Of a stretch of DNA of 64,000 nt, positions 1-64,000 are shown piece by piece. Origin of the DNA: Pseudomonas sp. B21-048 (GTDB lineage: Bacteria > Pseudomonadota > Gammaproteobacteria > Pseudomonadales > Pseudomonadaceae). Location of the stretch: positions 372,001 to 436,000 of the forward strand of contig NZ_CP087168.1 in assembly GCF_024748615.1 (NCBI RefSeq), in the 5' to 3' direction. The notes beneath the pieces are model-generated. The model made no database searches. It had not been told where the DNA came from and saw only the letters and a list, made by a program, of their open reading frames with translations. Made by a program: the position numbers and the translations under genes. Position 1 is the stretch's first letter. The number at the start of each line of letters is the position of its first letter.

Positions 1-83
1 GATCTGACTGAACTCAGCTTTGTGTTCGGCGCGGATCCTGTGGGAGTGGGGTTTGCTCGCGATGGCCTGCCGATTTTAATGGT

Positions 84-532
84 GTACATATCCGTTTCTG
101 CGGTAACGGCCGCTGACGGTTTCGCTTTTACAGCGAGTCACTTGGAAAAGCCCCAAGTAACCAAAGGCTCGGCCTCTCGAGGGGACGGTGCATCAAGATC
201 AAGAGCTGCAGGCGAGCTAACGCTCGGCCTGTTGAGTGGTGAACAGCAAAGCGGATGGGCGCTGATTTTGGACGGGCGTCGATTTTTTGTGGAGCTGGCT
301 TGTCGGGTCGCCTCGTCGCTGCGATGGCGGCCTGTCAGCCGACCCATCTTCCCCGGATGTACCCAGTCCAACCTTGGGAGCGAGCCTGCTCGCGATGCTC
401 TCCCGGAGCAATGCCGGAGCGAGGCACCGAATGGAGGGGCAAAGCCTTTTGGTTCCTTTTCGGCGTTTGGAAAAGGGACTCGCTGTAAAAGCGAAACCGC
501 CAGCCGCCGCTACCGCAGAAATGGATATGTAC
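84..532. repeat. Large inverted-repeat element, arms about 85-89 nt
   Basis: No gene is supported in the first 562 bases. The stretch holds two long imperfect inverted arms at about 84-168 and 444-532. Each arm carries the core TTCGCTTTTACAGCGAGTC or its complement and a GTACATATCC end. Between them lies mixed sequence that includes a REP-like GCGAGC/GCTCGC palindrome near 378-397. Similar sequence is widely interspersed in P. fluorescens-group genomes (recalled, not searched). Open frames across it are broken up by the palindromes and show no family resemblance. Confidence 0.75.
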
Positions 533-562
533 TCGCTCCCTACGCCTAATCGCCGCATCACC

Positions 563-2479
563 TCAAACCTTGAACCGCCCCACCAACCTCTGTAAATGCG
601 CCCCCAACCGCGCCAGCTCAACGCTGGACGCCGCGGTCTCTTCACTGGCGGCCGAGGTCTGCTCGGACACATCACGCACGTTCAGCACGCTGCGATTGAT
701 CTCTTCGGCCACTGCACTCTGTTGCTCGGCAGCGGTAGCGATCTGCTGGTTCATCGACTGGATTGCCGACACCGTGCGGGTGATGCTTTCCAGCGAGCTG
801 CCGGCGCGCCGGGTCAGTTCGACGCTGCTGTCGGTCAGGCTGCGGCTGTTGTCCATGATGGTCGCGACTTGCTGAGTGCCGGTTTGCAGGCCGACGATCA
901 ACTCTTCGATTTCTTCGGTGGACTTCTGGGTGCGCTGGGCCAGGCTGCGGACTTCGTCGGCGACCACCGCAAAACCGCGCCCGGCTTCACCGGCGCGGGC
1001 GGCTTCGATGGCGGCGTTGAGCGCCAGCAGGTTGGTTTGCTGGGCCACGGACTTGATCACGTCGAGCACGCTGCCGATCTTGTCGCTTTCGCGCTTCAGA
1101 TGCCCCATGGCTTCGGTGGAGTTACCGACTTCGGTAGCCAGGCGCTCAATCTGGGCGATGGCTTCGCCGACCACCCGGTCACCCTCGCGAGCCTGCTGGT
1201 CGGCGGCGACGGCGGCTTCGGACGCTTCCTCGGCGTTGCGCGCGACTTCCTGCACAGTGGCGGTCATTTCGTGCATGGCGGTGGCCACCTGATCGGTCTC
1301 GACCTTCTGGCTGTTGACCCCGGCGCTGGTCTGCTCGGTGACGGCGGACAGTTCTTCAGCGGCGCTGGCGATCTGGGTCACGCCATCGCTGATGCCACCG
1401 ATCAGTTCCCGCAGGCCCAGGGTCATGCTCTGCATGGCGCGCTGTAGCTGACCCAGTTCGTCCTGACGTTCGGAGGTGAGGTTGTGAGTCAGGTCGCCCG
1501 CGGCGACACGCTCGGCCACTTTGAGGGTCTGGCTCAGAGGAATGACGATCTGGCGAGTGATGGCCCAGGCTGCGAACAAACCAAAGGCCAGCGCGAGGAC
1601 GGTGGCCATCAGGAGCATATTCTTGGCGTGCGCTGTGTCGGTGTCGCGCGCGACAGTTTGCGAAGCAGTGAGTTTTTTACTGACGTCGAGCAGCATGTCG
1701 CCTTGCGTGACCATGCGTTTGAGGGCGGCGGCGCTGGCGACTTGGGAGTCGCGGAACTGGCTGACGGCCGCGCGATAGGCTTTGAGTGAGTCGGTCGCCT
1801 GTTGCAGGTTGGCGATGTGTTGTTCCGGCAGCTGAGACGGCAAGCTCTCGAGGTTTTTCAGGGCGTTGTCGATGGCGCCCAACGCCGGCTGCTCGGCCTC
1901 GGGCTTGCCGCTGTAGGTATAGCCGCGCACCTGGAAGCGCGCTTGCTGGATCAGCTTGCTCAGGTCGATCACGCTGTTGAACTGAGCGACGCTGTCGCCT
2001 TGCAGCATGGATTTTTCGACTTCAGCGACCCGGGCCACGGCGTTATCGGCGGTGGCACCCAGTTTACTGCGAGCATCTTCGCGGGTGGCGGTGGCCTGAG
2101 TCATGTCAGCGAAGGCGCGTTTGTACTCGCTGACAGCGGCCAATTGTTGGTCGATCATTGCCACGTCGCCAGGCTGTTCGATCAGCGTGCGGGCGGTTTT
2201 CAGGCCGGTATCGAGTCGGCTGATCAGCTCGTTGACAGCGCCCGGACCTTGTTCGCCACGGCGCATGTCGTAATCCAGACGGGCGAGGCGCAGGTCTTTG
2301 GTCAGCTCATTGAGGCTGGAAATAAACCCAAGCGTATCGCCACGGCTGATCACACCGCTCAGACCGGTCCAGCCGGTAAAGGTGATCAACAAGGTCAGCA
2401 GCAGCACCAGACCGAAGCCGATACCCAGTTTGCGATTGACGCTTACGTTTCCCAGTTTCTCGGCCAGCCAACGGTACAT
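563..2479 (-). CDS. Methyl-accepting chemotaxis protein
   Basis: This is a transmembrane chemoreceptor that passes ligand binding to the CheA/CheW signalling complex. The 638-residue protein has TM1 at about 17-38 and a large, mainly helical periplasmic region at about 40-285. TM2 is at about 287-308, followed by HAMP at 309-361. The cytoplasmic coiled-coil signalling domain contains the conserved hairpin tip [16 protein letters not shown]. The length and all-helical sensor resemble HBM-type receptors such as McpS (638-639 aa), so an organic-acid ligand is possible but unproven. No CheR-tethering pentapeptide is visible at the C terminus, which ends GRFKV. The gene appears monocistronic; the ATG start is followed closely by TM1, as expected. 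Confidence 0.93.
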
Positions 2480-2560
2480 GCTGCAACTCCCCTAGGACCT
2501 AATCGGTTTTATGGGAACTGTATCGGCCGGCTGGCAGGGATCTGTAGGGGAGTAAACACT

Positions 2561-2697
2561 TGTGGCGAGGGAGCTTGCTCCCGCTTGGGCGCGAAGCGGC
2601 CAGCGCTTTTTACCAGCAAGACCGCATTCACTGGTTTTACGACTGCTTCGCAGCCGAGCGGGACGGTGCGGCGATCCGACAAGCTCCCTCGCCACAG
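2561..2697. repeat. Interspersed repeat with TGTGGCGAGGGAGCTT terminal inverted arms
   Basis: Sixteen-base ends, TGTGGCGAGGGAGCTT and its exact complement, flank about 105 bases. The interior contains GGGCGCGAAGCGGCC and GACTGCTTCGCAG. A closely related copy lies at 21486-21633 and a shorter relative at 9253-9332. This copy sits directly 3' of rsmE. Confidence 0.8.
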
Positions 2698-2712
2698 GAT
2701 AAGTGTCTGGGG

Positions 2713-3420
2713 TTAGAAGAGGCGTGCCAGCAGCGCAGTGACGGCGGTTTCAACCCGCAGGATGCGCTCGCCGAGTTGCACCGGTTGCAGGCCGGCCTTG
2801 CCCAGCAAATCGATTTCGTAGGGAATCCAGCCGCCTTCGGGGCCGATGGCCAGGGTCACGGGTTCGTCCACGCCGCGAGGGCAGGGCGGGTAGTTACCGG
2901 GATGACCGACCAGGCCGAGGGTACCTTCGGTAATGGCCGGCAGACGATCTTCGACAAAGGGCTTGAAACGCTTCTCGATGACGACCTCCGGCAGCACGCT
3001 GTCCCGGGCTTGTTCAAGACCCAGGATCAACTGCTCGCGAATCGCCTCGGGTTCCAGGAACGGGGTTTGCCAGAAGCTCTTCTCGACGCGATAGCTGTTC
3101 ACCAGCACGATTCGCGGCACACCCATGGCGGCCACGGTCTGAAATACCCGGCGGAGCATTTTCGGTCGCGGCAGCGCCAACACCAAAGTCAGTGGCAGCT
3201 TGGTCGGTGGCGGCTGCTCGAGGGTGACACGCAACTCGGCTTCATCGGCGTCCAGGCGCAGCAATTCGGCTGAACCCATCAACCCGCCGATACGCCCGAC
3301 CCGCAGGCTGTCGCCAACCACCGAGCGGTGGACTTCCTGCATGTGAGTCAACCGGCGATCGCGCAGGATAGCCCGGTCGGCCGTAATAAAGTCGGCCTCT
3401 TCGAGGAGCAGCAGGTTCAC
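2713..3420 (-). CDS. rsmE: 16S rRNA (uracil1498-N3)-methyltransferase
   Basis: RsmE methylates N3 of U1498 in 16S rRNA using S-adenosylmethionine. It is a SPOUT-class enzyme. The 235-residue protein has an N-terminal PUA-like RNA-binding part and the C-terminal knot signature GPEGGW followed by [11 protein letters not shown]. The start codon is GTG and overlaps the tatC stop (GTGA), so rsmE is probably translationally coupled as the last gene of a hisI-hisE-tatABC-rsmE transcript. Length is normal for the family. Confidence 0.95.
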
Positions 3421-4211
3421 GCTTGAGTCGCTGGCGGCTGGTCGTTGTGATCGTCAGCCGGCTGATCGTCCGGGTGCTCGCCGCGCTTGCTGATCAGGCT
3501 GCCGAACAGGATGCCGATCTCGAACAGCAACCACATCGGAACGGCCAACAGCGTCTGCGAGAAGATGTCCGGCGGCGTCAGGATCATGCCGACCACGAAG
3601 CAGCCGATGACTACATACGGGCGGATTTTCTTCAGGTAGGCGACATTGACCACGCCGATCCACACCAGCAGCACCACGGCCACCGGAATCTCGAACGCCA
3701 CGCCGAAGGCGAAGAACAGCGTCATGACGAAATCGAGGTAGCTGGTGATGTCGGTCATCATTTCCACACCGGCCGGGGTGGCGGCGGCGAAGAACTTGAA
3801 GATCAGCGGGAACACCAGGAAATAGGCGAAGGCCATGCCGGTGTAGAACAGCAGAATGCTGGACACCAGCAACGGCACCGCGATGCGCTTTTCATGCTTG
3901 TACAGGCCCGGCGCGATGAAGCCCCAGATCTGATGCAGGATCACCGGGATTGCCAGGAACAGCGAAACCATCATGGTCAGCTTCAGCGGCGTCAGGAACG
4001 GCGACGACACGTCAGTGGCGATCATCGTCGCGCCGGCCGGCAGGTACTGGCGCAGCGGCGTGGAGACGAAGGTGTAGATTTGCTGGGTGAAGGCGAACAA
4101 CCCGGCAAAGATAATGAAAATCGCCGCTACACAGCGCAGCAGACGGGTGCGCAACTCGGTGAGGTGCGAAACCAGCGGCATGTGCTGGTCGTTTTCCGGA
4201 AGTTCGCTCAT
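3417..4211 (-). CDS. tatC: Sec-independent protein translocase TatC
   Basis: TatC is the six-helix membrane subunit that, with TatB, recognises twin-arginine signal peptides of folded exported proteins. The 264-residue protein begins with a short cytoplasmic tail and the conserved [12 protein letters not shown] segment. Six hydrophobic segments follow, with typical FxxF and PPD loop features ([10 protein letters not shown]). A charged His/Asp-rich tail closes the protein. The ATG overlaps the tatB stop by four bases, consistent with coupled translation. Confidence 0.97.
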
Positions 4212-4633
4212 GGGGCTCGCGGCGGCAAAGTGGTGTCGTGAGGGGCTGGCGCAACAGGCGTAGCCGCAGGAGGAGCAGGTTCTACCGGAGTAGCAGGTTC
4301 AGCCGTTGCAACCACCGGGATAGCTTCAGCCGCCGGCGCATGAATCGTCTGCGTCGCTACAGGTTCCACCGGCGTCGGCTCTTGCTGAGTCGGCGTGAAG
4401 ATCTTCCGCGCCTCCTGCTCCAGCGACAGAATGTGCTCGTTGTGCAGTTGCCGGCGAATCTCGTCGGCACCGATTTCACGTTCAACTTCCTGTTTGATCG
4501 CGTTGAAGCTGCGTTTCAGGCGCCCGACCCACAAGCCGGCGGTGCGCGCAGCGCCCGGCAGACGCTCGGGCCCCAGCACCAGCAGGGCGACGAGGCCGAC
4601 GAGCAGCAGTTCAGAGAAGCTGATACCAAACAT
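4208..4633 (-). CDS. tatB: Sec-independent protein translocase TatB
   Basis: TatB partners TatC in the twin-arginine receptor complex. The 141-residue protein has an N-terminal membrane helix (about 5-20) ending in the hinge GPERLP. An amphipathic helix ([20 protein letters not shown]) and a charged helical region follow. The last 55 residues are a low-complexity Pro/Ala/Val/Thr tail. The gene lies 10 bases after tatA and overlaps tatC. Confidence 0.96.
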
Positions 4634-4643
4634 TAGTCAGTGC

Positions 4644-4922
4644 TCACGAGTCTTTACGGGTCGGCTCTTCGACTTTTTGCGCCTGCACATCGATGGTGTG
4701 CGGCGGGTTCACAGACTGTGTGGTCTGTGGCTGAACAGGTGGAACCGGTTGGGCCGGGGTTGCTGTCGGGTCAGCCGGTTTCTCGTCGTCGTTCATGGCT
4801 TTACGAAAGCCCTTGATCGACTCGCCGACATCAGTACCGAGGTTTTTCAGTTTCTTGGTGCCGAACACCAGCACGACGACAACCAGGATGACGATCCAGT
4901 GTTTCCAGTCAAAAATGCCCAT
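4644..4922 (-). CDS. tatA: Sec-independent protein translocase TatA
   Basis: TatA forms the oligomeric pore-like element of the twin-arginine pathway. The 92-residue protein has one N-terminal helix (about 8-20), the hinge motif FGTKKL, and an amphipathic helix rich in Lys, Gly and Phe. A disordered Pro/Thr/Gln tail follows. The start lies just 3' of hisE, matching the hisI-hisE-tatABC order known in Pseudomonas. Confidence 0.97.
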
Positions 4923-4946
4923 GTTGCGTTCCTCTGTAATAGATGT

Positions 4947-5279
4947 TCAGGCGGACGGGCGAGAGGCTTTCTCGGTATGTCCAGACAGACCGAAGCGGCG
5001 GTCCAGTTCATCGAGCACAGCCTGTGGATGCTGCCCCAGCTGGGCGAGCATGACCATGCTGTGGAACCACAAATCGGCGGTCTCATAGATCACATCGCTG
5101 CAGTCACCGCTGATGGCGGCATCCTTGGCGGCAATGATGGTTTCGACCGACTCTTCGCCGACTTTTTCCAGAATCTTGTTCAAGCCCTTGTGGTACAGGC
5201 TGGCGACATACGAGCTGTCGGCAGCGGCGCCTTTGCGCTCTTCCAGCACCTGGGCCAGACGGGTCAGGGTGTCACTCAT
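4947..5279 (-). CDS. hisE: Phosphoribosyl-ATP pyrophosphatase
   Basis: HisE catalyses the second step of histidine biosynthesis, hydrolysing phosphoribosyl-ATP to phosphoribosyl-AMP. The 110-residue protein is an all-helical MazG-like fold. It carries the signature [16 protein letters not shown] and a second acidic helix, [18 protein letters not shown], that bind Mg-nucleotide. In Pseudomonas HisE is separate from HisI rather than fused as in E. coli. Here the two genes overlap by eight bases. Confidence 0.97.
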
Positions 5280-5673
5280 GGGTATGTCCTGCGGAGTAGA
5301 TAGCGTGCGGGTCTTTCAGTACCGGGTCGACGGTTTTCCAGTCGCCGTTCTCGAAGACGCGGTAGAAGCAGCTCTGACGGCCGGTATGGCAGGCGATGTC
5401 ACCGATCTGCTCGACCATCAGGATGATCACGTCGGCGTCACAGTCCAGGCGCATCTCAAGCAGGGTTTGCACATGACCGGACTCTTCACCCTTGCGCCAC
5501 AGCTTGCCACGGGAACGTGACCAGTAAATGGCACGGTTCTCGGCAGCGGTCAATTCCAGCGCTTCGCGGTTCATCCAGGCCATCATCAGGACGCGTCCGG
5601 TCTTGTGGTCCTGGGCAATCGCCGGCACCAGACCATCGGCGTCCCACTTGATCTCGTCCAGCCAGTTTTTCAT
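5272..5673 (-). CDS. hisI: Phosphoribosyl-AMP cyclohydrolase
   Basis: HisI opens the adenine ring of phosphoribosyl-AMP in the third step of histidine biosynthesis. It is a zinc and magnesium enzyme. The start is placed at the ATG beginning [10 protein letters not shown], giving 133 residues; an upstream in-frame ATG at 5763 would add a repeat-derived, non-conserved leader. An AGGA ribosome-binding site precedes the chosen start. Conserved motifs seen are [17 protein letters not shown], the metal-binding LDCDAD and [10 protein letters not shown]. Confidence 0.96.
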
Positions 5674-5692
5674 CTTCGATTCCTGAAAAAAG

Positions 5693-5809
5693 CAGCTGTA
5701 AGCTTCGAGCTTCAAGCTACAAGTAAAAGCAGGTTTGCGTTGTGCCTGTGTTGATGAGTTCAAGTCTTGAACCCGGTGCTTGAAGCTTGAAGCTTATCGC
5801 TTGCAGCTC
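5693..5809. repeat. AGCTTCAAGC-type inverted repeat between ubiB and hisI
   Basis: Arms at about 5693-5722 and 5779-5809 are built from overlapping AGCTT, CAAGC and GCTTGAAGC words. They can fold into an imperfect stem. The same family occurs at 42490-42586. It occupies nearly the whole gap between the 3' end of ubiB and the 5' end of hisI. It also explains the spurious N-terminal extension of hisI. Confidence 0.7.
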
Positions 5810-5816
5810 AATCCGG

Positions 5817-7421
5817 CTATCGGCGAACGACCAGATACAAACCGACCGCTACCATGATTCCTGCGGGCCAATGCCCCAAATCGTTCAACGGACCACCGGC
5901 GGCGAGTATCGTGCCACCCGCCAAGTGAGCGGTGCCGAGCAGGCGCAGGAACCAGTCGTCCTTGCGCTTGTGCCAAGGGGGCGGCGGGTCGTTGGCGTGG
6001 GGCTGGGACATGCGCTCGAGCAGGTCGCGGGCCATGTTGGCCAGGTGCGGGATCTGTTCGAACTGGCTCTGCACGTTGCCCAGCAAGGCTTTGGGGCTGA
6101 CGCGTTCGCGCATCCAGCGCTCGAGGAACGGCTGGGCGGTGTTCCACAGGTCAAGGTCCGGGTACAGCTGACGGCCCAGGCCTTCGATGTTCAACAGGGT
6201 TTTTTGCAGCAAGACCAACTGTGGCTGCACTTCCATGTTGAAGCGGCGAGCGGTCTGGAACAGGCGCATCAGCACCTGACCGAAGGAAATATCTTTTAAC
6301 GGCTTTTCGAAGATCGGCTCGCACACGGTACGGATCGCTGCTTCGAATTCGTTGAGTTTGGTTTCCGCCGGCACCCAGCCCGAATCGATGTGCAACTGCG
6401 CAACACGACGGTAATCACGCTTGAAGAACGCGAACAGGTTGCGCGCCAGATAGTCCTGATCTTCCGGGGTCAGGCTGCCGACGATGCCGCAGTCGATCGC
6501 AATGTACTGCGGGCTCCACGGTTGCACGGTGCTGACAAAGATGTTGCCGGGGTGCATGTCGGCGTGGAAGAAGCTGTCGCGGAACACCTGGGTGAAGAAG
6601 ATCTCGACGCCACGTTCGGCGAGCATTTTCATGTCGGTACGCTGGTCGGCCAGGGTCGCGAGGTCGGTGACCTGAATCCCGTAGATGCGCTCCATCACCA
6701 GCACTTTCGGCCGGCACCAGTCCCAATAGACTTGCGGCACATAGAGCAGCGGCGAACCGTCGAAGTTGCGCTTCAATTGGCTGGCATTGGCTGCCTCGCG
6801 CAGCAGGTCAAGTTCGTCGTAGATGGTTTTTTCGTAGTCGCTGACCACGTCCACCGGGTGCAGCAGGCGCGCGTCGGCCGAGAGTTTCTCCGCGGCGCGA
6901 GCGAGGATGAACAGCCACGCCAAGTCTTGGGCAATGATCGGTTTCAGGCCCGGGCGGATCACTTTGACGACGACTTCTTCACCGGTTTTCAGCTGCGCGG
7001 CATGTACTTGCGCCACCGAGGCTGAGGCCAGCGGTTCGACGTCGAAACGGCTGAAGACTTCACTGATTTTTTTGCCGAGCTGCTCTTCGATCAACCGGAT
7101 CGACACTTGCGAGTCGAACGGCGGCACGCGGTCCTGCAGCTTCATCAGTTCATCGGCGATGTCTTCGGGCAGCAGGTCGCGGCGTGTCGAAAGGATCTGG
7201 CCGAACTTGATGAAAATCGGCCCCAGGTCTTGCAATGCCAGGCGTAGTCGCGCGCCACGGCTCAGGTCCAGCGTCTTGCGCGGAAACCAGCGCCACGGCA
7301 GGGCGTAGCGCAGCGCCAGCAGAAACCAGGGCAGCGGCAGGGCGAACAGCAAGTCATCGAGGCGGTAGCGAATCACAACGCGCTGGATGCGCAACAAACG
7401 GCGGACGGCAAGCAGCTTCAT
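5817..7421 (-). CDS. ubiB: Ubiquinone biosynthesis accessory kinase-like protein UbiB
   Basis: UbiB is an atypical ABC1/ADCK-family kinase-like ATPase needed for coenzyme Q biosynthesis. It is thought to help extract or present membrane-bound intermediates. The 534-residue protein has the family's KxGQ motif ([16 protein letters not shown], about 90-105). It also has the nucleotide-binding Lys region (VVVKVIRP), a catalytic-loop-like HADMHPGN, and a C-terminal hydrophobic pair anchoring it to the inner membrane. The ATG overlaps the ubiJ stop by four bases. Confidence 0.97.
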
Positions 7422-8041
7422 GCGTTATCGCTTGGGTCGAGGGATCGGGAAAGGCGCTCAAAACGCGCCTCGAGACGTTCCAGATCGAGCTTGATCTGGT
7501 CCAGTTCATTGAAGCGGGCTTCGGCTTCGCGCTGACCAACGAGGGCGCGCGATTCTTCGGCCAGGTACTCGCCCAGGTTCTGGTTCAGGCTGGTGAACCC
7601 TTGCTGATACCAGCGTGCGCGACTGCGCAGATGACCGCCGACCAGTTGCGTAGCGACAGGTCCCAGCCAGCGCGAGAGTTCGTACTCCCAGTCCAGTTCG
7701 AGGTCCTGAAGGATCGCCGCCAGTTCCAGCAGCACGCCGCTGTCGCCGTCGAGTTCGACTTCAGGGTCATGCAGGACCGAGCTCTTGTCCTTGTTCATCG
7801 CCAGCTTCAGCAGGCTTGAGGCCGGTGCGCGCAAGGTGCAGTCGGCACCGGTTTCCCATTGGGATGCGAGCATCAGGCCTTCATCGCTGGGCAGGATGAA
7901 CACTTGCAGCGCGGGGCTGCGGCAATCAACGGCGATCACTCTGCCGCTCAAATGCGCCAGCCGCGGCAGCGCCGTGCTGTCGAGACGCAGCACCCGGTTC
8001 AGGCCGAGTTCAACGCTGGCGAACAGGCCGGCCAGCAGCAT
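7418..8041 (-). CDS. ubiJ: Ubiquinone biosynthesis accessory factor UbiJ (SCP2 domain)
   Basis: UbiJ binds lipid intermediates and scaffolds the soluble Ubi complex. The 207-residue protein has an N-terminal SCP2-like sterol-carrier domain (about 10-110) and a C-terminal charged helical region likely to form a coiled coil ([18 protein letters not shown]). The gene sits between ubiE and ubiB, overlapping both by one to four bases, which is the conserved proteobacterial order. Primary-sequence conservation in this family is low, so the call leans on context as well. Confidence 0.93.
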
Positions 8042-8811
8042 CAGGGCTTGATGCCGCGGTGCAGGGCGACGATGCCTGCGGTCATGTTGTGGTAGGTCAC
8101 GTGGTCGAAACCGGCCTCGACCATCATCGACTTCAGGGTTTCCTGATTCGGGTGCATGCGGATCGATTCGGCCAGGTAGCGATAGCTTTCCGAATCATTG
8201 GTGATCAGCTTGCCCATCAACGGCATGAAGGCGAACGAGTAGGCGTCGTAGGCTTTGGACATCAGCGCGTTGGTCGGTTTGGAGAACTCCAGCACCAGCA
8301 AACGGCCGCCCGGTTTCAGCACGCGCAGCATCGAGCGCAGGGCGTCTTCTTTATGCGTTACGTTGCGCAGGCCGAAAGCGATGGTCACGCAGTCGAAATG
8401 GTTGTCCGGAAACGGCAGCTTTTCAGCATCGGCCTGAACGAATTCGACGTTGCCGGACACACCCAGATCCAGCAGGCGGTCACGCCCGACCTTGAGCATG
8501 GATTCGTTGATGTCGGCCAACACTACCTGACCAGTCGGTCCCACAAGATGCGAGAACTTGCGGGTCAGGTCGCCAGTGCCGCCGGCGATGTCCAGCACGC
8601 GGTTACCGGTACGCACGCCCGACAGCTCGATCGCGAAACGCTTCCACAGACGGTGCATGCCGCCCGACAGGAGGTCGTTCATCAGGTCGTACTTGGCGGC
8701 TACCGAGTGGAAAACCTCAGCGACTTTTTCCGCTTTCTGGCTTTCCGGTACGTTTTTGAAGCCGAAGTGAGTGGTGGGTTCGGCATCGCTGCCTTTGCGC
8801 TGATCAGTCAT
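8041..8811 (-). CDS. ubiE: Ubiquinone/menaquinone C-methyltransferase UbiE
   Basis: UbiE is the SAM-dependent C-methyltransferase of ubiquinone (and demethylmenaquinone) synthesis. The start is placed at [10 protein letters not shown], giving 256 residues; the longer frame to 8919 adds 36 residues not expected in the family. Motifs include [14 protein letters not shown] (SAM site I), [18 protein letters not shown] and the family signature [23 protein letters not shown]. It heads a ubiE-ubiJ-ubiB operon and diverges from the PHA-associated gene at 8964. Confidence 0.97.
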
Positions 8812-8963
8812 ATCGCTGTCACCAAAAGAGAATGCGGGCATTCTAATCCCGGTGGCCTGCTTTGTCTTGGCAAGGCTGAAGGTAAGATAGGCAATCACCG
8901 GGACGTTTTGACGCAGCAACGGTCAAGATTTTCAGGAAGTATCCATAAAGCAGGAGTCATTCG

Positions 8964-9239
8964 ATGGCCCATATTAGTGTTGAACGTGCCCACGGCCTGG
9001 GTAAGGAAGCGGCCCGCGAGAAGGCCGACAAGTTGGCGCAGAAGCTGTCCGAACAATTTGGCCTGGAGCCGCAGTGGTCCGGGGATACCCTGAACCTCAA
9101 ACGTTCCGGTGTGAAAGGTGCGGTATACATAGGCGAGGACTCGATCAAGGTTGATGTCGAACTGGGCCTGTTGATGTCCGCCATGAGTAGCACCATCAAA
9201 TCGGAAATCGAAAGGGCCCTCGATAAAGCATTGGCATAA
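8964..9239 (+). CDS. Polyhydroxyalkanoic acid system family protein
   Basis: This 91-residue protein matches the small family annotated as polyhydroxyalkanoate granule or system protein (PHA_gran_rgn type). Its biochemical role is not established. It begins MAHISVERAHGLG and is rich in charged helix-forming residues (KEAAREKADKLAQKLSEQ). A beta-rich middle (LKRSGVKGAVYIG) and a terminal helix follow. It lies upstream of phaI on the same strand, separated by 224 bases that contain a repeat, so co-transcription with phaI is uncertain. Confidence 0.85.
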   Translation: MAHISVERAHGLGKEAAREKADKLAQKLSEQFGLEPQWSGDTLNLKRSGVKGAVYIGEDSIKVDVELGLLMSAMSSTIKSEIERALDKALA

Positions 9240-9252
9240 GGTCGCGCGCAAC

Positions 9253-9332
9253 TGTGGCGAGGGAGCTTGCTCCCGCTGCGACTGCTGCGCCCGGGCGCGG
9301 ATCGGTCGGCAGGAGCAGGCTCCCTCGCCACA
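9253..9332. repeat. Short relative of the TGTGGCGAGGGAGC repeat
   Basis: The ends TGTGGCGAGGGAGCTTGCTC and GAGCAGGCTCCCTCGCCACA are inverted complements around a short GC-rich centre. It is a compact member of the family at 2561 and 21486. Located 14 bases after the preceding gene, it could act as a 3' hairpin. Confidence 0.75.
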
Positions 9333-9463
9333 ATTGATGTCAGGCAAGTCCCATTTGTTTATGTCACTTGTTAGGGTGCCGTTTCTAATTATTCTCACTA
9401 CTTTGTGCCTGAGCCCGACTCTCTGCGGGCAGTTCCTCGACCCTTCTGCGCGTGAGGTGAACC

Positions 9464-9886
9464 ATGGCCAAAGTTATTTTGAAGAAAAAAGTCGACGTTG
9501 AGACTAATACGCTGAGCGACGTCAAATCGTATGCCCGCAAGATCTGGCTGGCAGGCTTGGGTGCTTACACCAAGGTCGGTCAAGAGGGTAGCGAATACGT
9601 TCAAGAGTTGATCAAGGCTGGTCAAACTGTTGAAAAGAAAGGTAAAAAAGTCGTCACTGAAAAACTTGAAGCGGCCAATGCCGAGATCGATGAAGCCAAG
9701 AGTGAAGTAAGCACTTTCAAAGGCAAAGTCGAACTTCAACTCGATAAGGTCGAGCGGGCTTTCGATACGCGTATCGCAAGTGCCTTGAATCGTATCGGCA
9801 TTCCGTCTAAACATGACGTTGAGACACTCTCTGCTAAGCTCGATGAGCTGACGGCATTGCTCGAACGTGTCGCGCGTAAATCTTAA
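9464..9886 (+). CDS. phaI: Phasin PhaI
   Basis: PhaI is a minor phasin coating medium-chain-length PHA granules. The 140-residue protein has the phasin segment SYARKIWLAGLGAYTKVG, shared with PhaF next door. A long amphipathic helix follows (EKKGKKVVTEKLEAANAEID). A C-terminal leucine-rich coiled coil (VETLSAKLDELTALLERVAR) could mediate oligomerisation. A GAGGTGAACC ribosome site precedes the ATG. phaF follows after 10 bases, so the two are an operon. Confidence 0.93.
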   Translation: MAKVILKKKVDVETNTLSDVKSYARKIWLAGLGAYTKVGQEGSEYVQELIKAGQTVEKKGKKVVTEKLEAANAEIDEAKSEVSTFKGKVELQLDKVERAFDTRIASALNRIGIPSKHDVETLSAKLDELTALLERVARKS

Positions 9887-9896
9887 GGAGAACGGG

Positions 9897-10670
9897 ATGG
9901 CTGGTAAAAAGACGACTGAAAAAGAAGGCAGCTCGTGGATCGGGAAGGTCGAAGACTACTCCCGCAAGATCTGGCTGGCTGGTTTAGGCGTGTACTCGAA
10001 GATTGACACCGACGGCAGCAAACTCTTCGATGCATTGGTTAAGGACGGCGAGAAAGCCGAGAAGCTCACCAAGAGCGCTGTCGGCAAGAAAGTCGATGCC
10101 GCCAAGGATTCCGCTTCGTCGGCCAAGTCGCGCATCAGCGGCGTGAAAGATCGCGCACTGGGCAAATGGGATGAGCTGGAAGGGGCTTTCGACAAGCGTC
10201 TGAACAGCGCCATTTCGCGCCTGGGTGTACCGAGCCGCAATGAGGTCAAGGCACTGCACAGCAAGGTCGATACCCTGACCAAGCAGATCGAGAAACTCAC
10301 CGGTGCCAAGGTTGCCCCTGTTGCGGCGAAAACCGCGGCGGCCAAACCAGCAGCCAAAAGCGCTGCCAAACCATTGGCCAAGGCTGCCGCTAAACCGGCA
10401 ACCAAAACTGCCGCAGCGAAACCTGCAACCAAAGCGGCCGCAAAACCAGCCGCCAAACCTGCAGCTAAAACCGCAGTGGCCAAACCCGCTGCAGCGAAGA
10501 AGCCAGCAGTGAAGAAGCCGGCAGCCGCGAAAGCGGTTGCACCGAAACCCGCAGTGGCTGCCGCCAAACCGGCAACCCCGGTGAGCACGGCGAACTCCGC
10601 CGCTGCACCGACCCCTGCTGTAACCCAGACTGCCGCGCCGGCTCCATCGACGCCAACCAGTCAGTCCTGA
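9897..10670 (+). CDS. phaF: Phasin PhaF with histone H1-like tail
   Basis: PhaF is the major granule-associated phasin and nucleoid-binding protein. It tethers PHA granules to DNA and helps distribute them at division. The start is at MAGKKTTEKE behind an AAGGAG site, giving 257 residues. An upstream in-frame ATG lies inside phaI. Residues about 15-112 are the phasin domain (YSRKIWLAGLGVYSK). Residues 113-135 form a short leucine-zipper-like helix. Residues about 137-225 are AAKPA/KKPA repeats resembling eukaryotic histone H1 tails, ending in a neutral Ala/Pro/Thr segment. Confidence 0.96.
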   Translation: MAGKKTTEKEGSSWIGKVEDYSRKIWLAGLGVYSKIDTDGSKLFDALVKDGEKAEKLTKSAVGKKVDAAKDSASSAKSRISGVKDRALGKWDELEGAFDKRLNSAISRLGVPSRNEVKALHSKVDTLTKQIEKLTGAKVAPVAAKTAAAKPAAKSAAKPLAKAAAKPATKTAAAKPATKAAAKPAAKPAAKTAVAKPAAAKKPAVKKPAAAKAVAPKPAVAAAKPATPVSTANSAAAPTPAVTQTAAPAPSTPTSQS

Positions 10671-10671
10671 T

Positions 10672-10781
10672 GATCATTCCCACGCTCCGCGTGGGAATGC
10701 CTCACCGGACGCTCCGCGTCCATTGCGGCAGTGACGCAAAGCGTCACCGGCTGCATTCCCACGCGGAGCATGGGAACGATC
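10672..10781. repeat. GATC(G/A)TTCCCACGC-type palindromic repeat, copy 1
   Basis: The element starts with GATCATTCCCACGCTCCGCG and ends with its approximate complement. Internal inverted words include GTGGGAATGC and GCATTCCCAC. Copies occur at 18789-18900 and 26600-26712, with a minimal one at 44037-44067. It begins just after the phaF stop codon. Confidence 0.85.
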
Positions 10782-10812
10782 ACGCCCGGCCTGCGAAGGT
10801 CGGGCGTTTTTG
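10782..10812 (+). terminator. Intrinsic terminator of phaI-phaF
   Basis: ACGCCCG pairs with CGGGCGT, with an additional inner CCT/AGG pairing around the loop. A run of five T follows. This is a good rho-independent terminator for phaIF, placed after the repeat at 10672. Confidence 0.85.
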
Positions 10813-10852
10813 TTGGTGCATGCATTCTGGAGAGCACCGAAGACCCACAGGA

Positions 10853-11473
10853 TCAGTCGTGCTCTTCGAGGTACTGCAACGCCAACCGCTCAGTCGCGAT
10901 TTTTATCGGCGGCAGCAAATGCGGCGCCACCAGCATCATGATCTGGTACACCACCAGCCGCACTTCACCTTCACGGTCGAGAATCCGCTGATAGTCCAGC
11001 GAGAACAGCAACGTCATGGTGATTTGTTCCACCAACTGCCCCAGCGCCTGGGTGTCACTGACCAACTGACCTTGAGCCTTCAATTGTGCCAGCAATGAAG
11101 CCAGAGTGCGTTTCAGCGCATTGAGCAAGTTGCGTATCCCCTTGGCCAGTTTCGGCAGGCGGCCGGCAAGGTTCGACAGGTCCTGGAACAGAAACCGGTA
11201 ATGGGCCAGGCGTTCGATGATCAGGTGCAGAAACAGCCAGTAATCGTCGGGTGCCAATTCCACATCGGACGGAGGATCGAGCAAGGGCGTCAGTTCGGCC
11301 TGGAAGCGTTCGAACAGCCCGAGGATCAGCGGTTCCTTACCATGGAAGTGGTAGTAGAGGTTACCGGGGCTAATGCCCATTTCATTGGCAACCTCCATGG
11401 TGGAGACGTTCGGTTCGCCCTTCTGATTGAACAACTGCAGGGCACATTCGAGAATCCGGTCGCGGGTTTTCAT
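10853..11473 (-). CDS. phaD: TetR-family regulator PhaD
   Basis: PhaD is the TetR-type protein of the pha cluster. In P. putida it activates the phaC1 and phaI promoters in response to a fatty-acid-derived signal. The 206-residue protein has an N-terminal helix-turn-helix (MEVANEMGISPGNLYYHFHGKE, recognition helix about 36-46). The ligand-binding helical domain follows. It is the last gene of the phaC1-phaZ-phaC2-phaD order and converges with phaF. The gap from phaC2 is 59 bases. Confidence 0.95.
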   Translation of the reverse strand: MKTRDRILECALQLFNQKGEPNVSTMEVANEMGISPGNLYYHFHGKEPLILGLFERFQAELTPLLDPPSDVELAPDDYWLFLHLIIERLAHYRFLFQDLSNLAGRLPKLAKGIRNLLNALKRTLASLLAQLKAQGQLVSDTQALGQLVEQITMTLLFSLDYQRILDREGEVRLVVYQIMMLVAPHLLPPIKIATERLALQYLEEHD

Positions 11474-11532
11474 CCAGTCTTCTTAATGGTCGAGTCATGC
11501 CACGGCCATTGGCGGCCGTGGTTCGTTGAACG

Positions 11533-13215
11533 TCAGCGCACGCGCACGTAAGTACCGGGTGCTGCCTCCATCGGTGGATAATTCTGGTTGCCGAGGGCCA
11601 TCTGGGTTTCACGTTGCGCGCCGGAGCGCTCCTGAATCCAGCTCAGCCATTGTGTCCACCAACTACCATCGACGCGCTTGGCATCGTAATACCAGGCCCG
11701 CGGGTCGCTGCTCAGTTTCGGATTTTCGACATAGTTGGCTTTCGGATTATTAGGTGGGTTGAGAATGCTCTGCACATGACCACTGTTGGCCAGCACGAAG
11801 CGCCGCTCGCCCCCCAGCAGTAATGTCGAGCGATACACGGCATCCCACGGGGTGATGTGATCATTCATGCCCGCCACGCTGAAACTGTCGACGGTGACTT
11901 TCTGCAGATCGATCGGCGTGCCGCACACTTCCAGCCCGCCTGCATGATTCAACGGGTTGTGCTTGAAGAAGTCCAGCAGGTCGCCATGAAACGCGGCTGG
12001 CAGGCGCGTGTTGTCGTTGTTCCAGTAGAGAATGTCGAACGCCGGTGGCTCCTTGCCCAGCAGGTAGTTATTGACGAAGTAATTCCAGATCAGGTCGTTG
12101 GGACGCATCCAGGCAAACACCCTGGCCATGTCACGACCCTCCAGAACGCCCTTCTGATAGGAACGGCGTTTGGCCGCTTCCAGCGTCTGTTCGTCGGCGA
12201 AGAGGGTGGCCGGGCTGTCGATCTGACTGTCGAGCAGGCTGACCAGGTAGGTCGCGCTGGATACCCGTCGTAGCTGCCGCTTGGCCTGCAAATGCCCTTG
12301 CAGCGCGGCGATGGTCAGCCCGCCGGCGCAAGCCCCCATCAGGTTGACCTCGCGAGCGCCGGTGATCGCCCGGCACACATTCATTGCTTCTTCGACGGCT
12401 TCGACGTAAGACGACAACCCCCATTCGCGATGACGCACATCGGGATTACGCCAGCTGATAATGAAGGTCTGCAAACCGTTTTTAAGGGCGTACTGGACGA
12501 AGCTGTTGCCGGGGCTCAAGTCGAAAATGTAGTACTTGTTGATCTGTGGCGGCACGATCAGCAATGGCTTTGAATACTGTTTTTCGCTCATCGGCTTGTA
12601 CTGGATCAGCTCCAGAAGCTCATTGCGAAACACCACGGAGCCGGTAGTGGTGGCAACCGTTTTGCCCACCTCGAACGATTGCTTGGTGACCTGTCTGGGC
12701 AGGCCGTCGTTGTGCAGGAGGTCGTCGAGCAGATGGCCGATACCCCGCACGAGACTGCTGCCGCCGGAGTTGAAAAATTCCTTGATCGCCAGCGGATTGA
12801 GCAGGGTGTTGGACGGCGCCACGGCGTCGTTGATCAAGGCAAAGGCGAAGTGGGCGCGGGCGCGATCGTCCGGGCTCATGTTGCTCTCGTCGATCCAGCT
12901 TTTGACTTCTTTCTGCCAGCTCAGATAGGCCTGCAGGCTGCGGCGATAAAAAGGATTGAGGCTCCACGTCGGGTCGGCAAAGCGACTGTCTTGCGGGTTG
13001 GTCGGGTGCAAGGTTTCACCCAGCAGTACGCGGCCCAACTGGCCGCCCAGCTTCAAGGCATGCCGGGCCGTGTACACCGGGTTGCGCAGGCCATGGGTGG
13101 CCAGGCTGCGCAAGGTCGAAAACAGGTCCCGGCCGCGCAGACCGGTCACTGCACTTTGTGCATTGATGAAGGCAGCGGGAGTGGGCAAAGAGCCCTTCGC
13201 CGGTTTGTCGCGCAT
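11533..13215 (-). CDS. phaC2: Class II poly(3-hydroxyalkanoate) synthase 2
   Basis: PhaC2 polymerises medium-chain 3-hydroxyacyl-CoA into PHA at the granule surface. The 560-residue protein is an alpha/beta hydrolase-fold enzyme. Its lipase-like box is GACAGG, with nucleophile Cys296. The predicted catalytic Asp452 lies in GMNDHITPW and His480 in NSGHVQSIL. An AAGGAG site precedes the ATG. It shares the full domain layout of PhaC1 (14318-15997) and was probably produced by duplication. Length is typical of class II synthases. Confidence 0.96.
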   Translation of the reverse strand: MRDKPAKGSLPTPAAFINAQSAVTGLRGRDLFSTLRSLATHGLRNPVYTARHALKLGGQLGRVLLGETLHPTNPQDSRFADPTWSLNPFYRRSLQAYLSWQKEVKSWIDESNMSPDDRARAHFAFALINDAVAPSNTLLNPLAIKEFFNSGGSSLVRGIGHLLDDLLHNDGLPRQVTKQSFEVGKTVATTTGSVVFRNELLELIQYKPMSEKQYSKPLLIVPPQINKYYIFDLSPGNSFVQYALKNGLQTFIISWRNPDVRHREWGLSSYVEAVEEAMNVCRAITGAREVNLMGACAGGLTIAALQGHLQAKRQLRRVSSATYLVSLLDSQIDSPATLFADEQTLEAAKRRSYQKGVLEGRDMARVFAWMRPNDLIWNYFVNNYLLGKEPPAFDILYWNNDNTRLPAAFHGDLLDFFKHNPLNHAGGLEVCGTPIDLQKVTVDSFSVAGMNDHITPWDAVYRSTLLLGGERRFVLANSGHVQSILNPPNNPKANYVENPKLSSDPRAWYYDAKRVDGSWWTQWLSWIQERSGAQRETQMALGNQNYPPMEAAPGTYVRVR

Positions 13216-13328
13216 GAGTTAACACTCCTTCGTCATCAGGCCAAAAACAAACTCACCGAACAAAACACCATAGACGTTGTTGCCGATTGTTGCGCGGTAC
13301 GGCGTCCTGCCGTCCCACATTGGGCCGA

Positions 13329-14183
13329 TTAGCCACCTGATGGCGCGGGGTGCGGATGCATCACTGCGCGCTGACGCTCTTCCTCAAGAAACTTCATGAT
13401 GATCGGTGCCACCGCTTCGGCCCGGGTAATCAAAAACAGATGGCCGTCGTCGATGATGTGCAGTTGGGCATTGGGAATTCGCCAGGCCAGCATGCGCATG
13501 TTGATCAGCGGGATCAGTGGGTCATCGTCGCCGGCCAACACCAGGGTCGGCTGGTTGATCTTGTGCAGCCAGTGAATGCTGGTCCAGCCGAGGCCGGCGA
13601 ACAGCTGCCAGTAATACCCGAGTTTGCCTGCCGAACGAACCCTGGCGGCGTGACTGGCAGCAAGGGTCGGATCGCGACGGAACGAGCCGCCATAGATCAT
13701 CGGTGCGATGCGGATCACATGGGATGGCTGGATGTAGCGCCTGGGGCTTGCCATCATCCACAGTACTTTCGGCTTGCCCGGAACCATCACGGCACCGGCC
13801 GCCGTGGCCGCCAGCACCAGCTTCTTGCAGCGCTCGGGATAGTCATGTGCGAACTGCTGCGCCAAGGCGCCACCCCACGAAACGCCAATCACGTTGACTT
13901 GCCCGTAATCGAGATAGTCGAGCATTCGTGCAGTGAGTTTCGCCAGGCCCGAAAAGCGATACGGGCGGTTGGGAGTCGATGAGCCACCGACGCCAGGTAC
14001 GTCGAAGGCAATGACTTCCAGGTCCGGATCAAGTGCCTGGACGAACGGAAATATCAGCTCCAGGTTGGCGCCGATGCCGTTGAAAATCAGCAAGGGCGTC
14101 AAGTGAGGCTTGCCGGGGCGTACCGCAGTGCGGAGGGTCTGGCCATCCAGGTTGACGGTACGAAAGACGAACGGTTGCGGCAT
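13329..14183 (-). CDS. phaZ: Intracellular PHA depolymerase
   Basis: PhaZ degrades stored medium-chain PHA from the granule surface. This allows continual turnover with the synthases. The 284-residue alpha/beta hydrolase has GVSWGG with Ser102, Asp221 in AGDDDPL and His248 in DDGHLFL. This is the triad known for the P. putida enzyme. It lies between phaC1 and phaC2, the standard Pseudomonas arrangement. The 112-base gap to phaC2 could carry a separate promoter, but none was identified clearly. Confidence 0.96.
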   Translation of the reverse strand: MPQPFVFRTVNLDGQTLRTAVRPGKPHLTPLLIFNGIGANLELIFPFVQALDPDLEVIAFDVPGVGGSSTPNRPYRFSGLAKLTARMLDYLDYGQVNVIGVSWGGALAQQFAHDYPERCKKLVLAATAAGAVMVPGKPKVLWMMASPRRYIQPSHVIRIAPMIYGGSFRRDPTLAASHAARVRSAGKLGYYWQLFAGLGWTSIHWLHKINQPTLVLAGDDDPLIPLINMRMLAWRIPNAQLHIIDDGHLFLITRAEAVAPIIMKFLEEERQRAVMHPHPAPSGG

Positions 14184-14275
14184 GCACAGAGCCCTGTAGT
14201 TTTTAAACGCTGATCGAGCCGTCCCGGGCCGTCGCAGAATGTTCGAGGCTGGCCTCGAGAGTAATCGATAGAGAT

Positions 14276-14297
14276 CGCGGCACCTCCCAGTGCCGCG
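14276..14297 (-). terminator. GC-rich hairpin between phaC1 and phaZ
   Basis: CGCGGCAC and GTGCCGCG form a perfect eight-base-pair stem with a six-base loop, 20 bases after the phaC1 stop. No T-run follows on the transcribed strand. It may attenuate or stabilise the phaC1 message rather than act as a strict terminator. Confidence 0.5.
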
Positions 14298-14317
14298 GAC
14301 TACGAGTTATTTGAAGC

Positions 14318-15997
14318 TCAACGTTCATGCACGTAAGTACCCGGCGAAGCTTCACCCGCTGGATAGGCCTTGTTGCCAAGGTTGGCGGGGGATTTCTTCA
14401 GTTTGCCCGAACGCTCGGCTTGCCACGCCTGCCAATGCAGCCACCAGGAATCGGTGTGCTTGGTGGAATTTTCCATCCACTCTTCGGCTTTGACCGGCAT
14501 GTCGGTGCTGGTCATGTAGCGTGCTTTCGGATTGCCCGGAGGGTTCAGAATGCTCTGGATATGCCCGCTGCTGGACAGCACGAATTCGACCTTGCCGCCG
14601 AACAGCTGCGCGGATTTGTAGCAGGACTTCCACGGAGTGATGTGATCGTTGGTACCGGCCAGGGAAAAGATGTCGGCGGTGACCTGCTTGAGGTCGATCG
14701 GCGTGCCGCACACTTCCAGGGCATCGGAGCGGATCAGTGGATTGTTTTTGAACATCTCGATCAGGTCACCGTGGAACGCCGCCGGCAACCGGGTGGTGTC
14801 ATTGTTCCAGAACAGGATATCGAAAACCGGCGGTTCATTACCCAGCAGATAATTGTTGACCCAGTAGTTCCAGATCAGGTCGTTGGGACGCATCCAGGCG
14901 AAGACTTTCGCCATGTCGCGACCTTCCAGCACACCGGCCTGGTAGGAATGGCGCTTGGCGGCTTCGAGTGTCTGTTCGTCGACGAACAGGGCCACATCGC
15001 TGTCCAGGGTGGTGTCCAGTACGCTGACCAGCAGGGTGAGGGCGTTGACCTTCTTCTCGCCGATCGCTGCGTAGTGACCCAGCAGGGCGGTGCAGGTGAT
15101 GCCGCCGGAGCAGGCACCGAGCATGTTCAAGTCTTTGCTGCCGGTAATCGCGGTGACGACATCGACCGCTTCCTTGAGCGCTTCGATGTAGGTCGACAGA
15201 CCCCACTCGCGCTGCTCCTTGGTCGGGTTGCGCCAGCTGACGATGAATGTCTGCACGTTGTTGCGCAGGCAGAAGCGCGCCAGGCTCTTGTCCGGGCTCA
15301 GGTCGAAAACGTAGAACTTGTTGATCTGTGGCGGCACCACCAGCAGCGGGCGTTCATGCACCTGCTCGGTGATCGGTCGATACTGGATCAGCTCCAGTAC
15401 GTCGTTGCGAAACACCACTGCGCCTTCGGTCACGCCCAGGCTCTTGCCGACTTCGAACGCGCCCATGTTGACCTGGCTCGGCATGCCGCCGTTGTGCACC
15501 AGATCCTTGGCCAGATGGGAGAGACCGTCGAGCAGGCTCTTGCCACCGGTTTCGAAGAAGCGTTTGACCGCCGCCGGGTTGGCCGCCGTGTTGGTCGGGG
15601 CCATGGCTTCGGTCATGAGGTTGATCACGAAATGACCGCGAGCGACGTCTTTGGGCGAGAGGTTGCTGTCATCGATCCACGCGTGAAGCTCCTTGCGCCA
15701 CGCCAGATACGTTTGCAAATAACGTTTGTAGAGCGGGTTCTGACTCCACGCCGGGTCAAGGAAGCGACGGTCATCACTTTGCGGTTGAAGCTCGGATTTT
15801 CCCAGCAGCACGTTCTTGAGTTCGATGCCGAAATGGGCGACATGCCTGACACTGTGGATAGGTTGCCTGATGGCCTGGCTCAGCACCATGCGGGCAGAGC
15901 CCAAGAGATCCTTTCTACGTAGTCCAACAACAGGATTCAGCCCCAAGGTGTTTTCCGAAGCCTGAAATTTCAAGTCATCGTTAAGCTTGTTACTCAT
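14318..15997 (-). CDS. phaC1: Class II poly(3-hydroxyalkanoate) synthase 1
   Basis: PhaC1 is the main medium-chain-length PHA polymerase. The 559-residue protein has nucleophile Cys296 in GACSGG, Asp451 in GTNDHITPW and His479 in SSGHIQSIL. These match the published class II triad positions. The N-terminal region (about 1-200) precedes the hydrolase core. It is the first gene of the phaC1ZC2D cluster and has a candidate sigma-54-type promoter 124 bases upstream. Start ATG (MSNKLNDDLK) agrees with the family. Confidence 0.97.
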   Translation of the reverse strand: MSNKLNDDLKFQASENTLGLNPVVGLRRKDLLGSARMVLSQAIRQPIHSVRHVAHFGIELKNVLLGKSELQPQSDDRRFLDPAWSQNPLYKRYLQTYLAWRKELHAWIDDSNLSPKDVARGHFVINLMTEAMAPTNTAANPAAVKRFFETGGKSLLDGLSHLAKDLVHNGGMPSQVNMGAFEVGKSLGVTEGAVVFRNDVLELIQYRPITEQVHERPLLVVPPQINKFYVFDLSPDKSLARFCLRNNVQTFIVSWRNPTKEQREWGLSTYIEALKEAVDVVTAITGSKDLNMLGACSGGITCTALLGHYAAIGEKKVNALTLLVSVLDTTLDSDVALFVDEQTLEAAKRHSYQAGVLEGRDMAKVFAWMRPNDLIWNYWVNNYLLGNEPPVFDILFWNNDTTRLPAAFHGDLIEMFKNNPLIRSDALEVCGTPIDLKQVTADIFSLAGTNDHITPWKSCYKSAQLFGGKVEFVLSSSGHIQSILNPPGNPKARYMTSTDMPVKAEEWMENSTKHTDSWWLHWQAWQAERSGKLKKSPANLGNKAYPAGEASPGTYVHER

Positions 15998-16120
15998 CTA
16001 CGACGCTCCATTGTCCTGAGACGAGTACCTGAGTCCAGCTGTGTAGTCACACAGCACGCCAGGTACTACTGCTCGGGTGACTGTAAATTGCGCATCGCTG
16101 CTTTTTAGTTCAGAGAGCAC

Positions 16121-16136
16121 TGCACGGAACTTGCCA
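16121..16136 (-). promoter_or_regulatory. Candidate sigma-54 promoter of phaC1
   Basis: On the minus strand the sequence reads TGGCAAGTTCCGTGCA. This fits TGGCACG-N4-TTGCA with two mismatches and keeps the essential GG and GC at the correct spacing. The predicted transcript would start about 110 bases before phaC1. A sigma-54 site has been proposed upstream of phaC1 in related strains; sigma-70 promoters may also operate. Confidence 0.5.
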
Positions 16137-16253
16137 GCTCCATTGGTTACCCGAGTTTAATTTTTTTCGCAAGCGGGCCAATCGTTGACACCGCAGCGGA
16201 GCATTCAAACAGATGGAATTAGAAAATGCCCTCTAAATAGCCAGAGGCCTGAG

Positions 16254-16631
16254 TTAGAGCATTAGCTTGACGACCGACTCATTCGGATCACGGGTCTTTC
16301 CAGCCGCTTTGAGTTCAGCAAGATAATCGTTCCAGAGATCTTCTTGGCGCACTGCTAGCTGATAGAGATATTCCCAGGTGAACAAGCCGCTGTCGTGGCC
16401 GTCGTCGAAGGTCAATTTCAGTGCGTACTGACCGGCCGGTTCGACCTTGCTCAGGCCTACGGCGATCTTGCCAAATTGCAGGATAGGTTTGCCGTGGCCC
16501 TGGACCTCGGCGGAAGGAGAGTGCACGCGAAGAAACTCGGCGCTCAGGTGATATTCCTCGCCGGACGCGTATTTGAGCGTGAGGGTTTTTGAGGCTTTGT
16601 GGAGTTTGATGTCGGTGGGGAGTTGGGTCAT
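16254..16631 (-). CDS. DUF971 domain protein
   Basis: This 125-residue protein is a stand-alone DUF971 domain, the fold found at the N terminus of gamma-butyrobetaine hydroxylases. Stand-alone members have been linked to iron-sulfur cluster or metal handling, but the role in Pseudomonas is not established. Visible family features are LRVHSPSAEVQGHG and the C-terminal YALKLTFDDGHDSGLFTWEYL. It lies downstream of hslU on the same strand, separated by a repeat, and upstream of the phaC1 promoter. Confidence 0.85.
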   Translation of the reverse strand: MTQLPTDIKLHKASKTLTLKYASGEEYHLSAEFLRVHSPSAEVQGHGKPILQFGKIAVGLSKVEPAGQYALKLTFDDGHDSGLFTWEYLYQLAVRQEDLWNDYLAELKAAGKTRDPNESVVKLML

Positions 16632-16660
16632 GGCCTGAGTTCCGTTATGGATGGAACCCC

Positions 16661-16743
16661 TGTAGGAGCGAGCTTGCTCGCGATGGTGTGTCAGTCAACA
16701 TCAATGTGTCTGACACACCATCGCGAGCAAGCTCGCTCCTACA
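16661..16743. repeat. REPIN-like inverted pair, GGAGCGAGCTTGCTCGC type
   Basis: Two REP units, TGTAGGAGCGAGCTTGCTCG and its complement, are arranged head to head about 40 bases apart. Together they form a long near-perfect hairpin. The element lies eight bases after hslU and could act as its transcript 3' end. A relative is at 45328-45417. Confidence 0.85.
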
Positions 16744-16751
16744 AGTGTTGC

Positions 16752-18092
16752 TTACAGGATATAACGGGACAGGTCTTCGTTCTGCGCCAATTCGCCCAAG
16801 TGGCTGTTGACGTAATCGGCATCGATCAGGATCGGCTTGTCCTCGTGGGTGCTGGCCAGATCACCGGCGCTGAACGACACCTCTTCGAGCAGACGCTCGA
16901 GCAGGGTGTGCAGGCGACGGGCACCGATGTTTTCGGTTTTCTCGTTGACCTGCCAGGCGATCTCGGCGAGACGCTTGATGCCGTCCGGCTGGAACTCGAT
17001 GTTCAGGCCTTCGGTTTTCAGCAGTGCACAATACTGCTCGGTGAGTGATGCATGCGGCTCGCTGAGGATGCGCTCGAAATCTTCCGGGCTCAGGGCCTTG
17101 AGCTCGACTCGAATCGGCAGGCGACCTTGCAGCTCGGGCACCAGATCGCTCGGCTTGCTCAGGTGGAACGCACCGGAAGCGATGAACAGGATGTGGTCGG
17201 TCTTGACCATGCCCAGTTTGGTGTTGACGGTGCAGCCTTCGATCAGCGGCAGCAAGTCACGCTGTACGCCTTCGCGGGACACGTCGATGCCACCGGAATT
17301 GCCGCGCTTGGCGACTTTGTCGATTTCGTCGATGAACACGATACCGTGCTGTTCAACGGCTTCCAGGGCCTTGGCCTTCAGTTCTTCTTCGTTGACCAGG
17401 CGACCGGCTTCTTCGTCGCGAACCAGTTTCAGCGCTTCCTTGACCTTGAGCTTGCGATTTTTGCGCTTGCCCTTGCCCATGTTGGCGAACAGGCTCTGCA
17501 GCTGGTTGGTCATTTCTTCCATGCCCGGTGGCGCGGAGATATCGACGCCGGTCGCTTCGGCCACTTCGATTTCGATCTCCTTGTCATCCAGCTGACCTTC
17601 ACGCAGGCGTTTGCGGAACAGCTGACGGGTGTTGGAATCCTGGGACGGCGCGGAGTCCTCGTTGCTGAAGCCCATGCGTGCCGGTGGCAGCAAAGCGTCG
17701 AGGATGCGCTCTTCGGCGGCGTCTTCGGCGCGGTGGCGAACCTTGGTCATTTCCTGTTCGCGCAGCAGTTTGATCGCAGCGTCGGCCAGATCACGAATGA
17801 TCGATTCGACGTCACGGCCAACGTAGCCCACCTCGGTGAACTTGGTCGCTTCGACTTTGATGAACGGCGCGTTGGCGAGCTTGGCCAGGCGACGGGCGAT
17901 TTCGGTTTTACCGACACCGGTCGGGCCGATCATCAGAATGTTCTTGGGGGTGACTTCGACGCGCAGCTCTTCGGGCAACTGCATCCGGCGCCAGCGGTTG
18001 CGCAAGGCGATGGCGACGGCGCGTTTGGCATCGTCCTGGCCGATGATATGGCGATTGAGTTCGTGGACGATTTCACGGGGGGTCATGGGCAT
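16752..18092 (-). CDS. hslU: ATP-dependent protease ATPase subunit HslU
   Basis: HslU is the AAA+ unfoldase that feeds substrates into the HslV peptidase chamber. The 446-residue protein has Walker A GPTGVGKT (about 56-63) and the pore loop GYVGRD. The I-domain insertion spans about 110-240, Walker B is VFIDEIDK, and the C terminus is RYIL, matching the tail that docks into HslV. It follows hslV by 54 bases in one operon. Confidence 0.98.
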
Positions 18093-18146
18093 AGTAATTG
18101 GCGGTCCTCAAGCAAAAGTGAGCCGTGGCGCTAGGCCGAAACAGGC

Positions 18147-18677
18147 TTACTCAGCGAGATCCTGCTCCTCGATGGTGATGTTGTGGTTGGTGAACACGCA
18201 GATGTCGCCAGCGATGCCCAAGGCGGTTTCGACGATTTCCCGAGCCGACAAATCGGTTTTCTTCAGCAGCGCACTCGCAGCAGCCTGGGCGTAGCCGCCG
18301 CCGGAACCCATGGCGATCAGGCCTTCTTCGGGTTCAACCACGTCACCGTTGCCGGTGATGATCAGGGAGGCATCTTTGTTGGCGACCGCGAGCATGGCTT
18401 CGAGGCGGCTCAGGGTACGGTCGGTGCGCCATTCTTTGGCGAGTTCGACGGCGGCGCGAACCAGGTGACCCTGATGTTTCTCAAGCTGGCCTTCGAAACG
18501 CTCGAAGAGGGTGAAGGCGTCAGCGGTGGCCCCGGCAAAACCGGCGATAACCTGGCCATGGTAGAGGCGGCGAACTTTCTTCGCGTTGCCTTTCATTACG
18601 GTATTACCGAGCGAAACCTGGCCGTCGCCGCCCATGACGACTTTGCCGTGGCGGCGAACTGAAACGATGGTGGTCAA
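18147..18677 (-). CDS. hslV: ATP-dependent protease peptidase subunit HslV
   Basis: HslV is the threonine peptidase of the HslVU heat-shock protease. The mature N terminus must be Thr-Thr-Ile-Val. The only start that gives this is the TTG at 18675-18677, yielding 176 residues (E. coli HslV is also 176). A GGAGA ribosome site lies about nine bases upstream. The longer frame to 18800 adds 41 non-conserved residues. It carries the core motif [15 protein letters not shown] and [15 protein letters not shown] sigma-32-like promoter lies just upstream. Confidence 0.97.
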
Positions 18678-18722
18678 GGGAGAGTCTCCACGCAGCGGGG
18701 CGAAAATGCCTTCTGCCAACTC

Positions 18723-18749
18723 ATATGGGGGTGGTGGAGCGTTTTTCAA
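18723..18749 (-). promoter_or_regulatory. Sigma-32 (RpoH) heat-shock promoter of hslVU
   Basis: On the minus strand TTGAAA is followed after 13 bases by CCCCATAT. This matches the RpoH consensus (TTGAAA, 13-15 bases, CCCCATNT). Initiation would fall about 40 bases before the hslV TTG start. Heat-shock control of hslVU is established in other proteobacteria. Confidence 0.85.
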
Positions 18750-18788
18750 CTGTAGGACGGGAGAGGGGACGAGCGGTGCCTGACAGAC

Positions 18789-18900
18789 GATCGTTCCCAC
18801 GCTCTGCGTGGGAATGCCTCAAGGGACGCTCCGCGTTCCGGCGCCGGAAGGGACGCAGAGCGTCCCGGGCTGCATTCCCACGCAGAGCGTGGGAACGATC
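18789..18900. repeat. GATCGTTCCCACGC palindromic repeat, copy 2
   Basis: The outer ends GATCGTTCCCACGCTCTGCG and its complement are perfect inverted repeats around GGGACGCTCCGCGTTCC and its partner. It lies 10 bases after the stop of the SPOR gene. It is nearly identical to the copy at 26600-26712. Confidence 0.9.
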
Positions 18901-18910
18901 GGGCGCGGGA

Positions 18911-19618
18911 TCAGCGGCTCTGACGTTGTTGTAACAGCAGGTTGCTGAAGCCGCTGCCAGCCAGTTGCTTCTGGGCGGTGGTCAGCTGTTCACGGTTGCT
19001 GAACGGGCCGACCAGCACCCGATACCAGGTTTCGTCCTTCACAGTGCCGGATTCAACCGCCACCGCCTGACCCAGCAGAATGATCTGCGCACGCACCTTG
19101 TCGGCATCGGCTTCCTTGCGGAACGAACCGGCCTGCAGAAAGAACTTGGTCACCGGCGCCGCTTTCGCCACGGGTGGCGCTGGCGGCGGGGTAATGCCGG
19201 CCAATGCCGCTTGAGCCCGGGCCGTGTCGATCTTCGCCGCTTCCGCTGGCGTCACCGGCGTGGTCGGGATGGCCGGCACTTGTGGTGTCGGCAGGGTTTT
19301 CTCCGGCACTGCGTCCGGCGGCACGATCACCTCCGATTCCGGCAGCAAGGTGTAGAAGTCATACTTCGGCTTCACCGGTTGCGTCGGGCTCGGCGGGGTC
19401 TTGTTGGCCTCGGCGATCTTGGTGGCTTTCTGCTGCTCGATCTTCTCGCGCTTGACGGTATCGCTGCCCTTGCCCGGCTCCAGCTTCATCAGGAACACAA
19501 TGAACGCGCCGACCGTCAGGCCGATGGCCATCCACAGCCAGCCCGGGATCGGTTGCTTTGCAGGGGCTTGGTAACGGCTGGCGCCACGCTTGGGTGCAGG
19601 TTTTTTCTTGGCAGCCAA
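18911..19618 (-). CDS. SPOR-domain membrane protein (FtsN-like)
   Basis: SPOR domains bind denuded septal peptidoglycan, so this protein probably acts at the division site. The 235-residue protein has a basic cytoplasmic N terminus (KKKPAPKRGASRYQ) and one membrane helix (about 27-46). A Pro/Thr/Ala-rich periplasmic linker and a C-terminal SPOR domain follow (FFLQAGSFRKEADADKVRAQ through GPFSNREQL). The layout matches FtsN-type proteins. It follows argS by one base. The argS-ftsN-like-hslV-hslU order is conserved in Pseudomonas. Confidence 0.9.
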   Translation of the reverse strand: MAAKKKPAPKRGASRYQAPAKQPIPGWLWMAIGLTVGAFIVFLMKLEPGKGSDTVKREKIEQQKATKIAEANKTPPSPTQPVKPKYDFYTLLPESEVIVPPDAVPEKTLPTPQVPAIPTTPVTPAEAAKIDTARAQAALAGITPPPAPPVAKAAPVTKFFLQAGSFRKEADADKVRAQIILLGQAVAVESGTVKDETWYRVLVGPFSNREQLTTAQKQLAGSGFSNLLLQQRQSR

Positions 19619-19619
19619 C

Positions 19620-21356
19620 TTACATACGCTCCAGAGTTTCCAGACCCAAGAGTTCCAGGCCTTGCTTGAGAGTGCGGCCGGTCAGCGCGGCGAGGCGCAG
19701 ACGGCTCTGCATTTGCGCCGGGGTGTCGGCGCCGAGGATCGGGCAGTTCTCGTAGAAGCTGGAGAACAGGCCGGCAACATCGTACAGGTAGGTGCAGAGG
19801 ATGTGCGGCGTGCCTTTGTCGGACACGTTATTGAGGATTTCGCCGAACTGCGCCAGTTTCGCCGCCAGCTCATGTTCGTGGGCGGCTTCGAGGACGATCT
19901 GCCCTTCGACTTCGCTGAAGTCCTTGCCGAGCTTGCGGAACACACCGGCCACGCGGGTGTAGGCGTACAGCAGGTATGGCGCGGTGTTGCCTTCGAAGTT
20001 CAGCATCAGGTCGAAGTTGAAGCTGTAGTCGCTGGTGCGGTGCTTGGACAGGTCGGCGTATTTCACGGCGCCGATGCCCACGACCTTGGCGATGTTGCGC
20101 AACTCGTCTTCGGCCAGCTCCGGGTTCTTCTCCTTCACCAGCGTGTAGGCGCGTTCCTGGGCTTCGGTCAGCAGGTCGATCAGCTTCACGGTGCCGCCGT
20201 CACGGGTCTTGAACGGACGACCGTCGGCGCCGTTCATGGTGCCGAAGCCCATGTGTTCCATTTCCATCGGGTGCGTCACGAAGCCGGCCAGGCGCGCGAC
20301 CTGGAACACTTGCTGGAAGTGCAGGGCCTGACGCTGGTCGACGAAGTACAGCGCGCGATCAGCCTTCAGCACGCCGCTGCGGTAGCGCACAGCCGCCAGG
20401 TCGGTGGTGGCGTAGAGGTAGCCGCCATCGGCCTTGACGATGATCACCGGCAGCGGGTCGCCGTCGGCGTTCTTGAATTCATCAAGGAACACGCACTGGG
20501 CACCGTTGCTTTCGACCAGCAGGCCAGCGGCCTTGAGATCGTTGACTACGTTGATCAGGTCGTCGTTGTAGGCGCTTTCGCCCATCACGTCGGCCATGGT
20601 CAGTTTGACGTTCAGCAGTTCGTAGATTTTCTGGCAGTGCGACAGCGAGATGTCTTTGAACTTGGTCCACAGCGCCAGGCAGTCCGGGTCGCCGGCTTGC
20701 AGCTTGACCACCAGACCACGGGCGCGATCAGCGAATTCTTCGGACTCGTCGAAGCGTTGCTTGGCGGCACGGTAGAAGTTTTCCAGGTCCGACAACTCGT
20801 CGCTGGTGATCGGGTTTTCCTGTAGATAAGCCATCAGCATGCCGAACTGGGTGCCCCAGTCGCCAACGTGGTTCTGGCGGATCACTTCGTCGCCGAGGAA
20901 CTCCAGAACACGCGCGACGCCGTCGCCGATGATGGTCGAGCGCAAGTGGCCGACGTGCATCTCTTTGGCCAGGTTCGGCGCCGACAGGTCTACCACAGTG
21001 CGCTGCACCGGGCCGGCCTTGCGCACGCCGACGTGGTCGTCGGCCAGAGCCGCGTCCAGGCGGGTCGCCAGGGCTTGAGTGTTCTGGAAGAAGTTCAGGA
21101 AGCCAGGACCGGCGATTTCGGCTTTGGAAACGTTCTCGTCAGCCGGCAACGCGGCGATGATTTTCTCGGCCAGGTCACGGGGTTTCATGCCCGCCGGTTT
21201 GGCCAGCATCATGGCGATGTTGCTGGCGAAGTCGCCGTTTTTCTTGTCGCGAGAGTTTTCCACCTGGATCGCCGGCGACAGGCCTTCAGGCAACACACCT
21301 TCGTTGACGAGTTGGGTGATGGCTTGTTGGATCAGCTGGCGAATGGTGTCTTTCAT
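19620..21356 (-). CDS. argS: Arginyl-tRNA synthetase
   Basis: ArgS charges tRNA-Arg. It is a class I synthetase. The 578-residue protein has an N-terminal additional domain (about 1-110) and the HIGH-type signature HVGH in [12 protein letters not shown]. The Rossmann core is followed by a C-terminal anticodon-binding domain ending [10 protein letters not shown]. Length and domain order are standard. The gene is followed immediately by the SPOR protein gene. Confidence 0.98.
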
Positions 21357-21485
21357 GGTCTTCTCTTTCGACCGCTAGCGCGGCGGCGCATCGATGCGCT
21401 GGTGGAAAAACTGGGCATTATCCGTTGCGAAGACGGGCTTGCCAACCATTGTAGGTTCATTGTGGACTTACGGCGGATGATTACC

Positions 21486-21633
21486 TGTGGCGAGGGGGCT
21501 TGCTCCCGTTGGGGCGCGAAGCGGCCCTGAAATCAGGCGCTATGATTTGTCTGAAAGACCCGGCATACCTTTTTTGCGACTGCTTTGCAGTCGAACGGGA
21601 CGGCGCGGCGTTCCGACAAGCTCCCTCGCCACA
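21486..21633. repeat. Interspersed TGTGGCGAGGG repeat, second full copy
   Basis: The arms TGTGGCGAGGGGGCTTGCTC and CAAGCTCCCTCGCCACA enclose an interior homologous to 2561-2697, with the same GGGCGCGAAGCGGCC and CGACTGCTTTGCAGTCG blocks. It fills most of the 286-base gap between priA and argS, ending nine bases after the priA stop. No gene is seen in this gap. Confidence 0.85.
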
Positions 21634-21642
21634 GGTTGTCAA

Positions 21643-23862
21643 TCAATACAAATCGACCGGATCTACATCCAGCGACCAACGCACCGCCCGCCCACTCGGC
21701 ATCTGCTCCAAAACCAGCAACCAACTGCTCAGCAATCGATGCAGCGGCGCCCGGGCCGTGGCCTGCAGCAACAACTGTGCACGATAACGCCCGGCTCGAC
21801 GCTCCATCGGTGCCGGCACTGGCCCCAGTAACTCGATCCCGGACAGATTCTGCTCGGCCAGCAAGCGCTCAGCCTCGCTGCACGCCTCATCGAGGAAGCC
21901 TTCGGCCTGCCCCGGTTTATGCGCTTCGGCCCGCAGCAGCGCGAGATGCGCAAACGGCGGGAGCCCTGCGGAGCGGCGTTCGCTCAGCGCCTGTTCGGCA
22001 AAAGCGAAATAGCCCTGCTCGGTCAGTTGCACCAACAGAGGATGGTCTGCCAGGTGCGTCTGGATAATCACTTTGCCCGGCTCTTCGGCCCGCCCCGCGC
22101 GCCCGGCGACCTGGACGATCAACTGCGCCATGCGTTCGCTGGCGCGGAAATCACCGGAGAACAGTCCGCCGTCGGCATCCAGAATCGACACCAGCGTCAC
22201 CCGTGGAAAGTGGTGCCCTTTGGCAAGCATCTGCGTGCCCACCAAAATGCACGGCTGGCCTTTCTGAATGGTGGCGAACAGCTGATTCATCGCATCCTTG
22301 CGCGAGGTGCTGTCGCGATCGACCCGCAATACCGGAACACCGGGAAACAGGATGCCCAGCCGCTCTTCGGCACGCTCGGTGCCAGCGCCCACGGGACGCA
22401 AATCGACTTTGCCGCATTTCGGGCAGTGGCGGGGCACCCGCTCGACTTCGCCGCAATGGTGACAACGCAGTTCGCCTGAGCGCTGGTGCACAGTCATCCT
22501 CGCATCGCAGCGCTTGCACTCGGACATCCAGCCGCAGTCGTGGCACAGCAGCGTCGGAGCGAACCCTCGGCGGTTGAGGAACACCAGCACCTGCTGGCCG
22601 GCGGCCAGGGTCTGACCGATGGCTTGCTGCATCGGTCCGGAAATGCCGCTGTCCAGCGGGCGACTTTTCACGTCCAGGCGCAGAAAGCGCGGTTGCTTGG
22701 CGCCGCCGGCCCGCTCATTCAGGCGTAAGAGACCGTAACGACCGGTGTAGGCGTTTTGCAGGCTTTCCAGCGAGGGTGTGGCGGATCCGAGGACAATCGG
22801 GATGTTTTCCTGCCGGGCGCGAACCAGGGCCAGGTCGCGGGCGTGGTAGCGCAGGCCTTCCTGCTGTTTATAGGAGCCGTCATGCTCTTCATCGATGATG
22901 ATCAGGCCGGGGTTCTTCATTGGCGTGAACAGTGCCGAGCGGGTACCGATAATAATGTCGGCCTCGCCATCCCGTGCCGCCAGCCAGGCTTCCAGGCGTT
23001 CGCGGTCATTGACGGCGGAGTGGATCAGCGCGATGCGCGCATTGAAACGTTGCTCGAAGCGCGCCAGGGTTTGCGGGCCGAGGTTGATCTCCGGGATCAG
23101 CACCAGGGCTTGCTTGCCGGCCTCGAGGGTTTCGCGGATCAGCTGCAAATACACTTCGGTCTTGCCGCTGCCGGTGACGCCGGCCAGCAGGAACGCGTGA
23201 TAACTGTCGAACCCGGCGCGAATCGCCTCGTAAGCGGCGCGCTGCTCGGGGTTGAGCGGCAATTCCGGTTGCGCCAGCCAGTGTTCGTGGCGCGCACCGG
23301 GCGCGTGCCTGCGGATTTCTACTTGCACCAAATCCTTGGCCAGCAATAGATCGAGGCTGTCCTTGCTCAGCATCAGTTTGCTCAGAAGCTGATGAGCGAC
23401 GCCGTGGGGATGCTGAGCCAGGGTCGCCAGTGCTTCACGTTGTCGCGGGGCGCGGGCGATGCGCGGATCATCGAGGCTCGCCCCGGGCGCGGCGGACCAG
23501 AAGCGCTCCTGACGAGCTTCGGCCAGTTCACCCTGTCGCAACAGTACCGGCAGTGCCCAGCTCAACGTATCGCCTAGGCTGTGCTGGTAATACTGGGAAG
23601 TCCACAGGCACAGTTTGAACAGCGCTGGCGGCAGGGGTGGCGTGGCATCGAGCAGCGCCAGGGCCGGTTTGAGCTTTTCTGCCGGCACTTCGCTGGTGTC
23701 GGTGACCTCCACCAGAATCCCGATCATCTCCCGCCGACCGAACGGCACCCGCAAGCGCATGCCCGGGTGCAACTGGGCGCGCAGGACTCCGGCCGGGGCA
23801 CGGTAATCGAACAGGCGGCGCAGGGGCGAAGGCAGGGCGAGGCGCAAAATGGCGTTGGGCAC
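21643..23862 (-). CDS. priA: Primosomal protein N' (replication restart helicase PriA)
   Basis: PriA recognises stalled forks and reloads the replisome. It is a 3'-5' superfamily 2 helicase. The 739-residue protein has an N-terminal 3'BD domain, Walker A GVTGSGKTE and a DEEH box (IIDEEHDGSYKQQE). A paired zinc-binding insertion has eight cysteines (CHDCGWMSECKRCD and CHHCGEVERVPRHCPKCG). The C-terminal domain shows QVAGRAGRAE. It is the normal length for the family and divergent from rpmE. Confidence 0.98.
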   Translation of the reverse strand: MPNAILRLALPSPLRRLFDYRAPAGVLRAQLHPGMRLRVPFGRREMIGILVEVTDTSEVPAEKLKPALALLDATPPLPPALFKLCLWTSQYYQHSLGDTLSWALPVLLRQGELAEARQERFWSAAPGASLDDPRIARAPRQREALATLAQHPHGVAHQLLSKLMLSKDSLDLLLAKDLVQVEIRRHAPGARHEHWLAQPELPLNPEQRAAYEAIRAGFDSYHAFLLAGVTGSGKTEVYLQLIRETLEAGKQALVLIPEINLGPQTLARFEQRFNARIALIHSAVNDRERLEAWLAARDGEADIIIGTRSALFTPMKNPGLIIIDEEHDGSYKQQEGLRYHARDLALVRARQENIPIVLGSATPSLESLQNAYTGRYGLLRLNERAGGAKQPRFLRLDVKSRPLDSGISGPMQQAIGQTLAAGQQVLVFLNRRGFAPTLLCHDCGWMSECKRCDARMTVHQRSGELRCHHCGEVERVPRHCPKCGKVDLRPVGAGTERAEERLGILFPGVPVLRVDRDSTSRKDAMNQLFATIQKGQPCILVGTQMLAKGHHFPRVTLVSILDADGGLFSGDFRASERMAQLIVQVAGRAGRAEEPGKVIIQTHLADHPLLVQLTEQGYFAFAEQALSERRSAGLPPFAHLALLRAEAHKPGQAEGFLDEACSEAERLLAEQNLSGIELLGPVPAPMERRAGRYRAQLLLQATARAPLHRLLSSWLLVLEQMPSGRAVRWSLDVDPVDLY

Positions 23863-23934
23863 GCGATTGTTTTCTCGATGAGAGGGCGATGAAGAAGGCC
23901 GGGAGCCTAGCAGACGACTGGTTTAAGCGACAGC

Positions 23935-23962
23935 TTGCGTGAATGGCATTGTCTGGTAGAAT
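23935..23962 (+). promoter_or_regulatory. Sigma-70 promoter of rpmE
   Basis: TTGCGT and TAGAAT are separated by 16 bases, giving a 5' untranslated leader of about 65 bases. It lies in the priA-rpmE divergent gap. Confidence 0.65.
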
Positions 23963-24032
23963 CCGCGGCCTAATTACGTGCGGTATTCAACAATGGTGTT
24001 GAGTGGCGGCACGCTAGCCTGAGGAATACATC

Positions 24033-24263
24033 ATGAAAGCCGATATCCATCCAACATACGAAATCACCGCAGTTACCTGCAGCTGTGGCAACAAGTTCGA
24101 AACTCGTTCGAACCTGGCCAAGCCTCTGGCGATCGACGTATGCAACGAGTGCCACCCGTTCTACACCGGTAAGCAGAAGACTCTGGATACTGGCGGTCGT
24201 GTGCAGCGCTTCGCAGACCGTTTCGGCGCTTTCGGCAAGAAAGCTCCAGCTGCTGCAGAGTAA
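24033..24263 (+). CDS. rpmE: Ribosomal protein bL31 (zinc-binding form)
   Basis: RpmE is protein L31 of the large ribosomal subunit, at the central protuberance bridging to the small subunit. The 76-residue protein keeps the zinc ligands Cys16 and Cys18 (CSCG) and the pair [12 protein letters not shown], marking it as the C+ type rather than the zinc-independent paralogue. An Ala/Lys tail ends the protein. Its terminator appears to lie inside the next reading frame (24298-24331). Confidence 0.97.
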
Positions 24264-24277
24264 GGTTGAAAGGCCCG

Positions 24278-25078
24278 ATGGGCTTTTCCTTGCTGATGAA
24301 AAAGGCGTCCCTCGCGGGCGCCTTTTTTGTGTCCGCGATTTGGCTTTCCGCTGCCCAGGCCTTCTGCCCGGCGCCGAGCGGGCTGACGTCGGTCGCGGTG
24401 CAGCGGGTGGTGGATGGCGACACCTTGCGCCTGCGCGATGGCCGCAGTGTGCGAATGATCGGTTTGAACACGCCGGAGCTGGGCAAGCAGGGGCGTTCCG
24501 ACGAACCGTTCGCCGTGGCCGCGCGCAAACGCCTTGAAGCTCTGGTGGCCGCCAGCGATGGGCAGGTCAGTTTGCTGCCAGGTAAAGAAAGCAAAGATCA
24601 TTACGGCCGGACTCTGGCCCATGTCTATGGCGTCGATGGGGCCAACCTCGAAGCGCAAATGCTTGCTGAGGGCCTCGGTTTTCAGGTGGCGGTAGCACCG
24701 AATATCGATTTGGTCGCCTGCCAGCAAGCGGCAGAGCGCAGTGCGCGTCGGGCCGGTCTTGGGCTGTGGCGACAATCACCTGTACTGAAAGCGGAGCAGA
24801 TCAGCGCGTCCGGCTTCGCCATGCTCAGTGGTCGTGTGAGCAAGGTTCAGCGCAATCGCGGCGGGGTTTGGATCGAGTTGCAGGATTCGGTTGTATTGCG
24901 GGTTGCACCCAATATGCTGGACCAATTCGATGTTGCATCGCTTGAACAGCTCAAAGGCAAGCAAATCGAGGCTCGTGGCTGGGTGGTGGATCGTTCGCGC
25001 CGCGGTGGGTTGAAACCGGGACAGGCGCGCTGGCTTCTGCCGCTGACCGATCCGGCGATGTTGCAGGCGGCGCCGTAA
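24278..25078 (+). CDS. Secreted or periplasmic thermonuclease-family (SNase) nuclease
   Basis: This is a staphylococcal-nuclease-like, calcium-dependent phosphodiesterase domain protein with an N-terminal export signal. Candidate starts are the ATG at 24278 (weak AAAGG site, 266 residues) and an internal ATG at 24296. A TTG at 24266 also opens the frame. The hydrophobic segment SLAGAFFVSAIWLSAAQA is a signal peptide. The SNase core shows VVDGDTLRLRDG, MIGLNTPEL and a KDHYGRTLAHVY segment with catalytic-type Arg and acidic residues. A C-terminal beta domain (about 175-260) is extra to the SNase fold. Substrate and location are inferred. Confidence 0.85.
   Translation: MGFSLLMKKASLAGAFFVSAIWLSAAQAFCPAPSGLTSVAVQRVVDGDTLRLRDGRSVRMIGLNTPELGKQGRSDEPFAVAARKRLEALVAASDGQVSLLPGKESKDHYGRTLAHVYGVDGANLEAQMLAEGLGFQVAVAPNIDLVACQQAAERSARRAGLGLWRQSPVLKAEQISASGFAMLSGRVSKVQRNRGGVWIELQDSVVLRVAPNMLDQFDVASLEQLKGKQIEARGWVVDRSRRGGLKPGQARWLLPLTDPAMLQAAP
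24298..24331 (+). terminator. Rho-independent terminator of rpmE, inside the nuclease 5' coding region
   Basis: AAAAGGCG pairs with CGCCTTTT, extended by an inner CCC/GGG stem around the loop TCGC. A run of six T follows. It lies 35 bases after the rpmE stop and falls within codons for the signal peptide of the downstream nuclease. Confidence 0.75.
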
Positions 25079-25261
25079 GAAAAACTTGTAGACATTTTTT
25101 CTATCGATTGTGAACAGTCTATCCCTTGTGTTCCGTGGCTCTTGGCCCAAAGTCGTAGGGCCGGGCGCTTGACAGGGGTGACTGGTCAGTCTTGTGAGGA
25201 CTTTGCGAGGCGAGTATCCTCGGCGGTCCGTCTGTCCAACAGTAAAAAGCGGAATGCCCCT

Positions 25262-26530
25262 ATGTCTGATTTGAAAACTGCCGCTCTCGAATATCACGCC
25301 CATCCCCGTCCAGGGAAGCTGAGTGTCGAGCTCACCAAGGCCACCGCTACCGCCCGCGATCTGTCGCTGGCCTACAGCCCCGGCGTAGCCGAACCAGTAC
25401 GCGAAATCGCCCGCGATCCTGAACTGGCCTACAAATACACCGGCAAGGGCAACCTGGTTGCAGTCATTTCCGATGGCACCGCGATTCTCGGCCTGGGTAA
25501 CCTGGGCCCATTGGCTTCCAAGCCGGTTATGGAAGGTAAGGGCGTATTGTTCAAGCGCTTCGCCGGCATCGACGTGTTCGACATCGAAGTCGACTCCGAA
25601 AGCCCGCAAGCCTTCATCGACACCGTCAAGCGTATTTCCATCACCTTCGGTGGTATCAACCTGGAAGACATCAAGGCACCTGAGTGCTTTGAGATCGAAC
25701 GTGCTCTGATCGAGCAGTGCGATATTCCGGTATTTCACGATGATCAGCACGGCACCGCGATCGTGACCGCGGCCGGCATGATCAATGCCTTGGAAATCGC
25801 CGGTAAAACCTTGCCAGAAGCCAAGATCGTCTGCCTGGGTGCCGGCGCTGCCGCCATCTCCTGCATGAAGTTGCTGGTGAGCATGGGCGCCAATATCGAA
25901 AACATCTTCATGGTTGACCGTACCGGCGTGATCCACTCCGGCCGTGACGACCTGAATCAGTACAAGGCTGTCTTCGCTCACGCGACCGAGAAGCGCACCC
26001 TGGCTGACGCGCTGGATGGCGCCGACGTATTCGTCGGTCTGTCGGGCCCGAACCTGTTGAGCGCTGAGAACCTGCTGCGCATGGCGCCGAACCCGATCGT
26101 GTTCGCCTGCTCCAACCCGGACCCGGAAATCGCCCCGGAACTGGCCCACGCCACCCGTAACGACGTGATCATGGCCACCGGCCGTTCGGACTACCCGAAC
26201 CAGGTCAACAACGTACTGGGCTTCCCGTTCATCTTCCGTGGTGCCCTGGACGTTCGCGCCAAGCGCATCAACGAAGAAATGAAAGTGGCTGCCGCTAACG
26301 CCCTGCGTGAACTGGCCAAGCTGCCAGTGCCTCAGGAAGTGTGCGATGCCTACGGCGGCATCAAGCTGGAATTCGGTCGTGAGTACATCATTCCGAAACC
26401 AATGGATGCCCGTCTGATCACCCTGATCTCCGATGCCGTGGCCAAGGCTGCGATCGAGACCGGTGTGGCGACCCTGCCGTATCCGAAGAACTACCCGCTG
26501 AAGAGCGTGGATGACGTGTTCAACGGCTAA
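25262..26530 (+). CDS. maeB: NADP-dependent malic enzyme, short form
   Basis: This enzyme oxidatively decarboxylates malate to pyruvate, yielding NADPH. The start at [10 protein letters not shown] gives 422 residues; a longer frame from 25142 adds 40 non-conserved residues. Motifs include [20 protein letters not shown], the metal site [10 protein letters not shown] and the dinucleotide site [12 protein letters not shown]. It lacks the C-terminal phosphotransacetylase-like domain of E. coli MaeB (759 aa), as in other Pseudomonas malic enzymes. It is followed by a strong terminator. Confidence 0.95.
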
Positions 26531-26550
26531 GCCGTTGTAGCGCTTCAACC

Positions 26551-26585
26551 AAAAGCCCCGGCTCACTCTGAGTCGGGGCTTTTTT
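26551..26585 (+). terminator. Intrinsic terminator of the malic enzyme gene
   Basis: AAAAGCCCCGGCT and AGTCGGGGCTTTTTT form a stem ending in a T-run, 20 bases after the stop codon. Confidence 0.9.
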
Positions 26586-26599
26586 GTATCTGAGAGTTT

Positions 26600-26712
26600 G
26601 ATCGTTCCCACGCTCTGCGTGGGAATGCCTCAAGGGACGCTCCGCGTTCCAGCTTTAGAAAGGGACGCGGAGCGTCCCGGGCTGCATTCCCACGCAGAGC
26701 GTGGGAACCATC
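26600..26712. repeat. GATCGTTCCCACGC palindromic repeat, copy 3
   Basis: Nearly identical to 18789-18900, with inverted ends GATCGTTCCCACGCTCTGCG and CGCAGAGCGTGGGAACCATC. It is placed between the convergent terminators of the malic enzyme and ponA genes. Confidence 0.9.
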
Positions 26713-26720
26713 GGCAGGCC

Positions 26721-26758
26721 AAAAAAAGCCCCGCTCTTCTTTCGAAGGCAGGGCTTTT
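26721..26758 (-). terminator. Intrinsic terminator of ponA
   Basis: On the minus strand AAAGCCCTGCCTTC pairs with GAAGAGCGGGGCTTT around a GAAA tetraloop. A run of T follows. Confidence 0.85.
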
Positions 26759-26774
26759 GGGTGTTGCTACACGA

Positions 26775-29222
26775 TCAGAACAAATCGATCGGCGCCGCCT
26801 CATCCGCTGGCAACGGGCTGCCCGGCACATTGCCGTTACCCAGCTCGTTCACCGACGGTGGCGTGTCTTCGGCCTTGAACAGTTCGAAGTAGGCGCCTGG
26901 CGTGCCAGGGCTGGCTGCACGGCCGCTGACGGGGTCAACCCGCAGGCTGAGGATGCCTTCCGGCTCCGCCTGGGTGTGAGGCGGCTTGTCTTTAAGGGCC
27001 GCCGCCATGTAGTTCATCCAGATCGGCAGGGCCACGGTGCCGCCGAACTCGCGTTTACCCAGGCTTTCCGGCTGGTCGAAACCGGTCCAGACGGTGGTCA
27101 CGTAATCGGCGTTGTAACCGGAGAACCAGGCGTCCTTGGATTCGTTGGTGGTGCCGGTCTTGCCCGCGATGTCGCTACGGCCCAAGGACAGCGCGCGGCG
27201 GCCGGTACCGAGTTTGATCACATCCTCAAGCATGCTGTTGAGGATGTAGGTGGTGCGGCCATCGACAATGCGCTCGGCCACGGCTGGTGTTTGTGGTGCT
27301 GGCAGGGTGCTCGGTGCTTCGCCTGGAATGGCGTTGACTGTGAAGGTGTTGGAGGCCGGCACGGCGATGCCATCGCTGGCGACGGCGCCTTTTGGAACGC
27401 TCGGCGGGTTGGCAACAAACAGCGTGTCGCCGTTGCGGCTTTCGATCTTGTCGATGATGTACGGGGTGATCTTGTAGCCGCCGTTGGCGAAGGTGCTCCA
27501 GCCGGTGGCGATTTCCATGGGCGTCAAGGTTGCGGTGCCCAGGGCCAGAGACAGGTTGCGCGGCAGGTCCTGCTTGTTGAAGCCGAACTTGCTGATGTAG
27601 TCGATGGTGCGGTCGACACCCAGCGCTTGCAGCAGGCGAATCGACACAAGGTTGCGCGACTTGTAGAGCGCTTCACGCATGCGGATCGGACCGAGGAAGG
27701 TGTTGGTGTCGTTCTTTGGACGCCAGACCTTGTCCAGGTATTCGTCAACGAACACGATCGGTGCGTCGTTCACCAGGCTGGCGGCGGTGTAGCCGTTGTC
27801 CAGGGCGGCGCTGTAGACGAACGGCTTGAAGCTCGAGCCCGGCTGACGCTTGGCCTGCATGGCGCGGTTGTAGTTGCTCTGTTCGAAGGCGAAACCACCG
27901 ACCAGCGAACGAATGGCACCGTTCTGCGGGTCGAGGGAAACCAGTGCGCCTTGAGCCTGCGGAATCTGGCTGAATTTGAGCGAACCGTCTGGCTGACGTT
28001 GCACGCGAATCAGATCACCGACCTGCGCGACATCTGACGGCTGCTTCGGATTGGCGCCCATGCTGTTGGTGTTCAGGAACGGACGAGCCCACTTCATGGT
28101 GTCCCAGGCGACGTGCTCTTCGCCGGTACCCGTGCGGGTCAGCACCTGCACGCCGTTCTTGTCGACCTGGGTCACGATCGCCGGTTCCAGGCCGCTGATG
28201 ATTCGCTGTTTGGTCAGCTCCTGAGTCCAGGCCTCTCGGGTTTTACCCGGCAGGCGTGACTCGGGGCCGCGATAACCGTGCCGTTGGTCGTAGGTCATCA
28301 AGCCTTCGTGAACCGCGGTGTTGGCCATCTCCTGCAAATTGCTCGGGACTGTGGTGGTGACACGAAAACCTTCGGTGTACGCATCGCTGCCATAGCGGCC
28401 GACCATTTCGGCACGGGCCATTTCGGCGACGTACGGCGCGTTCACTTCCGGAGTCGGCACATGGTAGCTGGCGTTCAGCGGCTCATTGATCGCAGTGGTG
28501 TAGTCGGCTTCGGTGATTTTGCCGAGCTTATACATGCGCCCCAGGATCCAGTCGCGACGCTCTTTGCTGCGGGTCGGATTGGCCAGCGGGTTGAAGCGCG
28601 ACGGGGCTTTTGGCAGGCCGGCGATCATCGCCATCTGCGCCAGGCTGACGTCACGAATCGACTTGCCGTAATAGACCTGCGCTGCCGCCTCGATGCCGTA
28701 GGCGCGGTTGCCCAGATAGATCTTGTTGACGTACAGCTCGAGAATCTCGTCCTTGGTCAACTGCCGTTCGATCTGCAGGGCCAAGAGGATTTCGGTGGTT
28801 TTGCGCGAGAAGCTGCGCTCGCTGGTCAGGAAGAAGTTCTTCGCCACCTGCATGGTGATGGTGCTGCCTCCGGACTGAATGTGTCCGCTCTTTACCAGCT
28901 GGGTGGCGGCACGCATCAGGCTGCTGGGATCGACGCCGTAGTGGTTGGCGAAATTATCGTCTTCAGCACTTAGTAACGCATTGATGAAATTGGGGGGAAT
29001 GTCGGCGAAACGGATCGGAGTACGGCGCATTTCGCCAAATTCTGCGATCAACTTGTTGTCGCTGCTGTACACCCGCAAAGGAATCTGCAACTGAATACTT
29101 CTCAGCGCCTCCACGGACGGCAATCCAGGGCTAAGGTAAAGAAAGGCGCCGCTCAGACCCAGAAGCAGTCCGCAGAAAACGGCGACGATGGACCAACCGA
29201 AAAATTTCAGCAGACGAATCAA
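26775..29222 (-). CDS. ponA: Penicillin-binding protein 1A (bifunctional class A PBP)
   Basis: This inner-membrane peptidoglycan synthase polymerises and cross-links glycan strands. The 815-residue protein has an N-terminal membrane helix (about 8-30). The GT51 transglycosylase domain shows SAEDDNFANHYGVD and QVAKNFFLTSERS. An OB-like insert precedes the transpeptidase domain, which has SSFK (Ser nucleophile, in QPGSSFKPF), SRN (KSRNLVS) and KTGTT boxes. It is divergent from pilM, the conserved Pseudomonas arrangement. Confidence 0.97.
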   Translation of the reverse strand: MIRLLKFFGWSIVAVFCGLLLGLSGAFLYLSPGLPSVEALRSIQLQIPLRVYSSDNKLIAEFGEMRRTPIRFADIPPNFINALLSAEDDNFANHYGVDPSSLMRAATQLVKSGHIQSGGSTITMQVAKNFFLTSERSFSRKTTEILLALQIERQLTKDEILELYVNKIYLGNRAYGIEAAAQVYYGKSIRDVSLAQMAMIAGLPKAPSRFNPLANPTRSKERRDWILGRMYKLGKITEADYTTAINEPLNASYHVPTPEVNAPYVAEMARAEMVGRYGSDAYTEGFRVTTTVPSNLQEMANTAVHEGLMTYDQRHGYRGPESRLPGKTREAWTQELTKQRIISGLEPAIVTQVDKNGVQVLTRTGTGEEHVAWDTMKWARPFLNTNSMGANPKQPSDVAQVGDLIRVQRQPDGSLKFSQIPQAQGALVSLDPQNGAIRSLVGGFAFEQSNYNRAMQAKRQPGSSFKPFVYSAALDNGYTAASLVNDAPIVFVDEYLDKVWRPKNDTNTFLGPIRMREALYKSRNLVSIRLLQALGVDRTIDYISKFGFNKQDLPRNLSLALGTATLTPMEIATGWSTFANGGYKITPYIIDKIESRNGDTLFVANPPSVPKGAVASDGIAVPASNTFTVNAIPGEAPSTLPAPQTPAVAERIVDGRTTYILNSMLEDVIKLGTGRRALSLGRSDIAGKTGTTNESKDAWFSGYNADYVTTVWTGFDQPESLGKREFGGTVALPIWMNYMAAALKDKPPHTQAEPEGILSLRVDPVSGRAASPGTPGAYFELFKAEDTPPSVNELGNGNVPGSPLPADEAAPIDLF

Positions 29223-29410
29223 GGCTTTTGGATATCCAGGGCAAAGAATGAATTAGGCATCAGGGTTCAGGCTATACAAAGAGTGACCCGCGCTTGCAGT
29301 GAAAGCGGAAAAAACGCTCGGCATTATAAGCATTTTTCCGTCGGGGGCGTCATTTGCGCTTCTGTCAAGACGGGGGGTATTGAACGCAATGGATATTACA
29401 GAGTCCGTAA

Positions 29411-30501
<1,091 letters not shown>

Positions 30502-30502
<1 letters not shown>

Positions 30503-31065
30503 TGGCGCGGATCAATCTATTGCCCTGGCGTGAAGAGTTGCGCGAACAGCGTCGCAAACGCTTTTTGCTGGTGTTGGTCGGTGTGTTGGTGGGGACGGTG
30601 GGCGCGCTGATGATCACGGACCAGGTCATTAACGGCGCCATTAATGAGCAAGTGGCGCGTAACGATTACATCGGCAAGCAGATTGCCGTGGTCGATGAGC
30701 GGATCAAACAGATCAGCGATCTGAAGGCACGTCGACAGCAACTCGTCGAGCGCATGCGCATAATTCAGGACCTGCAAGGCAACCGGCCGATCAGCGGGAG
30801 GATTTTCGATCAGTTGGCGCGTACTTTGCCCGACGGGGTTTATTTCACTGAAGTGAAAATGGTTGGCAAAACCTTGTCCGTCACCGGCGCGGCGGAATCC
30901 AACAATCGTGTTTCGGATTTGATGCGTAATCTTGATGCTTCCGACTGGTTCGATGCGCCCAACCTCACTGAAGTCAAATCGACCACCGCCGGCCAGCTGG
31001 ATCAGGCCAATGTTTTTCAATTGACCGTCCGTCAGACTCAGCCCGTAGCGGGGGTCGCTAAATGA
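30502..31065 (+). CDS. pilN: Type IV pilus assembly protein PilN
   Basis: PilN is a bitopic inner-membrane protein that binds PilM through a short cytoplasmic INLLPWREE motif and pairs with PilO in the periplasm. The 187-residue protein shows that motif at residues 4-12, one membrane helix (about 22-42), a coiled coil, and a ferredoxin-like periplasmic domain. The start overlaps the pilM stop by one base and its end overlaps pilO. Confidence 0.96.
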
Positions 31066-31685
31066 AGCCGTCCGAATGGTTTGAAGGGCTACGCCAGATC
31101 GACATCAACGATCTGGACACCAACAACATAGGTTCCTGGCCGGCCGCGATCAAAGTCCTGGCCAGTGTCCTGCTCATGGTTCTGGTGCTGGCCCTGGGCT
31201 ACAGCTTCTTGATCAGCGATCTGCAAAACCATCTCGAGCTCAGACGAGAGGAAGAGTCGACGCTCAAGGAGCAATTTGCGACCAAAGCTCACATGGCGGC
31301 TAATCTGGAGCTGTACACCCAGCAGATGAAGGAAATGGAAAACTCCTTCGGCATGCTGCTACGGCAATTGCCCAGCGACACCGAAGTCCCCGGCCTGCTG
31401 GAGGACATCACTCGTACCGGTCTGGGCAGTGGCCTGGAGTTCGAAGAAATCAAACTGCTCCCGGAGACCGCGCAGCAGTTCTACATCGAGCTCCCTATCC
31501 AGATCACCGTCACCGGCGCTTATCATGACCTGGCCACTTTCGTCAGCGGCGTGGCCGGGTTACCGCGGATCGTCACCCTGCATGACTTCGACCTGGCGCC
31601 GGCCACCCCCGATGGCGGTCCGAAATTGCGCATGAGCATCCTGGCCAAGACCTATCGCTACAACGACAAGGGGTTGCAGAAATGA
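31062..31685 (+). CDS. pilO: Type IV pilus assembly protein PilO
   Basis: PilO heterodimerises with PilN and connects to PilP in the pilus alignment subcomplex. The 207-residue protein has a short cytoplasmic region, one membrane helix (about 27-48) and a coiled coil (REEESTLKEQFATKAHMAAN). A periplasmic ferredoxin-like domain includes LPSDTEVPGLLEDIT. It is coupled by four-base overlaps to pilN and pilP. Confidence 0.96.
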   Translation: MKPSEWFEGLRQIDINDLDTNNIGSWPAAIKVLASVLLMVLVLALGYSFLISDLQNHLELRREEESTLKEQFATKAHMAANLELYTQQMKEMENSFGMLLRQLPSDTEVPGLLEDITRTGLGSGLEFEEIKLLPETAQQFYIELPIQITVTGAYHDLATFVSGVAGLPRIVTLHDFDLAPATPDGGPKLRMSILAKTYRYNDKGLQK

Positions 31686-32209
31686 GCCCGATTCGTTGCG
31701 TGTCGATGATTATGTGCCTGGTCGCCCTGGCTGGTTGTGGCGGCGGCAATGACTTCAGCGATCTGGACGCTTACCTGAATGAAGTGCGCCTGCGTGCGCC
31801 CGGCAAGATTGAACCTACGCCGACATTCCAGTCTTACCCGACATTCACCTACAACGCTGCCAACCTGCGTAGCCCCTTTTCCCGACAGGTCAGAGTCGAT
31901 CTGGCCGGCCAGAAGCATGGCTCGCGTAACGTCAAACCTGACCCCGATCGGGTCAAGCAGTACCTCGAAGGTTTCAACATCGAGCAATTTGAAATGGTCG
32001 GCACCCTCTCCAATGCAACCGGCTCCTTTGCGCTGCTGCGCGGGGCGGGTGGCGTGCATCGGCTGAAAGTCGGCGATTACCTGGGGCGTAACGATGGGCG
32101 GATCGTCGCCATCAGCGGTTCGCAAGTCGACGTGGTCGAAATTGTTCCCGATGGCGAAGGTGCCTGGCTGGAGCGGCCGCGGACCATCCCTTTGAAAGAG
32201 CACTCATAG
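31682..32209 (+). CDS. pilP: Type IV pilus lipoprotein PilP
   Basis: PilP is an inner-membrane lipoprotein that bridges PilNO to the secretin PilQ. The 175-residue precursor has a lipoprotein signal with lipobox LAGC (Cys19). A flexible linker and a C-terminal beta-sandwich domain follow (FEMVGTLSNATGSFALLRG, RLKVGDYLGRNDGRI). It precedes pilQ by 13 bases. Confidence 0.96.
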   Translation: MSPIRCVSMIMCLVALAGCGGGNDFSDLDAYLNEVRLRAPGKIEPTPTFQSYPTFTYNAANLRSPFSRQVRVDLAGQKHGSRNVKPDPDRVKQYLEGFNIEQFEMVGTLSNATGSFALLRGAGGVHRLKVGDYLGRNDGRIVAISGSQVDVVEIVPDGEGAWLERPRTIPLKEHS

Positions 32210-32222
32210 TGGAACTCGAATA

Positions 32223-34298
32223 ATGAACAGGATTTTTTCAACCTTCGGTATTTCGCTATGGATAGCGTTTCTGTCGCCGATGGTTCAGGCGGCCAGCCTC
32301 AAAGCGCTGGATGTCGCTGCGCTGCCCGGTGACCGTGTCGAGTTGAAGTTGTCGTTCGACGGGCCGCCGCCGCAACCCCATGGTTACACGACGGAGCAGC
32401 CTGCGCGGATTGCGCTGGACCTGCCGGGGGTCACCAGTCAGCTGGCGAACAAGAATCGCGATCTGGGCGGCGGCAATGCCCGCAGTGCCACGGTAGTAGA
32501 GGCTAAAGACCGCACACGACTGATCATCAACCTGACTCAATTGGCCCCGTACAACTCACGCGTTGAAGGCAACAATCTGTTCGTGGTCGTCGGGCAGGGG
32601 GCGGGTAGCAAGGTGCCCAAGCCGATTACCAGCACCTCGCGTGCAGCCACTGCAGCGCCAGCGCCCGCCAGGGCCAATGCGCCCGTGGGCAAAGCCATCC
32701 GGGGCGTGGACTTCCAGCGCGGCACCCAGGGTGAGGGCAATGTGGTCATCGATCTGTCGGACCCGTCCATCGCCCCGGACATCCAGGAGCGCGACGGCAA
32801 GATCATCGTCGGTTTCACCAAGACCCAACTGCCTGAACGGTTGCGTGTACGCCTCGACGTCAAGGATTTCGCCACGCCAGTGCAGTTCGTCAACGCCAGT
32901 GCCACGGGCGATCGGGCCACAATCAGTATCGAGCCCAGCGGCGCCTTCGATTATTCGACCTATCAGACCGACAACAAATTGACCGTCAGCGTCCGGCCGA
33001 TGACCGTCGATGACTTGCAAAAACGTAACGCCGAACGCTTTGCCTACAGCGGTGAAAAACTCTCGCTGAATTTTCAGGACATTGATGTGCGCTCGGTTCT
33101 GCAACTGATTGCCGATTTCACCAACCTCAATCTGGTGGCCAGCGACACGGTGCAGGGCGGCATAACTTTGCGCCTGCAGAACGTGCCGTGGGATCAGGCG
33201 TTGGACCTGGTGCTGAAAACCAAAGGTCTGGATAAACGCAAGATCGGTAACGTGCTGCTGGTGGCACCAGCCGATGAGATCGCCGCTCGGGAGCGCCAGG
33301 AGCTGGAGTCGCAGAAGCAGATCGCCGAACTGGCGCCGCTACGTCGCGAGCTGTTACAGGTCAACTACGCCAAAGCCGCCGATATCGCCAAGCTGTTCCA
33401 GTCGGTGACCAGCGCTGAGGCGAAAATCGACGAGCGAGGGTCAATCACTGTCGATGAGCGAACCAACAACATCATTGCTTACCAGACCCAGGATCGGCTC
33501 GACGAACTGCGTCGCATCGTTGCGCAGCTGGATATTCCGGTGCGTCAGGTAATGATCGAGGCGCGCATCGTCGAGGCCAACGTCGATTACGATAAAAGCC
33601 TTGGCGTACGCTGGGGTGGTTCGGTGCAGAAGGGCAACTGGAACACGTCCGGGGTCAACGGCTCTTCGACCACCATTGGTACACCGGGCAGCACCAGTAC
33701 CAATTCGCCGTTCGTTGACTTGGGGACCTCTGCCAATACCTCGGGGATCGGCATCGCCTTCATTACCGACAATGTGCTGCTGGACCTTGAGCTTTCGGCT
33801 ATGGAGAAAACCGGCAACGGGGAAATCGTCTCGCAGCCCAAGGTGGTCACCTCCGACAAGGAAACCGCGAAAATACTAAAGGGCACCGAGATTCCCTATC
33901 AGGAAGCCAGCTCCAGCGGCGCCACCTCGGTGTCGTTCAAGGAGGCTTCTCTGTCCCTGGAAGTGACCCCGCAGATCACGCCAGACAACCGAATCATCAT
34001 GGAGGTCAAGGTCACCAAGGACGAACCGGACTACCTGAACAAAGTGCAGGATGTACCGCCGATCAAGAAAAACGAGGTCAACGCCAAAGTGTTGGTCAAC
34101 GATGGCGAGACCATCGTCATTGGCGGAGTTTTCTCAAATACTCAGAGCAAGGTTGTAGATAAGGTGCCATTTCTCGGTGATGTGCCGTATCTTGGCCGCC
34201 TTTTCCGGCGTGACGTGGTTTCGGAGAAAAAATCCGAGCTGCTGGTATTTCTCACTCCGCGTATCATGAACAATCAGGCGATTGCTGTGAGTCATTGA
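32223..34298 (+). CDS. pilQ: Type IV pilus secretin PilQ
   Basis: PilQ forms the outer-membrane pore through which the pilus passes. The 691-residue precursor has a signal peptide ending VQAA, two AMIN domains (about 28-260) that bind peptidoglycan, and an STN/N0 domain ([18 protein letters not shown]). A secretin N domain and the C-terminal secretin core follow (about 440-685, with [15 protein letters not shown]). Complete and of normal length, it suggests an intact alignment complex in this strain. Confidence 0.97.
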
Positions 34299-34302
34299 TT
34301 CT

Positions 34303-34821
34303 GTGCGAAATTTGATTCTTGTTGGACCGATGGGGGCTGGAAAAAGCACCATCGGCCGGTTGCTGGCCAAAGAGCTGCGCCTGCCGTTCAAAGATTCCGA
34401 TAAGGAAATTGAATTGCGCACGGGCGCCAATATTCCGTGGATCTTCGATAAGGAAGGTGAGCCGGGCTTTCGTGACCGCGAGGAGGCGATGATTGCCGAA
34501 CTGTGCGCGTTCGATGGCGTGGTATTGGCGACCGGTGGCGGCGCGGTGATGCGCGAAGCCAATCGGCGGGCGCTGCACGCCGGTGGCCGGGTGGTCTATC
34601 TGCATGCGTCTGTCGAGCAGCAGGTCGGCCGAACGGCTCGCGACCGCAATCGGCCACTGTTGCGCACTGCCGATCCAGCCAAGACCCTGCGGGACTTGCT
34701 GGCGCTCCGTGACCCGCTGTATCGGGAGATCGCCGACCTGGTGGTGGAAACCGATGAGCGACCGCCGCGGATGGTGGTGCTTGATATTCTCGAGCGCTTG
34801 CAGCAGTTACCTCCACGTTAA
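34303..34821 (+). CDS. aroK: Shikimate kinase
   Basis: AroK phosphorylates shikimate at the 3-hydroxyl in aromatic amino acid synthesis. The 172-residue protein starts with GTG and has the P-loop [12 protein letters not shown]. It also shows the shikimate-binding DSDKEIE, the GGGAV loop and the LID arginines ([10 protein letters not shown]). It lies four bases after pilQ, as in other Pseudomonas, and is followed by aroB. Confidence 0.97.
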
Positions 34822-34971
34822 TGCGGGGCGCGAAATGCGCTATCCTCGGCGTCTTGTTGCAGCCGCTCAAGGTTGTGGTGGCTGGCTACCGAACGGCGTC
34901 ACACCAGCAGACGTCATGAAATTCGTAAACTGAAGGCAGGATGCCTGATTCAATCTTCACTGTGGGGACAC

Positions 34972-36072
34972 ATGCAGACACTCAAGGTCGATCTAGGCGA
35001 GCGCAGCTACCCGATTCATATTGGCGAAGGTTTGTTGGATCAGCCTGAGCTGCTGGCACCGCACATTCGCGGGCGGCAGGTGGCGATCATCTCCAACGAG
35101 ACCGTCGCGCCGCTCTACCTCGAGCGTCTGACTCGCAGTCTTGCGCAGTTCTCGGTGATTTCCGTGATACTGCCCGACGGCGAAGCCTTCAAGACCTGGG
35201 AAACCCTGCAGTTGATTTTCGACGGCCTGCTGACCGCGCGGCATGACCGCCGCACCACGGTAATCGCCCTCGGTGGCGGCGTGATCGGTGACATGGCCGG
35301 TTTTGCGGCCGCCTGTTACCAGCGTGGCGTTGATTTCATCCAGATACCGACCACGTTGTTGTCGCAAGTCGACTCCTCGGTGGGCGGCAAAACCGGGATC
35401 AATCACCCGCTGGGTAAAAACATGGTCGGCGCCTTCTATCAGCCCAACGTGGTGCTGATCGATACCGCCACTCTCAATACCTTGCCGCCCCGCGAACTGT
35501 CCGCCGGGCTGGCGGAAGTCATCAAATACGGGCTGATCTGCGACGAGCCATTCCTCACCTGGCTCGAAGAAAACGTCGATCGCCTGCGAGCGCTGGACCA
35601 GACCGCCCTGACTTACGCCATCGAACGCTCCTGCGCAGCCAAGGCTGCGGTGGTCGGTGCTGACGAGAAAGAGACCGGCGTGCGTGCCACGTTGAATCTG
35701 GGTCATACCTTCGGCCACGCCATCGAAACCCACATGGGCTATGGTGTCTGGCTTCATGGTGAGGCAGTCGCTGCTGGCACCGTAATGGCTTTGGAAATGT
35801 CTGCGCGCCTGGGCTGGATCAGCGAGCAGGAGCGTGATCGCGGTATTCGTCTGTTCCAGCGTGCCGGCCTGCCGGTCATTCCGCCGGAAGAGATGAGCGA
35901 AGCCGATTTTCTCGAACACATGGCAATTGACAAGAAAGTGATCGACGGTCGTTTGCGCCTGGTGCTGCTGCGCCATATGGGCGAAGCAGTGGTGACCGAC
36001 GATTATCCGAAAGAGGTTTTACAGGCCACGCTGGGAGCGGATTACCGCGTCCTGGCTCAGCTTAAAGGTTAA
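34972..36072 (+). CDS. aroB: 3-dehydroquinate synthase
   Basis: AroB converts DAHP to 3-dehydroquinate using NAD and a divalent metal. The start at [10 protein letters not shown] gives 366 residues; a 33-residue upstream extension is not conserved. Motifs include [29 protein letters not shown], the metal-ligand region LAEVIKYG and [11 protein letters not shown]. The gap of 150 bases from aroK may hold its own promoter. Confidence 0.97.
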
Positions 36073-36082
36073 TAAGATCCCG

Positions 36083-37684
36083 ATGACTAGTTTGCATGCC
36101 GACGAGGCGTTCCTCGGCCATTTTCAGTTAAGTCATGACCCTTTCGCTCCACGGGTGCCTGGCTTCAAGTTTTTCCCGGCCCAGCGCAAACCCGTGCTGG
36201 GGCAGCTGCATCATCTGGCCCGTTACAGCCAGTTGTTGCTGGTGGTGACTGGCCCTCAAGGCAGTGGCAAAACCCTGTTGCGTCAGGCCTTGGTGGCCAG
36301 CACCAACAAACAGTCAGTGCAGAGCGTGGTGGTTTCCGCCCGTGGTGCCGGCGATGCGGCAGGCGTGCTGAATCAGGTGGCTCAGGCGCTGAACATTGCC
36401 CAGGCTGAAATCGGCGCGATCCTGGCTCAAGTGGTACAGCTTGCCCTCACGGGGCAGGAAGTCTATTTGCTGGTGGATGATGCCGAGCAACTCGACGAGT
36501 CCGCGCTGGAAGCCTTGCTGGCCTTGGCCGCTGGTGCGCCGGAAGGTCGCCCGCACGTGTTCCTGTTTGGGGAGTCCTCGATGATTGCTCAACTTGAAGC
36601 CCTGAGCCTCGAGGAAGAGCGTTTCCACGTTATCGAATTGCAGCCTTACACCGAAGAAGAAACCCGCGAATACCTGGACCAGCGTCTCGAAGGCGCTGGC
36701 CGGGGTATCGAACTTTTCACCGCGGATCAGATCTCTGATATTCACGAAAGCTCCGACGGTTGGCCTGGCAACATCAATCAGGTCGCCCGCGATGCGATGA
36801 TCGAAACCATGATTGCCAGCCGCTCAGCGGTGAAGCGTCCAAGTATGGGGTTCAACATGCCGAAGAAACACGTATTGGCGATTTCCGCCGTGGTCGTGGT
36901 CGCGGTCGCCGCCGCCTGGTTGATGCCGGGTCGCAACAAAGCACCGACCACTGGCGCGCCTGCCAACGAACAGGCGCAACTGCCGCTCGGCCAGGGTGCG
37001 CCACAACCTAACAGCGGCGGCGCGCCATCCGTCGAGTTCGCCGGTAATTCGCAACCGATGCCGTTGCCGTTGGTCGGCAATTCACAACCGGTCATGCGTG
37101 GTCCATTGGCCGAAGCCGCCGGTGGTATCACCGAAGGCGACGACGGCGTACCGGTCGAAGGTTCCAGCGCTATACCACCTACCGTGACCACCACCGCGCC
37201 GCCGGCAGGCGTACCGGCAGGACCTGCACCGACTCCGGCCGCCAAGCCGACACCTGCGCCGACTCAGATCGCCACCGCCAAGCCAGCGCCTGCGCCGGTT
37301 GCCAAGCCGGCGCCAGCCAAACCAGTCGCCGCCGTCAAACCTGCCGAGAAGCCAGCCGAGAAGCCGGCCGAGAAGGTCACCGTGGCCAAAGCCGCCGGTG
37401 GCAGCTGGTACGCAGGCCAGGCACCGGGTCACTACGTGGTGCAAATTCTTGGCACCAGCTCCGAATCAGCCGCACAGAGCTTCGTCAAAGAGCAGGGCGG
37501 CGAGTACCGCTACTTCAAGAAAGTGCTCAACGGCAAGCCGCTTTACGTCATCACTTACGGTAACTTCGCCAACCGCGATGCAGCCGTTACCGCCATCAAG
37601 GCCTTGCCAGCGAAGGTTCAGGCTGGTAAACCTTGGCCTCGCACTGTCGCCAGCGTCCAACAGGAACTGGCAACAACTCGCTGA
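36083..37684 (+). CDS. DamX-like AAA ATPase with SPOR domain
   Basis: This inner-membrane protein joins a cytoplasmic ATPase to a septal peptidoglycan-binding domain. The 533-residue protein has an ExeA/DamX-type AAA domain (about 15-240) with P-loop GPQGSGKTLLR and Walker B VYLLVDDAEQL. One membrane helix (about 262-281) follows, then a long Pro/Ala/Lys linker (about 285-440) and a C-terminal SPOR domain (about 450-525, HYVVQILGTSSESAAQSFVK). E. coli DamX, also encoded after aroB, lacks a clear ATPase. The aroB-damX order supports orthology. It probably functions in division. Confidence 0.92.
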   Translation: MTSLHADEAFLGHFQLSHDPFAPRVPGFKFFPAQRKPVLGQLHHLARYSQLLLVVTGPQGSGKTLLRQALVASTNKQSVQSVVVSARGAGDAAGVLNQVAQALNIAQAEIGAILAQVVQLALTGQEVYLLVDDAEQLDESALEALLALAAGAPEGRPHVFLFGESSMIAQLEALSLEEERFHVIELQPYTEEETREYLDQRLEGAGRGIELFTADQISDIHESSDGWPGNINQVARDAMIETMIASRSAVKRPSMGFNMPKKHVLAISAVVVVAVAAAWLMPGRNKAPTTGAPANEQAQLPLGQGAPQPNSGGAPSVEFAGNSQPMPLPLVGNSQPVMRGPLAEAAGGITEGDDGVPVEGSSAIPPTVTTTAPPAGVPAGPAPTPAAKPTPAPTQIATAKPAPAPVAKPAPAKPVAAVKPAEKPAEKPAEKVTVAKAAGGSWYAGQAPGHYVVQILGTSSESAAQSFVKEQGGEYRYFKKVLNGKPLYVITYGNFANRDAAVTAIKALPAKVQAGKPWPRTVASVQQELATTR

Positions 37685-37690
37685 AGATTC

Positions 37691-37711
37691 GGCGGCCTTA
37701 CCCAGGCCGCC
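37691..37711 (+). terminator. GC-rich hairpin after damX
   Basis: GGCGGCC and GGCCGCC form a seven-base-pair stem with a seven-base loop, seven bases after the stop. No T-run follows, so termination may be partial. The rest of the 349-base gap to gltB is AT-richer leader and promoter sequence without a gene. Confidence 0.45.
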
Positions 37712-37895
37712 TCTCCAGGCACCTCAAAATTTCTGCAAGTGCGCGCTCCCCCAAGGGCGCGTGCCTTGTGGTGTCTGCGTCACAGTAGTTTTTGAGTCGT
37801 TGCGGTCAAAAATTAAAAAAGTTTTGACTAGCACGGCATATAGCTTTAAACCTTTCACAAATGCGACATAGATTTGCGACATTTCGTCGTCAAAT

Positions 37896-37924
37896 TTGTG
37901 AGCCTCTGTGTCGGTGTGTACAAT
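37896..37924 (+). promoter_or_regulatory. Sigma-70 promoter of gltB
   Basis: TTGTGA and TACAAT are separated by 17 bases, about 110 bases before the gltB start. The upstream 37800-37895 region is unusually AT-rich for the window and may hold activator sites. None could be assigned to a named regulator. Confidence 0.7.
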
Positions 37925-38033
37925 GACCTCCCTTTTGCCCCCGCAAAGCTGGCGTACGTTCGGCGTGGATGGTAACCGGTTGAATTGAAAAGAAATTTGC
38001 CTCGAAAAGAGGCAGCCTGGTGAGAAAGTGTCT

Positions 38034-41000
38034 ATGAAAGCAGGTCTGTACCAACCAGATGAATTCAAGGATAACTGCGGTTTCGGCCTGATAGCCCATA
38101 TGCAGGGCGAGCCCAGTCATACCCTTTTGCAAACGGCCATTGAGGCCCTGACCTGCATGACCCACCGCGGTGGGATCAACGCCGACGGCAAGACCGGTGA
38201 CGGTTGCGGTCTGTTGATTCAAAAGCCTGATGTGTTCCTGCGTGCGATTGCCCAGGAAACTTTCGGCGTCGAACTGCCCAAGCAATATGCCGTGGGCATG
38301 GTCTTCTTCAACCAGGACCCGGTTAAAGCCGAAGCCGCTCGCGAGAACATGAACCGCGAGATCCTGGCCGAAGGCCTGCAACTGGTCGGCTGGCGCAAAG
38401 TGCCAATCGACACCAGTGTCCTCGGCCGCCTGGCCCTCGAGCGCCTGCCGCAGATCGAACAAGTGTTCATCGGTGGTGAAGGCCTGAGCGATCAGGACAT
38501 GGCGATCAAGCTGTTCAGCGCCCGTCGTCGTTCGTCCGTGGCCAACGCCGCCGACGTCGATCACTACATCTGCAGCTTTTCCCACAAGACCATCATTTAC
38601 AAAGGCCTGATGATGCCGGCGGACCTGACCGCCTTTTATCCAGACCTGAGCGACAAGCGCCTGCAAACCTCGATCTGCGTGTTCCACCAGCGCTTTTCGA
38701 CCAACACCTTGCCGAAATGGCCGCTGGCGCAGCCGTTCCGCTTCCTCGCCCACAACGGCGAGATCAACACCATCACCGGCAACCGCAACTGGGCTCAGGC
38801 CCGTCGCACCAAGTTCACCAACGATCTGATGGATCTGGAAGAACTCGGCCCGCTGGTGAACCGCGTAGGTTCCGACTCCTCCAGCATGGACAACATGCTT
38901 GAGCTGATGGTCACCGGTGGCATCGACCTGTTCCGTGGCGTGCGGATGATCATTCCGCCTGCGTGGCAGAACGTCGAAACCATGGACCCGGATCTGCGGG
39001 CGTTCTACGAATACAACTCGATGCACATGGAGCCGTGGGACGGCCCGGCCGGCGTGGTAATGACCGACGGTCGTTACGCGGTGTGCCTGCTCGACCGTAA
39101 CGGTCTGCGTCCGGCGCGTTGGGTTACCACCAAGAACGGCTTCATCACCCTGGCCTCGGAAATCGGTGTCTGGAACTACCAGCCTGAAGACGTGATCGCC
39201 AAGGGCCGCGTCGGTCCGGGGCAGATCTTTGCCGTGGACACTGAAACCGGTCAGATCCTCGATACCGATGCCATCGACAACCGCCTGAAGTCCCGTCATC
39301 CGTACAAGCAATGGTTGCGCAAGAATGCCCTGCGCATCCAGGCGACCATGGAAGACAACGACCATGGTTCGGCGTTCTACGACGTCGATCAGCTCAAGCA
39401 GTACATGAAGATGTATCAGGTCACGTTCGAAGAGCGCGACCAGGTGCTGCGTCCGCTCGGCGAGCAAGGCTACGAAGCCGTCGGCTCGATGGGCGACGAT
39501 ACGCCGATGGCTGTGCTGTCCCAGCGTGTGCGCACGCCGTACGACTATTTCCGCCAGCAATTCGCGCAGGTGACCAACCCGCCGATCGACCCGCTGCGCG
39601 AAGCCATCGTCATGTCGCTGGAAGTCTGCCTCGGCGCCGAGCGCAACATTTTCCAGGAGTCGCCGGAACACGCCTCGCGCGTGATCCTCAGCTCGCCGGT
39701 CGTTTCCCCGGCCAAATGGCGTTCGCTGATGAACCTCGACCGCCCAGGCTTCGAGCGTCAGATCATCGACCTCAACTACGACGAGAGCGTCGGCCTCGAA
39801 GCGGCGGTGCGCAATGTCGCCGATCAGGCTGAAGAAGCCGTGCGTGCCGGTCGCACCCAGATTGTGCTGAGTGACCGTCATATCGCCCCGGGCAAGTTGC
39901 CGATCCACGCTTCGCTCGCCACCGGCGCGGTACACCACCGCCTGACCGAAAAAGGCCTGCGTTGCGACTCCAACATTTTGGTGGAAACCGCCACTGCTCG
40001 CGATCCGCACCACTTCGCAGTACTGATCGGTTTCGGCGCCTCGGCGGTCTATCCGTTCCTGGCCTATGAAGTGCTGGGCGACCTGATCCGCACCGGTGAA
40101 GTACTGGGCGACCTCTATGAGGTGTTCAAGAACTACCGCAAAGGCATCACCAAAGGCCTGCTGAAGATCCTGTCGAAGATGGGTATCTCGACCATCACGT
40201 CGTATCGTGGTGCACAGTTGTTCGAAGCCATCGGGCTGTCCGAAGAAGTTTGCGACCTGAGCTTCCGTGGCGTGCCAAGCCGCATCAAGGGCGCGCGTTT
40301 CGTCGACATCGAAGCCGAGCAGAAAGCCCTGGCGGCCGAAGCCTGGAGCCCGCGCAAGCCAATCCAGCAAGGTGGCCTGCTGAAGTTCGTCCACGGTGGC
40401 GAATATCATGCCTACAACCCGGACGTGGTCAGCACCCTGCAAGCTGCTGTGCAGCAGGGCGACTACAGCAAGTTCAAGGAATACACGGCGCTGGTGGATA
40501 ACCGTCCGGTGTCGATGATCCGCGACCTGTTCAAAGTCAAAACCCTGGACACGCCGCTGGACATCAGCGAGATCGAACCGCTGGAATCGGTGCTCAAGCG
40601 CTTCGACTCCGCGGGCATCTCCCTCGGCGCCTTGTCGCCGGAAGCTCACGAAGCCCTGGCCGAAGCCATGAACCGCCTCGGCGCGCGTTCCAACTCCGGC
40701 GAAGGCGGCGAAGACCCGGCGCGCTATGGCACCATCAAGAGCTCGAAAATCAAGCAGGTCGCCACTGGCCGTTTCGGTGTGACCCCGGAATACCTGGTTA
40801 ACGCTGAAGTGCTGCAGATCAAGGTCGCTCAGGGCGCCAAGCCCGGCGAAGGTGGTCAGCTGCCGGGCGGCAAGGTCAACGGTCTGATCGCCAAGCTGCG
40901 TTACGCAGTGCCGGGTGTGACCCTGATTTCGCCTCCGCCACACCACGACATCTATTCGATCGAAGACTTGTCGCAGCTGATTTTTGACCTCAAACAAGTC

Positions 41001-42479
41001 AACCCGAAGGCATTGGTCTCGGTGAAGCTGGTGGCTGAAGCGGGCGTCGGCACCATCGCTGCCGGTGTGGCCAAGGCCTACGCGGACTTGATCACCATTT
41101 CCGGCTACGACGGCGGCACCGGTGCATCGCCACTGACCTCGATCAAATACGCGGGCGCTCCATGGGAACTCGGCCTGGCCGAAACCCACCAGACCCTGCG
41201 TGGCAACGACCTGCGCGGCAAGGTCCGGGTGCAGACCGACGGCGGCCTGAAAACCGGCCTCGACGTGATCAAGGCAGCGATCCTCGGCGCTGAGAGCTTC
41301 GGCTTCGGCACCGCGCCAATGATCGCCCTGGGCTGTAAATACCTGCGTATTTGCCACCTGAACAACTGCGCCACTGGCGTCGCGACTCAGAACGAGAAGC
41401 TGCGCAAGGATCACTACATCGGTACCGTCGACATGGTGGTGAATTTCTTCACCTACGTCGCCGAAGAAACCCGTGAGTGGCTGGCCAAGCTGGGCGTACG
41501 CTCCCTCGAAGAGCTGATCGGTCGCACCGATCTGCTGGAAATCCTCGAAGGCCAGACCACCAAGCAAAACCACCTGGACCTGACCCCGTTGCTCGGCAGC
41601 GATCATATCCCGGCAGATAAGCCTCAGTTCTGTCAGGTCGACCGCAACCCGCCGTTCGACAAAGGCCTGCTGGCCGAGAAAATGGTCAACCTGGCCACCT
41701 CGGCCATCAACGACATGAGCGGCGCCGATTTCGCCCTGGATATCTGCAACTGCGACCGTTCCATCGGCGCGCGGATCTCCGGTGAAATCGCTCGCAAGCA
41801 TGGCAACCAGGGCATGGCCAACGCGCCGATCACCTTCCGCTTCAAAGGCACGGCGGGTCAGAGCTTCGGTGTGTGGAACGCCGGCGGCCTGAACATGTAC
41901 CTGGAAGGCGATGCCAACGACTACGTCGGCAAGGGCATGACCGGCGGCAAGCTGGTCATCGTTCCGCCGAAGGGCAGCCTCTACAAGACTCAGGACAGCG
42001 CCATTATCGGCAACACCTGCCTGTATGGCGCCACCGGGGGCAAGCTGTTCGCCGCCGGTACCGCGGGCGAGCGTTTCGCGGTGCGTAACTCCGGTGCTCA
42101 TACCGTCGTGGAAGGCACGGGCGATCACTGCTGCGAGTACATGACCGGTGGTTTCGTCTGCGTGCTGGGCAAGACCGGTTACAACTTCGGCTCAGGCATG
42201 ACCGGCGGTTTCGCCTACGTGCTCGACCAGGACAACACCTTCGTTGACCGGGTCAACCACGAACTGGTGGAAATCCAGCGGATCAGCGGTGAGGCGATGG
42301 AAGCCTATCGCAGCCACCTGCAACGCGTGCTGAACGAATACGTCGAGGAAACCGACAGCGAGTGGGGTCGTAACCTCGCGGAAAACCTCGATGACTATTT
42401 GCGTCGTTTCTGGCTAGTCAAACCTAAGGCGGCGAGCTTGAAGTCTCTGCTCTCCAGTACTCGTGCGAGTCCGCAATAA
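38034..42479 (+). CDS. gltB: Glutamate synthase (NADPH), large subunit
   Basis: GltB transfers the amide of glutamine to 2-oxoglutarate, making two glutamates. It is the core of ammonia assimilation with glutamine synthetase. The 1481-residue protein has the Ntn-type glutaminase with nucleophile Cys15 after a short propeptide (DNCGFGL). The central domain precedes the FMN-binding synthase domain, which has a 3Fe-4S cysteine set in [12 protein letters not shown]. The C-terminal beta-helix has GXXGXXXG repeats. The ATG at 38034 is preferred over an upstream GTG at 38028. A long open frame on the opposite strand is a codon-bias shadow. Confidence 0.98.
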
Positions 42480-42489
42480 CGACGCAGTG

Positions 42490-42586
42490 GCAAGCCGCAA
42501 GCTTCAAGCGGCAAGCTCGAAGCAATGCGCGGTATGGCGGATTATTTTGATTTTCTTGCAGCTTCAAGCTTGCGGCTTGAAGCTGT
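42490..42586. repeat. AGCTTCAAGC-type inverted repeat inside the gltB-gltD operon
   Basis: Arms rich in CAAGC, GCTTCAAGC and GCTTGAAGC flank a short AT-rich centre. It fills most of the 127-base gap between gltB and gltD and belongs to the same family as 5693-5809. A folded stem here could affect the relative expression of the two subunits. Confidence 0.7.
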
Positions 42587-42603
42587 CGTGTACGAGGTTT
42601 TGA

Positions 42604-44025
<1,422 letters not shown>

Positions 44026-44036
44026 ACCCCCGCACT

Positions 44037-44067
44037 GATCGTTCCCACGCGGAGCGTGGGAACGATC
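44037..44067. repeat. Minimal GATCGTTCCCACGC palindrome
   Basis: GATCGTTCCCACGC and GCGTGGGAACGATC form a perfect 14-base-pair stem around a three-base loop, 11 bases after gltD. It is the shortest member of the family at 10672, 18789 and 26600. Confidence 0.9.
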
Positions 44068-44178
44068 TGGTGAGTGAAACCGCGACAAATTGACCCGATA
44101 GACAAAAGGATCGGCTCTTGCCGTGCCTTTTGCGTCGCGCTCTGAGAAAATGCCCGCACTTTTTTTCCGGATGCCGAC

Positions 44179-45246
44179 ATGACTGCCCTGAAGAACGACC
44201 GTTTCCTTCGCGCCCTGCTCAAGCAACCCGTAGACGTCACCCCTGTGTGGATGATGCGTCAGGCCGGTCGCTACCTGCCTGAATACCGCGCCAGCCGTGC
44301 CAAGGCCGGTGACTTCATGAGCCTGTGCATGAACCCGGCGTTCGCTTGCGAAGTCACGATGCAGCCGCTCGACCGCTACCCACAACTGGACGCGGCGATC
44401 CTCTTCTCCGACATCCTGACCATCCCCGATGCCATGGGCCAAGGTCTGTATTTCGAAACCGGTGAAGGTCCGCGCTTCAAAAAAGTCATCAGCACCCTGG
44501 CCGACATCGAAGCCCTGCCGATTCCTGATCCGCACAAAGACCTCGGCTACGTCATGGACGCGGTCAGCACCATCCGTCGCGAACTGAACGGCCGCGTGCC
44601 GCTGATCGGCTTCTCCGGCAGCCCATGGACCCTGGCCACCTACATGGTCGAAGGCGGCTCGTCGAAAGACTTCCGCAAGACCAAGGCCATGCTCTACGAC
44701 AACCCGCAAGCCATGCACCTGCTGCTGGACAAGCTCGCACAGTCGGTCACCAGCTACCTCAACGGCCAGATCATGGCCGGCGCGCAAGCGGTGCAGATCT
44801 TCGACACTTGGGGCGGCAACCTCTCCGCAGCGGCCTACCAGGAATTCTCCCTGGCCTACATGCGCAAAATCGTCAGCGGTCTGATCCGCGAGCACGAAGG
44901 CCGCCAAGTGCCGGTCATCCTGTTCACCAAGAACGGCGGCCTATGGCTGGAAAGCATTGCCGACGCTGGCGCGGATGCGCTGGGCCTGGACTGGACTTGC
45001 GACATTGGCGAAGCCCGCCAACGCGTCGGCAGCAAAGTCGCCCTGCAAGGCAACATGGACCCAACCGTGCTCTACGCCAAGCCAGAAGCCATCCGCACCG
45101 AAGTCGGCCGGATCCTTGCCAGCTACGGCAAGGGCAGCGGCCACGTGTTCAACCTCGGCCATGGCATTACGCCGGAAGTTGATCCGGAACACGCTGGCGC
45201 CTTCCTGCGCGCGGTACATGAGCTGTCGGCGCAGTATCACGAGTAA
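44179..45246 (+). CDS. hemE: Uroporphyrinogen decarboxylase
   Basis: HemE decarboxylates the four acetate side chains of uroporphyrinogen III to give coproporphyrinogen III in heme synthesis. The 355-residue protein has the N-terminal signature [16 protein letters not shown], the motif [16 protein letters not shown] and the C-terminal [10 protein letters not shown]. Downstream is a strong terminator. The gltBD-hemE order is conserved in Pseudomonas. Confidence 0.98.
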
Positions 45247-45258
45247 TCGTGGCCCAAT

Positions 45259-45289
45259 AAAAAACGCCCGGCTTATGCCGGGCGTTTTT
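45259..45289 (+). terminator. Intrinsic terminator of hemE
   Basis: AAAACGCCCGGC and GCCGGGCGTTTT form a 12-base-pair stem with a four-base loop and a T-run, 13 bases after the stop. Confidence 0.93.
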
Positions 45290-45327
45290 GTTTGTGGTTC
45301 AGAAAATGAGCAGTGGATGCAGTTCAT

Positions 45328-45417
45328 TGTGGGATCGGGCTTGCCCGCGATGGCGTCATCTCATACAACACATGTGCTGGGCCGACCATCGCTATCGCGG
45401 GCAAGCCCGCTCCCACA
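45328..45417. repeat. REPIN-like inverted pair, GGGCTTGCCCGC type
   Basis: TGTGGGATCGGGCTTGCCCG and CGGGCAAGCCCGCTCCCACA are head-to-head REP units separated by about 50 bases. They lie between hemE and the convergent MFS gene. Confidence 0.85.
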
Positions 45418-45427
45418 AGGTTTTGTG

Positions 45428-46702
45428 TCAGGCCTTCACATCGCCCAACGGTGGCAACTTCGCCAGCTTCAATGCCACCAACAACGCAATCACCAACAAC
45501 CCGCCAATAAACAACCCGATCCCGTTCCAGCCACCCCAGTGCCAGGCCACACCGCCCGCCGTGCCCGCGATACTCGACCCGGCGTAATAGCTGAACAGGT
45601 ACAGCGACGAAGCCTGTCCTCTGGCCTTGATCGCACGGCGACCAATCCAGCTGCTGGCTACCGAATGCGCCCCGAAGAAGCCGAAGGTAAAGATCAGCAT
45701 GCCGAGAATCACCAGCGATAACGGCGTGAACATGGTCAGGGCGATGCCCGCGAGCATGACCACAATGGTTGCCCAGAGCACTTTGCGCCGGCCGAGCTGG
45801 TCGGCCAGGGCGCCGATTTTCGCCGAGCTGTAGATGCCCGACAGGTACACCACCGAGAGCAGCCCGACGAAGGCCTGATCCATGTGATACGGCTCGGCCA
45901 GCAGGCGATAGCCGATGTAGTTGAACAGCGTGACGAACGCGCCCATCAGCACGAACGCTTCGACAAACAATAGCGGTAGGCCGGCATCGCGAAAGTGCAT
46001 GGTAAAGCCGTCCAGCAAGCTGCGCGGATGCAGCGAGCGAGCGCGGAAGTTGCGCGATTCCGGGAGGATTTTCCAGAACACCGCGGCGGCAATCAGTGCC
46101 AGGCCACCGATGACCAGCATCGCCGTGTGCCAGCTGACGAAGTCGATCAGTACGCCGACGATCAACCGCCCACACATGCCGCCGATGGCGTTGCCACCGA
46201 TGTACAAGCCCATGGCCAGGCCAAGGTGCTGCGGGTGGATCTCTTCGCTCAGGTACGTCATCGCCACCGCCGCCAGACCGCTCAACGACAGCCCCACCAG
46301 CGCCCGCATCACCAGCACGCCCTGCCAGCTCGGGATCATTGCACTGGCCATGGTGCACAGCGCTGCGGCGAACAGCGCGGCGACCATCACCGGCTTACGC
46401 CCGATGCGATCAGAGATAGGACCGGTGATCAGCAAGCCGATGGCGAGCATGCCGGTGGCAACCGACAGGATCAGGCTGCTCTGGGCTGCGTTGATGGAAA
46501 ACTCGCGGGACAGCAGCGGCATCATCGGCTGCACGCAGTAGAGCAGGGCAAAGGTCGCGAAACCGCCCGAGAACAGCGCCAGCACCGTGCGCATGAACAT
46601 CGGCGTGCCTTTTTCGATGTAGATCTCGCTTAGCTCGGCGACGACGTCGTCCAGCGCAGTGAGCGGAATTTCATGGGCGAGTGGGGCGACAGCAGTTTTC
46701 AC
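45428..46702 (-). CDS. Major facilitator superfamily transporter
   Basis: This is a 12-helix drug or metabolite exporter-like permease of the YnfM/AraJ type; the substrate is unknown. The GTG at 46700-46702, preceded by a GAGG ribosome site, gives 424 residues. A longer frame to an ATG at 46822 would run across the promoter region and the LysR start and is not favoured. Visible are an N-terminal cytoplasmic tail and the first helix after MFMRTVLALF. The MFS loop 2-3 motif GPISDRIGRKPVM and paired loops in the second half are also seen. Divergent from the LysR gene, which probably controls it. Confidence 0.88.
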   Translation of the reverse strand: MKTAVAPLAHEIPLTALDDVVAELSEIYIEKGTPMFMRTVLALFSGGFATFALLYCVQPMMPLLSREFSINAAQSSLILSVATGMLAIGLLITGPISDRIGRKPVMVAALFAAALCTMASAMIPSWQGVLVMRALVGLSLSGLAAVAMTYLSEEIHPQHLGLAMGLYIGGNAIGGMCGRLIVGVLIDFVSWHTAMLVIGGLALIAAAVFWKILPESRNFRARSLHPRSLLDGFTMHFRDAGLPLLFVEAFVLMGAFVTLFNYIGYRLLAEPYHMDQAFVGLLSVVYLSGIYSSAKIGALADQLGRRKVLWATIVVMLAGIALTMFTPLSLVILGMLIFTFGFFGAHSVASSWIGRRAIKARGQASSLYLFSYYAGSSIAGTAGGVAWHWGGWNGIGLFIGGLLVIALLVALKLAKLPPLGDVKA

Positions 46703-46783
46703 TTCGGACCTCGGAGGGTGCAGCCGGTCAGGCAATGAAAAAATCATATAACTGCCTAATAATTCAATCCAATATATTGTTCG

Positions 46784-46809
46784 ACCTGTTTGATAGGTTT
46801 TACGACCTA
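46784..46809. promoter_or_regulatory. Candidate LysR operator with three ACCT/AGGT half-sites
   Basis: ACCT, AGGT and ACCT words recur at 10-11-base spacing just upstream of the LysR start, forming two overlapping inverted pairs. A CAATATATTG palindrome lies at 46770-46779. The position suits autoregulation and control of the divergent transporter, but the assignment is inferential. Confidence 0.35.
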
Positions 46810-46820
46810 ATGGAGTTTTC

Positions 46821-47723
46821 ATGGAATTACGCCACCTGCGCTACTTCATCGCCGTCGCCGAAGAACTGCATTTCGGCCGCGCCGCCCAAGTGCTGGGCAT
46901 CTCGCAACCGCCGCTGAGCCAGCAGATTCAGGCGCTGGAGCAGGAGGTCGGTGCCCGCCTTTTCGAACGGACCAATCGTCGGGTCGAACTCAGTGAGGCG
47001 GGGCGGTTGTTTCTGGAAGAGGCGCGATTGGTACTGGCTCAGGTCGACAAAGCGGCGGATGTGGCACGGCGGGCACAGCTCGGTGAGTTGGGTGAACTGA
47101 AAATCGGCTTCACTTCATCGGCGCCGTTCAACTCGACCATTCCCCAGGCAATTTTCTCGTTTCGCCAGCGCTTTCCGGCGGTGCATTTGCATCTGCAGGA
47201 AATGAGCAGCACCCAAGTGGCCGATGCGCTGGTGGATGAGTCGATCGAAGTCGGCATCATGCGACCGCTGGGGTTGCCGGACTCGCTCAGCGTGGTGGAA
47301 CTGACGCGCGAGCCATTGGTGGCGGTGCTCAGCTCCAAGCATCCGCTGGTGAGCTGCAGCGAAGAAGGCTTATTCCTCTCGGCGCTGGCCCTCGAACCGT
47401 TCGTATTTTTCCCACGTAGCTATGGCAGTGGTCTGTATGCCCAACTTCTCAGCTTGGCGCGGGATGCCGGTTTCAGCCCGCACTTTGCGCAAGAGGCTGG
47501 CGAGGCGATGACCATCATCGGGCTGGTGGCGGCGGGCTTGGGAGTGTCGGTGTTGCCGGCGTCTTATCAGCGGATGCGCATCGATGGCGTGGTGTATCGG
47601 CCTTTGCTCGATCCGGAAGCGGTGTCGGCGGTGTGGCTGGTGCAACGCAAGGATCAGAAATCGCCGATGGCGAAGGCGTTTGTGGAGTTGTTGACGCGTA
47701 AGGTTGAGCCGTTAATGCCATGA
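46821..47723 (+). CDS. LysR-family transcriptional regulator
   Basis: A 300-residue LysR-type regulator. The N-terminal winged helix-turn-helix (about 1-60) carries FGRAAQVLGISQPPLSQQIQALE. A linker helix and a two-lobed periplasmic-binding-like effector domain (about 90-295) follow. The sequence resembles the CatM/BenM branch that recognises aromatic or dicarboxylate-type effectors, but the ligand is unknown. It is transcribed divergently from the MFS transporter, the usual LysR arrangement, and is convergent with the gene at 47798. Confidence 0.93.
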   Translation: MELRHLRYFIAVAEELHFGRAAQVLGISQPPLSQQIQALEQEVGARLFERTNRRVELSEAGRLFLEEARLVLAQVDKAADVARRAQLGELGELKIGFTSSAPFNSTIPQAIFSFRQRFPAVHLHLQEMSSTQVADALVDESIEVGIMRPLGLPDSLSVVELTREPLVAVLSSKHPLVSCSEEGLFLSALALEPFVFFPRSYGSGLYAQLLSLARDAGFSPHFAQEAGEAMTIIGLVAAGLGVSVLPASYQRMRIDGVVYRPLLDPEAVSAVWLVQRKDQKSPMAKAFVELLTRKVEPLMP

Positions 47724-47761
47724 CCGCGAGCGCCCGGAAAGAGGAAAGGGAAATGACTGTG

Positions 47762-47785
47762 AAAGGGCGCCGAAAGGCACCCTTT
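47762..47785. terminator. Hairpin between convergent genes
   Basis: AAAGGG and CCCTTT form a six-base-pair stem, extended past one mismatch by GCC/GGC around a GAAA loop. Either flanking transcript could end here, but no long T-run is present. Confidence 0.45.
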
Positions 47786-47797
47786 GTCGTTCTAGTG

Positions 47798-48244
47798 TTA
47801 CTGAACCTTCGCCAAATCCCCTTTCAACGCAACGCCCGCCATGATCGCCCCAGCGTGGCATTCATAGGTTTTGGCATCCTTGCGCTCGTTGCTCTTGTAA
47901 AAGCTGACGATGTTGGTCACGGCGTTAGCGCCGGCGTTTTTCGCCGCTTGGTGCAGGCTGATGATTGCCGATTGCACGACCCACTCGCAGGCCACTTGGT
48001 CCGACTTGTTGAAGGCGTTGGTTTTCTTGTTAGTCACGGAACCCGCGCTGAGAACGGTGACGTTGCCTGCCGGTGTGTTGCCCGCCAGGTAGAACTTTAC
48101 GCTGCCATCGATTTTGCCGGTGCGGGTAGCTTCGGCGACTGCTTTGTCAAAAGGCAGATACACCGCGGTATCACGGGCCTGGCTGATGCCCGGCAACGCG
48201 CAGATCAGCAGGGTGGCGGCGGTAGCGAGTTTCTTGAAGTGCAT
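47798..48244 (-). CDS. Small exported protein of unknown function, end of the APE gene run
   Basis: The 148-residue protein has a clear signal peptide (KKLATAATLLICALPGISQA) and a mature part of about 125 residues. Cys86 and Cys129 could form a disulfide. A motif AAKNAGANAVTNIVSFYKS resembles the alanine/glycine-rich turn of YbjQ/RcsF-like small folds, but this is only a visual impression. Similar Pseudomonas proteins are sometimes labelled excinuclease without basis. A strong AAGGAG site precedes the ATG. It is 29 bases downstream of the last ketosynthase gene on the same strand, so co-transcription with the polyene operon is possible. Function is not recognised. Confidence 0.75.
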   Translation of the reverse strand: MHFKKLATAATLLICALPGISQARDTAVYLPFDKAVAEATRTGKIDGSVKFYLAGNTPAGNVTVLSAGSVTNKKTNAFNKSDQVACEWVVQSAIISLHQAAKNAGANAVTNIVSFYKSNERKDAKTYECHAGAIMAGVALKGDLAKVQ

Positions 48245-48273
48245 GGAGGTCTCCTTGACCCTGAGTAATTCGA

Positions 48274-49500
48274 TTATGACCAGCGGCGGAAAATCAACGA
48301 GGTGTTGACCCCACCAAAAGCGAAATTGTTGTTCATCACGTACTGATTGCTCATCTGCCGGAACTCACCGCGCAGGTAATCGAGCTTGCCGCACCGCGGA
48401 TCGACCTCATCAAGGTTGAAGGTGTGCACGTATTGGTCGCGGTTCATCATTTCGATGCTAAACCAGGACTCCAGCGCGCCGCAGGCTCCCAGGGTGTGAC
48501 CGAGGAAACTCTTCTGCGAACTGATCGGCATGTGTTCGCCGAACAATGCGCTGGTGGCCAGTGTTTCGGCAATGTCGCCCTGTTCTGTAGCGGTGCCATG
48601 ACCGTTCACGTAGCCGATGTCCGAAGGCTGCAGTCCGGCATCTTCCAGGGCGAGTTCCATGGCCCGGCGCATGGTGATTTGCTCGGGGCGGGTGGCGTGC
48701 TGACCGTCGGCGTTGCTGCCGAAACCGACGATCTCGGCATGGATATGTGCGCCGCGTGCCAGGGCGTGTTCGAGCTCTTCGAGCACCAGCATGCCGCCGC
48801 CTTCACCGATTACCAGGCCATCGCGGCCGGTGTCGTAAGGGCGAGGGCTGGTTTGCGGGGCATCGTTTTTCAGGCTGGTGGCGTAGAGCGCATCGAACAC
48901 CATGGCTTCGGTCGGACACAACTCTTCGGCGCCGCCGGCGAGCATCAGCGGCAGACGGCCGAACTTGATCGATTCGTAGGCGTAACCGACGCCCTGGCTG
49001 CCGCTGGTGCAGGCGCTGGAGGTCGGGATCAGCCTGCCGGTGAGGCCGAAGAAGATGCTGATATTCGCCGCCGTGGTGTGCGGCATCATCCGCACGTAGG
49101 AGTTGGCGTTCAAGCCTTCGGCCACCGAGTTGAGCAGCATATTGCCGAATGCCTTGATCTCGTCGGTGCTGCCGGTGGACGAGCCACAGGCCACGCCCAT
49201 GCGCCCGTCCTTGATCGATTCGTCTCCCAGCAGACCGGCGTCCGCCAGGGCCTGTTCAGCCGCGCCTACGGCCAGGCGCGAAACGCGGCCCATGCTGCGC
49301 AGTTGCTTGCGGGTCCAGTGGCTCGGCACCTTGAAGTCATCGATCGGCCCGGCCAGGCGGGTGCTGAGTTCGGTAAAACGATCCCACTCGTCCATCCGGC
49401 GGATGCCGCTGCGGTTGGCGGCGAAGTTGGCGGCGATGGTCTCCCAATCGCTGCCCAGTGAGGTGATGCCGGCCATGCCGGTGACGACGACGCGCTTCAT
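48274..49500 (-). CDS. Beta-ketoacyl-ACP synthase (FabF-type), APE cluster
   Basis: This condensing enzyme probably extends the polyene chain with malonyl-ACP units. The ATG start at 49500 gives 408 residues; GTG and CTG codons just upstream are less likely. The FabF-type catalytic set is complete: Cys164 (SSACTSG), His301 (NGHGTATEQGD), Lys330 and His335 (LGHTLGAC). It overlaps the ketoreductase gene by four bases or fewer (ATGA). As all catalytic residues are present, it is an active synthase rather than a chain-length factor. Confidence 0.93.
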   Translation of the reverse strand: MKRVVVTGMAGITSLGSDWETIAANFAANRSGIRRMDEWDRFTELSTRLAGPIDDFKVPSHWTRKQLRSMGRVSRLAVGAAEQALADAGLLGDESIKDGRMGVACGSSTGSTDEIKAFGNMLLNSVAEGLNANSYVRMMPHTTAANISIFFGLTGRLIPTSSACTSGSQGVGYAYESIKFGRLPLMLAGGAEELCPTEAMVFDALYATSLKNDAPQTSPRPYDTGRDGLVIGEGGGMLVLEELEHALARGAHIHAEIVGFGSNADGQHATRPEQITMRRAMELALEDAGLQPSDIGYVNGHGTATEQGDIAETLATSALFGEHMPISSQKSFLGHTLGACGALESWFSIEMMNRDQYVHTFNLDEVDPRCGKLDYLRGEFRQMSNQYVMNNNFAFGGVNTSLIFRRWS

Positions 49501-50228
49501 CAGCACAGGCCTCCATTGACGGCCAGAACCTGCCGGGTGATGTACGACGCTTCCGCCGACATCAGGAAATTCACCGCGCCGGCCACCTCTTCCGGGGTGC
49601 CCATGCGTTGCGCGGGGATCATTTTCATCAGTTCTTCCACCGGCACGTTTTCATCGAGCATCGCCGTGTCGATCAGGCCGGGTGCGACACAGTTAACCGT
49701 GATTTTGCGCTTGCCCAGTTCGATCGCCAGCGCCTTGGCTGCGCCGATCAGACCGGCCTTGGATGCGCTGTAATTGACCTGGCCGCGATTGCCGATCAAC
49801 CCGGACACCGAAGTAATGCAGACAATTCGCCCGGCGGCGCGACGACGGATCATCGGCATCATCACCGGGTGCAGCACGTTGTAGAAACCGTCGAGATTGG
49901 TGCGCATCACCAAATCCCAATCCTCTTCGCTCAGGGCCGGAAAAGCACCGTCGCGGGTCAGGCCGGCGTTGAGCACCACGCCGTAATAGGCGCCGTGGGT
50001 TTCGACGTCGGCTTCAAGAATCGCTTTGCAACGGGCACGGTCAGACACGTCAAATTGCAGGATGCGAGCGGTGCGGCCCAGGGCCTCGACTTCGGCCTTG
50101 ACCGCTTCGGCGTCTGCCAGGCCACTGCGGCAGTGCAGCACAATGTCATGCCCGGCCCGCGCCAAGCGCAATGCAATGGCGCGGCCGATACCACGGCTGG
50201 AGCCGGTGACCAGTACGGATTCAGTCAT
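49500..50228 (-). CDS. 3-oxoacyl-ACP reductase (FabG-like), APE cluster
   Basis: This SDR-family ketoreductase reduces beta-ketoacyl-ACP intermediates with NADPH. The ATG at 50228, eight bases after AAGGAG, gives 242 residues. The Rossmann motif is VTGSSRGIGRAIA (8-20). The active site has Ser140 (with Ser142 adjacent), Tyr153 and Lys157 (YSASK). The C-terminal dimer region ends VLAVNGGLC. It overlaps both neighbours by a few bases and supplies the hydroxyl for dehydration during polyene formation. Confidence 0.95.
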   Translation of the reverse strand: MTESVLVTGSSRGIGRAIALRLARAGHDIVLHCRSGLADAEAVKAEVEALGRTARILQFDVSDRARCKAILEADVETHGAYYGVVLNAGLTRDGAFPALSEEDWDLVMRTNLDGFYNVLHPVMMPMIRRRAAGRIVCITSVSGLIGNRGQVNYSASKAGLIGAAKALAIELGKRKITVNCVAPGLIDTAMLDENVPVEELMKMIPAQRMGTPEEVAGAVNFLMSAEASYITRQVLAVNGGLC

Positions 50229-50686
50229 CACTCGACTCCTTGGGGTTCATGAAGATATTGCGCGGCCTGAGGCGGGCGATACACGTTCAGCCGGCCGGTG
50301 GCGTGGATGCCAGGGGCAGTGAGGTGGCATTCGAACACACCCATGCCGTTGTCGTCTTCGAGCGAACGTATCCCATGGATGGTCAACTCGGTGCCGACGG
50401 GGAAGTGTTCCACGTTGCATTCGAATTTACGGGTGCCGAGCAGGAAGCCCAATTCCACCGCATTGCCTTTCTGGCGCGCATGGCAGCCGGCATACGCGGC
50501 GACGCTCTGGGCCATCAGCTCGATGCCGACCCAGGCCGGCAGGCTGCCGTCGGGGCGATTGAACAGGCCACCGGGTTTGACGGTGAGTCGGGTGTGAATC
50601 TGCTCGTCGTCGAACGACAGGATCTGCTCGATGAGGATCATGTCGCCGGCGTGCGGCAACAGTTCGGCGATCGGCCAGGCAATCAT
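50228..50686 (-). CDS. Hotdog-fold 3-hydroxyacyl-ACP dehydratase (ApeP-like)
   Basis: This small dehydratase would introduce the double bonds of the polyene. The 152-residue protein has the family features LPHAGDMILIE near the N terminus, the catalytic-type His12, and the central helix WVGIELMAQSVAAYAGCHAR. These fit the ApeP/FabZ-like group seen in aryl polyene clusters. It overlaps the ketosynthase upstream and the ketoreductase downstream. Confidence 0.88.
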   Translation of the reverse strand: MIAWPIAELLPHAGDMILIEQILSFDDEQIHTRLTVKPGGLFNRPDGSLPAWVGIELMAQSVAAYAGCHARQKGNAVELGFLLGTRKFECNVEHFPVGTELTIHGIRSLEDDNGMGVFECHLTAPGIHATGRLNVYRPPQAAQYLHEPQGVE

Positions 50687-51879
50687 GGGGCGTCTCCGAT
50701 AATCAGGCTGACGTTATTGCCACCGAAGGCAAAGGAATTGCTCATCAGGTAGCGAGGTGCAATGGACGCCAGGTGGTCGGTCGGGGTCACCCAATGCAGG
50801 GCCGGCAATTCAGGGTCGGGCTGACCGTCCCAGACGTGGGGCGGCAGGGCGTGCTCGCGGTTGTCCGCGCTCAGGCTCAACCAGCAGAACGCCGCCTCCA
50901 GGGCACCGGCAGCGCCGAGGGTGTGGCCGGTCATCGGTTTGGTCGATGAGCAGGGCACGCCTTGCGGGAATAGTGTGGTCACGGCCAGGCTTTCCATGGC
51001 GTCGTTGTGTTGGGTGGCGGTACCGTGCAGGTTCAGGTAACTGATCTGCTGCGGTTGCAGGCCTGCGCGGCTCAAGGCTTTGTGCATCGCCTGCTGGGCG
51101 CCACGGCCGGTTGGTTCCGGCGCGGAAATATGATGCGCATCGGAGCTGGCGCCACTGCCGAGCAGGGCAACCGGTTGGCTGTTACCGGCGTTTTTGCTCA
51201 TCAGAAACAGCACCGCGGCTTCGCCGATGTTGATGCCATTGCGGTTCGCCGAGAACGGATTGCAGCGCTGTTCGGACACCGCTTCCAGGGCCGAGAAACC
51301 GTTGAGGGTCAGCTTGCACAAACTGTCGACACCACCGCACAACACGGCGTCGCACAGGCCCAGATCGAGTAGTCGTTGAGCACTCATCAGCGCGCGGGCG
51401 CTGGAGGTGCAGGCGGTAGAAATTACATAGGCCGGGCCGCTCAATTGCAGCCAGTCGGCGAGAAACGTCGCTGGCGCGCCGAGTTCCTGTTGCTGATAGT
51501 CATAATCGGCGGGGAACTGATGCTCACGGATGTAATGGGCCAAGCCTTGGCTGGCCTCGTGAATGCCCGAGGTGCTGGTGCCGAGAATGACGCCGATACG
51601 GTCGCGGCCGTAGGTCTGGATGGCCTGCTCGATGTCTTGGCGAATTTGCAGCGCGGCCTCCAGCAGCAATTGATTGTTGCGACTGCTTTGCTGCGCCAGC
51701 TCAGGCGGAATCGGCGCCAATTCACCGCGCACCGCCGCGACTGGCAACGAGCGTTCAACGACCCAGCCGGTCTCGCTGCGCATGCCCGAGCAATCGCCGG
51801 CAAACAGGTTGCGGGCGACTTCCTGCTTGTCGCGGCCCAGGGCGCAGATCACTCCGAGTGCATTCAGATAAGCCGTCAT
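50683..51879 (-). CDS. Beta-ketoacyl-ACP synthase, second APE-cluster copy
   Basis: A 398-residue condensing enzyme divergent from the one at 48274. It keeps Cys157 (TACTSS), His285 (LHGTATQHND), Lys314 and His319 (TGHTLGAAG), so it should be active. In characterised APE systems one ketosynthase pairs with a chain-length factor. Since both copies in this window look catalytic, any non-catalytic partner must lie beyond 64000 or be absent. It overlaps the lipoprotein gene by four bases. Confidence 0.92.
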   Translation of the reverse strand: MTAYLNALGVICALGRDKQEVARNLFAGDCSGMRSETGWVVERSLPVAAVRGELAPIPPELAQQSSRNNQLLLEAALQIRQDIEQAIQTYGRDRIGVILGTSTSGIHEASQGLAHYIREHQFPADYDYQQQELGAPATFLADWLQLSGPAYVISTACTSSARALMSAQRLLDLGLCDAVLCGGVDSLCKLTLNGFSALEAVSEQRCNPFSANRNGINIGEAAVLFLMSKNAGNSQPVALLGSGASSDAHHISAPEPTGRGAQQAMHKALSRAGLQPQQISYLNLHGTATQHNDAMESLAVTTLFPQGVPCSSTKPMTGHTLGAAGALEAAFCWLSLSADNREHALPPHVWDGQPDPELPALHWVTPTDHLASIAPRYLMSNSFAFGGNNVSLIIGDAP

Positions 51880-52358
51880 GGCGTGTGCTCGCCTAACGGA
51901 GTGACGCGATAGTGCGGGCCTTGGGACACGTTCAATTCAAAGCTCAGTGGTTGTGAATAGCGGATGTTCCAGCGCGGTGGCAAGGACCGTTGCCCGCCAT
52001 CCTGCCGGGCGGCGGGATAATTGCCCTGCAATTCGCCCGCTGGGGTCAACGCAAACAACAAGGCAGCAAACAGCTCCCGAGCTTCCGGATTGGGCGGCAG
52101 CAGGCCGTCGGCCTGCCATTGGCTATCGATCAGCTTCTGCCGTGCTACGGGAATCCCCAAAGGGTCCATCATTGACCAGCGAATGCCCGGGCCTTCACGC
52201 TGGATTACCAGCAGCCAGTCCAGACGTTGCTCGGCCATCTGCCGTTCGATGTGCAGTTGCAGCGGCAACACCAGGTTCGGGGTTCGCTCGGGCAGCGGCG
52301 CCTGGCTGGCGCAGGCACTCAGCAGCAGGACACAACCCAGGAGCAGGAAACGGATCAT
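51876..52358 (-). CDS. DUF3261 lipoprotein, APE cluster
   Basis: This predicted lipoprotein of the DUF3261 family typically accompanies aryl polyene clusters. The start at ATG 52358 gives 160 residues. The signal ends in the lipobox LLSAC, with Cys16 as lipidation site. Position +2 is Ala, which does not favour inner-membrane retention, so outer-membrane location is likely. The role is unknown but could be in receiving or anchoring the polyene lipid with the LolA-like carrier and MMPL exporter. It overlaps the methyltransferase upstream (ATGA). Confidence 0.82.
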   Translation of the reverse strand: MIRFLLLGCVLLLSACASQAPLPERTPNLVLPLQLHIERQMAEQRLDWLLVIQREGPGIRWSMMDPLGIPVARQKLIDSQWQADGLLPPNPEARELFAALLFALTPAGELQGNYPAARQDGGQRSLPPRWNIRYSQPLSFELNVSQGPHYRVTPLGEHTP

Positions 52359-53083
52359 CAGGCACACCCTTCAAGGGGCTTGCGCGCGACCACATTGACC
52401 AGGGTTTCTTCCCGCTGGCCAAAGGGTTTCGGCTGGCGCAGGCCGAAGCGTTCGAGCAGGCCGAAATCCTTGGCGCGACTCCACCACAAGTAAGGGTAAG
52501 ACACGTTCTGCGGGCCGAATTCAAAACCCTGGCGACGAATCATGTCCAGGTAGCCGGCGGCGCTCTTCTGCACGTGCATCGGGTGGCGGAACAGCCAGCG
52601 AATCACCCACGTATCAATGTAAGCCTCGGTGGACTCGGCGAACAGCAAATAGCCGCCCGGCTTGAGCACCCGATAGAACTCGGCCAGGGCTTGATCCTGC
52701 TTGACGAGGTGATGGAAAGTCTGGTGACAGAACAGCAGATCGACACTGGCGTCCGGCACTTTGATGCTCGCGCAGTCACTGCCAATCAGTTCTACATCCA
52801 TGCCCTGGCGGGCCGCTTCTTCACCGCTCAGGTTCAGGCTGTGAGGATCGGCATCCAGCCCGAGCAGGCGCCGAGGCGCGAAGGTCTGGCGCAGGTACTG
52901 GAACGACTTGCCCTGGCCGCAACCGGCATCCAGCAATACCGGATCAGCGGGCAGCGGCGTGCTGAACAGACCGCGCAAATCATTGATCGCCACGCGCAAT
53001 ACATGGTGCTGCCAGGTGTGACTGCGCAGGAACCAGAAACCGAAACGGGTTTCTTCGACGTAGTTGTCGCTCAAGTAACTCAT
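52358..53083 (-). CDS. SAM-dependent methyltransferase, APE cluster
   Basis: A class I methyltransferase. The start at ATG 53083 (MSYLSDNYVE) gives 241 residues. SAM-binding motif I is VLLDAGCGQGKSFQYL, followed by the acidic GLDADPHSL and the post-motif LLFCHQTFHHL. In APE systems such enzymes can methylate the aromatic head group or ring hydroxyl; the target here is not known. It overlaps the flavin enzyme gene by four bases. Confidence 0.88.
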   Translation of the reverse strand: MSYLSDNYVEETRFGFWFLRSHTWQHHVLRVAINDLRGLFSTPLPADPVLLDAGCGQGKSFQYLRQTFAPRRLLGLDADPHSLNLSGEEAARQGMDVELIGSDCASIKVPDASVDLLFCHQTFHHLVKQDQALAEFYRVLKPGGYLLFAESTEAYIDTWVIRWLFRHPMHVQKSAAGYLDMIRRQGFEFGPQNVSYPYLWWSRAKDFGLLERFGLRQPKPFGQREETLVNVVARKPLEGCA

Positions 53084-54327
53084 GTCGGATCCTGTGCGCA
53101 ATGGTCCGAGATCATCCGCAGCCGACGTTTGGGTTCGCTGACGAAGGGGTTGCGTTCATCCCAGGCGTAACCCGCGAGGATCGAGCTGATCATACGGCGG
53201 ATATCCGCTGTGCCGTGCTGATAGAAAATTACATCCTGAAAGGTCCCCGCGTACCAGCCTTCGACGTAGCAACGGAAGGTGTTGACGCCGCGCTTGAGCG
53301 GCTCGGCGAACTCGGTCTGCCAGTCGACGCTTTCACCTTGCAGTTGGCGGTGCAGCACCCCGGCAGCCATGCTTGCCGAGCGCATGGCGATGGTCACGCC
53401 GGAGGAGAACACCGGGTCGAGAAATTCCGCCGCATTGCCCAGCAGGGCGAAACCTTGGCCGTGCAGCGTTTTGACGTTGGCCGAGTAACCGCCGATGGTC
53501 CGCGCGGGCGTATCCCACACAGCGTTATCCAGCACACCGGCCAGGCTTGGAGTTTCTGCGATGAAGCCGCGCAGGCAGTCGTCCAGATTCTCGGTGCGGC
53601 CTTCGAAGTGTTCGGCGGCCGCCACTACGCCCACCGAGCAACGACCGTTGCTGAACGGGATGGTCCAGAACCAGATATCACGCTGGGTCGGATGGGTGGT
53701 GATGAGGATTTTTTCCCGGTCGAAAGCCGGGTTGTCGATACGGTCTTCGACATGGGTGAACACGGCCTGGCGCACTGGAAAGTTCGACGGTGCTTCAAGG
53801 TCCAGCAAGCGTGGCAGCACGCGACCGTAGCCGCTGGCATCGAGCACGAAGTTGGCCTCGACGCGGTATTGGCTGCCGTCTTCGCGAAGCACATCGAGCT
53901 GCGGTTTCGCCAGGCTGAAATCGGCGTTGACGATGGCTTCGCCGTAACGCACGTCGACCCCTTGCAACTCAGCCTGATCGGCCAGCAGCTTGTCGAAATC
54001 GGCGCGCTGGACCTGGAACGTCGTCGGCTTGCCATTGCTGAATGTGTCACCGAAATCGAAGGCGCTGTACTGATCGCCCCAAGCGAACGCTGCACCGTTT
54101 TTGCGCTGGAAACCGGCGGCGTTTACCGCCTCGAGCATGCCGGCTTCTTCGACGAAATCCAGGCAGTGGGACAGTAGGCTTTCACCGATGGAAAACCGTG
54201 GGAAATGCTGGCGCTCGATCATCAGCACATCATGACCTTTACGCTTGAGCAGCGCGGCGGCGATGGCGCCCGAGGGGCCTGCGCCGATCACCAGTACCTG
54301 ACGACGTTCCATTTCAATTGTTGGCAC
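53080..54327 (-). CDS. FAD-dependent enzyme with halogenase-like motifs, APE cluster
   Basis: This is a flavin monooxygenase-fold protein. The GTG at 54327, five bases after AAGGAG, gives 415 residues; an ATG five codons later lacks a site. It shows the FAD motif VIGAGPSGAIAA (13-24), a GES segment (48-50) and K76 in GFQRKNGAAFAWG. It also has WFWTIP (219-224), which fits the WxWxIP box of flavin-dependent halogenases. These features match aliphatic or carrier-tethered phenol halogenase-like enzymes, but the same fold includes non-halogenating hydroxylases. It sits between the antiporter-like and methyltransferase genes. Role in head-group tailoring is inferred. Confidence 0.8.
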   Translation of the reverse strand: MPTIEMERRQVLVIGAGPSGAIAAALLKRKGHDVLMIERQHFPRFSIGESLLSHCLDFVEEAGMLEAVNAAGFQRKNGAAFAWGDQYSAFDFGDTFSNGKPTTFQVQRADFDKLLADQAELQGVDVRYGEAIVNADFSLAKPQLDVLREDGSQYRVEANFVLDASGYGRVLPRLLDLEAPSNFPVRQAVFTHVEDRIDNPAFDREKILITTHPTQRDIWFWTIPFSNGRCSVGVVAAAEHFEGRTENLDDCLRGFIAETPSLAGVLDNAVWDTPARTIGGYSANVKTLHGQGFALLGNAAEFLDPVFSSGVTIAMRSASMAAGVLHRQLQGESVDWQTEFAEPLKRGVNTFRCYVEGWYAGTFQDVIFYQHGTADIRRMISSILAGYAWDERNPFVSEPKRRLRMISDHCAQDPT

Positions 54328-55474
54328 GGGTGCTCCTTGCCGGGACGGCGATGTTCAAAGGGATTCGGTGCATGCCAGCCAGTGCCGGCAGCAGGGTTGC
54401 GATCAGGCCCATCAACATCAGCGCGAAATACAGCGCCGGGCTGATGAGCTGTTGTTGCAGCAGCAGGTTGAGAAAGACAATCTCGCTCAAGCCGCGAATA
54501 TTCAGTAAAAGGCTTTCCCGCCAGCGGTTGGCACCTTCAAACGAGGCGCCAGCCCAGCCCAGACCCAGCCAGTTGCCCAGCAATTTGCTGGCAATCGGCA
54601 ACAGCAGGAGCGCGGCCAGTTGCAACCCGTCGAGACTATCGATGGCGCTGTGCACGTTGATCTGCACGATGCCGAACGTGAGGATCAGCGGGATGGCGAT
54701 CCAGGTCTGCAAACGGCTCATCCACGCCGCCGACAATGGCAGCACCAAGGGTACCTTGAGCGCGGCCATGCACAGCAGGTAGCCGATGCCGAAAATCAGC
54801 GCATTGAGTTTGAAATGTTCGGCGACCACCAGTAGCGCGAAGAAACAGCCGCTGTGCAGCAACGGTTGGCGCAAGCCGAGCAATCGCAGCAACAACGGCA
54901 GGCAGGCGCCAGCCAGCGGTAGCAAGAGGCTGCTCAGGTGCAGGCTGCCCTGGGCGAACGCGAACAGGGTCCAGCAGGTCAGGTCGATCAGGATCGCGGT
55001 CTGCACCAGACGCCGGGTGGCAGCGGGCGGATAGTTGATGTGTCGCAGGTACAGATACAACACCGGAATCGCGGTGATGGCGAACAGCAGACCGACCGCC
55101 AGCGAACTGATCCACGGCTGCGGCGGCAACAGCCAGACCGCTGTCGTCAGCCCGCAGGCAAAGGGAATGCAGAAACTTGGTAAGGCAATTTTCAGGCTCT
55201 GGCGTTCCAGCCGCAGGTCGATCACGTCGCTGAGGATGTGCCCCAGCAGCAAGGCAAAACTCAGGCTGTAGAGGTTCTTCAGCCAGCCCTGCGAGATCAG
55301 ATCGGTACCGCTGAGATGCCAGCCCGGTTCGATCCACAAGTACATCAGCAGCGGCAGGCCGAAGGTCGCCAGCAACAACTGGCTGACGATCGGAATCAGA
55401 CCGAAATGACGACCGACACGGGTAGCCACGGCGAACAACACCAAGGCCATCACCCAGAACATCGCGACCATCAT
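54314..55474 (-). CDS. Cation/proton-antiporter-like membrane protein, APE cluster
   Basis: A polytopic inner-membrane protein with about 10-12 hydrophobic segments, similar in layout to CPA2 sodium/hydrogen exchangers. The start at ATG 55474 overlapping the MMPL stop (ATGA) gives 386 residues. The segment RGLSEIVFLNLLL resembles the conserved region of Na+/H+ exchangers. Its place within a polyene export operon is unusual. It might energise or regulate export or be involved in pH response, but neither is shown. Its C terminus overlaps the flavin enzyme start. Confidence 0.7.
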   Translation of the reverse strand: MMVAMFWVMALVLFAVATRVGRHFGLIPIVSQLLLATFGLPLLMYLWIEPGWHLSGTDLISQGWLKNLYSLSFALLLGHILSDVIDLRLERQSLKIALPSFCIPFACGLTTAVWLLPPQPWISSLAVGLLFAITAIPVLYLYLRHINYPPAATRRLVQTAILIDLTCWTLFAFAQGSLHLSSLLLPLAGACLPLLLRLLGLRQPLLHSGCFFALLVVAEHFKLNALIFGIGYLLCMAALKVPLVLPLSAAWMSRLQTWIAIPLILTFGIVQINVHSAIDSLDGLQLAALLLLPIASKLLGNWLGLGWAGASFEGANRWRESLLLNIRGLSEIVFLNLLLQQQLISPALYFALMLMGLIATLLPALAGMHRIPLNIAVPARSTRANN

Positions 55475-57810
55475 ACTGCCGGCTCCGTAATCGCTGCGAT
55501 ATGGACTTGGCGTCCGGCCCATGGCGCCAGGATGAAGCTGAACGCCAGGCCGAGGCTCACCGACAAACCGAAGTTACTCACCGCCGGTGTGCTGGATACC
55601 GCCAGCAGGCCGAACGACAGCCAGGTAGTCACCGCTGCCAGCAAGGTGCCCAGCAGACTCGCCGCGGCACCGCCGATCTGTTCGCGCATGAGGATCGCGT
55701 AATCGACGCTGATGGCCGTCACCAGCAACAGGCCGAACAGGCTGAACAGCGTCAGCGGCTGACCGAGCCAACCGAGACTGGCCAGACTGCACAGGGCCGC
55801 CAGCAGCGGCAGAGAGACAATTCGCAACGCGCCACCGAAACCGAATGGCAGGATCAGCACCAGCACGATCAGTACACAGGAAGCGAGTTTCAATTCAGCG
55901 GCGCTGATTTGGGTGGCGGCGAAAACCTGGTTCAGTTCGCCGAGACGGTCCACCAGCTGCACGCCCGGTAAATCTTGCGCCTGGACCCGCAATAGCGCGG
56001 GATTGTTCAAGCCTTGCAGGCTGACCATCGCGGCCACGCCGTCATCGGACGGCCCCAGCCACAGGGTGCGATAGGGCTCGGCCAATGGGCCGGCCAGCGC
56101 TGCGTCGATGTCTTCGGTGGGCAGCGTCTGCAATGCTGCCAACTCGGCCTGCAACGCGGCGGCTGGCACGCCGAGATCGAGCAACGGTTGCCAGAACTGC
56201 GGCAGCTTGCTCAGTGCTTCACGCACTTTGCGCTGTTCGCTCGGCGGGCTGACCAGTTGATTGATCGATAGATAACCCTGAAGTTTCTCCAGATTGACCA
56301 GTTGATCCAGACGCTCGCTCAGTGCCGTCAGGCGTTCGAGCAACGCCTGCTGATTGGCCGCGCGCACCAGGAAAAACTGGCTGGTAGGTTGATAACCGGT
56401 GATGCGTGCGATGGTCTGGGCTTCGTCAGTCAGTTGCTGCGGCGTGCCGATCCATTGGCGAATATCGTTTTTGCTCTGCAGCTGCAACAGACCGCCGACG
56501 CAGAAGGCGATCAGCAGCGCCAGTAATACCGGCGTTCGTACGTATTTGAGCAACGTTTCACGCAGCTCCAGCAACTTCTCGGCGATGCGCATCGGCCATT
56601 GCGCCGGCCGCAGAACTACGCCTTTGAGCAGCGCCGGCAGCAGGCACACGGCCGACAGGTAGGCGCCCAGCAGCCCGGCGGCGGAGAACACGGCAATTTG
56701 GGTCAGGGCCGGGAACGGCGTCCAGGCCAGGGCCAGGTAGCCGATACAACTGGTGATCAGGCTCAGCGTCAGCCCCGGCAGGGTCATGCGCAACGCCGGC
56801 CAGCTGTGCCAGGGTTTCAGGCTCCAGCTCTTGGACAGGTAATGCAGCGGGTAATCCACCGCCACGCCGATCAGGCTTGAACCCAGCACCAGCGTCATCA
56901 CATGCATGTGACCGAACAGCGCCACGCAGGCCACCGCGCCGAACAGCATGCCCACCAGCACCGGGACGAAGGCCAGCAACACCCGCCAACGCCGGAAGGC
57001 CAGCAACAGCAACAACAGAATCCCGACCGTGGCGCCGCCGCCGACCCAGGTCATTTCGCGAGCGGCTTGCCGTTGACCGCTGGCGGCGTACAGCAGGCCA
57101 CTGGCGGCGAGCAGTTGCACATCCGACCGGGTGGCTTCTTCGCGACTGTGCTGGAGCAGGTCAGCCACTTGCAGCGGCAGGCTCATGTCGAACGCGTTGC
57201 CGGCGGTTCGCGCTCGCAGCATCACCCAACTCTTGCCGTCGGCATCGGCAACCAGCGTTCCGCTGCCGATGTCCAGTTGCACCGAACCATGCTGTGGCTG
57301 GCTGTTCTGGATGCGCCCGGTCAGGCCGAGCCAGTCGTCCTGGCTCGGTACCAAGCTGAAACCGGTAAACGGGTCGAACAGGGCTTGTACCCGTTGCTGA
57401 ACAAAGGCGTCGGGGTGTTCGATGAGTTGCTGCCGGTCGGCCGCGGACAGCATCGCCAGTCGGCCTTGCAGCAATTGCGTGCGCAGCGCTGGCAAGTCGG
57501 CTTGCAGGTTCCACTGGACCTTTTCGAAGACGCCGCTGGCCTGCCACTGCTCGCCGAGCTTTTGCGCCATGGCGATGGCTTGCTGGCGGTCTTTATGGCC
57601 GACCAGCACCAGCATTTCCCGGTTCAGCGGTTCTTGCATACGTTGTTCGGCGCGCAGTTCCAGCGCGTCCGGCGCGGTGCCAGGCACCAGTTCCATCAAG
57701 TTGGCCGACAGCGGTGCGTCGCCACGCCATTGCCAGCCGGCGAGCGCGAGCACCGCCAGCAGCAGGAGCAGAAACAGCCGCGGCAGCATTCGTTCACTCG
57801 GCAAAGTCAT
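55471..57810 (-). CDS. MMPL-family exporter (xanthomonadin exporter type), APE cluster
   Basis: This large RND/MMPL transporter probably flips or exports the polyene lipid across the inner membrane. With ATG 57810 (MTLPSERM) it has 779 residues; an ATG at 57822 is also possible. The layout is an N-terminal helix, a periplasmic domain, a block of six helices (about 245-430), a second periplasmic domain and six more helices. Motifs such as GVAVDYPLHYL and ISVDYAILMREQ mark the MMPL helix-4 and helix-10 acidic sites. It overlaps the LolA-like gene. Confidence 0.92.
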   Translation of the reverse strand: MTLPSERMLPRLFLLLLLAVLALAGWQWRGDAPLSANLMELVPGTAPDALELRAEQRMQEPLNREMLVLVGHKDRQQAIAMAQKLGEQWQASGVFEKVQWNLQADLPALRTQLLQGRLAMLSAADRQQLIEHPDAFVQQRVQALFDPFTGFSLVPSQDDWLGLTGRIQNSQPQHGSVQLDIGSGTLVADADGKSWVMLRARTAGNAFDMSLPLQVADLLQHSREEATRSDVQLLAASGLLYAASGQRQAAREMTWVGGGATVGILLLLLLAFRRWRVLLAFVPVLVGMLFGAVACVALFGHMHVMTLVLGSSLIGVAVDYPLHYLSKSWSLKPWHSWPALRMTLPGLTLSLITSCIGYLALAWTPFPALTQIAVFSAAGLLGAYLSAVCLLPALLKGVVLRPAQWPMRIAEKLLELRETLLKYVRTPVLLALLIAFCVGGLLQLQSKNDIRQWIGTPQQLTDEAQTIARITGYQPTSQFFLVRAANQQALLERLTALSERLDQLVNLEKLQGYLSINQLVSPPSEQRKVREALSKLPQFWQPLLDLGVPAAALQAELAALQTLPTEDIDAALAGPLAEPYRTLWLGPSDDGVAAMVSLQGLNNPALLRVQAQDLPGVQLVDRLGELNQVFAATQISAAELKLASCVLIVLVLILPFGFGGALRIVSLPLLAALCSLASLGWLGQPLTLFSLFGLLLVTAISVDYAILMREQIGGAAASLLGTLLAAVTTWLSFGLLAVSSTPAVSNFGLSVSLGLAFSFILAPWAGRQVHIAAITEPAV

Positions 57811-58396
57811 GTTGCTCCGCATCGCTCAACGGTTGGGCGCTGGTGCTGTCCTGCATGCGCAACTGGGTTCGGTCGCCCTGGGTTTCGAGCAGCTCGATGC
57901 TGTGCACCAGTTCGCCGCCGTCAATGTTGATCTGATTGAACACCTGCTTGAGCAGCATCGAACGCGGGGTCAGGGTCAGCTTCCAGTTTTGTGCGTCGCC
58001 GCTCAGCGACAGCTCGAAATCCCGCTGCAGGCCGCTGCTGTCGCCTTGCAGCACCGCGAGGAACAAACGGTTCTGCTCGGCACCGGCACTCTTGTTCGGC
58101 AGCATTTGCCAACCGTTGGCATCACGTCGGGCAATGCCCTTGTCGCTGATGCGATAGTCCTGTTGCAGCGGGGTTTTCAGCAGCCAGAGCAGGCCGTGAT
58201 TCTTCGCCAGAACAAAGGTGCCCTTGCTGGTCAGCGGCTGGGGCAGGGCACGCAGGTGTTTTTCCTGGATGAAGCTGCCGTGGATCACGTCGGGCTTGGC
58301 CAGTTGATCGCTGAGTTGCTGTAGATCGAAAGCCTGCGCCAATGATGAAAGCCCGAGCAACGCTAAAGCGCCGAGGCATTTGAACAGCGAATTCAT
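57794..58396 (-). CDS. LolA-like outer-membrane lipid carrier, APE cluster
   Basis: A periplasmic protein of the LolA fold, which carries acylated molecules in a hydrophobic half-barrel. The 200-residue precursor has a signal peptide ending LAQA, then repeated beta-strands with the features GSFIQEKHLRALPQPL and KGTFVLAKNHGLLW typical of LolA-like proteins. Cluster-encoded versions are thought to shuttle the polyene lipid to the outer membrane, separate from the housekeeping LolA. It overlaps the thioesterase (ATGA). Confidence 0.87.
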   Translation of the reverse strand: MNSLFKCLGALALLGLSSLAQAFDLQQLSDQLAKPDVIHGSFIQEKHLRALPQPLTSKGTFVLAKNHGLLWLLKTPLQQDYRISDKGIARRDANGWQMLPNKSAGAEQNRLFLAVLQGDSSGLQRDFELSLSGDAQNWKLTLTPRSMLLKQVFNQINIDGGELVHSIELLETQGDRTQLRMQDSTSAQPLSDAEQHDFAE

Positions 58397-58818
58397 GGGA
58401 GCATCCTTTCAACCGCGTCGGTGAACACCTTCGGTGAAGCGAGCTGCATTTCGCGGCTGCTCATGTCGACGGCGACCTGGACTGAAACAGCGCGGGTCAA
58501 ACGTTCACCGGTTGCGAGGTCGCTGATCAGGTAATTGATCTTCAGACGGTTTTCCCACTCCACCAGGTTGGCACGCACATTCAGCTTCTGGCCGAACACG
58601 GCACCGCGCACATAGCGCAGCTGCAAGTCGATCACCGGCCACGCGAAACCTGACGCCACCATGGCTTCGTAGTTGTGGCCGATCTTGTCCAGCAGCGCAC
58701 AGCGAGCGACTTCCAGGTATTTGACGTAATGGCCGTGCCAGACCACGTTCATGGTGTCGACGTCAAAAAACGGTACGAGGATTTCCGTGTCGGTGTGAAG
58801 CACTCCCTTGCTACGCAT
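58393..58818 (-). CDS. Acyl-CoA/ACP thioesterase (hotdog), APE cluster
   Basis: A 141-residue 4-hydroxybenzoyl-CoA-thioesterase-like hotdog protein. The signature VDTMNVVWHGHYVKYLEVAR holds the conserved Asp17-type residue (here in FFDVDTM) near residue 18. It could hydrolyse the finished polyene thioester, clear stalled chains, or process the aromatic starter. It starts with ATG and overlaps the end of the ammonia-lyase gene by eight bases. Confidence 0.88.
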   Translation of the reverse strand: MRSKGVLHTDTEILVPFFDVDTMNVVWHGHYVKYLEVARCALLDKIGHNYEAMVASGFAWPVIDLQLRYVRGAVFGQKLNVRANLVEWENRLKINYLISDLATGERLTRAVSVQVAVDMSSREMQLASPKVFTDAVERMLP

Positions 58819-60355
58819 GCAGCCTCCAGTGTTGATCGGCGATGCGTTTCAGGCACAGGCGTAATTCGCCTTCCAGCGCACGGTCTTCGATGACCGGCGG
58901 GAAGTCCTTGGCCAATTCTTCGTGCATCGCGGCCAGGGCCGGTGGCAGTGGGCGCGCGTCTTCAGCCTGGCCGCGCAGCCAGACGCCTTGGTTGGCGGCC
59001 AGCAGCGTGGCGGCGGCGACCTGTTCGGTCAGCTCCAGCACACGAATGGCGTCGCGGGCAGAGATGGTGCCCATGCTGACTTTGTCCTGGTTGTGGCACT
59101 CGGTGGAACGCGAGAAGACGCTGGCCGGCATGGTGTTTTTCAGGGCCTCGGCGGTCCAGGCGCTGGTGCCGATCTGCACGGCCTTGAAGCCGTGGTTGAG
59201 CATCGCGCGGTCGGCGGTTGCGCCAGACAGATTGCTCGGCAAACCATGGTTGTAACGCTCGTCCACCAACAGTGCGAGCTGACGGTCGAGCAAGTCAGCG
59301 ACGTTCGCCACCAGGGTTTTCAGGCTGTCCATGGCGAACGCGATATGGCCGCCGTAGAAGTGCCCACCGTGCAGCACGCGTTCGGCTTCGGCGTCGATGA
59401 TCGGGTTGTCGTTGGCGCTGTTGAGTTCGATCTCGATGAACGAGCGCAGCCAGTTCAGGCTGTCGGCCAATACACCGAGCACGTGCGGCGCACAACGCAG
59501 GGAATAGCGGTCTTGCAGGCGATGCAGCGGCGCGGTCGGCGCATCGATCGCCAGGTCCTTGCGCAACCACGCGGCGACTTGCATCTGCCCAGGATGAGGT
59601 TTGGCCGCGAACAGGCGCTCGTCGAAGTGCTCCGGATTGCCCTGCAACGCGACCACGTTCAGCGCGGTAATGCGCGTGGCCAGTTGCAGCAGGTAATCAG
59701 CGCGGGCGTAAGCCAGGCAGGCGAGACCGGTCATGACGGCGGTGCCGTTCATCAATGCCAGTGCTTCTTTGGGGCGCAATACCAGCGGCTCCCAGCCCAG
59801 TTCGCGGTGCACATCGGCGGCTTGTCGACGCTCGCCACGAAACATCACGTCGCGCTCGCCGGACAAGGTCGCGGCCACATAGGACAGCGGCGTCAGATCA
59901 CCGCTGGCGCCCACCGAACCTTCTTCCGGGATCAGCGGCAGGATGTCGTGTTCGAGGAAGGCTTGCAGACGTTCCAGCAACTCCACGCGCACCCCGGAAA
60001 CGCCGTGGCACAGCGACTGCAAACGCGCTGCCAGCACCGCACGGGTGGCTTGGGCGTCGAGCAGTTTGCCCAGGCCGCAGCCGTGAAACGTGTACAGATG
60101 ACGGGGCAATGCCTCGACGTGATGCAGCGGCACCGCGACCACACAGGAATCGCCATAACCGGTGGTCACGCCATAGATCACACCTTCCTTGTCCAGCAGG
60201 GAGTCAAGGAACTGCGGGCCCTTGGCGATGCGCTGGCGAAACTCAGGGTCGTTTTGCAACTGCGTCGGCGCCTGACGGTTGGCCAGGGCCAGCACGTCTT
60301 CGATGCGCAAAGGGAGTTCGCCGAAGGTTACCGGCTCAAGCGTTGGCGTCGTCAT
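58811..60355 (-). CDS. MIO-type aromatic amino acid ammonia-lyase, APE cluster
   Basis: A histidine/phenylalanine/tyrosine ammonia-lyase-family enzyme that would deaminate an aromatic amino acid to a cinnamate-type acid, a plausible polyene starter. The start at MTTPTLEPVT gives 514 residues; 50 upstream residues are non-conserved. Ala150-Ser151-Gly152 forms the autocatalytic MIO cofactor (VGASGDLTPL), with Tyr61 in YGVTTGYGDS as catalytic base. The selectivity pair, as aligned by eye, is Phe90-His91. That differs from Ser-His (HutH), His-Leu (bacterial TAL) and Phe-Leu (plant PAL). Substrate is therefore open, with tyrosine favoured by context. Confidence 0.92.
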   Translation of the reverse strand: MTTPTLEPVTFGELPLRIEDVLALANRQAPTQLQNDPEFRQRIAKGPQFLDSLLDKEGVIYGVTTGYGDSCVVAVPLHHVEALPRHLYTFHGCGLGKLLDAQATRAVLAARLQSLCHGVSGVRVELLERLQAFLEHDILPLIPEEGSVGASGDLTPLSYVAATLSGERDVMFRGERRQAADVHRELGWEPLVLRPKEALALMNGTAVMTGLACLAYARADYLLQLATRITALNVVALQGNPEHFDERLFAAKPHPGQMQVAAWLRKDLAIDAPTAPLHRLQDRYSLRCAPHVLGVLADSLNWLRSFIEIELNSANDNPIIDAEAERVLHGGHFYGGHIAFAMDSLKTLVANVADLLDRQLALLVDERYNHGLPSNLSGATADRAMLNHGFKAVQIGTSAWTAEALKNTMPASVFSRSTECHNQDKVSMGTISARDAIRVLELTEQVAAATLLAANQGVWLRGQAEDARPLPPALAAMHEELAKDFPPVIEDRALEGELRLCLKRIADQHWRLHA

Positions 60356-61283
60356 CGGTCTTCCAGAAAGGGTAAAAGTTGAACCATTGTTGGGGCGCTT
60401 CGAGGCAATAGTGACCCAGGCGTTCGGCGTAGCGGGAGGCGCACTGGTGAATGACCTGTTCGCGGTCGCCGCGTTTCCACACGATGGCATCGGCGAACGG
60501 TTCAAGGGTCAGTCGATACTCGCCCGTGGGTTTCTTCAGGCACAGCATCAGGTTGATCGGGCATTTCAGCAGGCCGGCCAGCAGCCATGGGCCCTGAGGA
60601 AACGCGGCTTGATAGCCGAGGAAATCCACGCTCACGCTGCGTCCGCCATGCAGCGGCACGCGGTCGCCGGCAATTGCCAGCCATTCGCCGCGCTCCAGGC
60701 GTTCATGCAGTTGCAGCATGATTACCGGGTCCAGTTCGCTGACCTGAATCAGCCGCAGATTGGTCGCCCCGGCTTCGCCCAGCAGACGGTTGAATTGTTC
60801 GGCGTGCTTGGTATGCACCAGCACGTTCATGGTGACTTTCTCGCCGATCTCGGCCAGCGCCCGACAGACCTCGAGATTGCCCAGGTGCGCGCCCACCAGC
60901 ATTTGCCCGCGTGTGCCGCGCAGTTTGTTGCGCAGCAGCGCCGGGTCGATGATTTCGATTTGCTCGATGCTCAGCTTGCCGTTCCACACGTCGAGTTTGT
61001 CGAGCATGGAGTCGGCGAAGGCCATGAACTGGCCAAACACCCGCCAATGGGTCGGGCGCAATTCATTGCGAGCGCTCCAGTCGGCAAGCCGCTGCTGGTA
61101 TTGCCAGGCGCTTTGGCGGGCGCTGCGCCCGAACAGAAAAAAGTACAGCACGATGCCGTACAGCAACGGGCTCAACAACCGACGGCCCAAGACTTTTGCG
61201 CAGAGCGCGGTGAACTTCATCAGCCAGAAGCTGCCACGTTCCTGGTGGTCGGCCCAGTGCTGTTTGTCTGCGTTGTCGCTCAT
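60336..61283 (-). CDS. LpxL/HtrB-like acyltransferase, APE cluster
   Basis: A membrane-associated acyltransferase of the lipid A lauroyl-transferase family. It could attach the polyene or a fatty acid to the lipid or sugar anchor. The start at MSDNADKQHW gives 315 residues. An N-terminal hydrophobic helix (about 33-52) precedes the HX4E catalytic motif His133-Glu138 in GAHLGNLEVC. A second conserved block is LAIAGDRVPLHGGR. It overlaps the lyase start by 20 bases, indicating coupled translation. Confidence 0.88.
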   Translation of the reverse strand: MSDNADKQHWADHQERGSFWLMKFTALCAKVLGRRLLSPLLYGIVLYFFLFGRSARQSAWQYQQRLADWSARNELRPTHWRVFGQFMAFADSMLDKLDVWNGKLSIEQIEIIDPALLRNKLRGTRGQMLVGAHLGNLEVCRALAEIGEKVTMNVLVHTKHAEQFNRLLGEAGATNLRLIQVSELDPVIMLQLHERLERGEWLAIAGDRVPLHGGRSVSVDFLGYQAAFPQGPWLLAGLLKCPINLMLCLKKPTGEYRLTLEPFADAIVWKRGDREQVIHQCASRYAERLGHYCLEAPQQWFNFYPFWKTDDDANA

Positions 61284-62014
61284 GCTCGCCACCGTCGCCA
61301 GAGGATCACCGGTGCCCGCAGCAACATGCCGAAGAACAGCCGGGTGTGCATGCTCGAAATCAGTACATTGTCGTGGAACAAGCGGAAATGCGAGACGCCA
61401 TCCAGAGGGTAATGGACCCTGGTTTTCAGCCACTGCATCGGCTGATTGCGCCAGGCCAGGCGTACCAGAATGTCGGAGTCGAAGTCCATGCGTTTACCTA
61501 TTCTGGCCGAGTCGATCAGTGCCAGGGTTGACGGTAATGGATAGACGCGGAAGCCGCACATGGAGTCGCGAATCTGCAACGACAGGGTGTTGATCCAGAC
61601 CATCACATGAGTCAGGTAGCGGGCGTACAAACGCCCCCTCGGGACGCTGGCGTCGTAATGCGGGTAACCGCAGATCACCGCTTCGGGATGGGTGCGCGAA
61701 TGCTCAATGAACACTTTGACGTCTTGCAGGTCATGCTGGCCGTCGGCGTCCACCTGCAAGGCATGGCTGAAGCCCAGCCGCGAGGCTTCGCGCAAACCGG
61801 TCATTACCGCGCCGCCCTTGCCTTGATTGACGGTGAGCCTGATCAGATAAACCCGATCACGCAGGGCCAGTCGGTCAAGCACTTTGGCGCAGACCGGACT
61901 GCTGGCATCGTCCACCAGAATGCATGGCAGGCCACAAGCAAGCAGCGCCTCAACCACGGCAGTGATGGCGGTTTCGTGGTTGTAGACCGGGATTACGGCG
62001 CAGGGGTTATGCAT
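61280..62014 (-). CDS. Glycosyltransferase family 2, APE cluster
   Basis: A GT-A-fold glycosyltransferase of the dolichol-phosphate-mannose-synthase-like type. The start at [10 protein letters not shown] gives 244 residues. It carries VDDASS, the loop NQGKGGAVMTG, and the metal-binding DxD within DADGQHD. No multi-spanning C-terminal region is present, so it acts at the cytoplasmic membrane face. It may add the sugar or polar anchor of the aryl polyene lipid. It is coupled to its neighbours by four- and eight-base overlaps. Confidence 0.9.
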   Translation of the reverse strand: MHNPCAVIPVYNHETAITAVVEALLACGLPCILVDDASSPVCAKVLDRLALRDRVYLIRLTVNQGKGGAVMTGLREASRLGFSHALQVDADGQHDLQDVKVFIEHSRTHPEAVICGYPHYDASVPRGRLYARYLTHVMVWINTLSLQIRDSMCGFRVYPLPSTLALIDSARIGKRMDFDSDILVRLAWRNQPMQWLKTRVHYPLDGVSHFRLFHDNVLISSMHTRLFFGMLLRAPVILWRRWRA

Positions 62015-63689
62015 TGCCTGAGGCCTCCAGCAAAATCCGCCCACTGGAGCACATGGCGGTTTCATTGCGATAGGCGAAATACAATTTGCCGCGTGCCGGG
62101 TCGAAGCGCAGGTGCAGCTGGATTTCATCACCGGGACGCACCAGTTGCTGGAATTTCAGCACTTCCATACCGGCGAATTTCGCCGGCAGGTCCATCAATT
62201 GCTGGCCCAGGCTCAATGCCCAATCCACCTGCACCACACCGGGCAATACCGGCGTTTGAGGGAAATGGCCGCTGAAATATGCCAGGTCTGGCGGGACAGC
62301 CAGTTGCAGGTTCCACTCGCCATCGGTGTCGATCTGTTCCAGCACTTGCGGCGCCTTTGGGCGTGGTGCCAGCAATATGCTCTCCACTTCGGCCTGAGGC
62401 AGTTTGCCTTGAGCGTTCAGTGGCAGTTGTCGCAACAGGCGCCAGCGACGGGGCAGAGCGAGTGCTTCGCAATGCTGGCTCAGGTGTTGGCGCAACTCCT
62501 GAGTAAGAGTACGTCGACCCTGATTGCGCAAGGCATGCAAACCCTGCTCGCTCAACACCAGCAACGCGCCCAGCGAAGCACGGTTTTCCTGGACGACGCC
62601 AAGCCGCGCTTCAGCGACCCACTCATGGGTCATCAGCGCCTGTTCCAACATCGGTAGCGAGATACGTTTTTCTTCCAGTTTGACGATCCGGTCCAACCGT
62701 CCCAACAGCTCGAAACGGCCGTCGGCGGCGATGCGCGCGGAATCGGCGGTGTGTTCGATATGGCCGGCCGGCAAGTACGGTGACGCAATAAGCAGGGCGC
62801 CATCGCTGTCCTGGCTCAGCGCAACTTCGGCGAAGGGCTGCCAGAGATTCTGGCCCTGACGCCAGGCGATGCCGCCGGTTTCCGAGCTGCCGAAGATTTC
62901 GGTCGGCCACTGTTGCAGGCGTTCATACAGGCTTTGCGCCGCTTCGGCGGGCAACGCGCCACCGGAGGAAAACACTCGGCGCACCGCGTTCAGCGCTGGC
63001 CAGTCGAGGTTGTCGCCCATGCGTTTGAGCAGCGCCGGGCTGGCGACCCAGGCGAAGGCCGGGTGTTCGCGGCTGGCGCGTTGCAGGTCTTCCGGGAAGG
63101 CCAGTTGTTTACGCACGAACGAGCGCCCGGCGCACAACGGCCACAGCACGCGAAACAGCAACCCGTAGATATGTTGAGTGGCGACGCTGCCGATGATGCG
63201 GGCTTCGCCCAGATCCGCGCCCCACAGATGCTCCAGCGCTTGGACTTCATTGGCCAATTGGCGCAGGGTTTTGTCGATGCGCTTGGGCTCGCCACTGGAG
63301 CCGGAGGTGCACAGGCTCAGCTGACAACGATCCAGGTCCAGTGGGTTGGCCGGCAGCGGTGGATGCTGATAGTCGCTCAGGTGCGCGTCGTCGGCCTGAT
63401 CGGTCAGCCACAGATCGACCTCGGTCGACCAGCGCTGGCGAGTCTGCGCTTGCAGATCGGCGGGCAGCAGCACGCTGACCCCGGCACGCCAGGCGCCGAG
63501 CAGGGCAATGGCCAGGTCGGCGGCGTCCTCAAGGTGCACGGCGATGCGCTGCACGCCCTGCGCTTGCAGACCGGCAGCCAGGCTCAGGGCCTGTTCGCAC
63601 AATTGCGCGTGATTCAACGCCGGTTCCACCGTCACGGCACGGTCCGGCTGAGCCTTGAGCAACAATTGCTCAAGTGTTATCCAATTCAT
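62007..63689 (-). CDS. AMP-ligase fused to hotdog dehydratase, APE cluster
   Basis: A two-domain protein of 560 residues (start [10 protein letters not shown]). Residues about 1-440 are an adenylate-forming acyl-CoA/ACP synthetase with [15 protein letters not shown] (127-141), GSSETGG (267-273), [14 protein letters not shown] (330-343) and the catalytic Lys429 in AQGKL. Residues about 450-555 are a FabA/FabZ-like hotdog domain with [14 protein letters not shown] (474-487). In characterised systems the aromatic-acid ligase and the dehydratase are separate; here one chain could load the starter and dehydrate. The dehydratase His is His475. Confidence 0.92.
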
Positions 63690-64000
63690 GGGCGGCCTCT
63701 TACCCGTTGTCGTATAAGCCATTCAATGGCAAACATCAGGCCGATCAATCCATAGGAGATCAGGCCGGTGTACAACATCCACCAACTCAGCGGCGCCCAA
63801 AGAGTCAGGGCGGCGGCGCACAAGCCGTTACAGAGAAAAAACACGCTCCAGGCAATCGTCACCTGGCGGGTGTAGCGAATGGCCCTGGCCGGTAATTGCG
63901 GTTCTCGCAGACGGGCCAGGCGTTCAATCACCGGTGGGCCATATTTCAGGCTAAGACCGAACAGCACCAACATGAATGCGCTGATCAGCACCGGGTACCA
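63686..64000 (-). CDS. COG4648-like membrane protein, APE cluster (partial, cut by window edge)
   Basis: The reading frame stays open to the window end, with in-frame Trp-Tyr-Pro-Val ahead of LISAFMLVLF, so the N terminus is missing. About 105 C-terminal residues are seen, with three hydrophobic helices and the charged loop RLREPQLPARAIRYTRQVT. The type and position fit the small COG4648 membrane proteins always found next to the APE AMP-ligase. Function is unknown. It overlaps the ligase gene by four bases (ATGA). Confidence 0.75.
   Translation of the reverse strand, partial: WYPVLISAFMLVLFGLSLKYGPPVIERLARLREPQLPARAIRYTRQVTIAWSVFFLCNGLCAAALTLWAPLSWWMLYTGLISYGLIGLMFAIEWLIRQRVRGRP

Follow-up and report, generated by a model that had tools for sequence, protein, structure and literature searches.

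Analysis of a 64,000-nucleotide stretch of the Pseudomonas sp. B21-048 genome (the window) and of the sequence just beyond its end revealed what is very probably a complete operon for making an aryl polyene (APE) and exporting it to the outer membrane, of the type with a lyase that has been reported in Aliivibrio fischeri and Pseudomonas. The assignment was based on gene order and homology to E. coli CFT073, on intact ketosynthase, reductase and ACP motifs, and on a conserved core order; the predicted product is a yellow outer-membrane pigment lipid. The new findings are that the lyase forms an exchangeable module whose position in the operon is fixed, and that it goes together with particular ApeH residues at positions predicted to line the substrate pocket.

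Extent of the operon and its core genes

The initial annotation had described at least 16 consecutive minus-strand genes at 48274-64000, overlapping or abutting and continuing past the window edge. All 16 were present, the sixteenth (ApeG) being truncated by the edge, and the run was found to comprise 20 genes from 48274 to 66252 (window coordinates), with ApeC, starting at 66252, as the first (Table 1). All 19 junctions ranged, with the chosen starts, from a 25-base overlap to a 9-base gap. Nearly all of them had been described as four-base ATGA overlaps; however, only 8 of the 15 junctions in the window and 9 of the 19 overall were four-base overlaps, one of them GTGA, and the remaining ten were either overlaps (1, 7, 8, 20 or 25 bases) or gaps (1, 4 or 9 bases). 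The gene spacing suggests a single transcript. Beyond 64000 lay the start of ApeG, the two ACP genes that had been expected there, an acyltransferase (ApeD), the chain-length factor ApeC and then a divergent upstream region. With both ACP genes in place, the refuting condition set in the initial annotation, a lack of upstream ACP genes, does not hold. The promoter placed past 64000 has a candidate in a promoter-like site, but the phosphopantetheinyl transferase (PPTase) gene looked for in the same place was not found in the run, two such genes being located elsewhere in the genome.

A 21st same-strand gene, missed in the initial annotation, was found directly downstream of ApeR and encodes a 148-aa secreted protein. 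On the plus strand, the ORF at 47720-48268 was rejected as a gene; it had no Pfam or NCBIfam match and was regarded as antisense noise because of its overlap with the conserved 148-aa gene on the minus strand.

Table 1. Features of the operon and its flanks in window coordinates (positions above 64000 are window-equivalent); percentages refer to E. coli proteins.
Feature	Position	Strand	Evidence
148-aa secreted protein, 21st gene	47798..48244	-	29 bp past ApeR stop
ApeR-like ketosynthase (initiation)	48274..49506	-	54% to ApeR, 408 columns; Cys-His-His triad; SACTSG, HGT, GHTLG; NCBIfam PRK09116 over cut-off
ApeQ-like ketoreductase	49500..50231	-	58% to ApeQ; GSSRGIG and YSASK motifs
ApeP-like dehydratase	50228..50686	-	PF22817 E 7.9e-22; 41% to ApeP
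ApeO-like ketosynthase (elongation)	50683..51879	-	49% to ApeO, 396 columns; catalytic motifs
ApeN-like LolB-type outer-membrane lipoprotein (putative)	51876..52358	-	position; lipobox LSAC; DUF3261 E 0.0014
SAM-dependent methyltransferase (Pseudomonadaceae accessory)	52358..53083	-	Methyltransf_11 E 1.8e-23
FAD enzyme, flavin-dependent halogenase family	53080..54312	-	PF04820 E 1e-23; WxWxIP and FxxKxGA motifs
386-aa multi-spanning membrane protein	54314..55474	-	antiporter-like motifs
ApeM-like MMPL/RND exporter	55471..57789	-	PF03176 E 5e-05; 29% to ApeM, 660 columns
ApeL-like periplasmic LolA carrier	57794..58396	-	PF03548 E 6.9e-10; 32% to ApeL
ApeK-like thioesterase	58393..58818	-	PF13279 E 2.1e-11; 46% to ApeK
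MIO-type aromatic amino-acid ammonia-lyase	58811..60355	-	PF00221 E 1.8e-161; ASG (MIO) motif
Lipid A-type acyltransferase, separate gene (ApeJ C-terminal half)	60336..61283	-	PF03279 E 1.9e-15; 36% to ApeJ 246-550
Family 2 glycosyltransferase, separate gene (ApeJ N-terminal half)	61280..62014	-	PF00535 E 1e-15; 55% to ApeJ 6-242
ApeH-ApeI fusion (AMP-forming acyl-ACP ligase and dehydratase)	62007..63689	-	PF00501; PF22818 ApeI-like
ApeG-like membrane protein	63686..64000 (in genome to 64231)	-	cut by window edge
ApeF ACP	64228-64482	-	beyond window
ApeE ACP	64492-64767	-	beyond window
ApeD acyltransferase	64748-65557	-	beyond window
ApeC chain-length factor	65533-66252	-	239 aa; PF13723; without KS cysteine motif
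Promoter-like site (candidate)	66375-66347	same as operon	upstream of ApeC

The gene and domain identities named in the initial annotation were borne out by Pfam matches, and blastp showed the ApeC-ApeR set of E. coli CFT073 to have homologues here in unchanged order, ApeN excepted. Both ApeO and ApeR carried ketosynthase catalytic triads and were accompanied by an ApeC-type chain-length factor; the ApeH ligase, the ApeI and ApeP dehydratases and the ApeQ reductase were all present, as was the lipid-attachment and export set of ApeD, ApeJ, ApeK, ApeL and ApeM. The two ACPs displayed DSVD and DSID motifs as serine attachment sites. Along the ApeH-ApeI fusion, E. coli ApeH and then ApeI matched in series, and the PDB search returned NRPS adenylation domains together with two short chains matching the ApeI part. 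E. coli ApeN gave no blastp match in the window run at E 1e-2, and the DUF3261 match of its counterpart fell under the gathering score; position, lipobox and this sub-threshold match weakly suggest the ApeN assignment.

The gene functions of the E. coli CFT073 apeA-apeR operon are listed in the available part of PMC8253772, and the present run shares with that operon the ApeC-ApeR order, the single strand, the overlapping genes and the lack of its own PPTase gene. It differs in having no ApeA or ApeB match, in the fusion of ApeH with ApeI, in the splitting of ApeJ into two genes, in a barely recognisable ApeN and, as the extra members claimed for the Pseudomonas version had implied, in four additional internal genes (lyase, multi-spanning membrane protein, halogenase-family flavoprotein and methyltransferase), besides the 148-aa protein downstream.

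For comparison, ApeP loci were surveyed in the 79 genomes over the PF22817 cut-off, giving 78 loci once the window's own was excluded; second matches within one genome and genomes under the cut-off lay outside the survey. The order of twelve core genes was shared by 59 of the 78 loci across Pseudomonadota, a denominator that retains loci with few or no core genes (L134, L135) and loci cut by a contig end (L059, L061, L108, L115, L116, L134). The survey tree had 76 rows (74 loci, the window and E. coli). L085 and L123 were rearranged clusters, L126 had genes on both strands, and in another family than the window's, f16 (L071-L075, L077), flavoprotein and ApeB genes instead lay divergently upstream.

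An ammonia-lyase in one fixed slot

The lyase, whose reading frame was trimmed to begin with the ATG at 60355, carried an F-H selectivity pair and the motif NQDKVSM, as against S-H and NQEDHVSM, and F/Y-H with NQDK was observed in 43 of 43 aligned operon lyases. The S-H pair with the NQED motif is the signature of HAL (HutH), and two further lyases of HAL type, with S-H and NQED, were found elsewhere in the genome. A HutH/HAL identity was rejected for the window lyase, which has Gln and not Glu at motif 2 and F-H instead of S-H; this Gln and the two HAL-type proteins elsewhere make a HAL function unlikely. The Glu versus Gln rule at motif 2 is that of PMC3992019 (available part). As for a tyrosine ammonia-lyase, Gln at motif 2 was present and the first selectivity position was Phe, not His; Phe there is the PAL-type residue in the same text, and the F-H pair differs from both the TAL and the HAL pattern described in it. 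Lyase substrate is, according to that text, not predictable from sequence.

Aryl polyene clusters of Pseudomonas that include an ammonia-lyase have already been published (PMC8719888, PMC5851621), lyase and acyltransferase being their characteristic genes in the available part of PMC8719888. The APE Vf cluster of A. fischeri ES114, likened here by its description in the available parts of the same two papers, and those Pseudomonas clusters share with the present operon an aryl polyene core and an ammonia-lyase. The flexirubin cluster of Chitinophaga pinensis also starts a type II polyene pathway with a lyase and an acyl ligase, namely the characterised TAL FlxA and the coumarate ligase FlxY (PMC3992019, available part); however, motif 1 of FlxA is HAL-like where the window lyase has F-H, and the window run contains no recognised dialkylresorcinol gene.

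The lyase was present in 42 of the 78 surveyed loci, and in all 42 it occupied the same place, directly after the ApeJ-type gene and before ApeK. In 25 of the 36 loci without it, both neighbours of the slot were present with no other ORF >150 aa between them. A phage search with the lyase gave only distant matches (9 records, all <60% identity), and its co-occurrence with the flavoprotein gene offered too few independent pairs on the tree.

The ApeH pocket and the starter unit

Lyase-type ApeH residues at three predicted pocket positions were found in 42 of 42 loci with the lyase and in 6-8 of 32 without it. The corresponding columns 178, 273 and 174 ranked 1, 2 and 5 among 324 for information on lyase presence, in an alignment of 75 rows (loci with an ORF >380 aa, the window and E. 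coli), 74 of which were also in the tree. By motif mapping they correspond to the 4CL pocket residues N256, P354 and I252, a code mapped only after these columns had stood out. The normalised mean information was 0.205 for 11 variable pocket columns against 0.112 for all columns, and none of 20000 random column sets reached the pocket mean; un-normalised, the pocket columns were not raised (p 0.34). In the tree-controlled pairs test, limited to 5 supported pairs, an average of 1.6-2.6 agreed and none disagreed, which was not significant. The lyase-type residues were also retained at six loci without a lyase; an unlinked lyase of the operon clade (74% identity) was present in one of the six genomes and in none of the other five, in a search that covered the lyase-lacking genomes except G408 and G399 (34 of 36). 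Since the ApeH pocket residues track lyase presence, the data suggest a lyase-derived cinnamate or coumarate starter and not 4-hydroxybenzoate (4-HBA), a step that we infer because the tree-controlled test was underpowered.

That the same operon would, like its E. coli and Xenorhabdus counterparts, instead start from UbiC-supplied 4-HBA, with the lyase serving another purpose or a side product, appears rather unlikely. As the genome encodes UbiC, a supply of 4-HBA is to be expected as well; ApeH of Xenorhabdus doucetiae was reported to load 4-HBA (PMC8253772, available part), and 36 of the 78 loci do without a lyase. Yet the lyase gene lies within the operon and overlaps the genes beside it, 236 of 298 Pseudomonas genomes retain it, and loci that carry it differ from those that lack it in the predicted pocket residues of ApeH. 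A lipid pathway of the fatty-acid or dialkylresorcinol type is scarcely credible: ketosynthase and reductase families are common to fatty-acid synthesis, but ApeP-, ApeI-like and ApeC-type proteins, an aromatic lyase and an acyl ligase stand here in Ape order, and none of the genes annotated in the run was recognised as DarA/DarB-type.

The class named in the initial annotation holds as far as aryl polyene is concerned, given the Ape homologues and their order, whereas its 'xanthomonadin-type' fits more loosely, with no PF21168 match in the genome and a head-group supply that appears lyase-based. A xanthomonadin-type operon proper, very improbable here, would take 3-hydroxybenzoate from the XanB2 chorismatase, presumably a member of family PF21168, and its product would be brominated by the flavoprotein. 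This was rejected, as no chorismatase family match was obtained: PF21168 had no match in the whole window genome at E <= 0.001, where no control genome matched, yet among 36 other genomes, all lacking the lyase, it was found in two, whose clusters were both rearranged. A halogenase-family gene is indeed present, and the xanthomonadin and arcuflavin clusters share type II KS/CLF genes with this operon and, in some, halogenase, antiporter and methyltransferase genes, which are also listed for the Azoarcus arc clusters (PMC3691225 and PMC3949708, the latter for Azoarcus; available parts). Their hydroxybenzoate, however, is supplied by XanB2-type enzymes according to the same texts, where the window operon has a lyase, and 3nix, the nearest relative of the flavoprotein with a solved structure, is a protein named flavoprotein/dehydrogenase, uncharacterised and not proven to be a halogenase.

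Accessory genes and the proposed pathway

The best PDB match of the flavoprotein was 3nix (E 1.3e-108), followed by CmlS (3i3l). Flavin-dependent halogenases are marked by a WxWxIP motif and an active-site Lys; the motifs here read WFWTIP and FQRKNGA, and WxWxIP was found in 52 of 52 survey flavoprotein ORFs >300 aa. The methyltransferase gave no blastp match to E. coli ApeB; in the window's family, 11 of 15 loci have its gene placed between those for the flavoprotein and ApeO.

The 386-aa membrane protein was present in 7 of the 78 loci, all within the window's family, and showed 10 hydrophobic segments in a crude hydropathy scan; its TAIPVL, Asp164 and NIRGL-EIVFLN blocks were invariant in 8 homologues. 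Many of the names at NCBI read 'sodium:proton antiporter', and of 303 relatives identified the best 80 were examined. Na_H_Exchanger (PF00999) matched none of 5 tested homologues, hhalign against the genome's own five Na_H_Exchanger proteins was negative (probability 0.4%), and the AlphaFold model was too poor (pLDDT 48; 22-row alignment, >=84% identical), so that a resemblance to CPA2 Na+/H+ antiporters is one of motif alone. The 148-aa family occurred in 26 of the 78 loci, with a same-strand downstream position in 23 of these, and the gap to ApeR was also 29 bp in the homologous locus L090. This protein had no Pfam match; its AlphaFold model (mean pLDDT 73) gave 3qkb (E 0.037) and RcsF 2y1b (E 0.12) as best Foldseek matches, none at E <= 0.001, weakly pointing to a YbjQ/DUF74- and RcsF-like fold, and the profiles of E. 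coli ApeA and of this protein did not find each other. Both proteins are putative lineage-specific or optional envelope accessories with no role assigned.

In the proposed pathway, the lyase would supply p-coumarate by deaminating tyrosine (or cinnamate from phenylalanine), and ApeH would load this acid onto an ACP. By homology, ApeR and then ApeO with ApeC would extend it by malonyl units, while ApeQ with ApeI/ApeP would reduce and dehydrate in every round to yield a conjugated polyene. The methyltransferase and the halogenase-family flavoprotein may decorate the head group, ApeK would release the chain, ApeD and the split ApeJ would attach it to a lipid anchor, and ApeM, ApeL and ApeN would, again by homology, transport it to the outer membrane.

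A broader reading, possible though doubtful, is that proteobacterial operons are of two starter types distinguishable by the ApeH pocket (4-HBA, or lyase-fed coumarate/cinnamate), the lyase between ApeJ and ApeK being repeatedly gained and lost, and that the Pseudomonadaceae lyase type adds the membrane protein, the methyltransferase and the RcsF-fold periplasmic protein to make a pigment lipid of a distinct kind, methylated and possibly halogenated or hydroxylated, tied to envelope sensing. The operon is fairly ordinary and common across Pseudomonas, and its one fresh clue is a first building block that may derive from tyrosine or phenylalanine and not by the E. coli route. Should no coumarate-primed type exist, the operon would be an ordinary and widespread one; if lyase and ApeH pocket do define such a type, the starter chemistry could become readable from sequence in many Pseudomonas genomes.

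Extent and gene content of the operon

The window covers bases 372001-436000 of a genome of 5.71 Mb, which is a single contig. When the sequence was read beyond the window edge, the run of minus-strand genes was found to extend to 66252 (window-equivalent, the same numbering continued past the edge), where it reaches ApeC and is followed by a divergent upstream region; the operon start thus lies past 64000, as the initial annotation had placed it. About 350 bp separate this start from a ParA-type ATPase gene, and the upstream region is common to that gene and apeC. Two minus-strand promoter-like matches were obtained in a 701-base region there, compared with 0.4 expected by shuffling. The initial annotation had named acyl carrier proteins (ACPs), a phosphopantetheinyl transferase and a promoter as features to look for past 64000; both ACPs and the promoter-like matches were found there, and two phosphopantetheinyl transferases are encoded away from the operon.

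With the chosen start codons, all 19 junctions fell between -25 and +9 bases, and such tight packing indicates that the genes are probably co-transcribed, so the earlier proposal of one transcript stands as probable. The accompanying statement that nearly every junction is a four-base overlap was too strong, since such overlaps were counted at 9/19 junctions (8/15 within the window).

Positions of the features discussed, with the order of transcription of the operon
Feature	Coordinates	Strand	Remark
ApeC, ApeD, ApeE, ApeF, ApeG, ApeH-ApeI fusion		minus	operon, first part
Glycosyltransferase and acyltransferase (jointly ApeJ), aromatic amino-acid lyase, ApeK, ApeL, ApeM		minus	operon, middle
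386-aa membrane protein, flavoprotein, methyltransferase, ApeN-like lipoprotein, ApeO, ApeP, ApeQ, ApeR		minus	operon, last part
Conserved secreted 148-aa protein	47798-48244	minus	after ApeR
Promoter-like match, one of two	66375-66347 (window-equivalent)	minus	
ParA-type ATPase gene	L003:4617-5387 (upstream piece)	plus	divergent from apeC
MFS transporter ORF and LysR regulator gene	45428-47723		divergent; listed starts overlap
Two adjacent HutH-type lyase genes	G000:C1:358852-361864 (window's genome)		upstream of window, ~69 kb from operon lyase

The run was compared by blastp with the 18 proteins of the E. coli CFT073 operon, whose gene functions we took as given in the consulted part of PMC8253772. 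ApeC, D, E, F, G, H, I, J, K, L, M, O, P, Q and R were matched at 29-58% identity and in the same gene order; no match to ApeA or ApeB was obtained anywhere in the run, and the ApeN candidate showed a lipobox and a DUF3261 match below threshold, no more. Catalytic motifs were complete in ApeR, ApeO, ApeQ, the two ACPs and the lyase. Apart from the weak ApeN, these data bear out the assignment to the aryl polyene class, and the operon itself is of a common, already known kind. The genome also encodes UbiC and two phosphopantetheinyl transferases, so both 4-HBA and ACP activation should be available.

The ApeP family PF22817 was detected in 84/397 Pseudomonadota genomes at E <= 0.001 (79 above the family cut-off), and genes were assigned by iterated profile search in 78 of the corresponding loci. 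Twelve core genes (C, D, E, F, G, H, L, M, O, P, Q, R) occurred in that order in 59 of them. A family including a phosphopantetheinyl transferase lay near 28 of the 78 loci, with PF01648 matched by one representative. Five loci (L127, L129, L130, L132, L133) were aryl-polyene-like clusters without matches to ApeD, ApeF, ApeK, ApeR and the lyase.

Accessory proteins and the secreted protein downstream of ApeR

The flavoprotein was present in 52/78 loci. Its WxWxIP motif was found in 52/52 survey ORFs longer than 300 aa and FxxKxG in 41/52, the latter looked for in a fixed stretch per ORF, where the motif may be missed in ORFs with long upstream extensions. Its best solved relative was the uncharacterised flavoprotein 3nix, followed by CmlS, and halogenation is a possible activity. 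The 386-aa membrane protein was confined to 7/78 loci, every one among the 15 that come from the window's family. It carries antiporter-like blocks and antiporter-type database names; the formal tests for membership among the antiporters all gave negative or unusable results. A methyltransferase between flavoprotein and ApeO was seen in 11 of the same 15 loci, with a match elsewhere in two more. Among the best 80 of 303 membrane-protein relatives (named Pseudomonas loci), 65 had the order lyase, ApeM, membrane protein, flavoprotein, methyltransferase, ApeN, ApeO; 12 had it without a methyltransferase match and 3 lacked other pieces. P. farris, P. lini, P. frederiksbergensis and P. mandelii, among others, were closest among the named loci.

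The family of the secreted 148-aa protein was detected at 26/78 ApeP loci; at 23 of these the gene follows the last core gene on the same strand, at a distance of up to about 0.8 kb. It occurred in 127/298 Pseudomonas genomes, some with two or three matches, and the first ten listed matches, with positions compared by eye, were all on the same strand as the lyase and about 9.5-13.4 kb further downstream. No recognisable relationship to ApeA was found. The predicted model (mean pLDDT 73) resembled DUF74/YbjQ proteins and, to a lesser degree, the lipoprotein RcsF, with no match reaching E <= 0.001; the name 'excinuclease' borne by many database entries looks like a misannotation. In the neighbouring MFS transporter and LysR region, the transporter start is probably listed too early.

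The ammonia-lyase as a swappable module

The lyase was found in 42/78 loci, always right after the ApeJ-type gene and ahead of ApeK (42/42). Both neighbours were present in 25 of the 36 lyase-lacking loci, with no other ORF above 150 aa in between. On the ApeO+ApeQ tree (76 rows), lyase presence required 10 changes, at least 5 of them on well-supported branches, and the lyase therefore behaves as a swappable module. By protein search (E <= 1e-120) it was present in 236/298 Pseudomonas genomes, and the most similar homologues among named ones came from Pseudomonas.

All 43 aligned operon lyases (42 survey and the window's) have ASG as MIO motif, together with a Phe/Tyr-His pair and the sequence NQDKVSM, whereas the genome's two other lyases have Ser-His and NQEDHVSM and were taken as HutH by motif. 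Under the rules in the consulted part of PMC3992019, the Gln found at motif 2 argues against an HAL, and HAL identity was rejected on the residue motifs; at motif 1 the Phe is of PAL type and does not fit the TAL pattern. The same text shows FlxA to be a true TAL despite an HAL-like motif 1 and holds that substrate is not predictable from sequence. The operon lyase is thus likely TAL or PAL. The best NCBIfam match was the BagA/FevW tyrosine ammonia-lyase model, at 421 bits far below its cut-off of 1000. Among papers judged mostly by titles and abstract openings, none was found to report what the lyase of a proteobacterial aryl polyene operon acts on.

ApeH residues and the starter unit

Of the 74 ApeH rows shared with the tree, 42 have the lyase and 32 lack it. 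Four positions were uniform in the lyase-bearing rows: 178 Leu/Ile (42/42 vs 6/32), 273 Gly (42/42 vs 7/32), 242 Ser (42/42 vs 9/32) and 174 Ile/Val (42/42 vs 8/32). By motif mapping, done only after the standout columns were known, 174, 178 and 273 correspond to I252, N256 and P354 in the plant 4-coumarate:CoA ligase specificity code, which comprises twelve residues; an NRPS alignment puts 174 at the first of the specificity positions in adenylation domains. Over the 11 variable pocket columns the normalised signal was strong (0/20000 random column sets as high); the raw signal was not raised over random sets (p 0.34), and the remaining code columns were not notable in raw rank. A tree-controlled test, with 5 supported pairs only, reached no significance, with none in the wrong direction.

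Six loci (L076, L105, L106, L114, L129, L130) had lyase-type residues at all four positions and no lyase. The genome of L130 carries an unlinked lyase of the operon clade (74% identity), which lies on a separate contig and may belong to a second cluster; in the other five genomes the lyases found did not exceed 37% identity, or no lyase was found at E <= 1e-20. The PF21168 chorismatase family, which we take to be that of XanB2, was absent from the five genomes with lyase-type residues but no operon-clade lyase, had no match in the window's genome, and was found in 2/36 lyase-lacking genomes (G660, G674), in G660 about 2 kb from the ApeP match. The loci of these two, L123 and L085, are rearranged clusters without lyase, and the genomes carry an FkbO/Hyg5-type chorismatase.

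Because these residues track lyase presence, the data are suggestive of an ApeH pocket for a longer coumarate/cinnamate starter in lyase-bearing operons. A start from p-coumarate would need one elongation round fewer and could yield an identical polyene skeleton. Aryl polyene clusters of Pseudomonas that include an ammonia-lyase are already known (described in the consulted parts of PMC8719888 and PMC5851621, with polyene genes in Pseudomonas mentioned in that of PMC3949708), and the association between ApeH residues and the lyase is a new observation. The parts that merit follow-up are the starter-type hypothesis and the secreted protein downstream of ApeR.
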